A stretch of DNA of 64,000 nt from Meloidogyne chitwoodi (taxonomy: Eukaryota > Nematoda > Chromadorea > Rhabditida > Meloidogynidae): assembly GCA_015183035.1 (NCBI GenBank), contig JACZZP010000007.1:1922001-1986000 (forward strand), in the 5' to 3' direction. Below the pieces are notes generated by a model that was not told the DNA's origin, searched no databases, and saw nothing but the letters and a program-made list of their open reading frames with translations. A program made the translations under genes and the position numbers. Positions 1 through 64,000 of the stretch are shown here, in pieces; position 1 is the stretch's first letter; each line of letters begins with the position of its first letter.

Positions 1-377
1 TTTAAGAAATTTTATTTAAATTATAAGCAAATAAATTGTCAAGGATTTTTATTTAATTTTTGTCAAAAATTTATATTTTATCATAAAATATTTTAAAATA
101 AAAAAAAATAAATTAATTAATAGTTTATTGTTAACTCCCAACATCATTTTTTCATAATTCGTCCTTTACATATACAAATGAGCAAGGGACATAATGGTCA
201 TACAGTCTTAAAATTTTCAGTAAATTCTTCATAAAAATTAATTTGAAATTAGGTAATTTTAAAATATTTAAGAACATATTACCGAATTTTCTCTAATATA
301 ACGACTGGTCGTTATATTTTTCAACCCTCCTTTAGAGGGCGGTATTTTAGTCTTTCTTTTGGAAGGGGATCGTTTTT

Positions 378-614
378 TTAGACAAAATCCGTTAAGTGAT
401 ATTGTAATAAATCAACTGTTTGACCATTTATAGGTAAAGGAGGATTGAAAAGGATGCTGGGATAATTAAAATAATGTTACTAATTAATTAAAATTTACAG
501 GCCATCAAAACATGGAGTTTGAGTTTTAGGACACTTATGTGGTGGTTTTCCTTCTGCATTTTTTATATTAATTACAAAAAATATAAGAGAAAAAAGAATA
601 AAAAATTTTAACAT
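378..614 (-). CDS. Small secreted peptide, two exons (hypothetical)
   Basis: Two exons, 499-614 and 378-456, are separated by a 42-nt GT-AG intron (457-498). They close in frame to a TAA and give about 64 residues. The N-terminus is a clear hydrophobic signal sequence (MLKFFILFSLIFFV...), followed by a Lys/Pro-rich stretch with two cysteines (KCPKTQTPC) and a tail rich in Pro and Leu. This is the expected shape of a small secreted nematode peptide. I recognise no family. The model depends on one short intron; without it the ORF stops after 38 codons, so the C-terminal half is less certain than the signal peptide. Confidence 0.45.
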
Positions 615-2687
615 TTTAATAATTTTTTTAAACTAAAAAAAATATTTTAGAATATTCAAAAGTCACTTGAAAACAATTTTATTAAATAAAGTTTTGTGCT
701 AATAAAATTTTTAAAATTTAGTTAAATAAGTCAAAATTAATTTGAATTAATTTATTATTTTTTAATTAAAAGTTTATTAGAATTTTGTAAACTTTTTTTA
801 GTGAAAATTATTTCTAATACTAATTAAGTATATGCGAAATTTTTATATATATTTAATATTTTGATAATATTTATATATTAATTAATTTTAGTTAATAAAA
901 GGTAGAGTTAAATAAATAAATTTTTTTTTAATTTTAAATTAATTTTTTGAATTTTATCAAATATTTAAAATAATTGAGATATAATAATTTTCATCTCTAT
1001 TTATTAGGAAATTATGCCATAAAAATAGATCAAAAGTTAATTTAAAAAAGACAAATTATATTTATTGCTAAATTAAGAGCACAAAAATAAAAAATTAAGG
1101 TAAAAGAATATTAATAAAAAATAAAAGATGATTAAATAAATTGGGAATATTTTTTGCATTAAAAAGTTTGAATATTTTCATTTTAGTTTCTTTTTTTTGC
1201 ATAAATTTTAAAATAGAAATTAATTTAAATCTGTGTAATATCTAAAGTAAATTAAAAGGAAATATAAGTGATTTTGTATGTTTTCTCTAATTTTAATTGC
1301 ATTATAGACCCCATCACTTATTATTATTTCTCCCTTTTCTTATAAACCCCATCTCCTCCTTTTAAGACTTTTTCTTCGTATTCAGTTGTTTTTAATAAAA
1401 ATAAAGAGTTGGCTCTGAGTGAGCAAAAATAAAAGTATTCTCTATTTCTTTATTTTTGGTAAACAGCTTTAATTGATTGGAGTTTTTGCTTTATTGGGTT
1501 TTGTTGAACTTAAACTAAATATTGACTCCGGAGTTTATTGACTTCAATTAATAAACTTATTATTTTATTTGAAGAATTATTATTTTAAATTACTCTGACT
1601 TCTGTACAAATATAATAAAATGAATTATGAAAGTAAATTAGTCTAAAAAATTTTTTAAGAATTAACCTCACATTTAGAATAAATGAACCTTTTTCCTAAA
1701 ATCAATTTTGAAATATACAAAAATTAAAAAAAAATATATTTAGAAACAATTTTATTAACTTATTTTTTATTTAATTTTTTGGTAGTTTTATTTTTACTTT
1801 TTTTATAAAATTTAAAATTCTGAACTCACAAAGTGCAACAACCGAAATTATGACTATGTTACGTGAAGAATTACTTTCATCAAAATCTGGAGATATATAG
1901 TAGAAATGGTATAATTATACGTTTTATAATAATAATAATAAATCTAATAAATATAAAAATGAGATTGAATAATTAATTCATCTCAACTTCAATTTTTATA
2001 TTTAGTAAAAAGACAGCTAGTCTTTTATTTTTTTTATAATTTTTCAGGTTCACCTCAGTTGATCACCGTTTCTCCTAAGTTCGTTTGAAGCATATGTTCA
2101 TTTTGGTCGTATTCGACTCAACTCAAAGAGCTCTTTCAAGAGCTATCAACGTATTTTTATATACTTCGTATCTAGGAAAAAACTTAGGTGAAATATTTTA
2201 GACGGTGACTTAATCGTGCTGTCTCAACTTAACCGCTCACATTTTTCATGCGAACATCCAAAACGTCAATGCCCAAATCGCAATCTCAATGTGTCAACTC
2301 GGGTAAAATTTGAACTGGTTTTTCATTCGACAAGGCCGTACACGTTTTTCACTTTAAAATTGAGACAATTAGGTATAACGTTTCGATTTTGAGGTAAAGA
2401 AAATTTGGAAATTTTATTGAAAAAGTAGTAATTAGGAATTTGAATCTTAAGACGAAAAAACCATAATCGCCGTAAATTCATCCTTGCGAAAGTTGAGATG
2501 CTTGGTAATAAATCCAGGAAGAAATTGTTCTTGTGTTACATGTGTACAGCTGTCGAGATTAAAAAAAAAATATTACAAAACGTAAGACATATGGGAAGTG
2601 AAAAGCGGGATCTAAAAAGAGGAAACAGTGGAATCAGTGGGAGATCCCATTATCTTGAAGATATTATATTTACATTTTTTATATAAA
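615..2687. other. Intergenic, AT-rich; no gene seen
   Basis: About 2 kb between the small peptide gene and the 3' end of trehalase. The stretch 2040-2480 has noticeably higher GC than its surroundings and may be a decayed repeat. A weak open stretch at about 1820-1900 has exon-like codon use but no partner exons. I see no convincing gene. Confidence 0.4.
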
Positions 2688-5600
2688 TTAAAATTCTGTT
2701 AAATTTGTATAAAACATTCGTATAAATTCAAAAACAACTCCATTAGTCCAACCAAACCCAGACTGTGCTGGATATTCTCCTCCAAATCCTGAACTACCAT
2801 CTCCATAACGAACATCATATTTTTCCCATATTTGTGCAGGCTTAAACATTTTCCAATTGAAAAAATAAAAAATTAAATTGAAAAAACCTTTCCTTTTTTT
2901 GGATTAAAAAATCCATTAAAAGTTGTTGTTAAAAAGCCATTTACTAATTTTCTTATTATACTAACGGCTTTAACATTTTTTTCACATTTTTGAAGGCTGA
3001 TAACAAATAAATGTTGTTGTGGCGCCCATCCGTTAGGAAAATCCCATTGTTCAGAGGAATTATGTTCTAACGATGAGGGAATTCCTCCTAAAAAACAGAA
3101 AATAAATTTACAGGCAAAATAAACGTTTTAAATTTTTTATAGTAAATTTTGGTATTAATTTTTTAAAATTTTGAATGGTGACATTCTGAGGAAAAATCAA
3201 ATTATACCTTTTTCGTAAAATAACTTTTGGCATTTCTACTCAAAAATTTTTATATTTAAGAATTTGACAAATATCTCTACGCTTTATATTTCCGTATAAT
3301 TTTATTGTTCTATGTTTTACTTAAGCTAACAAGGGAACATATCAACTTACCACTCACCGATTTTCACAAAACTTTACCATTCGAAAGAGCTTTTTGAGTA
3401 GGCACAGAATCTAATTTTTTACGTGCCCTAGTTAAGGTATCGCAAAGTTACAAGCTTCTAAAGTTTCAAAAAAGAGGCTCTCCACACTTATGATCACCTC
3501 TATTCTCTCTTTTCCTTTTGTTTTCCATGCAGCGTCTGCCTTCCTTCTCATCTTTTCATTTTTTTTCTTGGAGTAACTGGCGGCCGCTGTAAGTAAAGGA
3601 AAAGAGAGAATAGAGGTGATCTTAAGGCCGTAGTAAAGAGTAGAGAGAAAGGAACGCTGCGAAGAGGAAATGGAACATTTTTTTTGAAACTTTAGAAGCT
3701 TGTAACTTAACGATACCTTAACTAGAGCAAGTAAAAACTTAGATTCTGTACCTACTCGAAAAGCTCTTTCGAATGGTATAAGTTTTGTGAAAATCGGTGA
3801 GTGGCAAGTTGATATGTTCCCTTGTAAGTTATAAGCAATTCAGTGTTCTCTATATGACAAGAACTATAACCAAAAATTTAGGGTTTTGCAGTCATTCATA
3901 AATTTGAATTTTTCAGACTCTAATGTCTTTAGACGATAGAATAACAAAAAGAAATTAAATGAGGAAAGAATATTTGAGTACCTAGACAAGAAAAATGAAC
4001 AAAGTAATAGTTCTTGAGTGTATTCTTGTAATTTTTAAGAAACCTTTAAATCCAAGTGCTCCACTTTTGTGTAAATAACTGATAATACGTTCACATAAAT
4101 TCTTTTTTTTCCTGTTATCCAAAAGTAGCGGATAAATATTGCTTGGATAAAATTTTTTTCTTAATTGTTTCTCCTCCAAATCCAGGTCATACCACACACC
4201 GCTATCTTCATCATACAAAACTTGGTTAATAAAATTTGTTAAATTTTGTGCCATATCTTGATAATAGATAGCCTTTCTGTTTTTTTTTAATTTTTTCAAT
4301 GAAGGGAAATTAACTCACTGATTTTGTCCAATTATTTTACTAAGATTAGCCATTGTCAAATAATTTAAGGCAATAAATACATTTAAATCTAATGGTAGAA
4401 TTTTATTTGTAGCAATTCTTACTCTACTCATAGTATCATAATTATTTTTACTTGAATTAAAGCTAATATTTTTCCAATTATACCAACGAGAAGAAAAATC
4501 TAAACCAGATTCACAAGCACTTGCAGTTGATGCCCAAAAGAATTGGGGTTGTCCACTTTGTATTCCAAGTTGATAATCTTCTAGAAAATTTTCAGAACGA
4601 GGGCAATTTGTTAGTGTCTTAATATTTATTTAAAATATTTTTTTATTTGAGAAAAAAGGCTTTTAATCTTTATAGAGAAAGAGGTCATTTGGTTCAAGGG
4701 CTAATTTCTTTGCTAAGAAATTTTGTTTAAAAATGGAACCAAGTGCATCTTGTAGCAAATTTTTAAGGCTTTCTAATAAGCATAAAAGAAAATTTTTTAA
4801 CACTATTTAAATTGACGAAAATAATTTTAATAATTAATTTAAAAATTAACAGAAAAAACATCAAGTTTGCCTTATTTTTACCATTATGTCCAAGGACCAT
4901 TTGTCTAAAAAACTTTAAATTTTCATACCTTGTATTGAAACATTAAATAATTTTTTCCTTTAATATTTAACTGAATTGAACGATTTTGACTCCACCATTT
5001 AAGCTCTTTTTCTGCAAGTGGTAAAAATTCTTCCAAAAAAGTTTTATTATTTGTAACAGTAAAATAGTCAGAAATCATTTGTGTAAAAAAAGGTGGTTGA
5101 CTTCTCCTTGAGAGCCTTTTTTTTAATTTTAAATTTAATTAAAAAAATAAAAATTATTAAAAAAAAAAATAAAAATAATTTTACTGTATATTTCCTGAGT
5201 TTGGAATAAAGCCATGATAATTTAATAAATGAGCAAAATTTTGTAAAACTCCAAAAGCAGTTTGAATTAAATTGGAGAAATAAAGGCCTTAAAGCTGAAT
5301 AGTATTTTAATAAAAAAATCTTTTTTTTTAAGTTTTTTTTTATTTTTTAAATATTTTTTAGTTATCCCAGAATTTAAAAAATTTATTTAATTTAATTTAT
5401 TTTTACTTCTATCGACGTCACTCTCCTTTTGCATTAATTAACCCAATATTTATTTATTTTAAATTATTTTTTTTTAATTAAATACCTTTAAGTATCCAAT
5501 AAGTATCCCAATAAAAGAAAACTTTAAAAAATCCTCCTGGAACTAAAAATCTGTTTGGAACAGAAATGACAGGGTAAAGTTGTTGGTTTAAATGAACATC

Positions 5601-6554
5601 TTCAATAAATTCACGTGTTAATGTAGGCCAAATTTGATGTAATGAAATTGCTAATTTTTTCCATTTTTGGACATTAATTAATTCAAAATTGGAAGGAGTT
5701 GGTTTCCAATCGGTTAAATTGGCAGGTTTTAAATAATCTATATTAATAAAATTTTCTTCACAAAATTGCATAAAATCTCCTTTTTTGACTATTTGTCCTC
5801 GCACAATTCTTGAAAAAAAATTAAAATAATTAAAAAAATAAATAATTATTTTATTAAGTCCTCCTTTGGTTTTTAAGTATTTTTTTTTTAATTAATTATT
5901 CCTTGATTTAATTAATTAGATTGCAAGCTTAAAATTATTTACTTTTTTAAAAATTTAAATCTTTGACTTATATCAAAAAGGAAAAATGATTTTTTAAAAG
6001 CTTAATGTCAAATTAAAAATAATTTTTTATTGAAAAATTATTTTTAATTGAACAAAATTTTTAAATATTTTTTAATCAAGAAAAATTAAAGATTTTATTT
6101 TAAAAATTAATTTAAAAAATTTAAAAACAAACTTTTTAAAATTTTGGACAATTTTATTAGGTTCAAAAAGCAGTTTTGTGCCAGGGCATTGATGTTGAAC
6201 ACCAAAATACCAAGCTGAACTAATTATTGGGCCAGAACAGTAAATTGGTGCTAAAGGCCCTTCACAGATTGGCTCAGAACAGTTTGTAACAAATCCTCCA
6301 TTATAAGACTGCTTTTGACCTTCTTTTGCTACAGAAAATTGCTGAGGAAAAAATTTTTGACGTGAAATGAATTTTTCAAATAAATTGGTAATTTCTCGAA
6401 TATTTTTATCATTTTTTTGGTTATTTATTTTTTGACATTGAGAGAAAGGAAAATTAAATAAAAATAATAATAATAAAATTATTTTTGGATTTTTTAGAAT
6501 TTTATAAGGTAAATGGGATAAAAGAAGAATAAAATAATTTAATAATAAAATCAT
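2688..6554 (-). CDS. Secreted trehalase (GH37)
   Basis: Hydrolyses trehalose to two glucose molecules, probably outside the cell or at its surface. Eight exons: 6133-6554, 5486-5808, 5185-5287, 4929-5115, 4319-4617, 4044-4276, 2888-3087, 2688-2840. All junctions are GT-AG and the sum is 1920 nt (639 residues), close to the usual family length. The N-terminus is hydrophobic and signal-like. Diagnostic GH37 stretches are visible: IYCSGP, the first signature PGGFFKVFFYWDTYW, RRSQPPF, and the second signature QWDFPNGWAP, followed by GGEY and SGFGWTNG near the end. The 956-nt intron 3088-4043 holds a foldback repeat. The weakest boundary is the donor near 6132. Confidence 0.9.
3320..3836. repeat. 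Foldback (MITE-like) element in trehalase intron
   Basis: Two long inverted arms, about 3320-3485 and 3680-3836, match nearly base for base. Both carry CAAGGGAACATATCAACTT at the outer end and CAAGCTTCTAAAGTTTC at the inner end. A second nested inverted pair (3485-3520 against 3596-3630) contains GATCACCTCTATTCTCTC. There is no coding potential. Known elements of this shape are non-autonomous DNA transposons; I could not define a target-site duplication. Confidence 0.75.
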
Positions 6555-6955
6555 TAGATTATTTAAAAAATTTAAACAAATTTTTTTAAATTAGAAAGGA
6601 ATTTTATATTTAATTTAGTAGACAAAAAAATATTTTAAAAATTAGATAAAAATTATAAAAGTCCAAAAAATTGTTTATTTAATAAAAAAAATCGATAATT
6701 TTAAGTAAAAAAATAAAAAAAATAAACTGATAAGAAAATAAGATAAAAATATAAGAAAAATAATTATTTAAAAATTTCCTAAAAAATAAAAATAAAATAA
6801 ATTCTTTTTTTCCTCAATAAAGTTGAGCCATAAAATTATATAATAATTTTACCTAATTTAGCTTACTAATATTAAAAATAAAAAATTTTTTCTATTTATT
6901 TTTTTTCCATTTTCTCACATTCTCTAACTCTTAAAAATTAATTATTTCTTTTTTA

Positions 6956-7136
6956 AGCACAAATGTCCGCAAGTTTTTATCCGCAAGTAATAAAAATATT
7001 TAATTATTTTGAAATAATTTAAAATTTTTTATAATAATTATTGTGAATATAAAAAATATATTATTTTTTTAAATAATATTTTTAAGAAAAAATAAATATT
7101 ATAACTTGCGGATAAAAACTTGCGGACATTTGTGCG
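6956..7136. repeat. MITE sharing ends with the Merlin-like element
   Basis: About 180 bp with perfect inverted arms at 6958-6988 and 7104-7134 (ACAAATGTCCGCAAGTTTTT then ATCCGCAAGT). The first 20 bases are the same as the ends of the larger element at 35196-35753. It is therefore probably a non-autonomous relative. The interior is AT-rich and empty. Confidence 0.65.
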
Positions 7137-7258
7137 TAAAAGAAATGACTACCTTCTTAAAAAATAAAAGTTTAATTTTAATTTAAAAATATTTCCTTAA
7201 TTAACTATTACAATTTTATTATTTAAAAATATTAAAAAAATTCTAATTAATTTCCTAA

Positions 7259-7519
7259 TTAATTAATTACCTTATCAATAGTAACAAATTGTTTTGTAAA
7301 ATCATTTAAATTATTATCATTTCCAAATTGGGGAATATAAACTTGTTGATAAATATTAAATTTATTAATTTTAGAAAATACAACAAATATTCCTGTATCT
7401 TTTGTTTGTTTTAAAAAAGTAAATAAAGCAAATAATAAAATAAAAATACATATAAGGCCAAGAAGAAAATGAAAAAATAACCAATGTTTTTTTCTTATAT
7501 TTACAGGGTAAATAAGCAT
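7259..7519 (-). CDS. Possible membrane-anchored first exon, unknown
   Basis: An 86-codon ORF starts with MLIYPVNIRKKHW, then a strong hydrophobic segment (about residues 13-35), then a polar region ending in FVTIDK. A GTAATT donor follows immediately after the Lys codon, so it may be the first exon of a type II membrane protein. I found no partner exon before the trehalase gene, which has its own start. It could be an alternative 5' exon, a gene remnant, or chance. Confidence 0.25.
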   Translation of the reverse strand: MLIYPVNIRKKHWLFFHFLLGLICIFILLFALFTFLKQTKDTGIFVVFSKINKFNIYQQVYIPQFGNDNNLNDFTKQFVTIDKVIN

Positions 7520-8726
7520 TTAATTAAGGTGTTTATTAACACCTCTAGGATAACCCTAAAAAAGAAAATAATTTATTTAAAATTTTTTAAGCATCACCTA
7601 AGGAGGGAAAGCAAAGGGAGGCTTGCTTAATTTAGTTTAAATTAAAAATTTATTAAAAACTGAGAAATATAACTAAAAATAAATGTTTGTGGATAAAATA
7701 AAATTAAAAAAAAAAAGTAAAAGTTGTAGTTAAATTCTCATTATTTTAATAAATCTAGATCAGATAAAAAGAACTAGAATGAAGGGAATTAATTAAGAAA
7801 AAAAAATTATCCTATAAAAAAATATTTATTTAATAAATATACCAAAATTATTTAATAAAAACACAAAAAATATTAAAAAAAAATTTATTTATTGATTTTA
7901 AAAGTATTAAATAAATAAATTTATATTTAATATATACAACGTGGAAATTTAAATACTTAAAAATAATAAAAAAAACTTTTCTCGTGTTCAGCCAATTTTA
8001 TTTATAATGTTGGCGAATTAACGCATATTAGGTAACTAAATTTAAAGGAAAAAATAAAAAAAGGAAAGGAAAAAAGTTTAAATTATTTAATTAAATTATT
8101 TAAACAATTCTCTTTTTTTTGGGAGGGAATAAATTAATTAATTTTAAAATATTTGCCTTTTAATAATATTTTAATAATTTTAAAAATAAATTCACTTAAG
8201 ATCTAAAATCCTAATTTATAAATTAAATTTAAAAAATTAAAAAAATTGTAACAAATTTAAAATAAATCAGAATATTTTGTTCTGTTAGCGCTTTACTCAA
8301 AAAATCTAAAAATTCTGATAAATCAGAATAAATAAATAAATATTATTTACATTTCCTTCCTAATTTTCCTTTAATGTACCTGCAATTTGTTAAGAGAATA
8401 TTTCCTTATTTAATTAAATTTATTTTTTTATATTATTTTTTATTATCAAAAATATTTTGAACTTTTTTAAAAAATTATTTTTAAATATTTTTTAATAAAT
8501 ATTTCTCAAAAATAAAAATCAATTTAAGCATTTTGAAAAAGAAATAAACAAATAGAATATTTTATTTTTAATCAATAAAAGAATCAATTTATTTTTTACC
8601 AAAAAATTTTTTAGTAGAGAATAAATATTTATTTTAATAAATAAATAAATTGGAAATATTTTTGAATTTTTAATTATTTTTTAAATTATTTTTTTTTATT
8701 TTTTAATTCTGTTTTTTAAGCTTTTT
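7520..8726. other. Intergenic, AT-rich; nothing recognised
   Basis: This is the gap between divergent ORFs. It is mostly A/T runs with no repeat boundary or gene that I can support. The promoter of the plus-strand UDP-glycosyltransferase should lie near its right end. Confidence 0.4.
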
Positions 8727-11700
8727 ATGAGAATTATACAAAATATTTTTTTTATTTTCCAATTTTTTCAAATTATTACTATTTTTATTGTCTACAATGT
8801 TAATTGTTTAAATATTCTACAAATAGTTCCTGGCTTTACAAATTCTCATGTTCTCTTTAATTATAGATTAGCAGAAGAACTTGTCCAATTGGTAAAATTA
8901 ATTATTAAAATTAATTTTAAATTTAAAAAATTAATTTTAGGGACATAATGTAGTGCTTTGGACTCAGATGGAAATGAATATGGTGTAAGTTTTTTAAATG
9001 GAATAAAGAACAGAGTTTTTGGATTTCGTCGGCAAAATTGTTTAAATTTTAAAGCTTTTATTTTCCTTTTAATTTCTTTTTTATTTTTTCTTTTATAATT
9101 CCCTCATTAAATTTTGAGTATTTTTAACTCTTTTAGAGTCTTTCAAGACCTAAAATAGTTTTTAAAGTTAATAAAATAATTTAAGATTTATGGGTGACTT
9201 CAAATTGCCGAAAGGTGTTCAAGAGTGAGTTTAATTGTTTTTTAGTAGAATTTTAAAATTAATTTATAGAATTCGTGAATCTATACATTTTAAAGATAAA
9301 TTAAAAGTTGAAGGGTTGAAGGTCCTATTTTAATTTTTTTTAATTTAAATATTTTTTAAGGTTTTCCAAGAAATGATTTTCGAGAGTGGTACTCCCTATG
9401 AACTTTGGTGGACAGGAAGGGAATTTAAAGTATAATTTAATATAATTATTTGTTAATTAATTTAATAAATAATTTAATTTAATACATTTTATTTTACTTA
9501 TTTATTTAATTAAAATTAATTTTAAATTTAGAAATTAAATTAATTACCGGTAAAATAAAATCTTCGGAAACACGAATCGGGATTATTTTTAAAAATTAAT
9601 AAAAGAGGGAAGTTATGGGACAAATCCAAAAAAATCCAAAAAAGCTTGGTTTTCTGAACAAAAATCCCTTAAACTCCCGATATTATCTCTTCAGCGCCGT
9701 TCACTAGGTTAAATTAGGATAGAGTCTAAAATATATTAATATTTAATATAAGAGTGAAAAAAATAGCATAAAATAAAATATTGTGTATAAAATAGAGTGT
9801 AATTAATTAATAAAAATATTTTTAGATTTAATATAATTTTTAAATTTATTTTTATTTTGTCAGGAAATGCGTTTAGAAGCATGTGAACAAATGTTGGGAG
9901 AAGGCCTTGCTAAATTTCTTTCTTCTACAAATTATAGTAAATTTGATCTTGCAATTGGACATTTTCATGATTTGTGAGAATTTTAAGATATTAAAAATTA
10001 AATATTTTCAATAAATTTGTTTAATTAATTAATTAAGCTGTCCAGTGGCAATGGCTCGTGCTGCAGGAGTGCCTAGGGTAGTTTTATTTAATTAAATTAT
10101 TATTCTTATCGAGTCTTTACCAAGCTTTTTTCCCTTAGAAGAGTATTTTTGGACATTGTTTGCAATTTTTTGTTTCAGATGATTTGGATAACTCATGGAC
10201 CTTCAATTTATGACTTTACAGCTCATTCTGTTTTTTTAATTTTTTTATTAAACATTTTTAATCTTTTTCTAGCTTGGTATAAGGACATTTCCTTCGTTCG
10301 TTCCACATCCACTTTCCTCCAATTCTGATAGAATGGTTAGTAAAAAAAAAGAGTTGAAAGATAGGAAATTTAGGAAAAATAAGGGAATATTTACTAGAAT
10401 ATTATTTTTAGAGTATTTAATGTTTTAAAGAACCTTTTTAGTCTATTTATATAATCATTTAGTCTAAAAGAACAATAAAAGTAAGTCATGGAAATCAAAA
10501 ATTTTCAAAAAAAAATATGAAAAACTAGTCATGATCAGAAAGGTTAAAAATTCTTTAATATTGAAGTGTTATAAGTCCAAAAATATTTGAAAACAAAATT
10601 TAGAGGCATACCTAATTTTTATTTATTTTATTAATATTTTATATGTTTTTTAGAATTTTGTTCAACGTATATTTAACATTTTTTGGCATTTTGCCGGTAT
10701 TGAATTTGTCAATCTACCAAACGGTTTTTTTGGACAATAATTTAATTTTAATTATTTTTTAAATATTTATTTATTTATTTTAGTTTTGCTTCATGAAGAG
10801 AATTGTTTATATCAAAAAAGTTTTTTTTAATTAATTTTTTAAAAATATTTTTAATTTTTATTGTTTCCAAAATCTTCAAATCTTTGGTCTTTTGGCCAAC
10901 AAATTTCTGTTCTTTTATTAAATGGAGAAAGTTTTCTAGATTTTCCCAGACCTTTACCTTCATTTATTTTGAGTTTGGGTACTCTTGCTTCAAAACAACA
11001 AAAATTAAAAAAATCAGAAATTTTAGAAGAAGATGATGTTGAGAAAATTTATTTAAAGAAAAATAAGGGTATACTTTTATTATAATTAATTTTTTAATTT
11101 TTTAAAATAAATTGAAATTTTTTTATATAAATTTTTAAGTAATAAATACATATATTTAATGAGAAGGTTTTATTTAAAAAAAGAATTTAAAAAAAATCCC
11201 CAAATCTATATTTTAAACAATTAGAAGAAGAGGGTTGAATCTCCCCGAGCCTTTAGTATCGTTAAAAATAAAAATCAAGGTTTACCCGATTTTTGTCTAT
11301 AAAAAGGTTAGTGTTGTTCCTTAATTGATATAAGGGCCTAATAATTCAATTTTAATATTTTATTATTTAATTTTTAATTTTATTTTTAGGTGTTATCATC
11401 TTTTCAATGGTTGTTTTACATATTTTCTAAAATTAATTAAATTAATTAATAAATTAATTAATAAATTAGGGCACAGTTTCAAATACAACAAATATGCCTA
11501 TAAGAATGATACAAAGTTTTTTGGAAGCATTTGGAAATATTTCTGATTATGATTTTATATGGAAAACAGAACAAACTGAACTTAAAGGCATTGAAAATTA
11601 CAAAAATGTTCATTTAAGACGATGGATTAATCAAAAAATGTTAATTAGTAAATTACCCTTTTTAATTAATTAAGTGATAGTAGAATATGGAATTTTGGTA

Positions 11701-12787
11701 AAATCTTTACAAATAAAAAAGATATAATTATTTTCTGAGTTTTAAGGCTTTTTAAGCCTTGGCTAAAGGGTGTTTCCCAATTTTTTTTAATTATAAAAAA
11801 TAGGAACCATTTGGGAAGTTAAAATTAAAATAAAGAGAGATTGACCTAATTGAAAGTGTTTTCTCTCCATATTTTTTTACTTTATTACAAATTTCTTAAA
11901 ATATTGGATTCGAGAGAGATTTTTTAAGCTGTGGAGAAAATTTGAATTTTAAAAATATTTTTTTAATAATTTTTAAAAATTTTAAAAGAAAATCCAAAAA
12001 CTTGTCTTTTATTTGCTCATGGAGGTTATAGCAGCTTTTTAGAAGCTGCAAAAGCTGGAATTCCAATTTTATTAATTCCTTTATTTGCTGATCAAGTAAT
12101 CAATGCAAAAAGAGCAAAACGTTTTGGAATTGCTGAAATTATTGATAAAAGAAAAATTAATTCAAAAATAGTTGAAGAATTAATTAGAAAAATGCTTGAA
12201 AATGAAAAGTTGTTTTAATTTTAATTTTTAAAATTTTATTTTTTTCAGATATTATAAAAATGCACAAAAACTTAAGGTAATTATTTCAAAAATTTTAAAA
12301 TATTTTATTTGGATGATTGGAACTCTTTTAAGTAATAAAAATTGGTCAAATATCTGTCTTATGCCAAAATACCACTAAATTGGGCCAAATCAGCCCTCAT
12401 TAAAATAGATTTTTCCGAATCTTTGGATAGAGCTGGACAGACTCTTTAACGATTTTTGGACTAAATTTGACCCAAATTGTTCCGGATATAACGAAAAATG
12501 TGCATTTTGGACCCAAAAACTCCGAAAATTTCGGTCAGATTCGTTCTTTGCTGAATCTAAAATTAAATAAAATTAATTATTTTATTTTTTAATAAAAGTC
12601 AATGCTTTCTGACAATCCAAATTCAATATTTTCAATGCCTTCACTTGAATATGGTTTAAAATTGGCCGTATCAACAAAACCAGATTGTTACTTTTTACTT
12701 AAATCTGCCCAAAAATTAAATTTTTTTGAGCATTTTTTTATTGATATTTTTTTAATTGTTTTAATTTTTATTTTTTTGATTATTTAA
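8727..12787 (+). CDS. UDP-glycosyltransferase (UGT, GT1)
   Basis: Transfers a sugar from a UDP-sugar to small lipophilic acceptors; family members sit in the ER membrane. The first exon (8727-8891) encodes a hydrophobic signal and LNILQIVPGFTNSHVLF. About 17 exons follow, including 9864-9973, 10179-10229 (WITHGPS), 10862-11068 (LWSFGQQ, DFPRPLP), 11390-11409 (GVIIFSM), 11470-11647, 11989-12208 and 12599-12787. The donor-binding signature is visible as FAHGGYSSFLEAAKAGIP then PLFADQ. The last exon ends in a C-terminal transmembrane helix. Total about 526 residues, normal for the family. Oddity: the junction into the exon at 10862 has no AG acceptor, although every other junction is GT-AG and in phase. 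It may be a mutated copy or carry a local sequence error. Confidence 0.85.
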
Positions 12788-13560
12788 TAAATAATTTTAA
12801 ATCTTTTTTTTTTAGAGGGAGAGAATAAAAAAATTAATTTAAATGTTCACCAGTATTTTTCAATTTTTTTTTTAATAAAAACATTCTCTTAGGGATTTTG
12901 TTTTAATTAAAGTAGTTAGAAACTGGCGCAGGAGGGATGCCGGTCGGGATTTTAATTGATTCCGCTTCCGAAATAACTACTTTTTTTATTTTCTGTATTT
13001 CTCGGGATTAGTCTGATGTCAAAGTAACGTTTTTTAAATTTTAATTTACCAATTTATTAAATTTTATAAAAATTAATTACCAATTTGAAAGGTTAATTGA
13101 CATATATGTCCTTTTAAAAATTAAAAGAGATAAATCCACGTTAAATCAGGGGAAAGGTAACATTTAAAGGTGAGTGTTTTGAGTAGTACTGATGAGTTAA
13201 TATATCTGGCAAAGCAAAATTTAGAGAGAGGCGATAACTGATTAGCTTTAAATGTACTTATATTTAAAAATTAAAATTCGAGATTTTAATTTTTTTTCGG
13301 GATATTTTGAGAACCCGACTACCAATTTTTTATTTAATTTAATTTATAAATTAGTTTAAAAACGAATTTTTTCAATATACGATATAGAGGTAATTCTGAA
13401 TATTTAAAGTAATATTAAAAATAATACCTAACTTTTTTTTTAAATGTAGAATCATAAATAAACTTTCTGAAATTTTCATTTTTACTTATTAGTAAGTTTA
13501 TTTTAATCAAATTTTAATAGTTTTTACTTCTTCATATTTTATTTAAAATATATATTTACA
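12788..13560. other. Intergenic
   Basis: AT-rich spacer. A short inverted pair AAAGTAGTTA/TAACTACTTT flanks a GC-richer patch at about 12909-12984. No gene seen. Confidence 0.35.
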
Positions 13561-14046
13561 TTACATACTAATATAATTAAGTTCGACTTCGCGCGAAAAA
13601 AACTCTAGAGGTTTTTTGGAGACCCTGAGCATTTTGAAAGTTGTGGATCCTGGGGGGAACTTTTTGGTGCGCATTCTGAAAAAATACGGATTTTTTGGTG
13701 CGGGTCTCGCATGGCACCGAAACGACCACGGTTGTTTCCGTATCTCGAAAAAGTTCAATAGAAAGGGGTAAAGGTCTTCCTTGGAGGGCACCCCGCGCCG
13801 ATTAGTAGATTTTTTTGGAAAAAAAAAATTTTCAAAAATTTCAATTCTAAGGGGCGTTTTGCCCGTGAGACTGAAGTGTACAGCCCAGACTCTAATAGTT
13901 TTCTTAATTTCTAGCAAAAACGGATGGCTTTTTGAGGGAAATTCTTTGGGGATAATGGATAAACGAGTACGGGGAATTTTTTGGGAAGGGTTTTTCAGTG
14001 CCAGAGTTGAGTGCGGCGCTGAACAATACGATTTTTTTAATGCCTT
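13561..14046. repeat. Left part of an older repeat split by the LTR element
   Basis: A moderately GC-rich stretch, unlike the AT-rich surroundings, with recurring motifs of the type TTTGGTGC...GGCACCGAAACG and GTGCGGCGCTGAA. Related motifs reappear right of the LTR element at 26310-26520 and 27925-27975. ORFs on both strands here overlap each other and look accidental. The LTR element inserted into this repeat. Confidence 0.5.
14042..14046. repeat. Target-site duplication, left copy
   Basis: GCCTT immediately outside the left LTR; the same five bases follow the right LTR at 26252-26256. Five bases fits Bel/Pao integrases. Confidence 0.85.
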
Positions 14047-14552
14047 TGTGCCGAAAGCACAATTTGTAAAGTGCCGAAAAGGCACAGTTAAATAACCTAG
14101 ACTCAAACAATTAAACAAAAAACACAAATTAAAGAACTTTACTGATTTCTAATAAAAAATAATATAACAAAATAGCTCGGGGGGATAAAAGCCGAGAACG
14201 AGAATTTATTAATTATAAAATTAATGATAATGCCCAAAGGCACAAGTGGTAGTTTATATAAGAGAAGTGGTGATCAAAAGTACTAGCAGGGCAAAATGCG
14301 CTGGTAGTAAATTTGCCAGCAAGTAAGAGCAAGCAAGTAGAAGAAGCAAGTGAAGTCAGTGTAAAAAACTGAATTACAACTGAATTGAATGATGGGGATA
14401 AACGCAATGATTAAATAGTGAAAAGGTTGGGCGGTACAAAAATAAGTTTGGCCAAAAACAATTAAAAAGAAAGTTGGCAATCAATAAAAGGGAACATATA
14501 ATTAAAATAAATAATTAAATTAAAATGGTTAAAAAAGTGCCTATTCGGCACA
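14047..14552 (-). repeat. 3' LTR
   Basis: 506 bp, identical at every base I compared to 25746-26251. It begins TGTGCCGAAAGCAC and ends TATTCGGCACA, so the LTR has TG...CA ends inside a short inverted repeat TGTGCC/GGCACA. It is the downstream LTR because the element is read on the minus strand. Confidence 0.95.
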
Positions 14553-14565
14553 CTCCCCCCTAAAG
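14553..14565 (-). promoter_or_regulatory. Polypurine tract
   Basis: Read on the minus strand, CTTTAGGGGGGAG abuts the 3' LTR. This is the expected position and composition for priming plus-strand DNA synthesis. Confidence 0.75.
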
Positions 14566-14578
14566 GCAGAAAAAAACA

Positions 14579-15574
14579 TTAACGCGGGGGAAGGTGAGAA
14601 AATGATACGCGAATGTTTTTTAAGACACGAGAAATTGATCCCTCAATGGCAAATAAATCATGTGTGTAATCATGTCCTCGATGTTCTCTTTCTTCTCGTT
14701 CGGCATCAGTAATCGCCACGGCCACCAATTGTGCGAGCTGCTCAGCCTGTGTGCGGAGTGAACGCAAGTGATTTTCCACCACCACTGATCGAGCCAAGGG
14801 GGCTGGTCGTCCAGGCCAGCGCCCATTTCGAGGTCGAGCATACGGGACAAGACGTCGCGGATCTCGAGGACCTACTTCCCCATTTTCCGGTTCAACACGA
14901 TTTAGCGGAATTGGAACTGGATCTAAAAGAGGAGGGCGAAAAACGGCCGGTTGGTTATCCGGGCGAACATTCACCGATGCGGATGTTGATGGCGCATCGT
15001 TTGCCTGAAAAGAAGGTTTAATCAATTGAGGGTCCCCACTGGGCAAGCTTACTTTCTGTGCTTGAGCAGGGGAAGGAACCGCCGATGATTTCCCACTCAA
15101 TTTCTCGATACAAGCTAGGAGCGCAATTTGAATACGGTCCTCTAAATTTTCTGAACAAGGTGGGATTGGGTTATTTTCAAGGCTCTTTTTACCTTCCACG
15201 TGCATTCCACCAATGCTGCTCAGATTATTTTCTTTTACAGTTTGTTGTTCTGTGGTTAATTTTGAAGTAGATGGTTGATTGCTTTCTGTAATTGGCTGTT
15301 GCTTTTCAGAATTTTTAGAATTTTCAATTTGAGTGTTTAATGGCAAAATGCTTGCCGATAACTCTTGAAGTTCACTATCGGTCATTTGTTGTTGACCCTG
15401 CGGGTCCCATATTTTATCTGGAGATGGACGAGGAATTTCTGTCTCGGAGTTAACAATTGCCTCCATATCGTCCATGTCTTCCAAAGATACTGGTTTGCCG
15501 AAAGTAGCAATGTAAGCCGCTTCCCGCGCCTTTTTGTGGTCTTTCTTTTCTTGGGCGATTGATCCACGTTTCAT
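14579..15574 (-). CDS. Retrotransposon accessory reading frame 2 (unknown)
   Basis: From the Met at 15574 the frame encodes 331 residues up to the element's last stop. It has a basic N-terminus (MKRGSIAQEKKDHKKAREAA), a Gln/Ser/Thr-rich middle, a Pro/Arg-rich section (LVPYARPRNGRWPGRPAP) and a C-terminal helical part with heptad-like spacing (LRSLRTQAEQLAQLVAV). The composition suggests a nucleic-acid-binding or assembly protein, but this is inference. I recognise no homologue. Confidence 0.45.
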   Translation of the reverse strand: MKRGSIAQEKKDHKKAREAAYIATFGKPVSLEDMDDMEAIVNSETEIPRPSPDKIWDPQGQQQMTDSELQELSASILPLNTQIENSKNSEKQQPITESNQPSTSKLTTEQQTVKENNLSSIGGMHVEGKKSLENNPIPPCSENLEDRIQIALLACIEKLSGKSSAVPSPAQAQKVSLPSGDPQLIKPSFQANDAPSTSASVNVRPDNQPAVFRPPLLDPVPIPLNRVEPENGEVGPRDPRRLVPYARPRNGRWPGRPAPLARSVVVENHLRSLRTQAEQLAQLVAVAITDAEREEREHRGHDYTHDLFAIEGSISRVLKNIRVSFSHLPPR

Positions 15575-18500
15575 TTTATTTATTTTATTATCTGTTGAAA
15601 ATATGTCGTTAAAATTTAAATTATAGTATAAAAAGGAATAGCACGATGGAGAGGAAAAAATGGATAGGCCGAAAAGTTTATTGGCGGGAATGGACGCGCC
15701 AGCAGTAAAGGCAAAAGCCAAAATGGTAAATAAAATCGTGATGGATTTAATTACTCGACCACGAGGAATTGTAATTTTAACGGTTTCCTCTTTTAGATCC
15801 CCTAACTCTTCCTCCCCCGGGTTAATAAGTGCTCTACGTGGTGGTGATGTAAAACCGGGCACATCCCTAACACATGAAGCTCTAAATGCCCTCTGCGGGC
15901 TATATGTCACAAATTCTAACGGTAGATAGCTTTTGTGTATTTCCCCCGCCCTCCAGCATCTATGCCCAACTATTTGGGCATTTTTCCTACTTTTCCTAGA
16001 GGATCCTCTAATGCCTCCACTAAGAGCCAGGCATGGCAGATTTGGATGCGCTAGGGGCTCCCCCTTTTTTGTAAAATATTCGGAAACCGTGAGGTCCGGT
16101 TGGATCAGAGTGGTCCAAGCGGATGCACTTAATTTAGCGGGTTCCTCCGGAAGCCGCTTACCTTTATATTCTAAATCCTCCCATATCAGGGCCAATATTG
16201 CTTCTCCCCGCTCCCGAGGATCATTTTCGAAAGACGTGGGAGGCCAAAAGTTTTTTATGGTCCGCGTTAAGTATTGGGCCATAGACTCTCCTAATCGTGG
16301 CCTTTCGCTTTTCCCCGGTCTAGAGAGCGGGGTTGCGCTTTCGGGCATCGCTCGGACAAATATAACTTTTATTAAAAAGTTTAAAAAATATATAAATGAT
16401 TTATTTATAATGAGTTGGGTATTTTTTAAACTATTCTCATTGGGCGGGTTTAACATTGGCCCTTCTTTTATAATACTTCTAAATGTGCAAAAGTGGGCAT
16501 TATTTACTGTTAGAGCGCCCAGATGTGAATTTTTTATGCACATCTCTTCTTTTGTAAAAGTGGAGAAAACTTTTCCTTTTCTTTTGTTTTGTGATGGATC
16601 ATTACAAAACTTGGCTTCAAAGAAATTGGCCGTGGACAGAAATGTGCACATTAAAAAGGAATAAAAATGGTTTTCATTGAATAAACACTTAAAGTGTTTA
16701 TAGTAAAAAAAGGGGATTTGATGGCATAAAGAGTTGTCTCTCTTCGATGGGGTAATAGTCAACAGTATAGTTTGGCTTGCCACTCGTCTCTCTTCTTTAC
16801 AACTACTCCCTTTTTTATATAAAAATGGATAGGTCAAAGTATGTGAAGAAGATATTTGGCAAGCCCCTGTTGGGCGCAAAGACATTTTTAGGCGCAAAGA
16901 CCCTGTTTGGCGCAAAAACATTTTTGGGCACAAAGACCCTGTTGGGCGCAAACACATTTTTGGGCGCAAAGACATCTTAGGGCGCAAAACCATTTTTGGG
17001 CGTAAAGACATTTTTGGGCGCAAAGCCCCTTCCCCGCCGCCGAGATTTATAAGAATAATAATTGTGACTAATAGAGTCGCCAATTTTCTGAAGAATTTCA
17101 ATTTTAAGCGAATGAGGAAATAAAACGCGGCTAAAAATATTAATAATGCAAATAGCAGGGAAATTATAAATCCTATCGGTAATGAGGGGAAAAGTGATAG
17201 CGGGATGAAATCTATCAGAGTCCAAGCCGTTACTTTTTCCCCCGTAAGGGATTGTATAATTTCTCGTTCCTTCCATGGAAGAGGAATGAAAATAAGCTCT
17301 CCTTTGAGGTTAAATTTAGATTCCCCTCCTGGGCATTTGACCACGCAAATTGTGTTAATTTGCGATCTGCTATACATAAACGTGGCTTTTCCTTCTGTTC
17401 CATTATAGGAGCAGCGCGTGATAAATTTTATGCCGTCGGCACATTGGGTATAAGCAAGTGACGTGCCAAAATCGGTTGTGCAGGTAAATTCAACCTGGAC
17501 ACCCTTAAGGCATTTATAACACCCTTTAACGCCTTTAGGGCTGATTTTGCAGGTTGATTCGGTGATTTGGGATATTAGCTTAAAATTTTCCATTTCGATA
17601 TGGACTTGAATAGGCGTATATGTTTGCTCGACATACACTTGGTCTTCTTGCGTTAAAAAGGTATGCCGGCCAATAGTAAGAGGGAGGCGTGCCTTAGGAT
17701 CGGCCAGGATTGCTTCCGCGTCAAACTCGCGGCACTGACAGATTACTGTATCTTCTGACGTGTGGCGGCAATCCCGACACGCTTCCTCAGAAATATTACA
17801 TCCAAAACCTCTTGCACTCGGCAGGTCCGGACACTTCAGGTCGAGTGGCACATCTTTTCCTAAGGCAACTGAAAACCCGTGCGTTAGAAAAGGGGTGCTC
17901 AAAATAGGTGCCGGAGGGTTCGATACAGCTATTGGCGTTAATGATATGTTTTTTCCATGGTGAGTCCATCCTGGGATTAAAGTCAAAGATTCCTCTAGGA
18001 TGTGATCGTTTACCGTGATTGTTAAGTCGGCCTTTATGTGAAAGTCCCAAGTTGGACATTCAAATAGTTCGTAAGCATCAAAGGACATGGGGACTGCATA
18101 CCAGCGATAAAAATGGCAACTAGCAGTAGGCAGTCCGCATCCTGAGCTCCACACTGCGGACGATTCAATACATCCGCTAGTGCCTACCTTGTCCATTACT
18201 TCGATTAGTTCTGGGATGTGTGTGTTTGGTCCAACCTGGGAGCAGAAACTGCCATAACATGAACCACTTGCTGGACATCTCCAGACTGATCTAGTATTGA
18301 TTTGATAGCTTCTTAAAAAGGCTATAGTTTTAGGATTGCAGACGAGAGTAAGTGCCCTTAGAGTAAGGGTTACTGCACCTAAAACTTGTCCGCTCTTGTC
18401 TTTTATCAAAAGGGTATTAGGTTGGCTGGCGGGCAACAAGCTTAAGGTTGTTGCGCTGTTGATGGTGCACAGCCTAGTTCCATTATTCACTCGACAACTC

Positions 18501-21154
18501 TCGGATTGAGAAATTACTGCTACCGTGTCCGAGTTTACGAGTGAAATGGATAAAGCTAGGATGGACGAGAGAATACCATAACGAGCGAGGCGACCTAGGC
18601 TCGCTCTCTTGATTTCCTGGCTCTTCTTTTTTATTGCTTTCTTTGCATGAGTGGTTAATTTCTTTATCGATTCTTTACTTTCTCCTAATATTTTTCTTTT
18701 AATTATTTTTACCTTCTCTCTTCGTCTGCGAAATATTTTAAATATTTTAAAAATTAAACCGAAAGGTTTAAAAAGTTTTTGTAAGGCTCCAAAGAGGCAA
18801 CTGAGTATTAATATAAGAAGAAAGAAAGCGCTGCAGGCAACAATGGCTGCCATTTTTGGTTTGCAGCTCGAATTTAATATAAGTTCCAGGCAGAAATTAC
18901 AGTCAATTAATTGACAAGGGTGGAAAGCTGAACACTGGACAGAGACCTCAAACGGTGTCTCTCGGTTTGTGTCCCAAAAATCAGCTTTACACTCGTATTT
19001 GTTTAAAAGTATTTCCTTAGGCAGAATATGATCAATTTCTGGCTTCCCAGGAAATAGGTGACAGTGATCTGAGCAACAGATTTGAATTTTAGTTATTTTT
19101 TCCGGAGCAAAAATCTTTACTCCTTGTTTATTACAATGGACTAGGCATCCTTGACAGGTAGGACAACCAGTGCATTTTATTTCAGAGGAATAGACAGCAG
19201 CAGGCCCAGTAAATATAAGAGAAAAGAAAAAAAGCATTACTGCGGCTGCTGTCAAATTTACTTTTCCTCGTGTGGTCATACGGTGTTTTGAGTGTTTCTC
19301 TGGGATATTTTGATTGGTTCCTTTTAAGATTTCCTCAGAGTTTACACCAGGTTGCGGAGGAGGATCGTCGTCAGCCTCTTCTTCAAATGGCGGCAAGTTC
19401 AGCGCCGATTTGGGGTTAGGCTCCGACTGAACGATCTCCGTATCCGGCAATACAATTGACGGCATGTTTTCTTGTTCCGTTGATTTAGGCCCCGCTTCAA
19501 GGGGGTATATCTTGTTTACAGGCCGGGTTGTGATTCGTCCATTTGGCATACGAAGCTTAACACTTCGGATGGGCCCTGCTTCTCCGTTTAATTTCACAAC
19601 CCGAGCCATACTCCAGGTATTTCTTGGTTGCATCGAGTCTTCAACTAAAACTACGTCATCCACCTTAGGGGCAGTTTTAGTCTGAAGTCGTGGACCGACG
19701 TGGTCCCATTTAGAATTATCTCTGAGCATAACTAGGTACTCCTTTTTCCAGCGATTCCAAAGGCTGTCTAAGTTCTCTAAAGTACCTTTCCAGTGTAAAA
19801 GTAATTGCTCGTGTGGTTGAAGATGGTCGACTCTACCGAGTCTTTTGTCAGCAGGCTCGAGCTTAAGTACAGAGCATGGTTGGAGAAAGTCTATTGGTCT
19901 GAGAGGCATAGGAGCACCTTCCCCGTCTGAAACGTGGGTTAGTGGTCTCGAGTTAAGCGCAGCCTCGACCTCGGCTATAAATGTTGCGAGTTGATCATAT
20001 GGGAGTACTTGTTTCCCTAGGGTCCTTTTAAAGCATGATTTAGCTAACCCTATCAATCTTTCATAAACGCCGCCCGCCCATGGCGAGAGGGCTGGAATGA
20101 ATTTCCATTCAATTCTGTCCTCTGCTAAGAGCGGTGCAAGAGCAGAGCTGATCGCTTTCTCAGCGAGAACGAAATTTCTTCCGTTGTCACTGAGAACTCG
20201 CTCAGGTCTACCTCTTCTGCTGATAAACCGCCTAAAAACATTTACGAAAGAGGCGGCCGTCATGTCAAGCGTGGGCTCAATATAGACCGCTCTAGTCGTG
20301 AGGCAAGTTATGAGTACCAGCCAACACTTAACGATCACTTGATTGACTTTCGTAAGTGTTGGTCCGGCGTAATCAACGCCGATTGACTGAAATGGGCGTC
20401 TCTGTTGAACACGATCTGCGGGGAGCGGCGGCATCTCAGGTAAGGCATACTTATAGGAACTCATTTTCCTACAAGCTCTACACTCTGAAATGACACGGCG
20501 TACAGTTTGGCGGGCTTTTGGTTGCCAGTATTTATTAAGATATTCTGTAAGGGTCCAATCAACTCCCCCGTGGCATAACTCCTTGTGAATATGAGTTATC
20601 AGAAGTTTGCCAATACTTGAATTTTTCGGGAGGAGGATTGGGTGGATCAAGCCCTCAGGGCTTTGGCTGTTGATCATCCTGGTTCGAAGGCGGATGATTT
20701 TCTGGTCGTCAATGGTACTCTTGTACTTACTAAGCTCCTCGGAACACTCATTCTGTTCCAATTTGATTAAATAAGTTTCAGCCGTGGCAAAGTCCTCGGC
20801 TGTGAAAGGTCCCTCTTTAGAGACCGATATCTTTGCGCAAATTTGAGCTTGCACTTTCCCGACCACAAGACGGATAAAGCGAAGCATGTATATCATAATT
20901 CTTCTTGATTTAGTCCAAGAGCTCCATTGACTACCTTGGATAAAGCGTTCGCGCAAGGTAACCTGGGCTGGAAGGGACAAAATTTGATCAGAAAAATTTT
21001 CTTTAATTTTATCCTCAACAGTATCCTCAAGGTTAAATGAGTCAAAGGTAGGGTCCTCGGGCCAACTAGCTTCTCTTTTAGCTAACCAGCTTGGGCCGGA
21101 CCACCATAATTGATTGTGATCGAGCTCCGAGGGATTTAGACCCCTTGTGGCCAA
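14579..21154 (-). CDS. Bel/Pao pol 3' part, integrase, Env-like and accessory frames (one ORF)
   Basis: A 2191-codon stretch in the same frame as the gag-pol ORF upstream (21266-24985), from which it is separated by one TAG. The open frame really begins at 21262. Order: RNase H remnant; integrase zinc region (HGGVDW..., CRAC) near residue 195; DDE core with GVDYAGP near 258, LSDNGRNF, and GGVYERLIG; a C-terminal integrase-associated domain; an Env-like glycoprotein from the Met at 19279; an 18-bp repeat array; then two further reading frames near 16348 and 15574. Gag-pol-env in one frame is normal for Bel/Pao. The extra 2.4 kb of open frame downstream of Env is not something I can match to a family. 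Confidence 0.85.
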   Translation of the reverse strand: MATRGLNPSELDHNQLWWSGPSWLAKREASWPEDPTFDSFNLEDTVEDKIKENFSDQILSLPAQVTLRERFIQGSQWSSWTKSRRIMIYMLRFIRLVVGKVQAQICAKISVSKEGPFTAEDFATAETYLIKLEQNECSEELSKYKSTIDDQKIIRLRTRMINSQSPEGLIHPILLPKNSSIGKLLITHIHKELCHGGVDWTLTEYLNKYWQPKARQTVRRVISECRACRKMSSYKYALPEMPPLPADRVQQRRPFQSIGVDYAGPTLTKVNQVIVKCWLVLITCLTTRAVYIEPTLDMTAASFVNVFRRFISRRGRPERVLSDNGRNFVLAEKAISSALAPLLAEDRIEWKFIPALSPWAGGVYERLIGLAKSCFKRTLGKQVLPYDQLATFIAEVEAALNSRPLTHVSDGEGAPMPLRPIDFLQPCSVLKLEPADKRLGRVDHLQPHEQLLLHWKGTLENLDSLWNRWKKEYLVMLRDNSKWDHVGPRLQTKTAPKVDDVVLVEDSMQPRNTWSMARVVKLNGEAGPIRSVKLRMPNGRITTRPVNKIYPLEAGPKSTEQENMPSIVLPDTEIVQSEPNPKSALNLPPFEEEADDDPPPQPGVNSEEILKGTNQNIPEKHSKHRMTTRGKVNLTAAAVMLFFFSLIFTGPAAVYSSEIKCTGCPTCQGCLVHCNKQGVKIFAPEKITKIQICCSDHCHLFPGKPEIDHILPKEILLNKYECKADFWDTNRETPFEVSVQCSAFHPCQLIDCNFCLELILNSSCKPKMAAIVACSAFFLLILILSCLFGALQKLFKPFGLIFKIFKIFRRRREKVKIIKRKILGESKESIKKLTTHAKKAIKKKSQEIKRASLGRLARYGILSSILALSISLVNSDTVAVISQSESCRVNNGTRLCTINSATTLSLLPASQPNTLLIKDKSGQVLGAVTLTLRALTLVCNPKTIAFLRSYQINTRSVWRCPASGSCYGSFCSQVGPNTHIPELIEVMDKVGTSGCIESSAVWSSGCGLPTASCHFYRWYAVPMSFDAYELFECPTWDFHIKADLTITVNDHILEESLTLIPGWTHHGKNISLTPIAVSNPPAPILSTPFLTHGFSVALGKDVPLDLKCPDLPSARGFGCNISEEACRDCRHTSEDTVICQCREFDAEAILADPKARLPLTIGRHTFLTQEDQVYVEQTYTPIQVHIEMENFKLISQITESTCKISPKGVKGCYKCLKGVQVEFTCTTDFGTSLAYTQCADGIKFITRCSYNGTEGKATFMYSRSQINTICVVKCPGGESKFNLKGELIFIPLPWKEREIIQSLTGEKVTAWTLIDFIPLSLFPSLPIGFIISLLFALLIFLAAFYFLIRLKLKFFRKLATLLVTIIILINLGGGEGALRPKMSLRPKMVLRPKMSLRPKMCLRPTGSLCPKMFLRQTGSLRLKMSLRPTGACQISSSHTLTYPFLYKKGSSCKEERRVASQTILLTITPSKRDNSLCHQIPFFYYKHFKCLFNENHFYSFLMCTFLSTANFFEAKFCNDPSQNKRKGKVFSTFTKEEMCIKNSHLGALTVNNAHFCTFRSIIKEGPMLNPPNENSLKNTQLIINKSFIYFLNFLIKVIFVRAMPESATPLSRPGKSERPRLGESMAQYLTRTIKNFWPPTSFENDPRERGEAILALIWEDLEYKGKRLPEEPAKLSASAWTTLIQPDLTVSEYFTKKGEPLAHPNLPCLALSGGIRGSSRKSRKNAQIVGHRCWRAGEIHKSYLPLEFVTYSPQRAFRASCVRDVPGFTSPPRRALINPGEEELGDLKEETVKITIPRGRVIKSITILFTILAFAFTAGASIPANKLFGLSIFSSPSCYSFLYYNLNFNDIFSTDNKINKMKRGSIAQEKKDHKKAREAAYIATFGKPVSLEDMDDMEAIVNSETEIPRPSPDKIWDPQGQQQMTDSELQELSASILPLNTQIENSKNSEKQQPITESNQPSTSKLTTEQQTVKENNLSSIGGMHVEGKKSLENNPIPPCSENLEDRIQIALLACIEKLSGKSSAVPSPAQAQKVSLPSGDPQLIKPSFQANDAPSTSASVNVRPDNQPAVFRPPLLDPVPIPLNRVEPENGEVGPRDPRRLVPYARPRNGRWPGRPAPLARSVVVENHLRSLRTQAEQLAQLVAVAITDAEREEREHRGHDYTHDLFAIEGSISRVLKNIRVSFSHLPPR
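15590..16348 (-). CDS. Retrotransposon accessory reading frame 1 (unknown)
   Basis: From the Met at 16348 (MPESATPLSRPGKSERP) the frame has a soluble-looking stretch with WPPTSFENDPRERG and LIWEDLEYKGKRLPEE. It continues through a less protein-like part into a hydrophobic segment (ITILFTILAFAFTAGASI, near 15680-15740). No stop separates it from the Env-like region or from accessory frame 2. It may be reached by splicing. No family recognised. Confidence 0.4.
16873..17029 (-). repeat. 18-bp tandem repeat inside the open frame
   Basis: Eight units plus a partial one of the type GGCGCAAAGACATTTTTG. On the coding strand each unit gives six residues of the form LRPKMS, and the frame is preserved. 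It sits just after the last membrane segment of the Env-like region. Confidence 0.8.
17040..19279 (-). CDS. Env-like glycoprotein region
   Basis: Part of the longer open frame, with a plausible own start MTTRGKV followed by a hydrophobic signal segment. It then has a Cys-rich stretch (CTGCPTCQGC), a membrane segment and a basic patch near 18700-18850. A second hydrophobic segment near 18540-18580 precedes a large Cys-rich ectodomain containing SGCGLPTASCHFYRW, and a final membrane helix lies near 17080-17165. Two membrane-anchored Cys-rich halves resemble the phlebovirus-type glycoproteins reported in nematode Bel/Pao elements such as Tas and Cer7. Assignment is by pattern; a profile search would decide it. 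Confidence 0.65.
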
Positions 21155-21265
21155 ATCCGCCGGATTCTCGTCTGTTCTAACATAATGGAAGATGATATTG
21201 TCGTGTTTTTTAATCTCATCAAGCCGCCTTTGAACAAAGGTAGGTTGATTTTGAGAAGATTTTAC

Positions 21266-24200
21266 CTAAGAGAGGGCAATCTGAGAATCACTCCATAGGT
21301 GAATTTGAGTCAGAGGTACCCCTATTTCTTTCTTTATATAGGCAATAGCTCGGACTCCAATGAGTATGGCGATCAATTCCATTCTTGGAATTGTCAAAGT
21401 TTTACCTCCCTTTTTTGGTTTGAGTCGATTCTTGGAGAAAATGAGCGAAGTGAATATTGAGTCTTGGCTCATTCCTCTTAGGTAGACTGCGGCTGCATAG
21501 GCGCAGGAGGAGGCGTCGACAAAGGTATGTAGTTCTAATTTTTCTGGATTTACTGGGAGCGCCCTCCGAGGAATGGAAATGTTTGAACCTTGCCATCCGT
21601 TTAAGAAGTTTTCCCAAACAGATAACTCTTCTTCTGAGAGTGGGCTGTCCCAATCATGTCCGTGATCCCATAGCTTCTGAAAAAATAGCTTGGCTGGGAG
21701 GACAGAAGGAGATAATAGACCTAGCGGGTCATAAATGCCGGCTAGTGAACTAAGAACAGCTCGCCTTGAGGTGATCTTTTGTATGGATTCATTTGGTAAC
21801 TGAAAGCTGAGTCGATCGGTTGAAGTGTTCCAGCGCATTCCCAGTACCTTTGGCTCTTTTGCGTCCAAACGGTCCTTTTCTGGGATGGCGTCCATTAGTT
21901 GCGCCGAATTGGATGAAAATTCGCGCAAATTCATTTTTGCGTCAATGAAAATCTCCTTGGCCTTCTGGCATTTTTCAAGGAGTTCGGGCCATGTTTCTGC
22001 CCCTATATGTAAGTTATCCACGTACAGGCTGTTGGACAGTTCGGCGGCAACACCTGGACCATACTTATCAAGGTGATGGTTAATTACTCCCGCTAAAAGG
22101 TAGGGGGAGCAAATAACGCCGAAAGCAACACGTGTAAATCGGTAAAATTGAGTATTGCTGGCGGTGGGGGGTTTTAGTAAATCTTTTACCCACATAAATT
22201 TTGCGACCTCCCGGTCAGCTGGATGGAGTCCCACCATCAAAAAGGCGGACTCTATGTCGGAAATAGCGACAAATTTAGGTTGCCGGAAGCGAATTAATAA
22301 TCCGGCCAGCTCAGGTAACAGAACCGGCCCCCGAAGCAAACAATCATTCAATGATGGTTGCCCTCGGGGGTGGGCGCTGGCATCAAAAACAGGCCGTATT
22401 TTGTGTGTAATAACGGCATGGTGGGCCAAATAGTGTTCTTGGCCTTCAGATTTTCTTGTGGCTGGTTCTATAATTCCTTGTTTCAGGTAATCAAGGAAAA
22501 CTTTATTGTACTTCTCCAACAACTCCTTTGATCGTTGGAGATTATTGTATGTTGAACAAAGTCGGCTAAAGGCCATACGATAATTGCTGGGTAGTGGGGC
22601 TCGAGGTTCGCGCCAGATCCAGCTTACCGTATACCGGCCTTCCTTATCTTGTGTAATTGACTTCTTTAGTTGGTTGATGGCTAATTGGTCGTCATCAGAG
22701 GCGGGGTCTTCTCGGATACCTATACTCTCTAGGTTCCAGAATTCCTCTACTGTATTTGCTGGAGGCATTTGGTCTATATTACTGTGACTGACTGCGGCGA
22801 GAGAGTGCGCCCATTTCCCTCCCTGAGGGCTCATGTCGGACTCTCCGCCCACTACAGGACCAAATGCTGTTTGAATGACGAAAAGACCTGGGGCAACTTC
22901 AGTTCTCCCCATAAAATATTTCCAGAAATGACGAGTGCCGAGCATAATTCCCGGGACCTCGTTGGACAATTCTATCGCTCTCTGAACTTCGGGATAATCG
23001 GTAACTTGAGTAGGCATTTCTGATACCCAATTGGCCATCTCGAAGGGAGTGCTTATCTCTTTAGTCCAGTTCAGTTCTAATTCCTCCCATTCGCCGTCCT
23101 CCCGCTGAATAGAAATTGCGTAGGACGGGGAGCGAATTCTGATGGGATCTCTCAATGTCCCCCCAAAGCCGTGAACTTCAACATCGTCACGGCCTACTTG
23201 AGGCGGACGTAAGTAATTTACTAGTGATTTTGTAATGTGGCTTAGTTGACTCCCTGGATCAAAAAATACGTACGCAGGGAGTTCTTTGTTCAAATCCTTA
23301 GGTGAGGCAACCGTAAGCTTCCGCGTCATGAGGTAGGCAGTTGACTTCTTCCTAAGGTGTGAATAGGCCATTGATGTGATAGATTTATTGAGGGAATTTC
23401 CTTCCTCAATTGGGGACGGCTGAATCGAATTAGTGCCAGTAGCGGGACTAATTTCTGATACAGCGGCCATCTGAGAAAAATGTTTTTGCTGCTTCGGCTT
23501 GTTCTCAGATCGATTTGCGATTCTTGATTTGTTTTGCTCTCGGCCTTTCATGCATACTAGCAAGTGGTGGCCACCTTGACATTGTCCGCATATCCTGTGG
23601 GAAGGGCATTCCTTAACAAAATGACCATCCCTCAGACATCGAATACAACGATTTTGTTCTCTTAGGCGCCGAAATCGATCTTGCGGCGTTGGATACTTCG
23701 GGCATTGCGAAGGGAAATGACCAAAAGTATCGCATAATGAGCAATTCCGCGACCCTCTGAATGGGCGACGGATTGCATTTCTCTGATGTGATGGTGCCCC
23801 GAAGGAACGAATCATCTCCGGTGATCCTCTCTTGGGGTGTGGCTTATTTCTCGCCAATGGTTGATGAATTATTTCTTGTTTGTGACGGGTTATGGTAGCA
23901 CACCTTTGTACTTCTTCCCGAATTTCGACGATTTCGCGCAACTCCTTTCTGAGTTGGGCGCAGTTCCACCTTGAACCTGATCCTCGCTCTTTTTCTATGA
24001 GCTTGGCGACTATTGATTGTGGCAACTTTGACTTGATGGAGGCCGAGACGAATGGGGACGAATCAACGTGCCCGTAGGCCTCGAGTTGCCTACAAATACG
24101 CTCGATATTGTCCACAAACGAGCGAAGCGAATGACTACTTTCATTCGCGTGGTGCATGTTCATAAGTTCGGCCTCGAGGGCCTCTGTGATCGCTCGATCA

Positions 24201-24985
24201 TCCCCATAACGGGATTTGAGCAGCTCAAGAGCTCTTGTATAATTTTCGTTGGATAAGACAAATCCTGCTATTAAATCCTTGGCGGGCCCATGGAGGAACG
24301 TGAGTAGATAACTCATCTTCCTGACGTTATCCATGGCGCGCTGGTCGATATTGGCTGAAAATAATTGCCAAAAGGCCGGCCACTTCTTTGGATCCCCATT
24401 GAACGGGTCCAAACGAAGTTCGGGCAACCGAATTTCTGGTTGAAAGCGGTTTGCTGGTGGTACTGGATTAATTATTGGTTGATTGACTTGCTCTTCATGT
24501 ACTGATTGTTGTTCCCGAACGGAATTATGTTCCTGAACGGATTGTTGTTGACCTTGTTGTTGAGAGGGAACTGTCTGTCCCGACTCTCGACTTGCTTGAC
24601 TACTTATTCTGACTTCCATCTCTTCTAAAAGGTACTCAATTTCGTTGATAATGATTCTGGCTTGTTCTGCAAATTCCATGAAATGCACTTTTGGTAAGTG
24701 TGCTTCTTCTGGTGGAGGTGGAGGGAACTCACCGTAAGTTCGCTCCTCAGCCTCTAGTGTCTCACCCTCAAGACGGTCGATGAGAATTTCCCATTTCTCA
24801 TTAAGTCTGTCGATCCGATCCAGGGTTCGAGTTAGGTGATGGTGCTCACCTTTTAGTTGATCAAGGTCTCGCTCGGCACCCGCTCTCAATAAGGCGGTGG
24901 CGGCGGTAAGGTGAACCTTTAAAGTTTTGAGTGCTGGACCTAATTGGCTTCTGATTGGTCCGGAGGAAGGCATAATGATCCTCAA
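21266..24985 (-). CDS. Bel/Pao Gag-protease-reverse transcriptase polyprotein
   Basis: A 1239-codon ORF starting at the Met of MRIIMPSSGP. Gag has a Gln-rich segment and a capsid-like stretch (LDPFNGDPKKWPAFWQLF), then CCHC-type knuckles (CSLCDTFGHFPSQC, CIRCLRDGHFVKEC). The retropepsin motif reads FFDPGS. The reverse transcriptase has ISDIESAFLMVGL and the catalytic box YVDN, with Asn at the last position. RNase H starts with FVDASS, and the ORF stops after LWSDSQIALS at a TAG (21266-21268). A tryptophan codon differs from TAG by one base, and I believe the family usually has tryptophan there, so this is most simply a nonsense change. The same frame continues beyond it. Confidence 0.9.
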   Translation of the reverse strand: MRIIMPSSGPIRSQLGPALKTLKVHLTAATALLRAGAERDLDQLKGEHHHLTRTLDRIDRLNEKWEILIDRLEGETLEAEERTYGEFPPPPPEEAHLPKVHFMEFAEQARIIINEIEYLLEEMEVRISSQASRESGQTVPSQQQGQQQSVQEHNSVREQQSVHEEQVNQPIINPVPPANRFQPEIRLPELRLDPFNGDPKKWPAFWQLFSANIDQRAMDNVRKMSYLLTFLHGPAKDLIAGFVLSNENYTRALELLKSRYGDDRAITEALEAELMNMHHANESSHSLRSFVDNIERICRQLEAYGHVDSSPFVSASIKSKLPQSIVAKLIEKERGSGSRWNCAQLRKELREIVEIREEVQRCATITRHKQEIIHQPLARNKPHPKRGSPEMIRSFGAPSHQRNAIRRPFRGSRNCSLCDTFGHFPSQCPKYPTPQDRFRRLREQNRCIRCLRDGHFVKECPSHRICGQCQGGHHLLVCMKGREQNKSRIANRSENKPKQQKHFSQMAAVSEISPATGTNSIQPSPIEEGNSLNKSITSMAYSHLRKKSTAYLMTRKLTVASPKDLNKELPAYVFFDPGSQLSHITKSLVNYLRPPQVGRDDVEVHGFGGTLRDPIRIRSPSYAISIQREDGEWEELELNWTKEISTPFEMANWVSEMPTQVTDYPEVQRAIELSNEVPGIMLGTRHFWKYFMGRTEVAPGLFVIQTAFGPVVGGESDMSPQGGKWAHSLAAVSHSNIDQMPPANTVEEFWNLESIGIREDPASDDDQLAINQLKKSITQDKEGRYTVSWIWREPRAPLPSNYRMAFSRLCSTYNNLQRSKELLEKYNKVFLDYLKQGIIEPATRKSEGQEHYLAHHAVITHKIRPVFDASAHPRGQPSLNDCLLRGPVLLPELAGLLIRFRQPKFVAISDIESAFLMVGLHPADREVAKFMWVKDLLKPPTASNTQFYRFTRVAFGVICSPYLLAGVINHHLDKYGPGVAAELSNSLYVDNLHIGAETWPELLEKCQKAKEIFIDAKMNLREFSSNSAQLMDAIPEKDRLDAKEPKVLGMRWNTSTDRLSFQLPNESIQKITSRRAVLSSLAGIYDPLGLLSPSVLPAKLFFQKLWDHGHDWDSPLSEEELSVWENFLNGWQGSNISIPRRALPVNPEKLELHTFVDASSCAYAAAVYLRGMSQDSIFTSLIFSKNRLKPKKGGKTLTIPRMELIAILIGVRAIAYIKKEIGVPLTQIHLWSDSQIALS

Positions 24986-25411
24986 CTATTTTAAACTGGA
25001 TTAAAGGCTAAAATTAGGCTTTAATACTTTTTCAGTTTAAAAATTTATAAAATTTCCAAATTGGTGAAAAAAGTGACAATTTTTCACTTTTTTATTAATT
25101 TGTAAAGAAAAGAGACTGCACGAGCAGGCAGTGTCTATAAATAAAGAAAGGCGATGTCCCTTCACTGGGATGTGCAATCGCTCTTTGAAGTTTGTGTAGT
25201 TGGCGCACTAACACAAAAGAATGGCTGGCTAGAGCCAATTGACTGGTAAAATGTGCAAGTCAAAAATAAAGTTGACTGCAGGTGTTAATATTGTTTTTTG
25301 TCCCTTTTGGACAAGAATGTGGCGGCTCAGCTAGGAGCAGTAAATCACCAATGATTAGGTGGGCAACTAATGGCCAAAGTAGTAAAAGGGCCCAGCTCGG
25401 GGCAAAATTAA

Positions 25412-25668
25412 GATTGGCGGCTAAACGGCCAAGTAACAGTGACGGCCCAGTTTGGGGCAGCAAATACTTAAAAACAACGTGTAAGCCCAGCTCGGGGCGA
25501 AAATGAAGATTGGCACTAAGTGGCCAAGTAAAAGTGACGGCCCAGTTTGGGGCAGCAAATCACTTAAAAACAACGTGTAAGCCCAGCTCGGGGCGAAAAT
25601 AACGATTGGCGACTAAGTGGCCAAGTAAAAGTGACGGCCCAGTTTGGGGCAGCAAATCACTTGAGAGC
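25412..25668. repeat. Tandem repeat in the 5' leader of the LTR element
   Basis: Units of 97 and 95 bp start at GATTGGC at 25412, 25509 and 25604. Each contains GACGGCCCAGTTTGGGGCAG and, in the first two, GCCCAGCTCGGGGCG. A decayed partial copy precedes them near 25345. The array lies between primer-binding site and gag, where packaging or translation signals would be expected. Confidence 0.75.
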
Positions 25669-25720
25669 AACAGTAGTTGGTCTCCTTGTAGTTACGGGGC
25701 AGTACGACTGGACTGCAGTG

Positions 25721-25738
25721 GACCCGTACGGGGCTCCA
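25721..25738 (-). promoter_or_regulatory. Primer-binding site
   Basis: On the minus strand TGGAGCCCCGTACGGGTC starts seven bases after the end of the 5' LTR. TGG pairs with a tRNA 3' CCA. I cannot say which tRNA primes it. Confidence 0.65.
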
Positions 25739-25745
25739 AATTTTA

Positions 25746-26251
25746 TGTGCCGAAAGCACAATTTGTAAAGTGCCGAAAAGGCACAGTTAAATAACCTAGA
25801 CTCAAACAATTAAACAAAAAACACAAATTAAAGAACTTTACTGATTTCTAATAAAAAATAATATAACAAAATAGCTCGGGGGGATAAAAGCCGAGAACGA
25901 GAATTTATTAATTATAAAATTAATGATAATGCCCAAAGGCACAAGTGGTAGTTTATATAAGAGAAGTGGTGATCAAAAGTACTAGCAGGGCAAAATGCGC
26001 TGGTAGTAAATTTGCCAGCAAGTAAGAGCAAGCAAGTAGAAGAAGCAAGTGAAGTCAGTGTAAAAAACTGAATTACAACTGAATTGAATGATGGGGATAA
26101 ACGCAATGATTAAATAGTGAAAAGGTTGGGCGGTACAAAAATAAGTTTGGCCAAAAACAATTAAAAAGAAAGTTGGCAATCAATAAAAGGGAACATATAA
26201 TTAAAATAAATAATTAAATTAAAATGGTTAAAAAAGTGCCTATTCGGCACA
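25746..26251 (-). repeat. 5' LTR
   Basis: 506 bp, identical to 14047-14552. It is the upstream LTR for this minus-strand element and should hold its promoter. It is followed by the right copy of the GCCTT target duplication. Confidence 0.95.
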
Positions 26252-27240
26252 GCCTTCATATAAAAATTTTTTTATTTTTTGATAATAAGTAATGGGTTAA
26301 AAGAAAATGTTTTGTATGGGCCATTTTGTTGCCGAATGTTAATGCGGCACTGAAATGGACTTTTTGAACAGTTTTGTGAATATGATTTGGAATTTTTGGG
26401 AGAATATGAAATCGAGTATGGGGATTTTTTTATGATAGGTCACTTTGGTGCCAAGTTCGAGTGTGGCACTGAAATGGCCGGTTGAAGTTTTAAATTGGAT
26501 TTTTGAGTGCGAAACTGAACCTGGGGGAGTTGAGTGTAGTTATTGTATTTGTAGCCAATAGATGTAGCTACAAAAAGTTTGTGAGACACTTGAATCTTGG
26601 GATAAGATTAGGGGAGTTATGAGTCTTGAAATGGGGATCTGAACAGTTATTTGAACTTAACTTTGCGGGGAGTTTTTACCCCATAAAAGATATTTTTTTC
26701 AAAAAAATCGGAATAAAAATTTTGACATTATTTTCCAAAGGGGTACCCCTTTTGCTATATTTTCGGAAATTTTCAATTGACCTTTTCTTTGCGAGTTTTA
26801 ATTGGATTTGAATGAAACAAATCTTATTAAATAAAGCAAAAAATTAGTTATTTTTTGAGTGAAGAAAAAGTTGAAAAATTTTGAGGTTAGGGGTAGTTAG
26901 GGTCGATTTTTTGAAAATTTGAAATTTTTCGGTTTTTCGAAAAAATTTTGGAATTTTTGCCATGGGATCAGATTGAAAGTATTTTTATAAAATGAAGCAT
27001 AATTTTTAACACCTAATAGTATTTTAAAATTTTCAAAAAAGGTTCCTTTTGAAAAAGTTATGATTTTTTTAAGTTTTGGTCATAAAATCTCATCTAAAAT
27101 TTTGAAGCCAAAAATGCAAACATAAAAATTAATGTAATATTGGCAAATGATATATCATTTGAAAGCCCTTGATGAGCTGATTCTAAAAATATTTTTATTT
27201 AAATTCTTGAGCCATTTTTGACCAATTTACGGTTGGTCAA
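26252..27240. repeat. Right part of the repeat split by the LTR element
   Basis: It continues the older repeat seen at 13561-14046. Motifs of the type GGTCACTTTGGTGCC...GTGTGGCACTGAAATGG occur at 26310-26350 and 26430-26480. From 26820 it grades into AT-rich sequence with no gene. No coding region supported. Confidence 0.45.
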
Positions 27241-27249
27241 CATTTGGGA

Positions 27250-28050
27250 TTATGAGGTGATCCATCTATTATGAAGAAACAAGGGCCGAATGCCCGAGGT
27301 GATCCATCCGTAATAAAGAACCGAGGGCCGAAGGCCCGAGGTGATCCATATACAATGAAGAAACGAGGGCAGAAGACCCGAGGTGATCCATCTATAGTGA
27401 AGAAACGAGAGCCGATGGCCAGCGGTGATCCATCTGTTATAAAAAATGCGGGCCGAAGGCCCGAGGTGATCCATTTGTAATAAAGTAATGAGGGCCGAAG
27501 GTCCTAGGTCTGACACCCATCTGCAATAAAGAACCGAGGGCCGAAAGCCTGAGGTGTGACATCCATCTGTAATAAAGAAATGAGGGCCGAAGCCCCGAGG
27601 TGAAACACTCATCCGCAATGATGAACCGAGGGCCGAAGGCCCGAGGTGAAACACTCATCCGCAATGATGAACCGAGGGCCGAAGGCCCGAGGAGAGCCAT
27701 CCTTCTGAAATGATGGAACCGAGGGCCGAAGGCCCGAGCTTACATCCATCATCAATAAAGGAACGAGGGCCGAAGGCTCAAGGTGATCCATGGTAGAACT
27801 GAGGCCGAAGGCCGAGATGATCCATCTGTAATAAAGAAACGAGGGCCGAATGCCCAAGTGCTCCATCCATCAGAATGATAAAACATTGGGACAATAGGTA
27901 ATCGAGTATGGCGAATTCAATAAGCATGGTTATTTTGGTGCCCAAATTGAGTGTGGCACTGAAATGGCCAAATAAATTTAAAAAAGCCGTGATTTAATAG
28001 GGATAATGGGAAATCGACTATTATGAAGGTGCGAGGGCCGAAGGCCCGAG
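27250..28050. repeat. Minisatellite with GGGCCGAAGGCCC core
   Basis: About 14 imperfect units of 35-50 bp between 27285 and 27860, plus an isolated one at 28029. Each contains a GGGCCGAAGGCCC core that can fold on itself, followed by CGAGGTGATCCATC and a short A-rich spacer AATAAAGAA. Units in the middle share longer blocks (GAAACACTCATCCGCAATGA twice), showing recent duplication. ORFs through the array only reflect its periodicity. Confidence 0.85.
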
Positions 28051-28515
28051 GTGTAACAAACATGGGACCCCCGCACATTTAACAAGAATATTTAAAACTT
28101 CTAGCAGCGCGCGAAGCGCGCCCCAAAGCCCGACAGGGCTTTTTAACACAAAAATATTTTTTACCCAAAATTTTTTTTAACTTTCCAAATTTTTAAATAT
28201 ATTAATGTAATTTAATATTCCCCATGTACTGCACTACTGAGTAGAGCACGCTTCCACTGGTTTATTTTAATAAACAATTAGCTCACAACCTTTATTCATT
28301 AAAACCCTCTGATTACAAAGTGTCATAGTCTGAAAATTCCCCGCCCAACTTTTGGGAAATAAAAGGGAAGGGAAAATCAGCAAAGGGAGCCCAGTCTTTA
28401 ATTAACACACCAACCGATTAGGCTGGTTCTCCCTCCCCTTTAAACTTCATATATTATATTTTATTTAAATTGTGATAAAACTTTATTGGGAGTTTTCTTT
28501 TAAAGGTGCTACAAG

Positions 28516-28566
28516 AAGAAAAGGCGCGTCCCGGGAGTTGGCTCCCCAACTCTCGGGACCCAACGC
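28516..28566. repeat. GC-rich hairpin
   Basis: CCCGGGAGTTGGCTCCCC followed by CAACTCTCGGGACC can form a strong stem in otherwise AT-rich DNA. Function unknown. Confidence 0.4.
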
Positions 28567-28835
28567 CTCCAGCCAGTGCTGGTTTTTAAGACAAAGTACC
28601 CTATTAGATTGGTTATAAAATAATTAAAGGGTAATGTATTCGATAAATATAGATTTGATCACTGGCAATTAAACAACTACTTATATTAATAATTTATTTT
28701 AAAATAAAAATGTTCTAATATCAAGTAACCCCATCAAAACGGAGTCAGTTAAAACTCTAAATTAGTCTAAAAAAATTTTTTTTTAAATATCTCGCTTTAA
28801 ATTTATAAAATCCCGACTTTTTTAAATTATTAAAT

Positions 28836-29369
28836 CACGTGAGTAGTTAATCATACGGGTATGTCGTGGGTGTAGGGGAAAAAAGAAGAGAGTAGTCGGT
28901 GTCGTGGGTGTAGGGGGAAGAAAAAGAAGAGGGCAATTGGTGTCGTGGGTAGGAAAAAAAAGAAGAGAGTAGTAGGTGTTGAGGCCTTTTCCTTTCTTCC
29001 CATGGGTATTGAGCAGTCGTCTTTCCAAGTCTTCTATAAGCCTTGAAAAGTTTTGGAAAAATAAAATCCTTTTTTTTCATCCAAAGGGCTATGCATTTCT
29101 TTCCATATTTGGTTGAGAATAGGATAAAATCTATTCTCAACCAATAGGCATTGGTCATAAAAATAAAACTCTTTTTTTTTCGCGCACTGAATCTTTTTCT
29201 TCCCCCCTACACCCACGACACCGACTACTCTCTTCTTCTTTTTCCCCCACTACACCCACGACACTAATTGCCCTCTTCTTTTTCTTCCCCCCTACACTCG
29301 CGACACCGACTACTCTCTTCTTTTTTCCCCTACACCCACGACATACCCGTATGATTAACTACTCACGTG
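28836..29369. repeat. Foldback element with about 150-bp inverted arms
   Basis: The outer arms begin CACGTGAGTAGTTAATCATAC on the left and end with the reverse complement on the right. Each arm carries purine-rich repeats GTCGGTGTCGTGGGTGTAGG with AAAGAAGAGAGTAG. The right arm has one more internal unit than the left. The centre (28985-29190) holds a small perfect hairpin around TTGAGAATAGG (29111-29144). No transposase. It looks like a non-autonomous DNA element. Confidence 0.75.
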
Positions 29370-29717
29370 TTAATCCACATTAATTGATAAAATCAAGAAA
29401 ATCAATTTTTAAATTGAGAGACAGTATTCTATAATTGAAGGCAGAGAGTGAAAGTAATAACTTTAAAAAATGTTGGCACTAATCTTGTTGTCATCAAATT
29501 GGATATAAAATAAAATTTGGATGACAGGTAAATTAATTCTCTACCTAGCTTTTTATATTTATTTTTTTTTTAATTAACTATGTAGGAGTCACTCATTAAA
29601 TAAAAAAAGTTTTTATTAAATTTTTTTGTTAAAATTACCAATAGGAATTAAAAGGATAAAAAATTTAAATTTATTGTTTTAATTTTTAATTAAAATTTTA
29701 TTATTAATTTAAGAGAA

Positions 29718-32709
29718 ATGTTAATTCTATTTCTGATAAATTTGATTTTTTTACTTTATTCTGTGAGTGGAGAAAAAACAAAACAAATCGCTGAGATTAA
29801 AAAAGGTAAATAATTTTATTAAAATTATTTAAGCAACATAATTCGAATAAATCCTAGAAAATTGTTTTAAGGAAGCATTTCATTCTAATATTTAAAAAAT
29901 TAATTTAAAAAATTTTTTTTCAATAGAAAATGTTTTGCAAGGACCCAAAGCCCAATTTATTCAAGAATATGAAAAAATAATTGAAACATTTACAAATATT
30001 TTATTAAAAAATAAATACAAAGTAAATGTCCAAATTGATGAGGCAAACGATAATAAACTAAAAATTAATACAACTTTATTGTTTAAAATGTTATATGAAG
30101 AAAATGGTTCTTCTAATTTTAAACAACTTTTGTCAACTTTAAATGAGAACAGTCTGGAGAATTTTAATTCATTGTAATTTTAATTAAATAAACATTCTTT
30201 TATCTGGGGATAATTAAATAATAATTAGATTAAGTCAATAAATCCTAAAAAATTAATTGAAAAGCCATAATACATGCTACAAAATTAATCAATTTCATGA
30301 ATAAGTTTATCCAATAAAATTTCATTTTATCGAAAATATTGAATTTAAGTTTTAATGGTTTAGGTCTTAATTAAGAAATTTTAAATAAATAATTTTTAAA
30401 AAGAAATATAAATTAAAGTCAACCTATAACGATATCCAATGAATACATAGACCATTATATCGTTATAACAACTTAAGTTTAGAGCTTAAACTTTATTTAT
30501 TAAATTTATTTAATAAATATCATTTAAAATAAAGTAAATAATAATTTAAAATAAATAATTATTTTTTAAATTTAAAAAAGGTTAAAAAGTCAAAATGAAA
30601 GTTTAAAAGATGGTCTTACTCAACAAAATATATTAAAACTCTGTTCACTTTTTATTCAAACAAAATATTATATTTTAGCTTTAGAATTGAATAAAATTAT
30701 TGAAAAAGAAAATAAAGAAATTGAAAATATTTTAGAAATTTCTTTTAAAGAATTATTGTCTACTGACTGTATTGGAATGTTAATTGAACAATTTGGATAT
30801 AAAAATATTGATCAATTTAAATTAGAAATTAAAGGAATGATAAAAATGTATTTTAATTGTAAGTTTTTTTTAAAAAAAATATTTTTAAAATTTAATAAAT
30901 TAAATAAAATATTTTAATAAAAAATACTCAAAAAAGTCTCTTAATTTCTAATTTTAAATTATTTAAAAATAATTTAATTCAGCTTTTGAAGTTGAAAATA
31001 TGAGGCTCATCAGCCTCCAACATTAACGGCTTTTTACAGATTAGGTTTTTCAAAATATCATACAGGGGACGTCTTCCACATCCTCTCATTAACTGAGTCG
31101 TCCCCCATTCCTTCCTCTACATTCCTTTATAGTTCGAAAGCATAAATTTATATTTAAAAATATTTAAATTATTTTAAATTATTTAAATTATTTTAATTTA
31201 TTTAAATATTTTGTCAGTATATCCAAATAATGAGAAAACATCAAAATGTGTTGACGAATAGAATGAAAAATCTGTTTGGAAGAGTTGGAATCCTGTTGAA
31301 ATAATTAATTATTATTTTAAAAAAATATTTAATTTTTATAATTGTCAAATAAATTGGTTTTTTAAAAATAATTTAATTGATAATTCTTCTAAAAAACAAA
31401 TTAATTTATATTTCAAAAATATACGTCCTTTTGTTTTTGGAGAAATTAAAAGAGAACAATTTGTTTTAAAAATTTATAATTATTTGAATAAAAATGGAGA
31501 AAATTTGAAAAAAGAAATTGTTGAATTTTTAGAAATTTTATCTGATGATTTGAGAGAAGCTAAAATAATGGAAAATATGAAAACAAAATTTTTAAAATTA
31601 TTGGAAAAATTTTTAAATTTTTCAAACATTTTTAAAATTGAAGAAAATGAAGAAGAAATTAAATTAAAAAGCGAATTAGAATTAATTGAAGAAAATAAAT
31701 TTGATAAAAATAATCTTTCCAATTTTTATAAAAAAATTGGAGAAAAATTTAAAAAAATAGCAAATTCATTTAAAAAATATTTAAAAGAAAATAAAAAAGA
31801 AATTACTGTAGAGATTGATTGGATGAGTATAAAAAGCTGTTTTGAAGCCAATAAGGTATGAACTGACTTTTTCTAGTGAAATTCCTGCATAGTTAGAGTA
31901 TTTTTTTAAATTTAAAATTTCGTAATTTATTTTAAAAAACATTAGACACAAACCTAATTTTGTAAAAATAATTCGTACTCAAATGCCCTGTATTTTTAAT
32001 AAATGTTCTTATTCTCAAAATTTTTAAAATTTTAACATTAATTTTAGAAAAATGATTTTAAAACAAATTTGACTACATTAGTACGTAAAAAACGTAGAGG
32101 TTCACCATCTAGTTCCAGCAGCTCCAGCCGATCAACAACAATAATAATAGTAAATAACGGTTATAATGGAAAACAGGTTCTTAAGGAATATATAATGGTA
32201 GCTGGAGTGATTGGTGGAATTGGATGGATTGTTTTAAATGTTTGGATTCCTTTTAAATATTTTTTTGAATATGATTGTTCATCATGGTTACCACAATGTT
32301 TGCGGTCTCGTAGACGTAGATCTGTTAATTATAATAAAAATCAAGGTAAGAAATTTTAAATTTTAGAAAAAATAAATAAAATAAAAATTTCATTTAAAAT
32401 TTTTAAAAAAATAAAAACTTTTTTCTTTATAATTTTTTTAATTTTTTAACAGAAGAGAATTGTCCACCAACCAATAAACAATTAATTACAGACAATAAAA
32501 TGTTTATTTTAATGATAACAAATGGATGTCTTAATCCTCCTAAAAATAACAATAATAATTGTGTTGATTCAAAGCTGAAAAACCGAAAAAAACGAAGTAT
32601 TGAAAGTGTAATGAAAGAATGTGGAGCAATACTGGCTTTGGTGTGGAGTTTAGTTAACATTGTTGGAGCTATCTTTTGTGAAGTTTTATTAGGTATTTAT
32701 TTGTTTTGA
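29718..32709 (+). pseudogene. Family gene A: helical secreted/membrane protein with one in-frame stop
   Basis: Six exons, 29718-29805, 29927-30173, 30581-30858, 31218-31855, 32048-32345 and 32453-32709, total 1806 nt with every junction GT-AG and in phase. A signal peptide (MLILFLINLIFLLYSVSG) is followed by a Lys/Glu/Asn-rich helical region. Next come RKKRR, a Ser-rich patch, a hydrophobic segment (VIGGIGWIVLNVWIPF), RRRRS, a Cys-containing module, RKKRS and a final hydrophobic helix. Exon positions and phases match gene B. Codon 219 (31259-31261) is TAG, so the copy is either dead, polymorphic or read through. The rest of the frame shows no decay. Family not recognised. Confidence 0.6.
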
Positions 32710-33116
32710 CAAATTATAACTGTTTTTTTTATGATTTGGTTAAGCAAAATATGAAAATTAAGAATGGGGTGGTTATCTGGATTTTTTTGAAATTTAAAAA
32801 AATTTTTTTTGAAATTTTAAAAAATTTTTTTTGAAATTTTTTGAAAATTTTTTTGAAAATTTTTTGAATACTAAAACAATAGCTAAACCCTTTTCTGACC
32901 TTTCTATGTCTACAAAAAAAACTTCGCGCAATTTTTAAGCGCCAGCCCTGGCATAAATAAATATATTTTTATTTATTTATGCCTGTGGTTAACCTTTCTA
33001 AATTTTTTATTAGCAAAAGAAATGTTTTTAGAAATTTTTACTTTTTATTTTTTCTATTTTTTAAATTTTAAAAATTATTTTTGATTTGTAATTTTCATCA
33101 ATTTTTAAATTTTAAA

Positions 33117-33610
33117 AAACTCTATTTAGCAGTTTTATAATTTTACAGTGTATTAAAAAATATTCGAATTTATTTATTTAAAAAAATATCTTTTTCTGTG
33201 ACCCTTTCTTTTTTTAAATTTATTTTTATAGCAATGTTATTTATATTAATTTAGTTATTTTTTAAATTTAATTTTAGTTAACTAAAATATATTTAATTTA
33301 AAAATACCTATTAATTTTATTATTTTTACCCGTATTTATTTTAATATAATACCACTAAAATAACATCAATTATTTAAAAATAATTTCAAAATGCTGCAAA
33401 TTGTTCTAAAACATTATTTAAAATTTAATTAATTAATTATTTCAGTACAGAAATAAATAAATTAAAAAATACATTACTAAGGTATTATTATTAGAATAAA
33501 TACAATATTTTTTATTATTTTGATTTTTTTCTAATTTTTTTATAAAAATTTTAGTAATTTTAGAATTTATTATTTCTTTATTTGATATATTTTTTATTTA
33601 AATTTAGCAT
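33117..33610. repeat. Duplicated block, copy 1 (inverted copy at about 61100-61520)
   Basis: About 400 bp nearly identical to the reverse complement of 61110-61510. Shared landmarks are TACCCGTATTTATTTTAATA, AAATGCTGCAAATTGTTCTA and TTTCAGTACAGAAATAAATA. Only a few substitutions and small indels are visible. It lies about 0.4 kb downstream of gene A. A shorter related piece (TCTGTGACC) occurs near 35020. Confidence 0.85.
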
Positions 33611-33956
33611 AAATTTTTTTTCGGTAAATTGTCATTTCGAATATATAAGTATGTGTATTTGTCAAAAAAAACTTTTCCGTAAAAACTGTAAGGATAAAAT
33701 ACAAAAGTACCTTTATCACTTTTTGTCGGGTTAAATAAACTGTTTAAATAATTGGGTTATTTTTCTTCAGAATTTATTCTACTGGCCCCCCTTTATTTAA
33801 TACTATATGAATTAACTCATATAATTATATTTAATCTTAACTGTTAAATATTTTTATATTTTTTTTATAATAATAAACAGGAGGAGCAATAATTAAATTA
33901 TTTTCTTTATGTTTTCCAAAAGTACTAAAATATTATTATAAATTTAATTTTTGGAA

Positions 33957-34641
33957 TTAAAAAGCCAACTCTGTAATATTCTTGTATATGCAACATAAAG
34001 TATCAAAAACATTATCATAAACAGAATTTAAAGGATCTGCTTGCTATAAAAAATTAAAGCAATTACTTGGTATTAAAAATTTTAATTTATTTTTTACCAT
34101 ATAAATAAGAGATGAGTAAAGTATTTGTAATGTTTCCTCAATCTCGTTGGGATAGTTCAATTTGTCACATGTCCATGTACTTGTGTTGGATATAACTGGG
34201 ATTCTACCAAAAGATTTTGCAATACTAAAAAGTACAGTCAGTCTCCACATCTTTAATAAATGTAAAATTGTTAAAAACTAACATTTATTAGAAATAAAAA
34301 CTCACTTGATTCGCAAGGCCTCCACAAGCTCCATTCCAATTTTTAGGTATTTGCATAAGTAGGAACTTTGTATCATTATTAATTATTGGGAAAACTAATG
34401 GCAATTTTATACTAATATTGATTTGTTTGTTTGTTTTAAAATTGATATAAGACTTTTATTTATATTTTGTTGTTTAGACTCAATTGAATATGGAAGAAGA
34501 TATTTTTCTAGAAATAATAATTGTTATTTTCAAAAAAGAAAATATTTTAATTTTTATAAACATACCTGTATAGAAATATTGGCAAACAAAAGCTAATGCT
34601 AAAAATATAAATACAAACAAGATCAATCTACGTAAATCCAT
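33957..34641 (-). pseudogene. Truncated alpha-1,2-fucosyltransferase-like gene (GT11) with frameshift
   Basis: The Met at 34641 starts a type II membrane anchor (MDLRRLILFVFIFLALAFVC), as in Golgi glycosyltransferases. Downstream exons 34306-34452 (or longer), 34098-34250 and 33957-34043 encode ACGGLANQ then MWRLTVLFSIAKSFGRIPVI. This resembles the GDP-fucose-binding start of GT11 enzymes. The coding frame breaks inside an AAAC microsatellite at about 34425-34440: a one-unit length change would account for the shift. The reading ends after about 150 codons, half of a normal GT11 enzyme. I judge it a remnant, though a spliced functional form cannot be excluded. Confidence 0.45.
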
Positions 34642-35195
34642 TTATTGTCTAAATTTAATCTTGTAAATTTTAATAAATTACTTTTATGTTTAAATAAATT
34701 ATATTAATTTTTTTAAAGAAAAATTTTATTATAAAATAATTCGAAAATATAATGAAAAGTAAGTTGGGAATATTATATATATAAGAAAGGTTTATTTTTT
34801 TATGCGCTCAAAAGTCGGGAACTCTTTTTTTATATATATTTTTTTTATTTTTCCTTGTTGCTCCTTTTTCTTTGCTTGTGGCAAGTAGTGTAAATATTTT
34901 TTATTTCTGATTTATGATTTTCAGAGTTTTTTTAGTTTTAAAAATATCTGTTTTAGCAATTTTTATTTAGATTGTGAATTAAAACAAAGTCCGAATTTTT
35001 ATTTTTTTAAATACCTTTGTCTGTGACCTTTTAAATTTATTTTTTAAAATTATTTTCTAAAAATTTTAAATAAATTTATATATTTTTTTCTCATAAAAAA
35101 TAACATTGGGATATTTAATTTCACAAAACGGATTAAGCACTCCTCCAATGAATCATCTATAATTATTTTTTAATATTTAAATTGTAAGGCCTCTG

Positions 35196-35753
35196 GGTAC
35201 TTTTCCGTTATGCGTACAAATGTCCGCAAGTTTTTGTCTGCTAAAAAATTTAATATTTTTCTCAAAAGGATTATTTTTTAAAAATAGTTATGTGCATGAG
35301 CATAGTTCCCACAACTATTATAAATAAATTTTTTGGTATATAAAAGGTATTAAGTTTTTTGAATCTATAAAATTCTATTTTACAAAATGATTACAATTAT
35401 AAAAAATTGCTTTCTAAAATACCTGATGAAACCCAACAGCAAAATTTCTTCAAAATTGTGGAATTCTACATAAGGAACAAGTTTGTTATGGTAATAGAAT
35501 GGTTCCGTTTGAGATGAAAAATCGTGAAAAACTTATCCCTAAGTGGCGTTGTAGTTCGTGCCATGGCCAAAAAGGTGTTCGTCCTGATACCTGGTTAAAT
35601 CCTTCAAAACTGCCGCTTGACACCATTGTTGAATTTATTTATTAGTGGTCTCGCGAAATTACTTTAATTAAATTTTGTGAGTTTGAACTTGGAATGAATG
35701 AAAAATATTAAATTTTTTAGCAGACAAAAACTTGCGGACATTTGTACGCAACC
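35196..35753 (+). mobile_element. Merlin/IS1016-like DNA transposon remnant with 8-bp target duplication
   Basis: The inverted ends contain GCGTACAAATGTCCGCAAGT and continue through TTTTTGTCTGCTAAAAAATT on both sides. Just outside lies an 8-bp direct duplication GGCCTCTG (35188-35195 and 35754-35761). The interior encodes KWRCSSCHGQKGVRPDTW and SKLPLDTIVEFIY followed by a stop and WSREITLI. This resembles the N-terminal zinc region of IS1016/ISXO2-type transposases. An 8-bp duplication suits Merlin elements. The transposase is a short fragment, so the copy is not autonomous. The left end carries about 12 extra bases relative to the right. Confidence 0.7.
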
Positions 35754-36103
35754 GGCCTCTGTTCGTGTGTTATGTACTTTTTTTATTTTATTATGTAATC
35801 TTTTTCCTAGTCTTTTCTTTCATTAAATAAATTAAATGTAAATAGTTGAACTTTCTCAATATGCGGCACTTTGATCATCTAAGACATGTGAAAATAATTA
35901 ATATATTTCGAAAAGTTAAACTACAAAAAATATTAAGAAGTAAAAATTGAATTATGAAATTTAATAAATTTTCATGTGCGCCTTTCTTTAATTTTCTCAA
36001 TATAAAAATCGGTTATAAATTAATTTAATTAAATGCACTTTATTTAAGTAATTTAATTAAAAATTTAAATTTAATTTAATTTAAAAATAATTTTTAGAGA
36101 AAT

Positions 36104-39100
36104 ATGTTTAAATCATTTCTTTTAATAAAATTAATTATTTTATTAATTTATTTTATTAAACAAATATTAAGTAATGAGGAACTTGACAACATTTCTTCCA
36201 AAATTGATGAAATTGATAAAAATATAATTTTAAAAATTACTCAAAATTTTAATAAAATTAAAAAATGTTCAATAAATCCAGAAAATTGTATAAATATATT
36301 TTTTAATGAAATGACCATTTTTGATGAATTGACACGTTTTAAAGGAATTTTTAGTTTTTGTACTAATGAAGGAAAGAATAATTATAATGATGAAGAGATA
36401 ATAATTAATGATCCAATTACGGTATTTTATTTAATTTAATTTTAAAGGGGATATTTTTATAAATATTTAGAGTCTTTTTTTAATTTTTAAAATTAATTAA
36501 AGTGTTTTATTTTTTTTATTTTAAGTAAAGATCTTTATAATATTAGCCTTATACCTAGTTAATTAATAAAATAGAGAATTGGGTAAATTCAATTAATTTA
36601 ATAGATAATCGATTCTTTGAAATTTTAAAATTCTTAATTAAAGAGTACATACATCTCCCAATAATTTAATATTTATTTAAAAAATAAATAAATATTTAAA
36701 ATTACTTAAAAAATAAATAAATAAAATAATTAATTAAATATAATATTTAGCAAGTAATAAATAGCAAAACAAAAAAAGAAGCAATTGAAAAATCAAATAA
36801 ACAACTTTGGGGATATATTAATTGTATTAATAAATTATTTATTGAAATAAAAAATAAAAATGTAACTGAAGGTCTTTTTCAAATTAAAGAAGAAAAAACA
36901 ATTTCAAAATATTTGGAAATTTCTCAAATTTATTCAAATCTTCTCAAATCTTTTTTATTAACTAAACCTTTATTTATTGCATTAAATATTTATAAATTTA
37001 TTAAAGAAAATGATTTTAATAATTTATTAGAAATTATTTGTACACAAAATTTAGAAGAATTAAAATTGTCAATTAAATTAATTAATGTTCTTTATCCAAA
37101 ATTTAAAAATATTAAAATTGATTTTAATAATTCTAAAATTAAATTTAAACAAATTTCAAAAAATCAAAAAGATTTTGAAAAAATTGAACATTTTTTAAAT
37201 TGGCGTTTTGACCAAAAATGTGTGGAAAAACCAATATTTGAAAAGGTAAAGAATTAAATAAATATTTATTTATTTTTTTCAATTTTAGCCTACATTTATT
37301 TCCAAAATTATTAATAAATTCAAAACATTTGAACAAAATTGTTCAGAAAATCCTAATCTTGGTGATTACATGGAAATTTTAGAAAATGAAGAAAAATCAA
37401 AAGAATATTTATTTTTTCGTTTAAAATGTTCAATAAATATATTAGAATCAAAAACATCATTAATAAATAATGCTGAAGATAATTTAATTAAAATATTAAT
37501 ACTTTCGAATAATTTAAATATAATTAAATCAATTAAAGAAAAGAAAATATTTTTAGAAAAAATAAACAATACAAATTTTAATCTTTTAGGGTGGAATGAT
37601 AATATATTTAAATATGCTTTTAAAAGAATTTTAAATTTGGGTAAAAATATTTTTTTTATTTTTTTAAAAATTGCTCTAACTACTACTATTAATAATATAG
37701 TAGAGGTTACGGAACAGAGGTTTTTCAAATTTATTAAAATTTATCCAACTCCAACTTTTTTTCTTATCTTACGGTATAACCCTTTGTCTCAGACAGACTT
37801 TTAAATTAAACTTTTATTTTCTTTTTATTATTTCAGAAAATATTTCTGAAGAATTATCTTACTCTAATTTTATTCAAAACTATGGAGAAAACGTTGAAAC
37901 ATTTTCAACTTTATTAGCAAATAATAACTACGAAATTAACGTTCAAATTGACCAACAAAACAGTCAATTAATAATTAAATCAGAAAAAATGATTAATTTA
38001 TTAAATAAAATACCCGGTTCTATTATTTTAATAAATATTCTTGATAATTTTGGAAAAAATAAAAATTACAAAATATTTCAAGATTTAATAGAAAATAAAC
38101 AAGAAATAATTAAAAATAAATTAATTGAATTTTTTTCAAATTTTATTCAAGCAAAATATTATGCTTTAGCTTTAATATTAAAACAAATAGTAGTTGTAGT
38201 AGAGGAAGAAGAAAATAAAGAAAAATCAGAAAATATTTCTGATTTATTTGAAATTAAAAAGTTAATTAAATTGGATATTTCAGAAGAAGAATTAAACAAA
38301 ATTGAATTAATTAATAATAATTTTGTTAAAATTGAAAGTTTATTGGAGAAATTGTCAAATAAATTATTTGATAATTGCAATGGAATAATAATTAATAAAT
38401 TTGGATATAAAAATAAAAATGAATTAATTTTTAAATTAAAAGAAGAAATGAGCAAAATTATTGCAGATTTGGATTTTAAATGTAAAAAATATTTTTATAT
38501 TAATTTTAGCAAAAGCAAGAGAAATGTAACTTACTCTGTGCTCTCTGCCCTTGTCTCTTCTAACTAATTAGCCTACATTTTTTATTTTAACATAACTTTT
38601 TTTTAAATTTATATAAAAATATGAACTAAACTCTAAAAAATAAATAAAAAATTTAAATTTATTTAAAAATTGAGTTTAGAAAATTTGGCCAATTTTTGAG
38701 AAATTTATAGCAAAATTTTGAATAAGTAGGCGATCACCCAAATAATTCTCTGAACGACCCTGAAACGAGTAATTTATTAAAATTTTTTTAAATATTTTTC
38801 TTTAGTAAAATATAGGTTAATTTAATTAAAAAAATTTTTTTTTTAGTAAGCGGAGATTCTTCTGATAATTTTAAACCAGAATATATTAACTTAAGAGCAA
38901 TGCCTCTACCAATATTTAATGAAAAAACAACATTACTTGATAATTTAATTTTTAAAATATTTAATTATTTAAATAAACCAATTAAATGGATTGGAAAAAA
39001 GGCTTTAAACAGTAAAAATAAAATATTTCAAAAAATATTTAAAAAAATTAATTTATTATTGGAAGACCTTAATTTTTTTATAGAAAGAAAAACTTCTTTA

Positions 39101-41243
39101 GAAAAATTCTTTTTACCCTTGTATTATTTTGAGAAAAAATTTGGAAAAATTTTATTTAAAAAAATAAAAAAAATTTTTGAGAATTTTGTTAAAATTAATT
39201 TTAGAGAATTTGAAATGACAGAGAAAATAAAAAGTGATTTTAGTGAATTATTTGATTATTTTGTAATTTTTGGTAAAACAATTAAATTACAAGGAAAAAA
39301 TTCAGAAGAAATAGAAAATTATATAAATCAGGCAATTAATTATAAAGAGAAAGGAGAAGAAAAAGGAGAAGAAAAAGGAGAAGAAAAAGGAGAAGAAGAG
39401 AGAGTACTTGAAAATGAGAGAGACAAAGAAAATAAATTAAAAGAAGAGAAAAATGATTTAAAATATTTTAATTTCAAAAAAGATCAACTTGAAAAAAATT
39501 TAAATGAAATAATTTCATTTATTAAAAATATTTCGACTTCATTAAACACAAATTTATTTAAAAATTGGATTAAAGAGGATAATAATAAAAATAATGTTTG
39601 GGGAAATTTAAAGGAAAGTAGTAGTAGTAATTGTTTTTTTAATGGAACAAATGTAAGTTTTTAAAAATAAACTTTTTTATAAATTCCAAATAGTGATGGA
39701 AAAGTTTAGGAACTGGAACTATGGGACTACCAAATTTCTGGAACATGTTCCGAAACTAATTCCTAAAATAAACTAGTTCCGGAACTATGAAAATTAAAAA
39801 TTCAGTTCCACAACTGGAACAGCAAAAATTCAAAAACAAGTTCCGGAACTGGGACCGATTCCTTGGAAATTTTGAACTTTTTCCATCACTATTTCCAACT
39901 TTAAGAAAAATTTTATTTTTTTTTCGAATATTAAAAATTGAGTAAATTATGGGAAAGGTTGGGGTACTTTACCTTAATTTAGCTTAACAATAATTTTTTG
40001 AATTTTCGAAAATTATATCCATTTTATGTAAAAACTCCATTTATTCGCAAGAAAATATTTTATTGTTCAAATCAATTTTTCTGATAAAATATTTTCTTGC
40101 GAATAAATGGGTTGTACAAATAAATTAGATTCCAAATCCCTTTTTAAATATAAAAAAAAACTTTACAAAATTTAAGAATATTTCAAAGTCATATTCAACA
40201 TTATTCTTAAGAAGAAATAAAAGAGATGAGCCAGAAGATCAATTACCAGATCAACCTCCATATGCATCACCAACTGTAGAGCCTTACTATAACGGATATT
40301 ATGTTTATAAACCAACAAGAGCTGCACTTTTTCTTTTTGTAATATTGGAAAGTTACCTTTTATTTCTTGGTTGTTATTTGTCTATCAGATATATTAAACC
40401 AATTCAATGTCCTGTACCAAATTTTCGTGAAATTCTGTTTGGTAGACAAGAATCTCTTCCAATTCTTCCACAACAACAACAAAACCTTCCTCCTCAACAA
40501 CCTAATAATAATAATAATCAAAATGAATTGGAAGCTTCTTCCAGTGGAATTGAATTACAAACAACACAACCTGCAAGATATGCTGTAGTTGATGCACATG
40601 GACAGGCACAACATTTGGCAGTTCCCAGTCCTTTTGTTCAACAAAATCGTAAACGACGACATCTTGATGGAATTAAAAATGGTTTAAAAATTTTTTAAAA
40701 TATTTGAAATTTTTTTGTTGTCCACGGGTAAATCTAGATTTGTCAAAAAATACCTTTTGGAAAAATACCTTTTTTAAAAAGGTAAAATCCTCAGAAATTC
40801 TCTAAAATTGTTAAAAATTAAGGGAAAAAGTGAAATTTAAAATTTTGCAAAAATATAAAAAGGTTTAAACACTGAAAAAGAGATCAATTAAATTAATACC
40901 CTTTTAGGGAAAAATAAAAAAATATTAAAATAAATATAATTTATTTATTTAATTTTTAGAAGAAGAAGATGTCAAATGTCAATGGAAAGGAACAAATAAA
41001 AAATGTCCAAATCTTCCTTTTGAAATAAGTTTTCATAAAAATGATGGCAAAAATTCAATATTTAATTTAATTAATAAAGGATGTTTAAATTTAAATAATA
41101 AAAAAGAAAAAATAATAAAAAACAGAAAAAAAAGAGATTTAATTATTTGGGTAAATTGTGGAGTTTGGCTTGCTTATGGAATTATTACTCTTCTTTTAAT
41201 TCCTTATATTATAACCATTGCTTGGGCAATTGCACATCTTTAA
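36104..41243 (+). CDS. Family gene B: large helical secreted/membrane protein with basic cleavage-like sites
   Basis: Seven exons, 36104-36421, 36751-37245, 37289-37640, 37837-38481, 38847-39652, 40129-40681 and 40960-41243, total 3453 nt (1150 residues), all GT-AG and in phase. It has a signal peptide (MFKSFLLIKLIILLIYFI) and about 850 residues of Lys/Glu/Asn/Ile-rich helical sequence with a KGEE repeat. Then come RRNKR, a hydrophobic helix (ALFLFVILESYLLFLGCYL), QCPVPN, a Gln/Pro/Asn-rich linker, KRRHLD, a Cys module (CQWKGTNKKC), RKKR and a C-terminal hydrophobic helix. The exons from 37837 on correspond to gene A and the last two to gene C. No known family recognised. Processing by a furin-like protease is inferred from the repeated basic sites. 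Confidence 0.8.
39691..39891. repeat. MITE-like element in gene B intron
   Basis: The ends TAGTGATGGAAAA and TTTTCCATCACTA are inverted. The interior carries repeated GGAACTGGAAC and AGTTCCGGAACT motifs. About 200 bp, no coding potential. Confidence 0.6.
40037..40110. repeat. Perfect hairpin in gene B intron
   Basis: The arms 40037-40062 and 40085-40110 are exact reverse complements (CCATTTATTCGCAAGAAAAT...). A 22-base loop separates them. It is probably the remains of a small foldback transposon. Confidence 0.7.
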
Positions 41244-42742
41244 AAATATTAAAAATAGAATTATTTTATTTAAGCAAAAATTATTTTTATTTAATTTTTT
41301 TTTTACTTTTTTTAAGAATTTTTTAAACACATTTTTTAATTATATTTAGAAAAATAACTCTAATTTTCTTTAATTTGATAAATTAATTACTAGAGTAATT
41401 TAAATCTGATTTTCCAAAAACGATAATTTTTCGGTATTTAACGTTACAGAAAAATTACTGATAAATTTAAAAATTAAACGGTACGTAATACCGAAAATAT
41501 TATTGCGGTATTATCATCTAATTGTGATTAGCTTTAATAATAAATACTAATTTTTTAGATTTATTGTCATTATTTAAATTATTTTTAAATTATTTTATTA
41601 ATTTTAAAATTTTATTCAAATTAATTTCTTTCTTTTTAAATTAATATGTAAGGGAAAACCATAAATTCTTCGTTGACATTTTTATTTAATTTTTGGTAAT
41701 AAATTTAGAATTAAATTAAAAAAAATAATTTATTCAGCTTATTAAAAAGCTCTCTCTTTTATTTGTACAAGAAATAAACTTTAGTGCGTAGTTTATAGTT
41801 TAGTAAAAAATTTTTTACTCAAATTTTGCTTCTGAAGTTATACTTCCGAATACTTCGCTTAACTTTTTCGACAATTTTATTTCCTTTATTTATAAAATTA
41901 AAAATATGTCTTTTAAATATTAAAATAATATAAATAGTCTAAATTTATTTTTTTTAATATTATTCATACATATTTTAATTCATAAATTTATAAAAAAATT
42001 TTTATTAAAAATCCTTAAAATGTCCAAAAATTTTATTTCATTATTTTTAACATTTTTTATTTTTTAATTAAAATTTATTTTTATTTAAAGTATATTACCC
42101 TTATTTTTAGAAATAAATAATATATATTTTACTTTAAATTTTACTCAATTAAAAATTAATTTTTTCTTTGCATAAAAGATAATAAAAATAAAAGTAAAAA
42201 ATAGGAGGAGAAATTTAATAATTACTATTTTAAAAATTAAATTTAAATTTAAAAAAAATATTTTTTTAAATTTAAATTTAAACACAAATTATAATTTAAA
42301 TATTTTTTAATTTCTCCTCAATTAATTAATATTAATAATATTTTTTATAAAATAATAACAGATGATAAGGCCAGAATAATTTATATTTTCAATATTTTAA
42401 ATTAATTAATTCTCTTAATTATTTTTATTAAGAAAAAAGAGGTTTGGCTCTCTTCCAATTTATTTAGTAATGTTAAAAATGAAAGAATTTTATTTAGGAG
42501 GTCATTGCTCCTTCTGCTACACTTTTTGTTATATAAATATTTTTTAAATAAAAAATAGAGAGAATATTTATTATATTTTTTTATTCACATAAACCTCACC
42601 CATCATTTTATAAAAAATTTTAATTTTTCAATATATTTTTTAGATTTTTTAAATTTTTAAATTTTATTAACACTAAGCCTTCCCAAAAATAATATTTTAA
42701 TTTAATTTAATAATAATAATAAATAAATTAATTAATTTAATA
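41244..42742. other. Intergenic, AT-rich; no gene seen
   Basis: 1.5 kb of A/T-rich sequence after gene B. There are only small palindromes, for example around 42230-42290 and a CGGTATT-containing inverted patch at 41430-41510. Confidence 0.4.
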
Positions 42743-42871
42743 ATGAATAAACAACAAAATAATAATAATAATTTATTAAAAAATAAAAGAAAAAGTTTAC
42801 CAATTGAATTAATTTTAAATATATTTAAAGAAGCTAATAATTTATTTTCTAATGAAATACAAAAATGGTAA
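42743..42871 (+). CDS. F-box-like ORF, probably a fragment
   Basis: 42 codons starting MNKQQNNNNN. The stretch SLPIELILNIFKEANNLF fits the N-terminal half of an F-box, the module that binds Skp1 in SCF ubiquitin ligases. A GTAAAA donor overlaps the stop, so it may be a first exon, but no following exon is clear. Short and alone, so the assignment is weak. Confidence 0.3.
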   Translation: MNKQQNNNNNLLKNKRKSLPIELILNIFKEANNLFSNEIQKW

Positions 42872-43156
42872 AATATTTAAAATAATTTTTTAAAATTAAT
42901 ATATTTAATAAATAAAATATCAAAATATTTTTTTGAAATTTTCTGCTCGGTTCCCAATAAATATATAATGTTTTTAAAAATCTTTTTAAATTTTAAAATA
43001 ATTTTAAAAAATGAGTGAATTAAAAAAAAGTTTCTAATAATTCACCCAAATATTTAATTAAATTAAAAAGATTTTTAATTAAATTTAAATTAATTAAAAT
43101 AAATTAAAATTTAATTAATCAGTCAAACAACTTATTTTTGCTTAAAAAAAATAAAA

Positions 43157-43613
43157 ATGGAAAATAAAACACAAAAAACAAAAAAACAACTCAAAAAATA
43201 TCTGTACGAATATGCCAAGAATTTATTAACATCTTCTCTTATCGCTTATTCTTATGTTGGAAAATTCAAAAAAATGGTAAAAAATATTAATTTAATTTTT
43301 GGAGTTTTTTAATTAAAGGTATATCTTCCCTAGAAAATATAATTTTTTAAAATTATATAAAATTTTTAAAAATCATTTTCTTAATAAAAAATCGAATTGT
43401 AGACTTTATTTAATGGGAAAATATTTTTGATTTTTTGAATTTTTTAAAGAGTTGCTCGGCAATTTATAAAACTAAAAATTGTAGAGAAAAGAGGCAATTT
43501 CTGAATAAAAATTAATCTTTTTAATTTTTATTTAGTTTTACCTAAAAGCAAAAATAGGCAGACTTTGGGAAAGCATTGAAAAATTAAAAATATATAAACG
43601 TTCATTTTTATAA
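43157..43613 (+). CDS. Small two-exon gene, unknown
   Basis: Exons 43157-43276 and 43536-43613 close in frame to 65 residues. The product is strongly basic (about a quarter Lys), starting MENKTQKTKKQLKK, with no signal peptide, membrane helix or recognised domain. The support is frame closure and normal splice sites only. Confidence 0.35.
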
Positions 43614-43739
43614 TAAATATATTTATTTATTTTATTAAAAAACTTTAAAAATTATTTTTGAGAAAAAATTATTATTAGTAGACTTATAAATTAAATAAAA
43701 TTATATTAAAATATTTTTATAAAATTTATTATTTATAAA

Positions 43740-46315
43740 ATGTCTGATTATTTACAATTAGATGAGGTATTTTTTATTTTAAAAAAATTTAAAAAGTCTG
43801 ATCAAGGCTTTTTTATCAGTATAATTGAAATTATAAATTATTAATTTAAAAAATCAAATTTTTGTTTTTTATAGAAAAATTAAATTATTTTATGAATTTT
43901 CCCCTACCCATAATGCATAGAAATTTAACGGTATTTTTAGTTGCTGGCTATTTATTATTTTTATCGGCTTTATAAAATTAAATAAAATCTGAACACTTTT
44001 TGATTTTTTGGAAGATTTATATAAATAATAATAAATTATTATTTTTTTAATTTTATTTTATTTTTAGGATCGACCTGTCGAACATATTTATCTTTTTGAT
44101 TTAGTAAATAAATTATATATTTAATTTTTAAAATAAAATTAAATATAAATTTTAAAGGCAAGTCTCTGTGGTTTTAACGTGGTTAATAATGAATTTTTAA
44201 TGGATAATAAAATTAATAAGGCTTTAATTAAATTGTTGACAACAGGATTTGAATTAAATTATAATGAATTTGAATATTACAATATTTTAGAAATTGAACA
44301 ACTTTTGGTAAAATATATATTTTAAAAATAAAAAAATTTTATTTTAAAGAAAAAGCCTTTAAATGAATATTTTTTAAATTAAAAATTGATTTCTTTAAAA
44401 TTATGTTAAAATTAAAATATTTTATAATTTTTAGGATAAAATTACTAAAATTACGCCTCTTAAATTACCATCAGTTGATTCATTGTTTAGTTCAGAAAAA
44501 CCAGAAGATTATTTTAATAGACAAAAAGAATCCACATCTTCTGATTATAAAAAAATGACAACAGAAGAAATTAGAAAGTTAACAATAAAATGTCGTCATA
44601 TAAGCGGAGACTTTGAAAAATATACTACTGAACCTGAAATTTCAGGTAATAGTTTAAATAAATATAACAAGTTAGCAGTAAAATGTTGGAACATTAGTGG
44701 AACTTTTGAAAAATGTAAAAATGAACCTGAACTTGCAAGTAATAATATAACCAATTAAAAATATATTAAATATTAAAAATAGGAATAATAAATGGAAATA
44801 TTAAATTTTTAGAAAAGTCTTGGTTAATTATTTTTAAAAATTTAAAAGTGTTTAATAAATCTAATAATACTAAGTAATTTAAAAAACTCAAAAAGCGTTA
44901 AAAAAATTTCAAAAAATTAATATTTTTTACAGAATATTTACAAATATGTGATATTAATGCTTTTCAAGTGTTCAGTGAAATTGAGAAAATAAAAGTATTT
45001 TATAAATATATTTTTATTATTTATATTTTTATATATAATTTAGAACTTGCCTGATTCAAAGATGGAGTTATATAAAAATATCATGGAGAAAATTAATAAG
45101 TTTATTTTTATTATTTTTTAACAAGTTTAGTTTCTTAGGTCAACCAAGTTTGATTAATAGAAAAAATATTAAATTTTTTGGGCTGAATATTATTCCTTTT
45201 ATGCCTTTACTCTCATTAATAAATTAATTTTAATTTAAATTGAAAAAACAAGGATATCCAATAATATTTATTTAAAAAAGAATAATTAATTAATTAAATA
45301 AATTATTTAAAATTATTAAGAAATACATATTATCAAAATGCAGTCATATCATTTTTGCCTATTAATGGGACTGTAGCAAGTGTTTTAGGGTTATTATTAT
45401 TGTTTAAGTTTAGTCAATACATAAATACTAAAAACGGTAAAAATTTAAAAATTTATTTTTAAATTTTTAAATAAATTTTTAGTCTTTTGTGTCACAAAAT
45501 CAATTTGTGTTGAAAATATTTTGTTAAAAATTAAAGAAAATTTTAAAAAGAAAATGATAAGAATAATAACTGAAAATGATGAAGTTGAAAGCGTTGCGAA
45601 AATTGTATGAATTATTATTAAAAAATAAAATTCTAAAGTATCCAAATTTAAAAAAAAATTATTTTTTTAAATAATGTTGAAAATCATTAAAAAAGAATTA
45701 AAATAATAAATTTTTAAAAATTAATTCTAAAAATGTCTAATAATTAAATTTAGTAAATAAAGAAAAGCATTATTTAATAATTTTGGCAATTAATTTTTTT
45801 TATATAAAAAATAATTTTTATATTATTTATTTAAGATTGGTCTTGATTGTGTATTAATTAGCAATAGAAATGATTTAGTGTTACTAAATGATTCCATTGC
45901 CAATATTGAAATATCAAAAAGTAAAATATTTTCTTTTATTAATTTTTTTTCCAACTAAAAAAAAATTAAAAAATAACTGAAAATTTTTACAAATAGAAAA
46001 GAAAAATAAATTTAAATTAAAAAATGTTTAAAGTTTAAAGGAACATTTTTTTCTTTTTTTTTGTTAAAAATAAATTTTATAACATTATTAAATAGTTTAA
46101 ATTATTACTATAAATTTTATAATTTTTTTTTAAATTTAGTAACTTCACCAAGTGCATCACCTAGTAAAAAAATGAAGAAATGCGATGAATGTGATAAATC
46201 AATGTTGAGCAGTAGTTTGGCTAAGCATTTGAGAGATAAACATGGCATAGACACTGAAGTTATAACAATAAGAAAACGTAAACGAGATGATGATATTGAA
46301 GAAGAAAAGAACTGA
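43740..46315 (+). CDS. Unknown protein with C-terminal C2H2-type zinc finger
   Basis: Ten exons close exactly in frame to 377 residues: 43740-43766, 44068-44103, 44158-44307, 44435-44738, 44933-44994, 45044-45099, 45321-45436, 45483-45604, 45836-45920, 46140-46315. The middle contains a twofold internal repeat (CRHISGDFEKYTTEPE and CWNISGTFEKCKNEPE). A hydrophobic stretch (VASVLGLLLLFKF) follows, and near the C-terminus is a C2H2 unit CDECDKSMLSSSLAKHLRDKH followed by RKRKR, a likely nuclear localisation signal. A stop at 44758 would end the protein early if the fourth intron were retained. No family recognised; a hydrophobic helix together with a zinc finger is odd. Confidence 0.55.
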
Positions 46316-47031
46316 CTACATATTTTGTTTCTTTAAATTTTTCAATTTTTTATTTAATTTATTTTTATGAAATTTAAATTATGTACCTAGAGAAGCTTAT
46401 GAGGATTTTTTGAAAAATATTATTAAATTGGGGTGTTTTAGATATTTAAAAATTAAATTAATTGTTAACCTCTCAGAATTGCTTTTACCTTAAAATTTTA
46501 AAAATTCAAAAATTAAATAATATATTTTTTTTTGTAACATTCAGCTTAATTGGTGATTGCTTCGATTTGTCTTTCCTTTAAAAATCTTTAAAAAAAATAT
46601 TTAATAATTTATTTTCTTTACAAAATCCTCAGATGAATCATCTCTTCTTCTTATTCTATTTTAATATAAATATATCTATGTATCTTTTAATTATTTTTTG
46701 ATTTAAAGTTAAAGCTAAATCTCTCTTCTGTAGTACTAAATTTCAGTAAATAATATTTTTTCAAATCTAAAAAATAAAATAAACAAAAGCACAAAAATAC
46801 ACAACATATTTTACTTGCACAAACAAAAGGAAAATTTTTATAAAAAAAATAAAAATGTTAAGGAGATGTGAGAGCATTTTCTTAAATCCTCCTCTCTCTT
46901 CAGAGTTGAGTGGAAGAACTTTTTTCTTATAAATTTTGCGACTAAAGAGATTTTAATTTTATTTATAAATTTGTGTTATTTTTAAATAAATATATCACTC
47001 ATTTTTATTTTTATTAAAAAAAAAGAAAAGA
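46316..47031. other. Intergenic
   Basis: AT-rich spacer between the zinc-finger gene and the transgelin-like gene. No feature supported. Confidence 0.4.
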
Positions 47032-48006
47032 ATGTCATCTTCTGAGTATGTACATCGCCCTAGACCTGCTGGTATTGCTGGAGAAATATTTGGGAAGGTT
47101 TTTATTTAAAATAAAAATCTTATTTTTTTAATAATAATTAAAATGTCACAGCAACAATCAAAATATAATGAAATGGAAGGTAATTTTTTATTAGAATGGA
47201 TTAAAGAATTAGTAAAGGATGAAGCTGTAAATACTGATGGATCAAGACAAAATTTTCATACACAATTAAAAGATGGGCAATTATTATGCAGGTAAATAAT
47301 AAAATTGATCTTTTAGTTATTTAATTTCAATTTATAAAAATAAAAAATTCCATAAAAAAAATTTTTGGAGTAATAAGTCTGCATAATTAGGGCGCGTTTA
47401 CTTTTTGGACGTGTTTGTAAAAAAAGTTAAATAAAACCCTAAAATTATTTTTAGATATATCTATAATCTTCATTATCTCCTCGATAAATTTAAAATTAAT
47501 TTTAGAAGCTAGAGTCTTTCTTTGCAGTTCAAAAAAAACTGACCCGGCTGGTCTAAAGACTTCCTTAACTTTTCCTGTTTTCATTCCAAAAGAAGAACAA
47601 TTTTGTTTAAATAAGAGGATAGAAAAAGACTTTCTATAATTAATTTAATTTTTTTTTATTAGATTTTTGAATGTCATTGAACCTGGAACTGTCAAAAAAG
47701 TGATGAAGCCAATCTCAAACTTTAAGTAATAAAATAATTTTTAATAAGTTAAAAATCTTTATTTACAGTTGCATGGAAAATATTAACCAATTTGTTACAG
47801 GAGCACGTAAACTAGGTGTAATTGATGAAGAAACTTTTCAGTCTGTTGATTTACTTGAAGGACGGGATCTTTTTTCTGTTTGTGTGACTTTACAGGCACT
47901 TGCAAGAAAAGTTTGGGGGAAAAAAATATTTTTTAATTTAATTTTATAGGTTGAAAAATCGCATGGAATTGCATCGCCGAAGCAAGTGCCAAAAAACAAA
48001 ATTTGA
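47032..48006 (+). CDS. Transgelin/calponin-like protein (single CH domain)
   Basis: Actin-binding protein of the calponin-transgelin family, likely cytoskeletal in muscle. Five exons, 47032-47097, 47152-47291, 47663-47725, 47769-47910 and 47950-48006, total 468 nt (155 residues), all in phase. The calponin-homology domain is clear: [65 protein letters not shown]. The C-terminal calponin repeat (GLQ-type) is missing; the chain ends [17 protein letters not shown]. The family is usually nearer 190 residues, so this is a short, repeat-less member. Confidence 0.85.
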
Positions 48007-48120
48007 GGAATAAAACGGGATGAATAAAAAATAAAAGGATTAAGGCTATAAAATTATTTTTCTACTGAATAATACGCCTTTTTTTATTATTTTAAATACA
48101 TATTTTATAAAGTTTCTAAA

Positions 48121-48205
48121 AGTATTCATCGTTGGTCAAGTGGTTAGTGCCTTTGTTTTATAATTTTGAATGAGTAGAGTTCGAACCCAAAGGTAACTCT
48201 CTGAC
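48121..48205 (+). pseudogene. tRNA-like remnant
   Basis: GGTCAAGTGGTTAGTGCC looks like a D-arm and GAGTTCGAACCC like a T-arm at roughly tRNA spacing. The anticodon stem and acceptor do not pair well, so I read it as a tRNA pseudogene or tRNA-derived repeat. Confidence 0.35.
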
Positions 48206-48342
48206 ATTATTTTACATAAAATTTTAAAGTAAAATTTTTTTTAGAATATTTTCAAGAAATACAGAAAATTTAAAAATGTTTTGCAAATTTATTATCAAAA
48301 ATTTAGTTTTTTATTTGCAGTATTAAAGCAATTTTTTAGTCG

Positions 48343-50600
48343 TTAATTTACTACGTCAATTTCTTCTTCTTCATCCTGTATAATACTATTTTCTAGTTCT
48401 TTCAGAATACTTGGAGTGCTATGCAATTCAAGAAAGTTCATTGCAGCACCAAATTTATTGCTGAAAAAAAATTTTTTATTTCTTAAAATATTAAAATTTC
48501 TTTTGATAGAATAATAGAAATAATAAAAAAATTAAAAAAAACCTCCATTCAATAGACTTATTGAAAGAATCAGAAATAGCAGGATATCGTTTTTGTAATA
48601 GAGAATCCAAGTCAGGAAGTGTGTAATACTTTGTAGAAATGCCCAATTTACTGAAAACTGGACCTTAAAAATTTTTAAATTAAATTAAAATCTAAAAAAT
48701 TAGAATTTTCTCACCAATGCTAGAATATAGTTTAAAGCAAATTTCTCTAGGAAAAGCAAAAGCAGGAGAAATATATTTAGGACAATCAATTTGATCAAAA
48801 CAACGTTGAACAAAATAGAAATTTGTGAGATTAACCATCTAACAAAATAAAAAATGTAAAATTTTTTAATAAAATTTACCCAATAAACTTGATGAGCGCG
48901 ATGTTCTCTTCCTCTACTCATACAATAACGGGAATTATTTAACTAAAAAGTAAAAAAATTTTTTTTTAATTTTATAATTTTGCTAACTTTATATTGAAGG
49001 CTGTAGTAACGATCACAAGAAAAAACTCCGTTAGTTTTAGACATAGGAACTGAAGCATCTTAATTTTAAAAAATTATAAAAATAATTTTTAAAAATGTGG
49101 ATGACATCAGAGAAAAATCAAGGATTTTTCTTATACCTATTTTTTACGAAAAGCTAATTAATTTCTTTGTTTTTTTCTAAGCTTTTTCAAGAATAATTAA
49201 TTTATAAAAAAACCTCCTACTAATATTTTCATTCTTGGATTCATTAACATATACACAAATAATACACCACATCTTAATATCAGCACGTGGATTAAAACGT
49301 CGAAAAATTCCAAGCATAAAAGTATCTAAGAAGGGGAATGGTGAAGATGTGCCTTGTCCACTAGCCAATTCTTCTATTTTTGAATAAAATTTTCCAGAAG
49401 TCGATGGATAACTAAAAAATTTTAATTTTTTAATACTAAAAATAGAAAAAAACTGACTTGTTAACTTTCAAAGGAACCTTTGGAACAGAAAAGCTAGTAG
49501 AAGGTTGATTTTGATCATTTTCTTCTTCCCAATTACTCCTCAAATCCAAATTATTATCGACAGTTAAAAAAGGCTCTATCCCTCCGTTAATTCCACCTGA
49601 ACATTTTCTTCTTAGTGCTTCAACAGATGTATTAAGTGCACAAACAGCAGGTAGAGAGCCTAAATTGATTAGCCCAAGTTTATCATAACCGTAAGGAATT
49701 ACGAGTGAATCGATAAATATTTGAGCATTTTTAGGTAAGGGATTTTCTGAAAAAGTTACATTATTTAACATAAAAAAATAATAATAAAAACCTCCATAAA
49801 AACTACAATAATCTGCTAATTTTAAGGCAGTGTCCTTTCCACATTTACTAGACTGGAAAATTCGAAAGTTTCGATTTCTTGTATAAACGGCAATATCACA
49901 TAAAAATATTGGAATATCTCTAAATCCATTAAGTATACAACTATTCGATTTGAGCAAATTACTGAAAATTTTATACATTATGATGTTAAAATTTGAAAAG
50001 AAACATCTCAATAAACCTAATTTTATTAATGAATTAAAAACCTGCAAATATACATAATAATAGTTTTCAAAGCCAAATTATTCGGAAAAAGGCGTTCTTC
50101 TTCTCCATCCTTCTTAACATGTACAATAACGTGTGAACTGAACTTTGTGTCATTTGAGGAATCCAAAATAAGAAAATGTTTGTCTGGATTTAAATCAATA
50201 TTTAAAAGTGAAAGCAAAGAAGAGCAAACAATTGTACAAAATTCTTTAGTTAAAGCAGGTCCATTAGCTTCTTTATTAACATCATAAGGGAATTCAAGAT
50301 CAAAATATAAGCGACAAGGATAATCTTCCAAAATAAGTTCATAAAAATGTTTTAGCTCTGATGCACATTCACGGTACCACAAGTAAAAGTCACGAAGTTC
50401 CGCAGCGATAAATCTGCGAGCACCTGAAATAAAAAGTTTAAGAACCTATAAAATTAAAAAATAAGACCTGGTTTAAAGTGAACATCCTCAAAAGAAAATA
50501 CACGCGCATTTGGAGACTTTTTCGACTTCATTTTATTTATTGCGTTTTGTTGTAGTGCCTCTATAGGAAATTTTTTGAGCAATGGACTGATAACACTCAT
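48343..50600 (-). CDS. PRIMPOL: PrimPol, DNA primase-polymerase
   Basis: Archaeo-eukaryotic primase enzyme that reprimes stalled replication forks in nucleus and mitochondria. Ten exons: 50468-50600, 50042-50423, 49792-49961, 49458-49746, 49221-49411, 48988-49058, 48880-48942, 48715-48838, 48543-48663, 48343-48460. Total 1662 nt (553 residues), about the family length, all phases closing. Motif I is RLYFDLEF (D86, E88), motif II SSH (140-142), motif III DIAVYTRNRNFRIF (D194). The C-terminal zinc region has YCMSRGREH and RCFDQIDC as Cys/His ligands. The last residues are acidic (QDEEEEID), like the RPA-binding tail of the family. TTTCAG three bases before the ATG suggests SL trans-splicing. 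Confidence 0.9.
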
Positions 50601-50734
50601 ATCCTGAAATATACAATAAAATATATATTTTTATCATTTCCTATTTATTAGGGAAAAATTTAAAAACAAGTCGGATAAATTGGGGGGTATCATTTTACCG
50701 ACGCCGTTTCCGCGATAGGATTTGACCGACAGAC

Positions 50735-50815
50735 GCTGCGCGTGAATTCGTCCCACCGTGAATTCGTCCCACGTGAATTCGTCCCACAGTTCAAAAACCC
50801 TCACTTCGTCCCATA
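50735..50815. repeat. Short tandem motif GTGAATTCGTCCCAC
   Basis: Three close copies of CGTGAATTCGTCCCAC and a diverged fourth (CACTTCGTCCCAT). They lie in a GC-richer patch between the head-to-head PrimPol and WDR75 genes. Related words (TTCGTCGAAATGACATTTTG, GGGACAAAATGTCG) occur near 60700-60800. Probably a fragment of a dispersed element. Confidence 0.5.
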
Positions 50816-51045
50816 AAATTAATTAAACGTTCGATCTTTTTTTCTATTTTATTTTTATTTTCTACATTCTAGATGTTCTAATGATTAGAGACGAGACACA
50901 TTGTTAAAGGCCTCCACCAACTTCTCCATTTCTTTCGCCTTGTGACCATTGTGTCACTGACCATTTTGTCGTGATTTTGGACAAAATGATCATTTTCTTG
51001 ATTTAATAATTTCTATGTTTCATCGTTCTAGTATCTCAATTAAAA

Positions 51046-54000
51046 ATGGTAGCTCGTGCGAAATCAAGTTCACCACCTCTAAAAATTATGAAAAACGATG
51101 AAGTCCATTCTTCGACAAGCTGTGATGAGGAAATCGCTTTTTGTGATGATTTAAATCTTGGATGTTTTGATGATATCTTCAAGTTTTTTTTTTTAATTAA
51201 CTTGAATATTTTATTTTAAGAAAATTCTTTGCTTATTCTGGCAGTGATGTAATTTCTTTTGATGTTGAAAATGGTGAACGTCTTCAAATTTATAGGCATA
51301 ATGGGTCTCTTGTTATTGGCGTTTTCTTTCTGGATAATATTGTATATTTATTTTTTTAGAAATTTTTTTAAATTATAATGTTGACAAAAACCATGGTTTT
51401 CCCATATTTTACCAATATTTAATATGATGAGTTGAGCCTATATGCTTGTTAGTTAGGATTTCTTAGGTATTGTCAATTGCTACACTTATGACTTAGATTA
51501 ACTATTTCTATTTTCTTAAAAAAATTTTTCTAAACTTATATTAAGAATCTATTTTAGTTGTTATCTTTTACAAATGTGCCACAATATTTTCTTTGGAATG
51601 TTGAAAATGGGGATCAGATTGCAGAAATAAATATACAACTTCCTAATTGCCATAAACCCCTTTGGATTTATAATGTGGATAATAAATATTTTATTCTTTC
51701 TCAAATCGATAAAAAAAGCACAGGTTTTTATTTGATATTGAAATAGTTTTACCTCAATTTTTTAATTAAGAAACCAAAACAGCTGATATTGCATCAACTA
51801 CAGAATCTTCTCTTTTTGAAATTTCTCAACTTTCTACAGACCATCAAAAAATGTCTAAAGTTCAAGCTCGATTTGTTTCTCATATTGGGGCTACACCTCA
51901 TTCCAGAACTCATTTAGCAGTCTCTTCCGGTTTTTTTGTTAAAATTGAGAAGAAAAGTATACGGATGTGCGCTTTTGATGATGATGATAACGATGAAGAT
52001 GATAATTTGGTGAATGGTACAAATGATGATGAAGAAATGGAAGAAGATTTGGAAGATAAAGTAAAAGGAGATTCATGTACTGGAGTAAAATTACAGTTAG
52101 TTTTTAATTTTTAAAAATAAATTCTTATGTTTTATGACAATATTTGCTTTTTCCTTTTAAAAATGATGTTTTTTATTATTTTATTTATTTATATTTAATT
52201 GAAGTAATAAGCGTGAGTACCATATTGATGCTTTATTCGCTGTGGATGATCAAAATCTTGTTGAATTTAAAGAAGTTTATATTGCTGGTGATTCCTTATA
52301 CGCTGTTCTTAATATTGGGCGTGTTTATTGCTGGTTTATTTTTTTAACTTATTTTAAGATAAAATTATTTATAGGACACATTTTAAAAAGAGAGGCTTGA
52401 AGAAATTCAATTTTTCTCACTTTACACTTACTGGGTATTTTTTTAAATATTTTATTTCATGTGTATTTATGTACATTTTTGTCTTTTCTATTTGAATTTA
52501 TTAAATTTCAATTTATAGATATGAGCCAACAATGTGTGTTTCGGATATTGGAACAGCATTTATTGGATTTGGAAATGCGCAACTTTACAAATACAATGTT
52601 ACTGCTTCAAGGTTTAAATTTAAATATTTTAAATTCTGTTTCTACTATTTTTATTATTTTTAGAAAATTTTTTGATTATTTCATTTTTTAATTTTTATAC
52701 TTTTTTCTTTTCTGTTCTATCTAAAATATATTTTCTTTTATTTTTTTAGTGGTGTAGGTCGTTGGTGCGCTCATGAACATTTATTGCTTGAATCACCACC
52801 ACGTAGTTTATTGCTTTGTGGCGATTTTACAAAAATGGCTGTTTTGCAAACAGATAACACACTCTGTTTTATAAATACTTCTCAAATGCAATTAATTTCA
52901 AGAGCCGAGGTTTTTTATCTTATTATTTCTTTTAATTTATTTTTTCAGGTTTTACACATTTTACGTCTACCCGAACACTACAATAATGAAAATTATCGAT
53001 TTTTAATTGCTAATGATCCAGCAATGGAAAATGAGTTATTATTTGTTGCTAATGCACGTCTTGGTCATATTCAATGGATTGATCCTTTTAAATGGCAAAC
53101 TGCTTGTGTTGTTAGTATTTTTTAATATAAATTTTTGATAATAAATTTATCTTTTTTTTAATTTTTTTATAGTTGGATATAGCCGAAGAAAACGCCCCAC
53201 CACCACAGGATACTTTTAATATGCCTAATTTTCAATGGATGAATACTTATTTGGTTTGTATAAGTATACAAATGCTTGTTACGTGCGAATGCCGTCGAGA
53301 TAACCAAGAAAAGGTTTTTTCTATATTTATTTAAATTTTTTAAGCCTTCCTTAAAGTTAAATTTAAAATATTTATATTCTCTTCATTTTAGACTTTAATA
53401 AAATTTTGGAGCCGCTCAAAAAGCAAATCGATGATAAATGCTTCATTTAAATTAGAGAATTGTATAGAATTGCTTGATAAACGTGTTGATTTTCTACACT
53501 CTACATTTGATGAATTTAACTTTCCATCATCATCGTCTAATTTGAATGAAATAGAATTGACAAAGCAAGAAGAAGAATTTTTGTTTATTGACTCTTTAGG
53601 TCAAATTGATATTTACAAGCGTGATTCACAAAGAAGGTTTTTTTTTAAATTTTATTTTTAAAAATTTTAAATTTAAATTTAGATCACGCTGGTTTCGAGA
53701 CTTGAAGCGACATGATTCAAATTGGCAAAAATGCAAAATAATTTCATGTTCAAGGGTTCACCAAAGAACATTTGCTACAATTCAAAAGTTAGAAAATTTA
53801 ACTTTTATTGTTTTGAGGAATATTGATGAAATGAAAATAACTCGAGTGATTGATAATTTAATAGATGCAAAACAGGTTAAAAATTAAATTTTTATTAATA
53901 ATATTCCAAATTTCTACAAAATTTTCAAAGATTGTTTGAAATTTATTTGTTTCTCTAACCGTCTTTTTTCGCTTTCTAAATATTTAGACCTCCTATTTGA

Positions 54001-54897
54001 ACCCTTTCTTTGACTAAAAAATTCAATATTTTATTAAAATGAGTGGTATAAATATATAAATTTTTTATTATTTTTTAAGGTAGAATGGTCACATTGTCCA
54101 AATATTTTACTTGTTATTTGTAAAGCTGGCCTAGTTTCTTTTAACTGCAAAAATGAAGAATGTATTCCTATTTGGATTATTAATAATCAAAATAATTTTG
54201 TTGCTATAAATTCTAGCCGTTCTTTTACATTTGTTTATAATAAACAAGAAGGTTTTTTTCATTAAACAATTTTAATTTTTTAAAAATTAAAGTTTTTCTT
54301 TTAAACCCTGAGGATGGAACAAGAAGAAATAGTAATTCTTTGGAAGAAATTCGATTTAGTCGACCACAAGAAAGAATTATTGCTTTACAAAAACAATTAA
54401 AAGATAAAAGAATATGTAATAATAATAATATTTATTTTTGTGGAATAACTGAAAAAGTAGTTGGAATTTTAAAAAATTTAAAAATTAATTTTTAGGGTTC
54501 ATTTTCAATTGTTTCATCAAAAATACTTGATAATGAAGAAAATAAATTAAATCAAAAACAATTACAAGTTGAAGTTGAAGAAGAAATTTTAAATAATAAA
54601 AAACAAAAAAAGAAAAAACAAAAAATTAGTACAGCATTTTCTCGATTAATTGAAATAAATGAAGAAAAGAAAAATGAAATAAAAAATAAAAAACGTAAAA
54701 GTAAAGAAGAAGAAATTTGTTTTGAAAATAATAATGAAGAGGAAGAAGAAAAAGAAGAAATTATAAAAAAACCACGTTATTTATTAAAGCAAATTTCTAT
54801 TAAAAAATTTATTGATGGACCATCATATACTTTACCACAAATTTCTGTTTTGGCACAGCGGTTTGTACAAGCATGCCTAGTAAGGAGACGGCCTTAA
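51046..54897 (+). CDS. WDR75: WDR75-like (Utp17/Nan1) nucleolar WD-repeat protein
   Basis: Component of the t-UTP subcomplex of the small-subunit processome, needed for pre-rRNA transcription and processing. About 13-14 exons; the first are 51046-51182, 51221-51341, 51558-51723 and 51771 onward, all in phase. The N-terminal two thirds is beta-propeller-like (SDVISFDVENGERLQIY, PQYFLWNVENGDQIAEI, GRWCAHEHLLLESPPRSL, LLNPEDG). An acidic insert DDDDNDEDDN lies near 51980. The C-terminus is Lys/Glu-rich and ends with FIDGPSYTLPQISVLAQRF, which resembles the conserved WDR75 tail. It is head-to-head with PrimPol, 445 bp apart. The assignment rests on overall layout and tail motif. Confidence 0.7.
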
Positions 54898-55837
54898 ATA
54901 TTTTTTTAGAAAATTAATTTTTATTATTTTTTATTAAATTTTATTTTTGCCTTGTTATATGTTCTTTTTTCTGTGCATTTCAGAAAAGAAAAAATTTTTT
55001 TTTTTTAATAAAAAGATTGTTGCCAAAATTAATTTAATTTTAAGGATTTAAAAGGAGAGATTATGTTTATCTTTAAGTAAATTATTTTATTAATTTATGC
55101 TGTCCTCTAAGATTAAAAGAAAAAAAATTTAAAAAAAAAATTCTAAAAATTCAAAAAAAACATGAAAAATAAAAAAATAAATTTAAAGAAAAAGACAAAA
55201 AAATCAAAATTAGTATACTTTTGTATTATTAAAATTTATAAAATTGAGTAAAATATTATTATTATTTTAAAAATAATAAATTTAATTAATAAAAAGATGA
55301 AAAAAAATTTTCTTTTAGTTAAATTTTTTTTCGATGATTCTCTATATTTTTGCATAAAAATATACTCAAAAATTAAAAATAATTTTTTATATTTTTATTT
55401 TTCTCAAATTATATTTTTTTTTGGCCAAAGATTCTTAATAAAAAAATATAAAATTGATTTTTAAAGACACGAGTCTTTTTTTATTTAAATTTTTTTCTTC
55501 CCTAAAATTCTTTTTCCCTCTCTTATTTAGAGGTGTGGATAGAACAATAGAAAATAAATTAATTTTTAGAGGGCAAATTAAAAAAAAATCCCATGCCAAT
55601 TTCTTCTTACCACCTCCCTCTCCTCTCCCCTCTAAAAATATTTTTTTAAAAATTCGATCGTTAGCCTTTCAAAACCCGTGGAAATTCCTCACATTTAACT
55701 TAATCCCTCCCTTTTTCTTCCCTTTAAAAATGCCATTATTGAAGAAGTCAATCATTCCACTTAAAAAAATTTAAATTTCCCTCTCTTATTTATCCTCTTC
55801 ACACTCTTACCTTATAAAAAGGTTAGGCATTGCTTTA
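54898..55837. other. Intergenic
   Basis: AT-rich with a pyrimidine-rich patch at 55600-55730 just upstream of the phosphatase gene. An open frame here has no coding character. No feature supported. Confidence 0.4.
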
Positions 55838-58641
55838 ATGTTTTCTTATACAAATTGGCTAGCCAAACATTTATTTAAAATTGTTTTAATTTTATCAATA
55901 TTTCCTCCTTTTATTACAACATTTTGTTTTGATTCGAATATTCACAGTAAATTTAAAAATTTTTTTAAATTTAAAACAAATTTTATTAAAGATAAACATT
56001 ACGTTTTTCCCCGAACTAATGAATACGATTATGATATTTGCTTTAATGTTGTTGGTTATGAGCAACTCTACTCTTTTGACTTTTTACTGATTGCAGATAT
56101 TGGAGGTAATTAAATTTGAATATGTATTTTTTTTAATATTTTGGGGAGATAAAAGGTTATAGGCAATAAAAAACCGAAAATTTTCTATCTAATGGTGTAT
56201 ATAAAATAAAAGTAATAATGGCTGGACTAACTGAGAGTGAAAAATAAAAATATAGAAAAATAAGAAAAAAGGTCCTTAAATGTTTAGAAATTATCCCTTT
56301 GGTTAAACATAAAATTTCAATTTTTAGACAAATGATTTTTAGGTAATCCGGTTATAAGTACATCTTAATATAACTGGCTTCTGTGTTTATTTTTTTAAAT
56401 TTATTGAGAAAAAATTTTAATCAATTTTTTAAATTAAAAATAAAATTAATTTAGCTTTATTTTAATAAAAAAAATTAAAATTTTATAGGAGTAGAAGTAA
56501 CAGATGAAAGTGGTAAAATTATTGGTCACATACCATCAAAAGGGCAAATGAAAGTAGCAAAAAAAATGATGCAACTTAAAAATAATAACTACTATTTATT
56601 TAAAGAGAATCAATTCATCCCAAAATTTGTTTTAAATTTGGGAGATAATTTTTATGATAGTGGTATTGGCCCAGAAGAAGCAGAAGAGCGTTTTTATAAG
56701 GTTTTTTTTCCTTTTTTTAATTTTTAAAAAATAATTTGTTTTTAGACATTTCTTCGTGCTTACGAACAGCTAGGATTGACTTTTAACTCAATTCCCGGTA
56801 ACAATGATTACAAAGTGCCTGACAAGAAAAATAAAACAGCTAATGAAATATTTGAAATAGCTAGAGGACGTGTACATGCACAAATTAATCTTACTAATAA
56901 TCACAGTAATTTGTGGTTTGTATTTTTTAATTGTCTAATAAAATAAATCATTAAAATTAACCTTTTAATCCCAAAATATCTCTTTTACAGACCCAAAACA
57001 TTTTGGGCTAAATTAACTGAACGGTTGGACGCACCCAAAAATTACCAAAAAATAAATGAACACTAAAAACCTTGAGAAAATAAATACCTATTAGTTGCCT
57101 AAAAATCCATGCCTAAAAAACACATGGGACTGACCATAAATTTTTATATAAAATTTTTTCTTATATATGTAGAGTCTATATTATTGAGTTTCTTTATTTA
57201 TTTATTTTTTTTAAATTTAATTTAAACATTTTTTAGGTTTTTTCCTTCTGAATATTATGTTCTCAAATACGAAATGTTAAACTTCAATATAGTTTTTATA
57301 ATGATTGACACAACTTTATTATGTGGAGGATCGCGTAAAGAGTCTGTTGCATTACAAAAAGAAGATACTTTGGAATATTCTAAAAAATCAGATAGAAAAT
57401 TAGCACAAGAAAAACATTTTAAATGGTTAGAAGAAGTGCTTTCTAGAGATTACAGCAAGTAATATTTTTAATTTAATTAACTCTCGTTATAAGGACACCC
57501 AAAGATATGTCCTTATGACCCACAATAATGTACTTAAGGTCTTTGGATGTTTTATATGTATAAAATTTTTGTCTTATCCCAGTATCCTTATAACGAGAGT
57601 CAGTCCAGTTAGGTGTCACTATAACCGGAGTTTACTGTATTTTTGTATTTTTTAGAGAAGCTGATTATCTATTTGTTGCTGGTCACTATCCTGTATATAT
57701 GGCTGAAGGTGATAGAGCATTTACTTGTTCAAGTAGATTACAAAATTTGTTTTTTGAGCATAAGGTTTGAAATTAAATATTTTAATTAAAATATTTAATT
57801 TAATAAAATATTTTTCTTTAATTTTTTTAGATTAGTGCATATTTTTCTGGACATGAACATTCTCTTAAACATATTCAGGTTAAACACAAAGGAGGGACTC
57901 ACTTCTTTGATCAAATAATTTCTGGCGGTGGAACAAAAGTAGAAAATTGTCTTCAACAAAAACATGTTTATAGCCAATTAAAAAATTATTTTAAAAATTT
58001 TGCGCCAGACTTCAAAATTTGGTAAAATTTAAATTTTTTTTACATTGAAGAAATTAATTTCAAGAATTATTAAATAATAAAAATTTATCTAAGAAAAGTT
58101 TTTCAAACGGGCAGGTTCGAACCTGATACCCTCCAAAATAAAATCAAACGCTTTACCAACTTTACCACCATAACACATTCTCATTTTATACACCTTAAAC
58201 TATCACAAAATTGTGTATTTCTAATTAAAAACAATTCTTGGTTTTTTTGAAAAAAGATTAATAAATAAAGTAAAAATAAAGTTTAAAAATTTAAATAAAA
58301 ATATTTTTATTAAATTAATTAAATATTTTAAAATATAATTAAGCTATCCTGCTGGCTTAAATGAAGAACAAATAAATGAAAATTATTCATTAAAAAATAA
58401 CGATCTAACGCAAAAAACAAATTTAGAGGTAAACATTGAAAACACAGAAAATCATGTTAAAAAAGAAAAATTGAAAGAAAAATTAAAAAATTTAGAAAAT
58501 AAATTGGATGAGGCATCATATGAAAAAGGAGGTTTTATTGCTGTTCAAATAGATGAAAATTCTGCTAAATTTAAGTTTTTACCTGTTGGTGGTGTGATGA
58601 TGGATAATCATGATTTTATTGAAATTGAAAAAAGAAGTTAA
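55838..58641 (+). CDS. Purple acid phosphatase, tartrate-resistant (ACP5) type, secreted
   Basis: Binuclear metallophosphatase that hydrolyses phosphate monoesters. Seven exons, 55838-56105, 56489-56700, 56746-56915, 57237-57458, 57656-57764, 57831-58021 and 58344-58641, total 1470 nt (489 residues), all in phase. It has an N-terminal hydrophobic leader. Metal-site motifs appear in order: LLIADIGG, NLGDNFYDSG, PGNNDY, VAGHYPVY, SGHEHSL. The third is normally GNHD, so the histidine is replaced by asparagine. The chain is longer than typical members (about 320-450) because of an N-terminal extension and a charged insert in the last exon (KEKLKEKLKNLENKLDEA). A tRNA-like piece and a MITE lie in its introns. 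Confidence 0.85.
57481..57640. repeat. Mariner/Tigger-like MITE in phosphatase intron
   Basis: CTCTCGTTATAAGGA at 57481 is mirrored by TCCTTATAACGAGAG at 57586. A further CCGGTTATAGTGACACC-type end (reverse strand) reaches CTGTA at 57640. It lies inside the intron 57459-57655. Non-coding. Confidence 0.55.
58105..58190 (-). pseudogene. tRNA-like remnant in phosphatase intron
   Basis: Read on the minus strand: GGTGGTAAAGTTGGTAAAGC then GGTATCAGGTTCGAACCTG. The T-arm is perfect and the D-arm plausible. The acceptor stem and 3' end do not pair convincingly. Likely a pseudogene or SINE head. Confidence 0.35.
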
Positions 58642-59590
58642 GTGAAGAAGTTAAGAATATTTAAATTATTTTACGTAATTTATTTTTTTTTTTTAATTCT
58701 GTTGATGAGAGAAACATTTTTACCCATTTAATCAGGGCAATCAGATATGCGGATTTATCATAATTTTGTGGTTTTTTAGGATGTCAATGCGTATTTTTTT
58801 TAGAAGATGCGAATTTTTGGAATTTTGTGTGTTTTTTTTTTGAAATTTTTAAAAATTTTGGTGAAAAGATGAATTTTTGGCGAAACAACGAGTATAAAAA
58901 ATCTTAAAAAATTTAGCCTGCGGCGCAGAAAAAGTGAATTTTTCCTTATTTTCGAATTTTTCCAATAAACTTGAGTATTTTTTATTTTTTCATCTGACTA
59001 CCCTGTATTAAATTAAATTGTTCTTTTGTATAAATTTATTTCCTATTTTTTAACTATTTATCCAGTAAAATTGTAAAAAGAATTTTTTTATTACCAATTT
59101 GTACACTTTTTTAAAAAACTATTTATTATTATTTTACTAAATATATTTTGCAATTTTTAGCAAATAAAAATTAAAAAATGTTTTATTAATATATTAAAAT
59201 TAAATATAGTAAGTAAATTTATTTTTAAACAATTTTATTTAATTAATAACAGTATTATTTTTCTCCAAAAAATTAAAAAAAAATTAAAAATAATTGAAAA
59301 ATAAAAGTAATAATTTAAAATATAAATAAATATTATAAAAAATAAAAAACAGTTAGAGGGAACTTTAAAAAATAAATTAGAGGAAATATCCCTCAAATTT
59401 TATAAATTTAATAATTTATTTAATTTAATAAATCCTTAATTTAATTGTTTTTATTCCCCCAGATTTATCATTATTTTATTAATTTAATTAATTATTTATT
59501 TTTTAATTAAATAACTTTAATTGAGATAAAGAATAAGGTATATTTTAATTAATTTAAAAAAATATCTTCAAACAAAAATATATTCTTTTT

Positions 59591-59996
59591 TTATTTTCCT
59601 GGTCCTGGCCTCTTAAAATTAACAATTTTAATTTTTATAAAATTTTAAAATTAAAATAACCTCTGCAGGACAACCTCCATTAATTTCATCGCAACCATGA
59701 TTACAGCAACTAAAAAATTTTTTAATTAATTTTAAGTTAAAGAAAAATATTTATTTTTTATAAAAATTAGGGTAAAATACTTTAAATAAAAATAAAAAAT
59801 AAATTTTATTAAAAAATAAAATTTACGTAGTAGCAAAGTCTGTACGATATCCATTATCTGGACTTATAAAACAACATTGTTGAAATGATCTATCACAATT
59901 ACAATTAACTTTTCCAGAAATTTGAGAAAATTTGTTTAAAAAAATAAATAAAATAATAAAAAATGTTAAAAATAATTTAGTAAAATTTTTGGACAT
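59591..59996 (-). CDS. Small secreted cysteine-rich peptide
   Basis: Three exons, 59827-59996, 59661-59709 and 59591-59611, close in frame to 79 residues. The N-terminal hydrophobic leader (FTKLFLTFFIILFIFL) should be removed on secretion. That leaves about 50 residues with eight cysteines in the order CNC...CC...CC...C...C (NCNCDRSFQQCCF, TCCNHGCDEINGGCP) and a RPGPGK tail. Eight cysteines suggest four disulphides and a toxin-, defensin- or effector-like fold, but I recognise no family. If the 49-nt last intron is not removed, the tail becomes VILILKFYKN instead. Confidence 0.6.
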
Positions 59997-60506
59997 TTTT
60001 TTTCTTTCAAATTTATTTTTTTTAACTCTAAAAATGTGTCATTTTATATATAGTTTTGGCTATTTTATGACTTTTTTTCTTTTTTTTATGAGTTAAAAAA
60101 ATAATTGTGCAAAAATATTTTTTTAAATAAATTATTTGATTTGCTAAAATATTATTTTATTTTATTTTTTTTATTTGCTAAATTTATTTAAATTTTACTT
60201 TTATTTACATACCAGTTTATTTGTTTAAAAAACTTTTTTGTTTTTAATTTTATTGATAAAAACGAAAAAATGATTTTTTATTTATTTAAATATTATGTAA
60301 AAATGTTGTGTTTTGATTTTTAAAATTTTTAAAAATTCATAACTTTTTAAAAATACATAATTAATCAAAATTATATAATTTTTAATTTATTTTAATTTCA
60401 TTGTTAAAGCTTAAAAAATTAAAAAAAATATTTTTTTACTTTTCAGCAATAAATAAACGTAAAAAGTTAATTTTAAAAATTAAAAAGACTTTTTTAGTTA
60501 AAAAAT

Positions 60507-60534
60507 GTTAAGATCCGGATATTCGGATCTTAAC
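60507..60534. repeat. Perfect hairpin
   Basis: GTTAAGATCCG, a six-base loop, then CGGATCTTAAC. It stands out in AT-rich intergenic DNA. Possibly the remains of a small transposon end. Confidence 0.5.
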
Positions 60535-61099
60535 AAAAAAATATTTTTATAAAAAATTAATGAATTTTCCATTTTTAAATATTTTTTTCTCTTGCCAAAC
60601 ATTATTCTTTCTTTTCCTTAACATATTTCTCATGCTCTCTCTTTATTACATCCTTTATTTTCTTTTAAGTTGATTCTAGCATACGAAAGGGACCTGTACA
60701 CTTCGTCGAAATGACATTTTGCCACTACAAAAAATCTACATTTATATACCCGAGCACATAGTTTTTTGCCCTTGGGACAAAATGTCGTGCAATTTTGTTC
60801 GACGAAATGTCGAGACAAGATCGAAAGAGATTATAACGTATAAAAAACAATTTATCTTGTTCAGTTTAATTACATTTTTTAAATTTTCAAAACAAAAAGT
60901 AAACTTTAAAATTTTCTTCTGGGAAATAAAATGGTGAATTTTTGGCAACTAGAAGACAATTAATTTAAAAAATTTTGTTGTTGCACAAATATGCGTATTT
61001 CAAATTTTCGGATCGGATATCAGGCAATTCCCTAGGATCCGACAACCTTACCCTATACTTAATAAATATTTACAAAATATTTTAAATTAAAAAATTTTA

Positions 61100-61520
61100 T
61101 GCTAAATTTAAATAAAGAAAAAATAAATTCTAAAATTACTAAAATTTTTATAAAAAAATTAGAAAAAGTCAAAATAATAAAAATATTGTATTTATTCTAA
61201 TAATAATACCTTAGTAATGTATTTTTTAATTTATTTATTTCTGTACTGAAATAATTAATTAATTAAATTTTAAATAATGTTTTAGAACAATTTGCAGCAT
61301 TTAAGAAATTATTTTTAAATAATTGATGTTATTTTAGTGGTATTATATTAAAATAAATACGGGTAAAAATAATAAAATTAATAGGTATTTTTAAATTAAA
61401 TATATTTTAGTTAACTAAAATTAAATTTAAAAAAATAACTAAATTAATTTAAATAAAATTGCTATAAAAATAAATTTAAAAAAATGAAAGGGTCAAAGAT
61501 AAAGATATTTTTTTTAAATA
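61100..61520. repeat. Duplicated block, copy 2 (inverted relative to 33117-33610)
   Basis: Near-identical over about 400 bp to the reverse complement of the block downstream of gene A. It lies about 0.5 kb downstream of gene C, which is on the minus strand. Both paralogues therefore have the block at the same side and in the same relative orientation. Confidence 0.85.
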
Positions 61521-61734
61521 AATAAATCCTATAATAATCTAAAATAAATATCTACACTAAATCCTTTCTCTTCTTTTTTTAATTTTTATTTGTTTATATT
61601 TTTTATGTAGGAATAAAATATTAATTTTTAAATAAAAATTATCATTAAGATACCCGAAAAAAATTTATGCTAATTTAAAATAAAAAGAAAATGTACAAAT
61701 GTTTTACTTAAATGAGTTAAAAAATTTAATTTTT

Positions 61735-61950
61735 TAACTTTTTTTTTTAATTTATATTTTTTTTTTAATTTTTAATTTTATATTTTTTTTTTAATTTTTT
61801 ATTTTTTTTTAAATTTTATTTTTTTATTTTTTTTTAAATTTTATTTTTTTAATTTTTTTTAATTTTATTTTTTTTTTAATTTTTATTTTATATTTTTTTT
61901 TTAATTTTTTATTTTTTTTAATTTTTTTTTAATTTTAAAAAATAAAAAAA
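61735..61950. repeat. T-rich low-complexity tract
   Basis: About 200 bp of runs of T broken by AATTT, with imperfect periodicity of TTTTTTTTAATTTT units. A simple repeat with no coding content. Confidence 0.8.
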
Positions 61951-62041
61951 AAGGTCTAAAAATCTAAAAAAGTAACTAAATAGGATGACTATAAAATAAA
62001 AACATTTTTTTTCATTTTCATAATTTAAAATAATTCTCTCT

Positions 62042-64000
62042 TCAAACGTATATTTTAATAAGAACATATCCTATAATCCACATAAAAAAGTTGGCCAAAT
62101 ACCACATCCAAGCTAGCCATTTTCCACAATTTTCCCAAGCACTGCGAAGATCACGCTTTTTTCTTTTAGAATTTAATTTTTTATTTTTTTTAAAAATATT
62201 AAAACATTCTTCGTTTTTTGGAGAAAATATATAATTTGCATCTTTTTTGTCAAAACTTATTGTATTTGGACAATTTTTAATAAAAGTTGAATTATTTTGA
62301 CATGAAAAATCTTAAATATTTAATTAGTATTATTTTTTTTAATTTTTATTTGGTAAAATGTTAAGGTTTTTAACCGAAAAAACCGACCGACACGTTTGTC
62401 AAGGCTCTAATAAAAACCAGCCAAATAAAGAATAAAAAGATTATTTGAAATTTAAAGAAATAATAAAAAAATTTCCCTAAGCATTTGCTGGGAATAATTG
62501 AAGGGAACCTTCTTTTCAACTTCTTACATGTAGGGTCAGTAGGACGGGGAAGGATTAACGGGGAACGGGGACAAGAAACTTTACCGAGAACGCGCCCGGG
62601 AATGGGGGGAGATAATTAATTGTCGGGGACAACCATATGGGAACTCTTTATGTGATTTTTCTAGTCAAAAGTCCAGCGGGGGAACGGGGACAAACCCTAC
62701 TTACAAAACTATATCCTTTTTTGATCAAATAAATTATAATTATTAAAAAGAAAAACAAACCGTTTTGTATATTTTTAGTACTTCGACGTGAACGAATATT
62801 TTGAAAATAATTTTGTTGAAATTGGTTAGAATCTACTGGTATACCTACAACGGTAACTCCCATTGCAGGGTTTTGATTATTTTGACGAACAGGGTATCCG
62901 GTTATATTTTGATAATTAGGGCCACTTGGTTGAGGAGGGAAAAAATTATTAAGTTGTTGTTGTTGTTGAGGAATTGTAGGTGAATTTTGTCTTCTTCGCA
63001 AAAATTGGGGTAATTGAATATCATTTAATTGAATTTGGGGTAAATTATTATTTGGAACAGGACATTTTATGTCATAAATAATTCCTTTAGAAACGTAATA
63101 ATTTAACCAAAGCCAAGTAATTCCTCCAACAGTATACCAAACAATTATAGTATCTTTTTTAGTGCAATGATGATAAAAACAATGATTATAATAACGTTTT
63201 TTGCGTATTAATTGTTCTGAATATGTTTTTGATGTTTTCTGAAAATGTTGAACTTTTAAATTTTAATTGAATTTAAATTAAAATTGATAGGAATGGGATC
63301 TTACGGGAATTAATCCCGAAAAATCTATCAAAAAATTCGGGAGTTCGGGAGAAGGGATATCTCCAGTGTTTACTTTAATTTGACAATCCAACCCTGAATT
63401 TTATGAAATTTTTTAAAATAATTTTTTAACACGTCCCCTCCCTAAAACGGATATGGATAAAATATTAAACAGACTAAAAAATAGCCTAAAATTTAAACAT
63501 TAAATATTAAAAATTTAAACTAAGAGATTCGTCTCCGTAGGACGGGGAGGGGGAACGGGGACGAGAAATCCTTCCGAAGACGAGCGGGGATGCGAAGAGA
63601 AATTATTAATTGACGAGTGCAATAAACCATTTTTTGATTTTTATCAATTAAAAGCCCAGCGGGGGAGCGGGGACAAGAAAGAACACTAATTTAAACATTA
63701 CCTCTACTTTATCATCAAAACATTGTTTTATATTTGAAAATAAATTAGTATCCGAAGTAAAAAAATCTTCGCTCTTTTTATTAATAAATTTATCTAATAT
63801 TTCTTTAAGATCCATCAAATAATTATTTTTATTTTCTTCACTTTTTTCTCCAACTTTTTCAGTCTCATCTTCAAATAATATATCTATTTTTATTTCTTTT
63901 GCTTCATTAAGCAAGATCTCTTTAATTTCTTCAGATTTTTTATTTTTTAAATTTAAGGTCTTAACAAAAATTTCAATAAACGGAAATAATTTTTCAAAAT
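62042..64000 (-). CDS. Family gene C (5' end beyond the window)
   Basis: Three visible exons: 63702 to beyond 64000, 62761-63238 and 62042-62310, in phase. The first visible exon is Lys/Glu-rich helix ending NIKQCFDDKVE, matching the ends of the corresponding exons of A and B. The next encodes LIRKKR, a hydrophobic helix (DTIIVWYTVGGITWLWL), KCPVPN as in gene B, a Gln/Pro/Asn-rich linker and RSRRS. The last has Cys residues (FSCQNNSTFIKNC), KRKKRD and a C-terminal hydrophobic segment. The three basic sites fall at the same places as in A and B. No signal peptide is seen because the 5' end is missing. Confidence 0.75.
62539..62692. repeat. GC-rich intronic repeat, copy 1
   Basis: Lies in the last intron of gene C. 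It begins GTAGGACGGGGAAGG and ends CCAGCGGGGGAACGGGGACAA. It matches copy 2 at 63537-63680 in the same orientation and stands out from the AT-rich host. Confidence 0.65.
63537..63680. repeat. GC-rich intronic repeat, copy 2
   Basis: Lies in the preceding intron of gene C (63239-63701), beginning GTAGGACGGGGAGGG and ending CCAGCGGGGGAGCGGGGACAA. Same element as 62539-62692, with diverged middles. The shared ends give the likely boundaries. Confidence 0.65.

Follow-up and report, generated by a model that had tools for sequence, protein, structure and literature searches.

In furin-primed viral-type fusion glycoproteins, a helical region, a basic site, and a hydrophobic stretch occur together. 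The four genes described here (A to D), from the potato root-knot nematode Meloidogyne chitwoodi, contain these parts too, but in a different order. Pfam gave no match to a viral glycoprotein family above cut-off, no relative of the body exon or the last exon was found in viral contigs (599 and 600 pattern-matching stretches, respectively, none confirmed), and a viral origin was set aside. Among nematode proteins, the cuticle collagens SQT-3 and DPY-17 are convertase-processed with BLI-4 (PMC10538796) and resemble A to D in having a basic site near a membrane helix, with possible shedding. The map-1 genes of root-knot nematodes are likewise few, duplicated, taxon-restricted, and equipped with a secretory start; however, map-1 is reportedly an expansin-like protein secreted into plant tissue (PMC3377709), whereas A to D have two C-terminal helices and three basic sites.

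The combination of a helix and a basic site, a logic shared with cuticle collagens, would fit a precursor with a structural or matrix function, in cuticle, eggshell, or gelatinous matrix, that a BLI-4-type convertase processes as it does those collagens. We nevertheless consider such a role rather improbable. Pfam searches covering full C and D, together with nine exon pieces from the other two genes, detected no collagen repeats, no cuticle collagen N domain, and no cuticlin-type zona pellucida domain; the helices lie at the opposite, C-terminal end of the protein; there are three sites; and Lys, Asn, Ile, and Leu are abundant in the proteins. The reading that we favor, at about an even chance of being right, is a family of secretory-pathway precursors, so far seen in Meloidogyne only, with a signal peptide, a body, hydrophobic helices, and a convertase cut at site 1, which would have been shaped by inverted duplication and gene conversion.

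Four homologous genes in an inverted cluster

The window, i.e., the whole 64,000-nucleotide stretch of M. chitwoodi DNA that was analyzed, contains genes A and B on the plus strand and part of gene C on the minus strand (positions below are those of the window unless prefixed by C28, the contig, or by L013). The original prediction described three genes with common exon phases and layout. Its frames, order, motifs, and coordinates were right: the described exons of A (29718-32709) and B (36104-41243) are present with GT-AG junctions, and the exon phases of A, B, and C match. The gene count needed revision: a fourth copy, D, lies just beyond the window edge (C28:2007929-2011544), A/D and B/C together forming one inverted cluster that spans C28:1951718-2011544. 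The spliced frames of B (1150 aa), C (1076 aa), and D (606 aa) are open, with GT-AG introns, and the stop codon of C is at 62044-62042. Neither penultimate donor, gtttaa in B or gtttgt in C, has the usual GTAAG form. The features of the window are as follows.

29718..29805, plus strand: gene A exon 1; start codon, signal-peptide-like helix; ends in phase 1
29927..30173, plus strand: gene A exon 2, body; 231/235 aligned bases identical to D exon 2
30581..30858, plus strand: gene A exon 3, body; 278/278 bases identical to D
31218..31855, plus strand: gene A exon 4, body; in-frame TAG at 31259-31261
32048..32345, plus strand: gene A exon 5; site 1 (32084-32095), hydrophobic helix 1, site 2 (32303-32320)
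32453..32709, plus strand: gene A exon 6; Cys module, site 3 (32584-32595), C-terminal helix, stop
36004..37903, no strand assigned: tract of B near-identical to C; putative gene conversion
36104..36421, plus strand: gene B exon 1; signal-peptide-like start, N-module Cys 1-3
36751..37245, plus strand: gene B exon 2, N-module; 48% identity to P0001 (see below)
37289..37640, plus strand: gene B exon 3, end of N-module; 43% identity to P0001
37837..38481, plus strand: gene B exon 4; first part of the body, a single exon in B and two in A, C, and D
38847..39652, plus strand: gene B exon 5; second part of the body, Lys/Glu/Asn-rich
40129..40681, plus strand: gene B exon 6; site 1 (40213-40224), helix 1, Gln/Pro/Asn linker, site 2 (40648-40659)
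40960..41243, plus strand: gene B exon 7; Cys module, site 3 (41124-41135), C-terminal helix, stop
63702..64000, minus strand: gene C exon 6, in-window part (whole exon, L013:202-857)
62761..63238, minus strand: gene C exon 7; site 1 (63205-63194), helix 1, linker, site 2 (62794-62783)
62042..62310, minus strand: gene C exon 8; Cys module, site 3 (62164-62153), C-terminal helix, stop

Signal peptides, judged like the helices by hydropathy only, had been proposed for A and B; a signal-like start was borne out in both and is also present in C, beyond the window (L013:4283). The N-module is found in B and C and is absent from D and from the model of A. For all four models, splicing, secretion, and disulfide formation are predicted features.

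On the sequence evidence, A, B, C, and D are true homologues and constitute a real, undescribed, and unnamed family, a conclusion that draws on blastp and last-exon genome matches beyond the motifs alone. Blastp linked the homologous body of all four genes, and the spliced models matched one another with E values of 4e-13 (A-B), 1e-20 (A-C), 2e-11 (D-B), 2e-20 (D-C), and 0 (B-C), the in-frame stop of A being entered as X. A genome search with the last exon of C retrieved B (E, 3.7e-9), D (5.4e-5), and, weakly, A (0.0085). No further convincing copy was found beyond the cluster in searches of the genome (47.48 Mb, 30 contigs), and six weak matches away from it (E, 0.07-0.98) were taken as chance. 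A tree of the body did not resolve the branching (supports, 53 and 58). A duplication of the N-module inside the body was also considered and found to be unsupported (hhalign E, 0.54).

Relatives in M. enterolobii

The original prediction was confined to a single genome and recognized no described family. Profile searches left the latter point standing and widened the former: with a B/C profile, at least two M. enterolobii members were identified among 7987 candidates scored in the protein database, P0001 (811 aa; E, 1.5e-126) and P0002 (617 aa, A0A6V7UX49; E, 6.8e-109). Both are uncharacterized and bear no functional name; Pfam gave no match above cut-off for either (best sub-cut-off E, 0.0005, over 16 residues of P0002), and no paper bearing the accession was found among those searched. 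Like B and C, they have the body and the N-module, in which P0001 retains 7/8 and P0002 8/8 of the cysteines, with 44% and 47% identity to C, respectively. Unlike A to D, both models stop upstream of the exons that encode the helices and the three basic sites, and there is no basic site within either. The residues spanning the exon 3/4 and 4/5 junctions recur in P0001. P0002 lends these junctions no support, since it carries ~25 extra residues at the first of them and stops short of exon 5.

A last-exon profile returned nothing from the protein database among 83 candidates, nor did D among 7997 candidates scored. Since only the B/C profile found relatives, these negatives are no proof of absence, and more relatives may be missed. 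No Pfam domain was detected above the curated cut-off in the nine exon pieces of A and B or in full C and D (best sub-cut-off E, 0.0033, B exon 7), and no NCBIfam match above cut-off in eight exons. Searched by sequence against the PDB, C had no match and P0001 a single, chance-like one (E, 0.078). These results agree with the proposal of an unnamed family with three recurrent basic sites, which appears to be undescribed and, among the matches listed, is known so far in Meloidogyne alone.

Basic sites, helices, and predicted processing

The three basic sites quoted for A, B, and C were confirmed, and in these proteins the proprotein-convertase substrate motif RX[KR]R occurs at those sites only (3/3 in each gene). 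D has the motif at 2/3, namely sites 1 and 3, its site 2 lacking the P4 arginine. When each protein's own residues were shuffled, the mean was 0.04-0.06 RX[KR]R sites per protein; three or more were obtained in 0 (A), 1 (B), and 0 (C) of 20,000 shuffles, and the two sites of D in 19 of 20,000, fractions that are optimistic, the motif having been picked after the sites were seen, and not independent, the genes being related. In the alignment, RKKR is invariant at site 3 in all four genes while its Arg codons differ (CGA, AGA, CGT); the Arg codons of site 1 differ too. A Fisher test on Arg at P1/P4 (P, 3e-6) was left unused because it is circular, the sites having been chosen by Arg at those positions. 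Conserved cysteines lie near the basic sites. Three places in the genome matched the convertase P-domain, with six matches at the exon level.

By hydropathy, A, B, and D have two C-terminal hydrophobic helices; in C, helix 1 falls below the 1.5 cut-off, leaving one C-terminal helix above it, and in B an extra segment exceeds the cut-off inside the body (492-510, 1.56). Structure prediction, proposed originally as a check, gave no confident fold for the body exon (pLDDT, 38) and a value too low for a fold search for the last exon (pLDDT, 60); the last helix of A fared better, with pLDDT block means of 82-90 over the final 24 residues.

Sites 2 and 3, flanked by the two hydrophobic helices, may be on the cytosolic side: with both helices spanning the membrane and the N-terminus in the ER, they would be cytosolic and out of furin's reach. 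The basic clusters could then be positive-inside anchors of a two-helix hairpin, in an uncut membrane protein with a large extracellular domain. Site 2 does follow helix 1, as a cytosolic loop would have it, and in 4/4 genes the 30 residues preceding the last helix include 7-11 basic ones, versus 0 after it, where only 0-9 residues are left to be counted. Basic residues are also more numerous after helix 1 than before it in A (3 before, 7 after) and B (2 and 4); however, the bias is reversed in C (8 and 2) and nil in D (5 and 5), and site 1, lumenal in a hairpin topology, would go unexplained. Moreover, the sites end in Arg, constant despite the codon changes, amid a ~7- to 18-fold excess of Lys over Arg outside the sites, and charge alone needs no Arg. 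We view uncut anchors as unlikely. The retention of Arg and the nearby conserved cysteines also argue against a cytosolic location of sites 2 and 3.

In the secretory-precursor reading that we favor, the signal peptide would direct the chain to the ER. The long form, represented by B, C, and the M. enterolobii proteins, would continue with an N-terminal, cysteine-rich module of ~390 residues, followed by the Lys/Glu/Asn-rich helical body and, in A to D, by a conserved C-terminal part with the two helices and the three Arg-rich sites. A kexin/furin-type convertase would cut the lumenal site 1, ahead of helix 1, shedding the large ectodomain and leaving a membrane stub, while sites 2 and 3 might undergo further cuts or serve as membrane-topology anchors. 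Judging from the sequences, site 1 is the likeliest convertase site, and cleavage at any of the three is putative. It is distinctly less probable that all three sites are cut, to yield several chains (a soluble ectodomain, a helix-1 piece, the Cys module, and a hydrophobic tail, Trp-rich in C); such chains might make up a multi-chain, convertase-primed, membrane-active or host-facing Meloidogyne complex whose N-module is swapped between paralogues by gene conversion. We infer topology and cleavage here, as we would any role in parasitism.

Comparison with effectors

A signal peptide and no transmembrane domain are key criteria often used for effectors, according to a published M. chitwoodi study (PMC12614787). 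A to D depart from that definition, having a signal-like start yet C-terminal helices (by hydropathy, two in A, B, and D and one above cut-off in C). They could be a family of secreted parasitism proteins (effectors) dropped by pipelines that demand no transmembrane helix, a suggestion that we hold only tentatively, on a par with that of uncut anchors. Their occurrence only in Meloidogyne so far (among the matches listed), the signal-peptide-like start, the diverged body (B/C identity, 43%), and the small secreted-like ORFs that adjoin D are consistent with it, but the two hydrophobic C-terminal helices are not, nor is the distribution of the dorsal-gland motif TGCMCTT. The latter is unenriched in the window (14 found versus 12.4 expected) and absent from the 1 kb before A; it does lie 64-70 bases upstream of the ATG of B, and occurs before C as well, in the copied tract. 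The position before B falls outside the peak at -350 to -150 reported for M. incognita (PMC8158474). A gland-promoter link is thus unsupported by the counts and placement of the motif. If expressed in parasitic stages, the family would represent large surface or secreted Meloidogyne proteins missed by "no transmembrane helix" screens.

Divergence and putative gene conversion within the cluster

The in-frame TAG of gene A lies where the frame of D is open; A may be a pseudogene, and its full-length translation is unlikely. A whole cluster of decaying, unexpressed duplicates turning into pseudogenes would account for this stop and for the overall A/D dN/dS of 0.97. However, B, C, and D are open across 606-1150 codons in a genome with ~25% GC, B/C dN/dS is 0.55-0.85 in exons 4-7, and relatives exist in M. 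enterolobii. In addition, A/D exons 2-4 (97.5-100% identical) are better conserved than 4/5 introns (introns 1, 2, 4, and 5, 64.5-77.6%, with long gaps in 1 and 5), intron 3 being the exception (97.5%). General decay is the explanation to which we give the least credence. The conservation of A/D exons 1 (82%) and 5 (85%) is little above that of the introns. Positive selection in A/D exons 5-6 (65 versus 9 changes; Fisher P, 0.03; exon 5 alone, 0.053; exon 6 alone, 0.20) is not claimed owing to the poorly alignable Ser-rich linker in exon 5.

Within the favored secretory-precursor family, the four M. chitwoodi genes would derive from an inverted duplication, and gene conversion would have copied the N-terminal half between B and C, the remainder having diverged. 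The locus would then be a small case of inverted duplication plus half-gene conversion in a plant-parasitic nematode. The putative sign of conversion is a near-identical 5' tract of ~1.9 kb shared by B and C, in which identity is 0.87-1.00 per 100 bases, introns included, and beyond which it falls to 0.46-0.63.

Cluster organization and exon layout

Exon placement followed open frames, GT-AG sites, and phase, after which the copies were compared with one another. The original prediction of a three-gene family stands as to relatedness but not as to number, since a genome search with the last exon of C as the query disclosed a fourth member, D, whose sequence was then read from the flanking stretch L015.

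A: 29718-32709, plus strand
B: 36104-41243, plus strand
C: 62042 to beyond the window edge, minus strand
D: C28:2007929-2011544, minus strand, outside the window

The genes have 6 (A), 7 (B), 8 (C), and 6 (D) exons. The exon phases said to be shared by A, B, and C are indeed common to them, the final three exons starting in phases 1, 0, and 1, as they also do in D. The first part of the Lys/Glu/Asn-rich body is a single exon in B versus two in A, C, and D. Apart from A, all the genes have open frames; an in-frame TAG interrupts A at 31259-31261, a place where D stays open.

The genome searched, in which the window occupies C28:1922001-1986000, comprised 47,477,280 bases in 30 contigs (reported for M. 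chitwoodi race 1: 47.47 Mb, 30 contigs, GC ∼25% [PMC9871597]). Protein searches, in which scoring was limited to the best candidates and a very divergent copy could therefore have escaped, gave no match below E 0.01 outside the cluster and six weaker matches elsewhere (E 0.07 to 0.98). A matches D at 86.7% over 2.6 kb, and B matches C at 91% over 2.0 kb, the partners lying on opposite strands; the cluster can thus be read as a two-gene unit that underwent inverted duplication.

Divergence between copies

Exons 2 to 4 of A and D (97.5 to 100% identical) are better kept than introns 1, 2, 4, and 5 (64.5 to 77.6%, with long gaps in two), which favors coding constraint on these exons; intron 3 is an exception (97.5%). 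Identity in exons 1, 5, and 6 is 82%, 85%, and 94%, and the overall A/D dN/dS of 0.97 gives no sign of constraint on the genes as a whole.

B and C are 87 to 100% identical per 100 bases over 36,004-37,903, introns included, and 46 to 63% beyond. Synonymous divergence follows this drop (dS 0.01 to 0.06 in exons 1 to 3, 0.43 to 1.07 in exons 4 to 7). DNA upstream of C resembles that upstream of D in three blocks (81%, 89%, and 95%). The resemblance extends to the start of exon 1, which is itself D-like, and beyond that point C turns B-like. Given this pattern, the 5′ half of C or of B was probably copied over by gene conversion, in either direction.

Relatives in Meloidogyne enterolobii

A profile of B and C matched two M. 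enterolobii proteins, P0001 and P0002 (A0A6V7UX49), among 7987 candidates scored. They are 35% identical to each other and uncharacterized, with no Pfam match over the cutoff. P0001 reproduces the residues across the B exon 3/4 and 4/5 junctions; P0002 has ∼25 extra residues at the former and ends short of the latter. Both models stop short of exons 6 and 7, where the basic sites would fall.

The N-terminal cysteine-rich module is absent from A and D and present in both M. enterolobii proteins (7/8 cysteines kept in P0001, 8/8 in P0002), so that it may have been either lost in A/D or gained in the other members. Body identity is similar for B-C (0.43), B-P0001 (0.40), and B-P0002 (0.44, over 170 columns); on this basis the B/C split may be about as old as that between the two species, a point on which the tree is too weak to speak.

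Basic sites and predicted topology

The three basic sites proposed for A, B, and C are retained, RX[KR]R being confined to them; D has two. Residue shuffling predicts 0.04 to 0.06 such motifs per protein by chance. RKKR is the longest invariant run of the last exon (3/3 and 4/4 sequences compared), and its Arg codons vary between copies. This is fair evidence that Arg has been kept at the basic sites. Such retention suits a convertase; convertase P-domain matches occur at three places in the M. chitwoodi genome.

Hydropathy with a cutoff gave one N-terminal and two C-terminal hydrophobic helices in A, B, and D; the first C-terminal helix of C falls under the cutoff, and one further segment, in the body of B, slightly exceeds it. 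If the two C-terminal helices both span the membrane, site 1 would face the lumen, and the cytosol would contain sites 2 and 3. All four proteins show a charge bias at their last helix that agrees with this topology, with few residues after the helix for comparison; at the first C-terminal helix the bias agrees in A and B and does not in C or D. Past site 1, C has three N-glycosylation sequons (two overlapping) and A, B, and D none. From the topology, charge bias, and sequons we rate site 1 above the others: it is likely cut by a convertase, while sites 2 and 3 may be cut or uncut.

No paper on the family was found by title or abstract start in the Meloidogyne literature on furin, proprotein convertases, or orphan or lineage-specific genes, nor any with the UniProt accession of the M. 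enterolobii relative. According to an M. chitwoodi gland study (PMC12614787), key criteria often applied to effectors are a signal peptide and the lack of a transmembrane domain, a rule under which this family would be left out.

Neighboring elements

A 420-base inverted repeat (33168-33583 and 61110-61527; 96.9% identical) lies ∼0.5 kb downstream of the A and C stops. Between A and B, a candidate small gene whose start resembles a signal peptide was read by eye (34300-34640, minus strand). Four short ORFs with signal-peptide-like starts adjoin D, in the flanking stretches L015 and L016:

L015:7961-8143, minus strand, short ORF
L015:8731-8913, minus strand, short ORF
L016:1524-1688, plus strand, short ORF
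L016:5820-5972, plus strand, short ORF

They are alike, three are cysteine-rich, and they form a second small secreted-like family.

Two overlapping frames at 49436-50445 (minus strand) may be primase-polymerase-like; Pfam gave no match to them at E 0.001. A BEL/Pao-type retroelement with long open frames (14579-24985, minus strand) contains Pao peptidase, reverse transcriptase, integrase parts, and Phlebovirus G1/G2-like glycoprotein domains, and a frame at 5481-5891 (minus strand) matches trehalase (Pfam E 9.8e-17).
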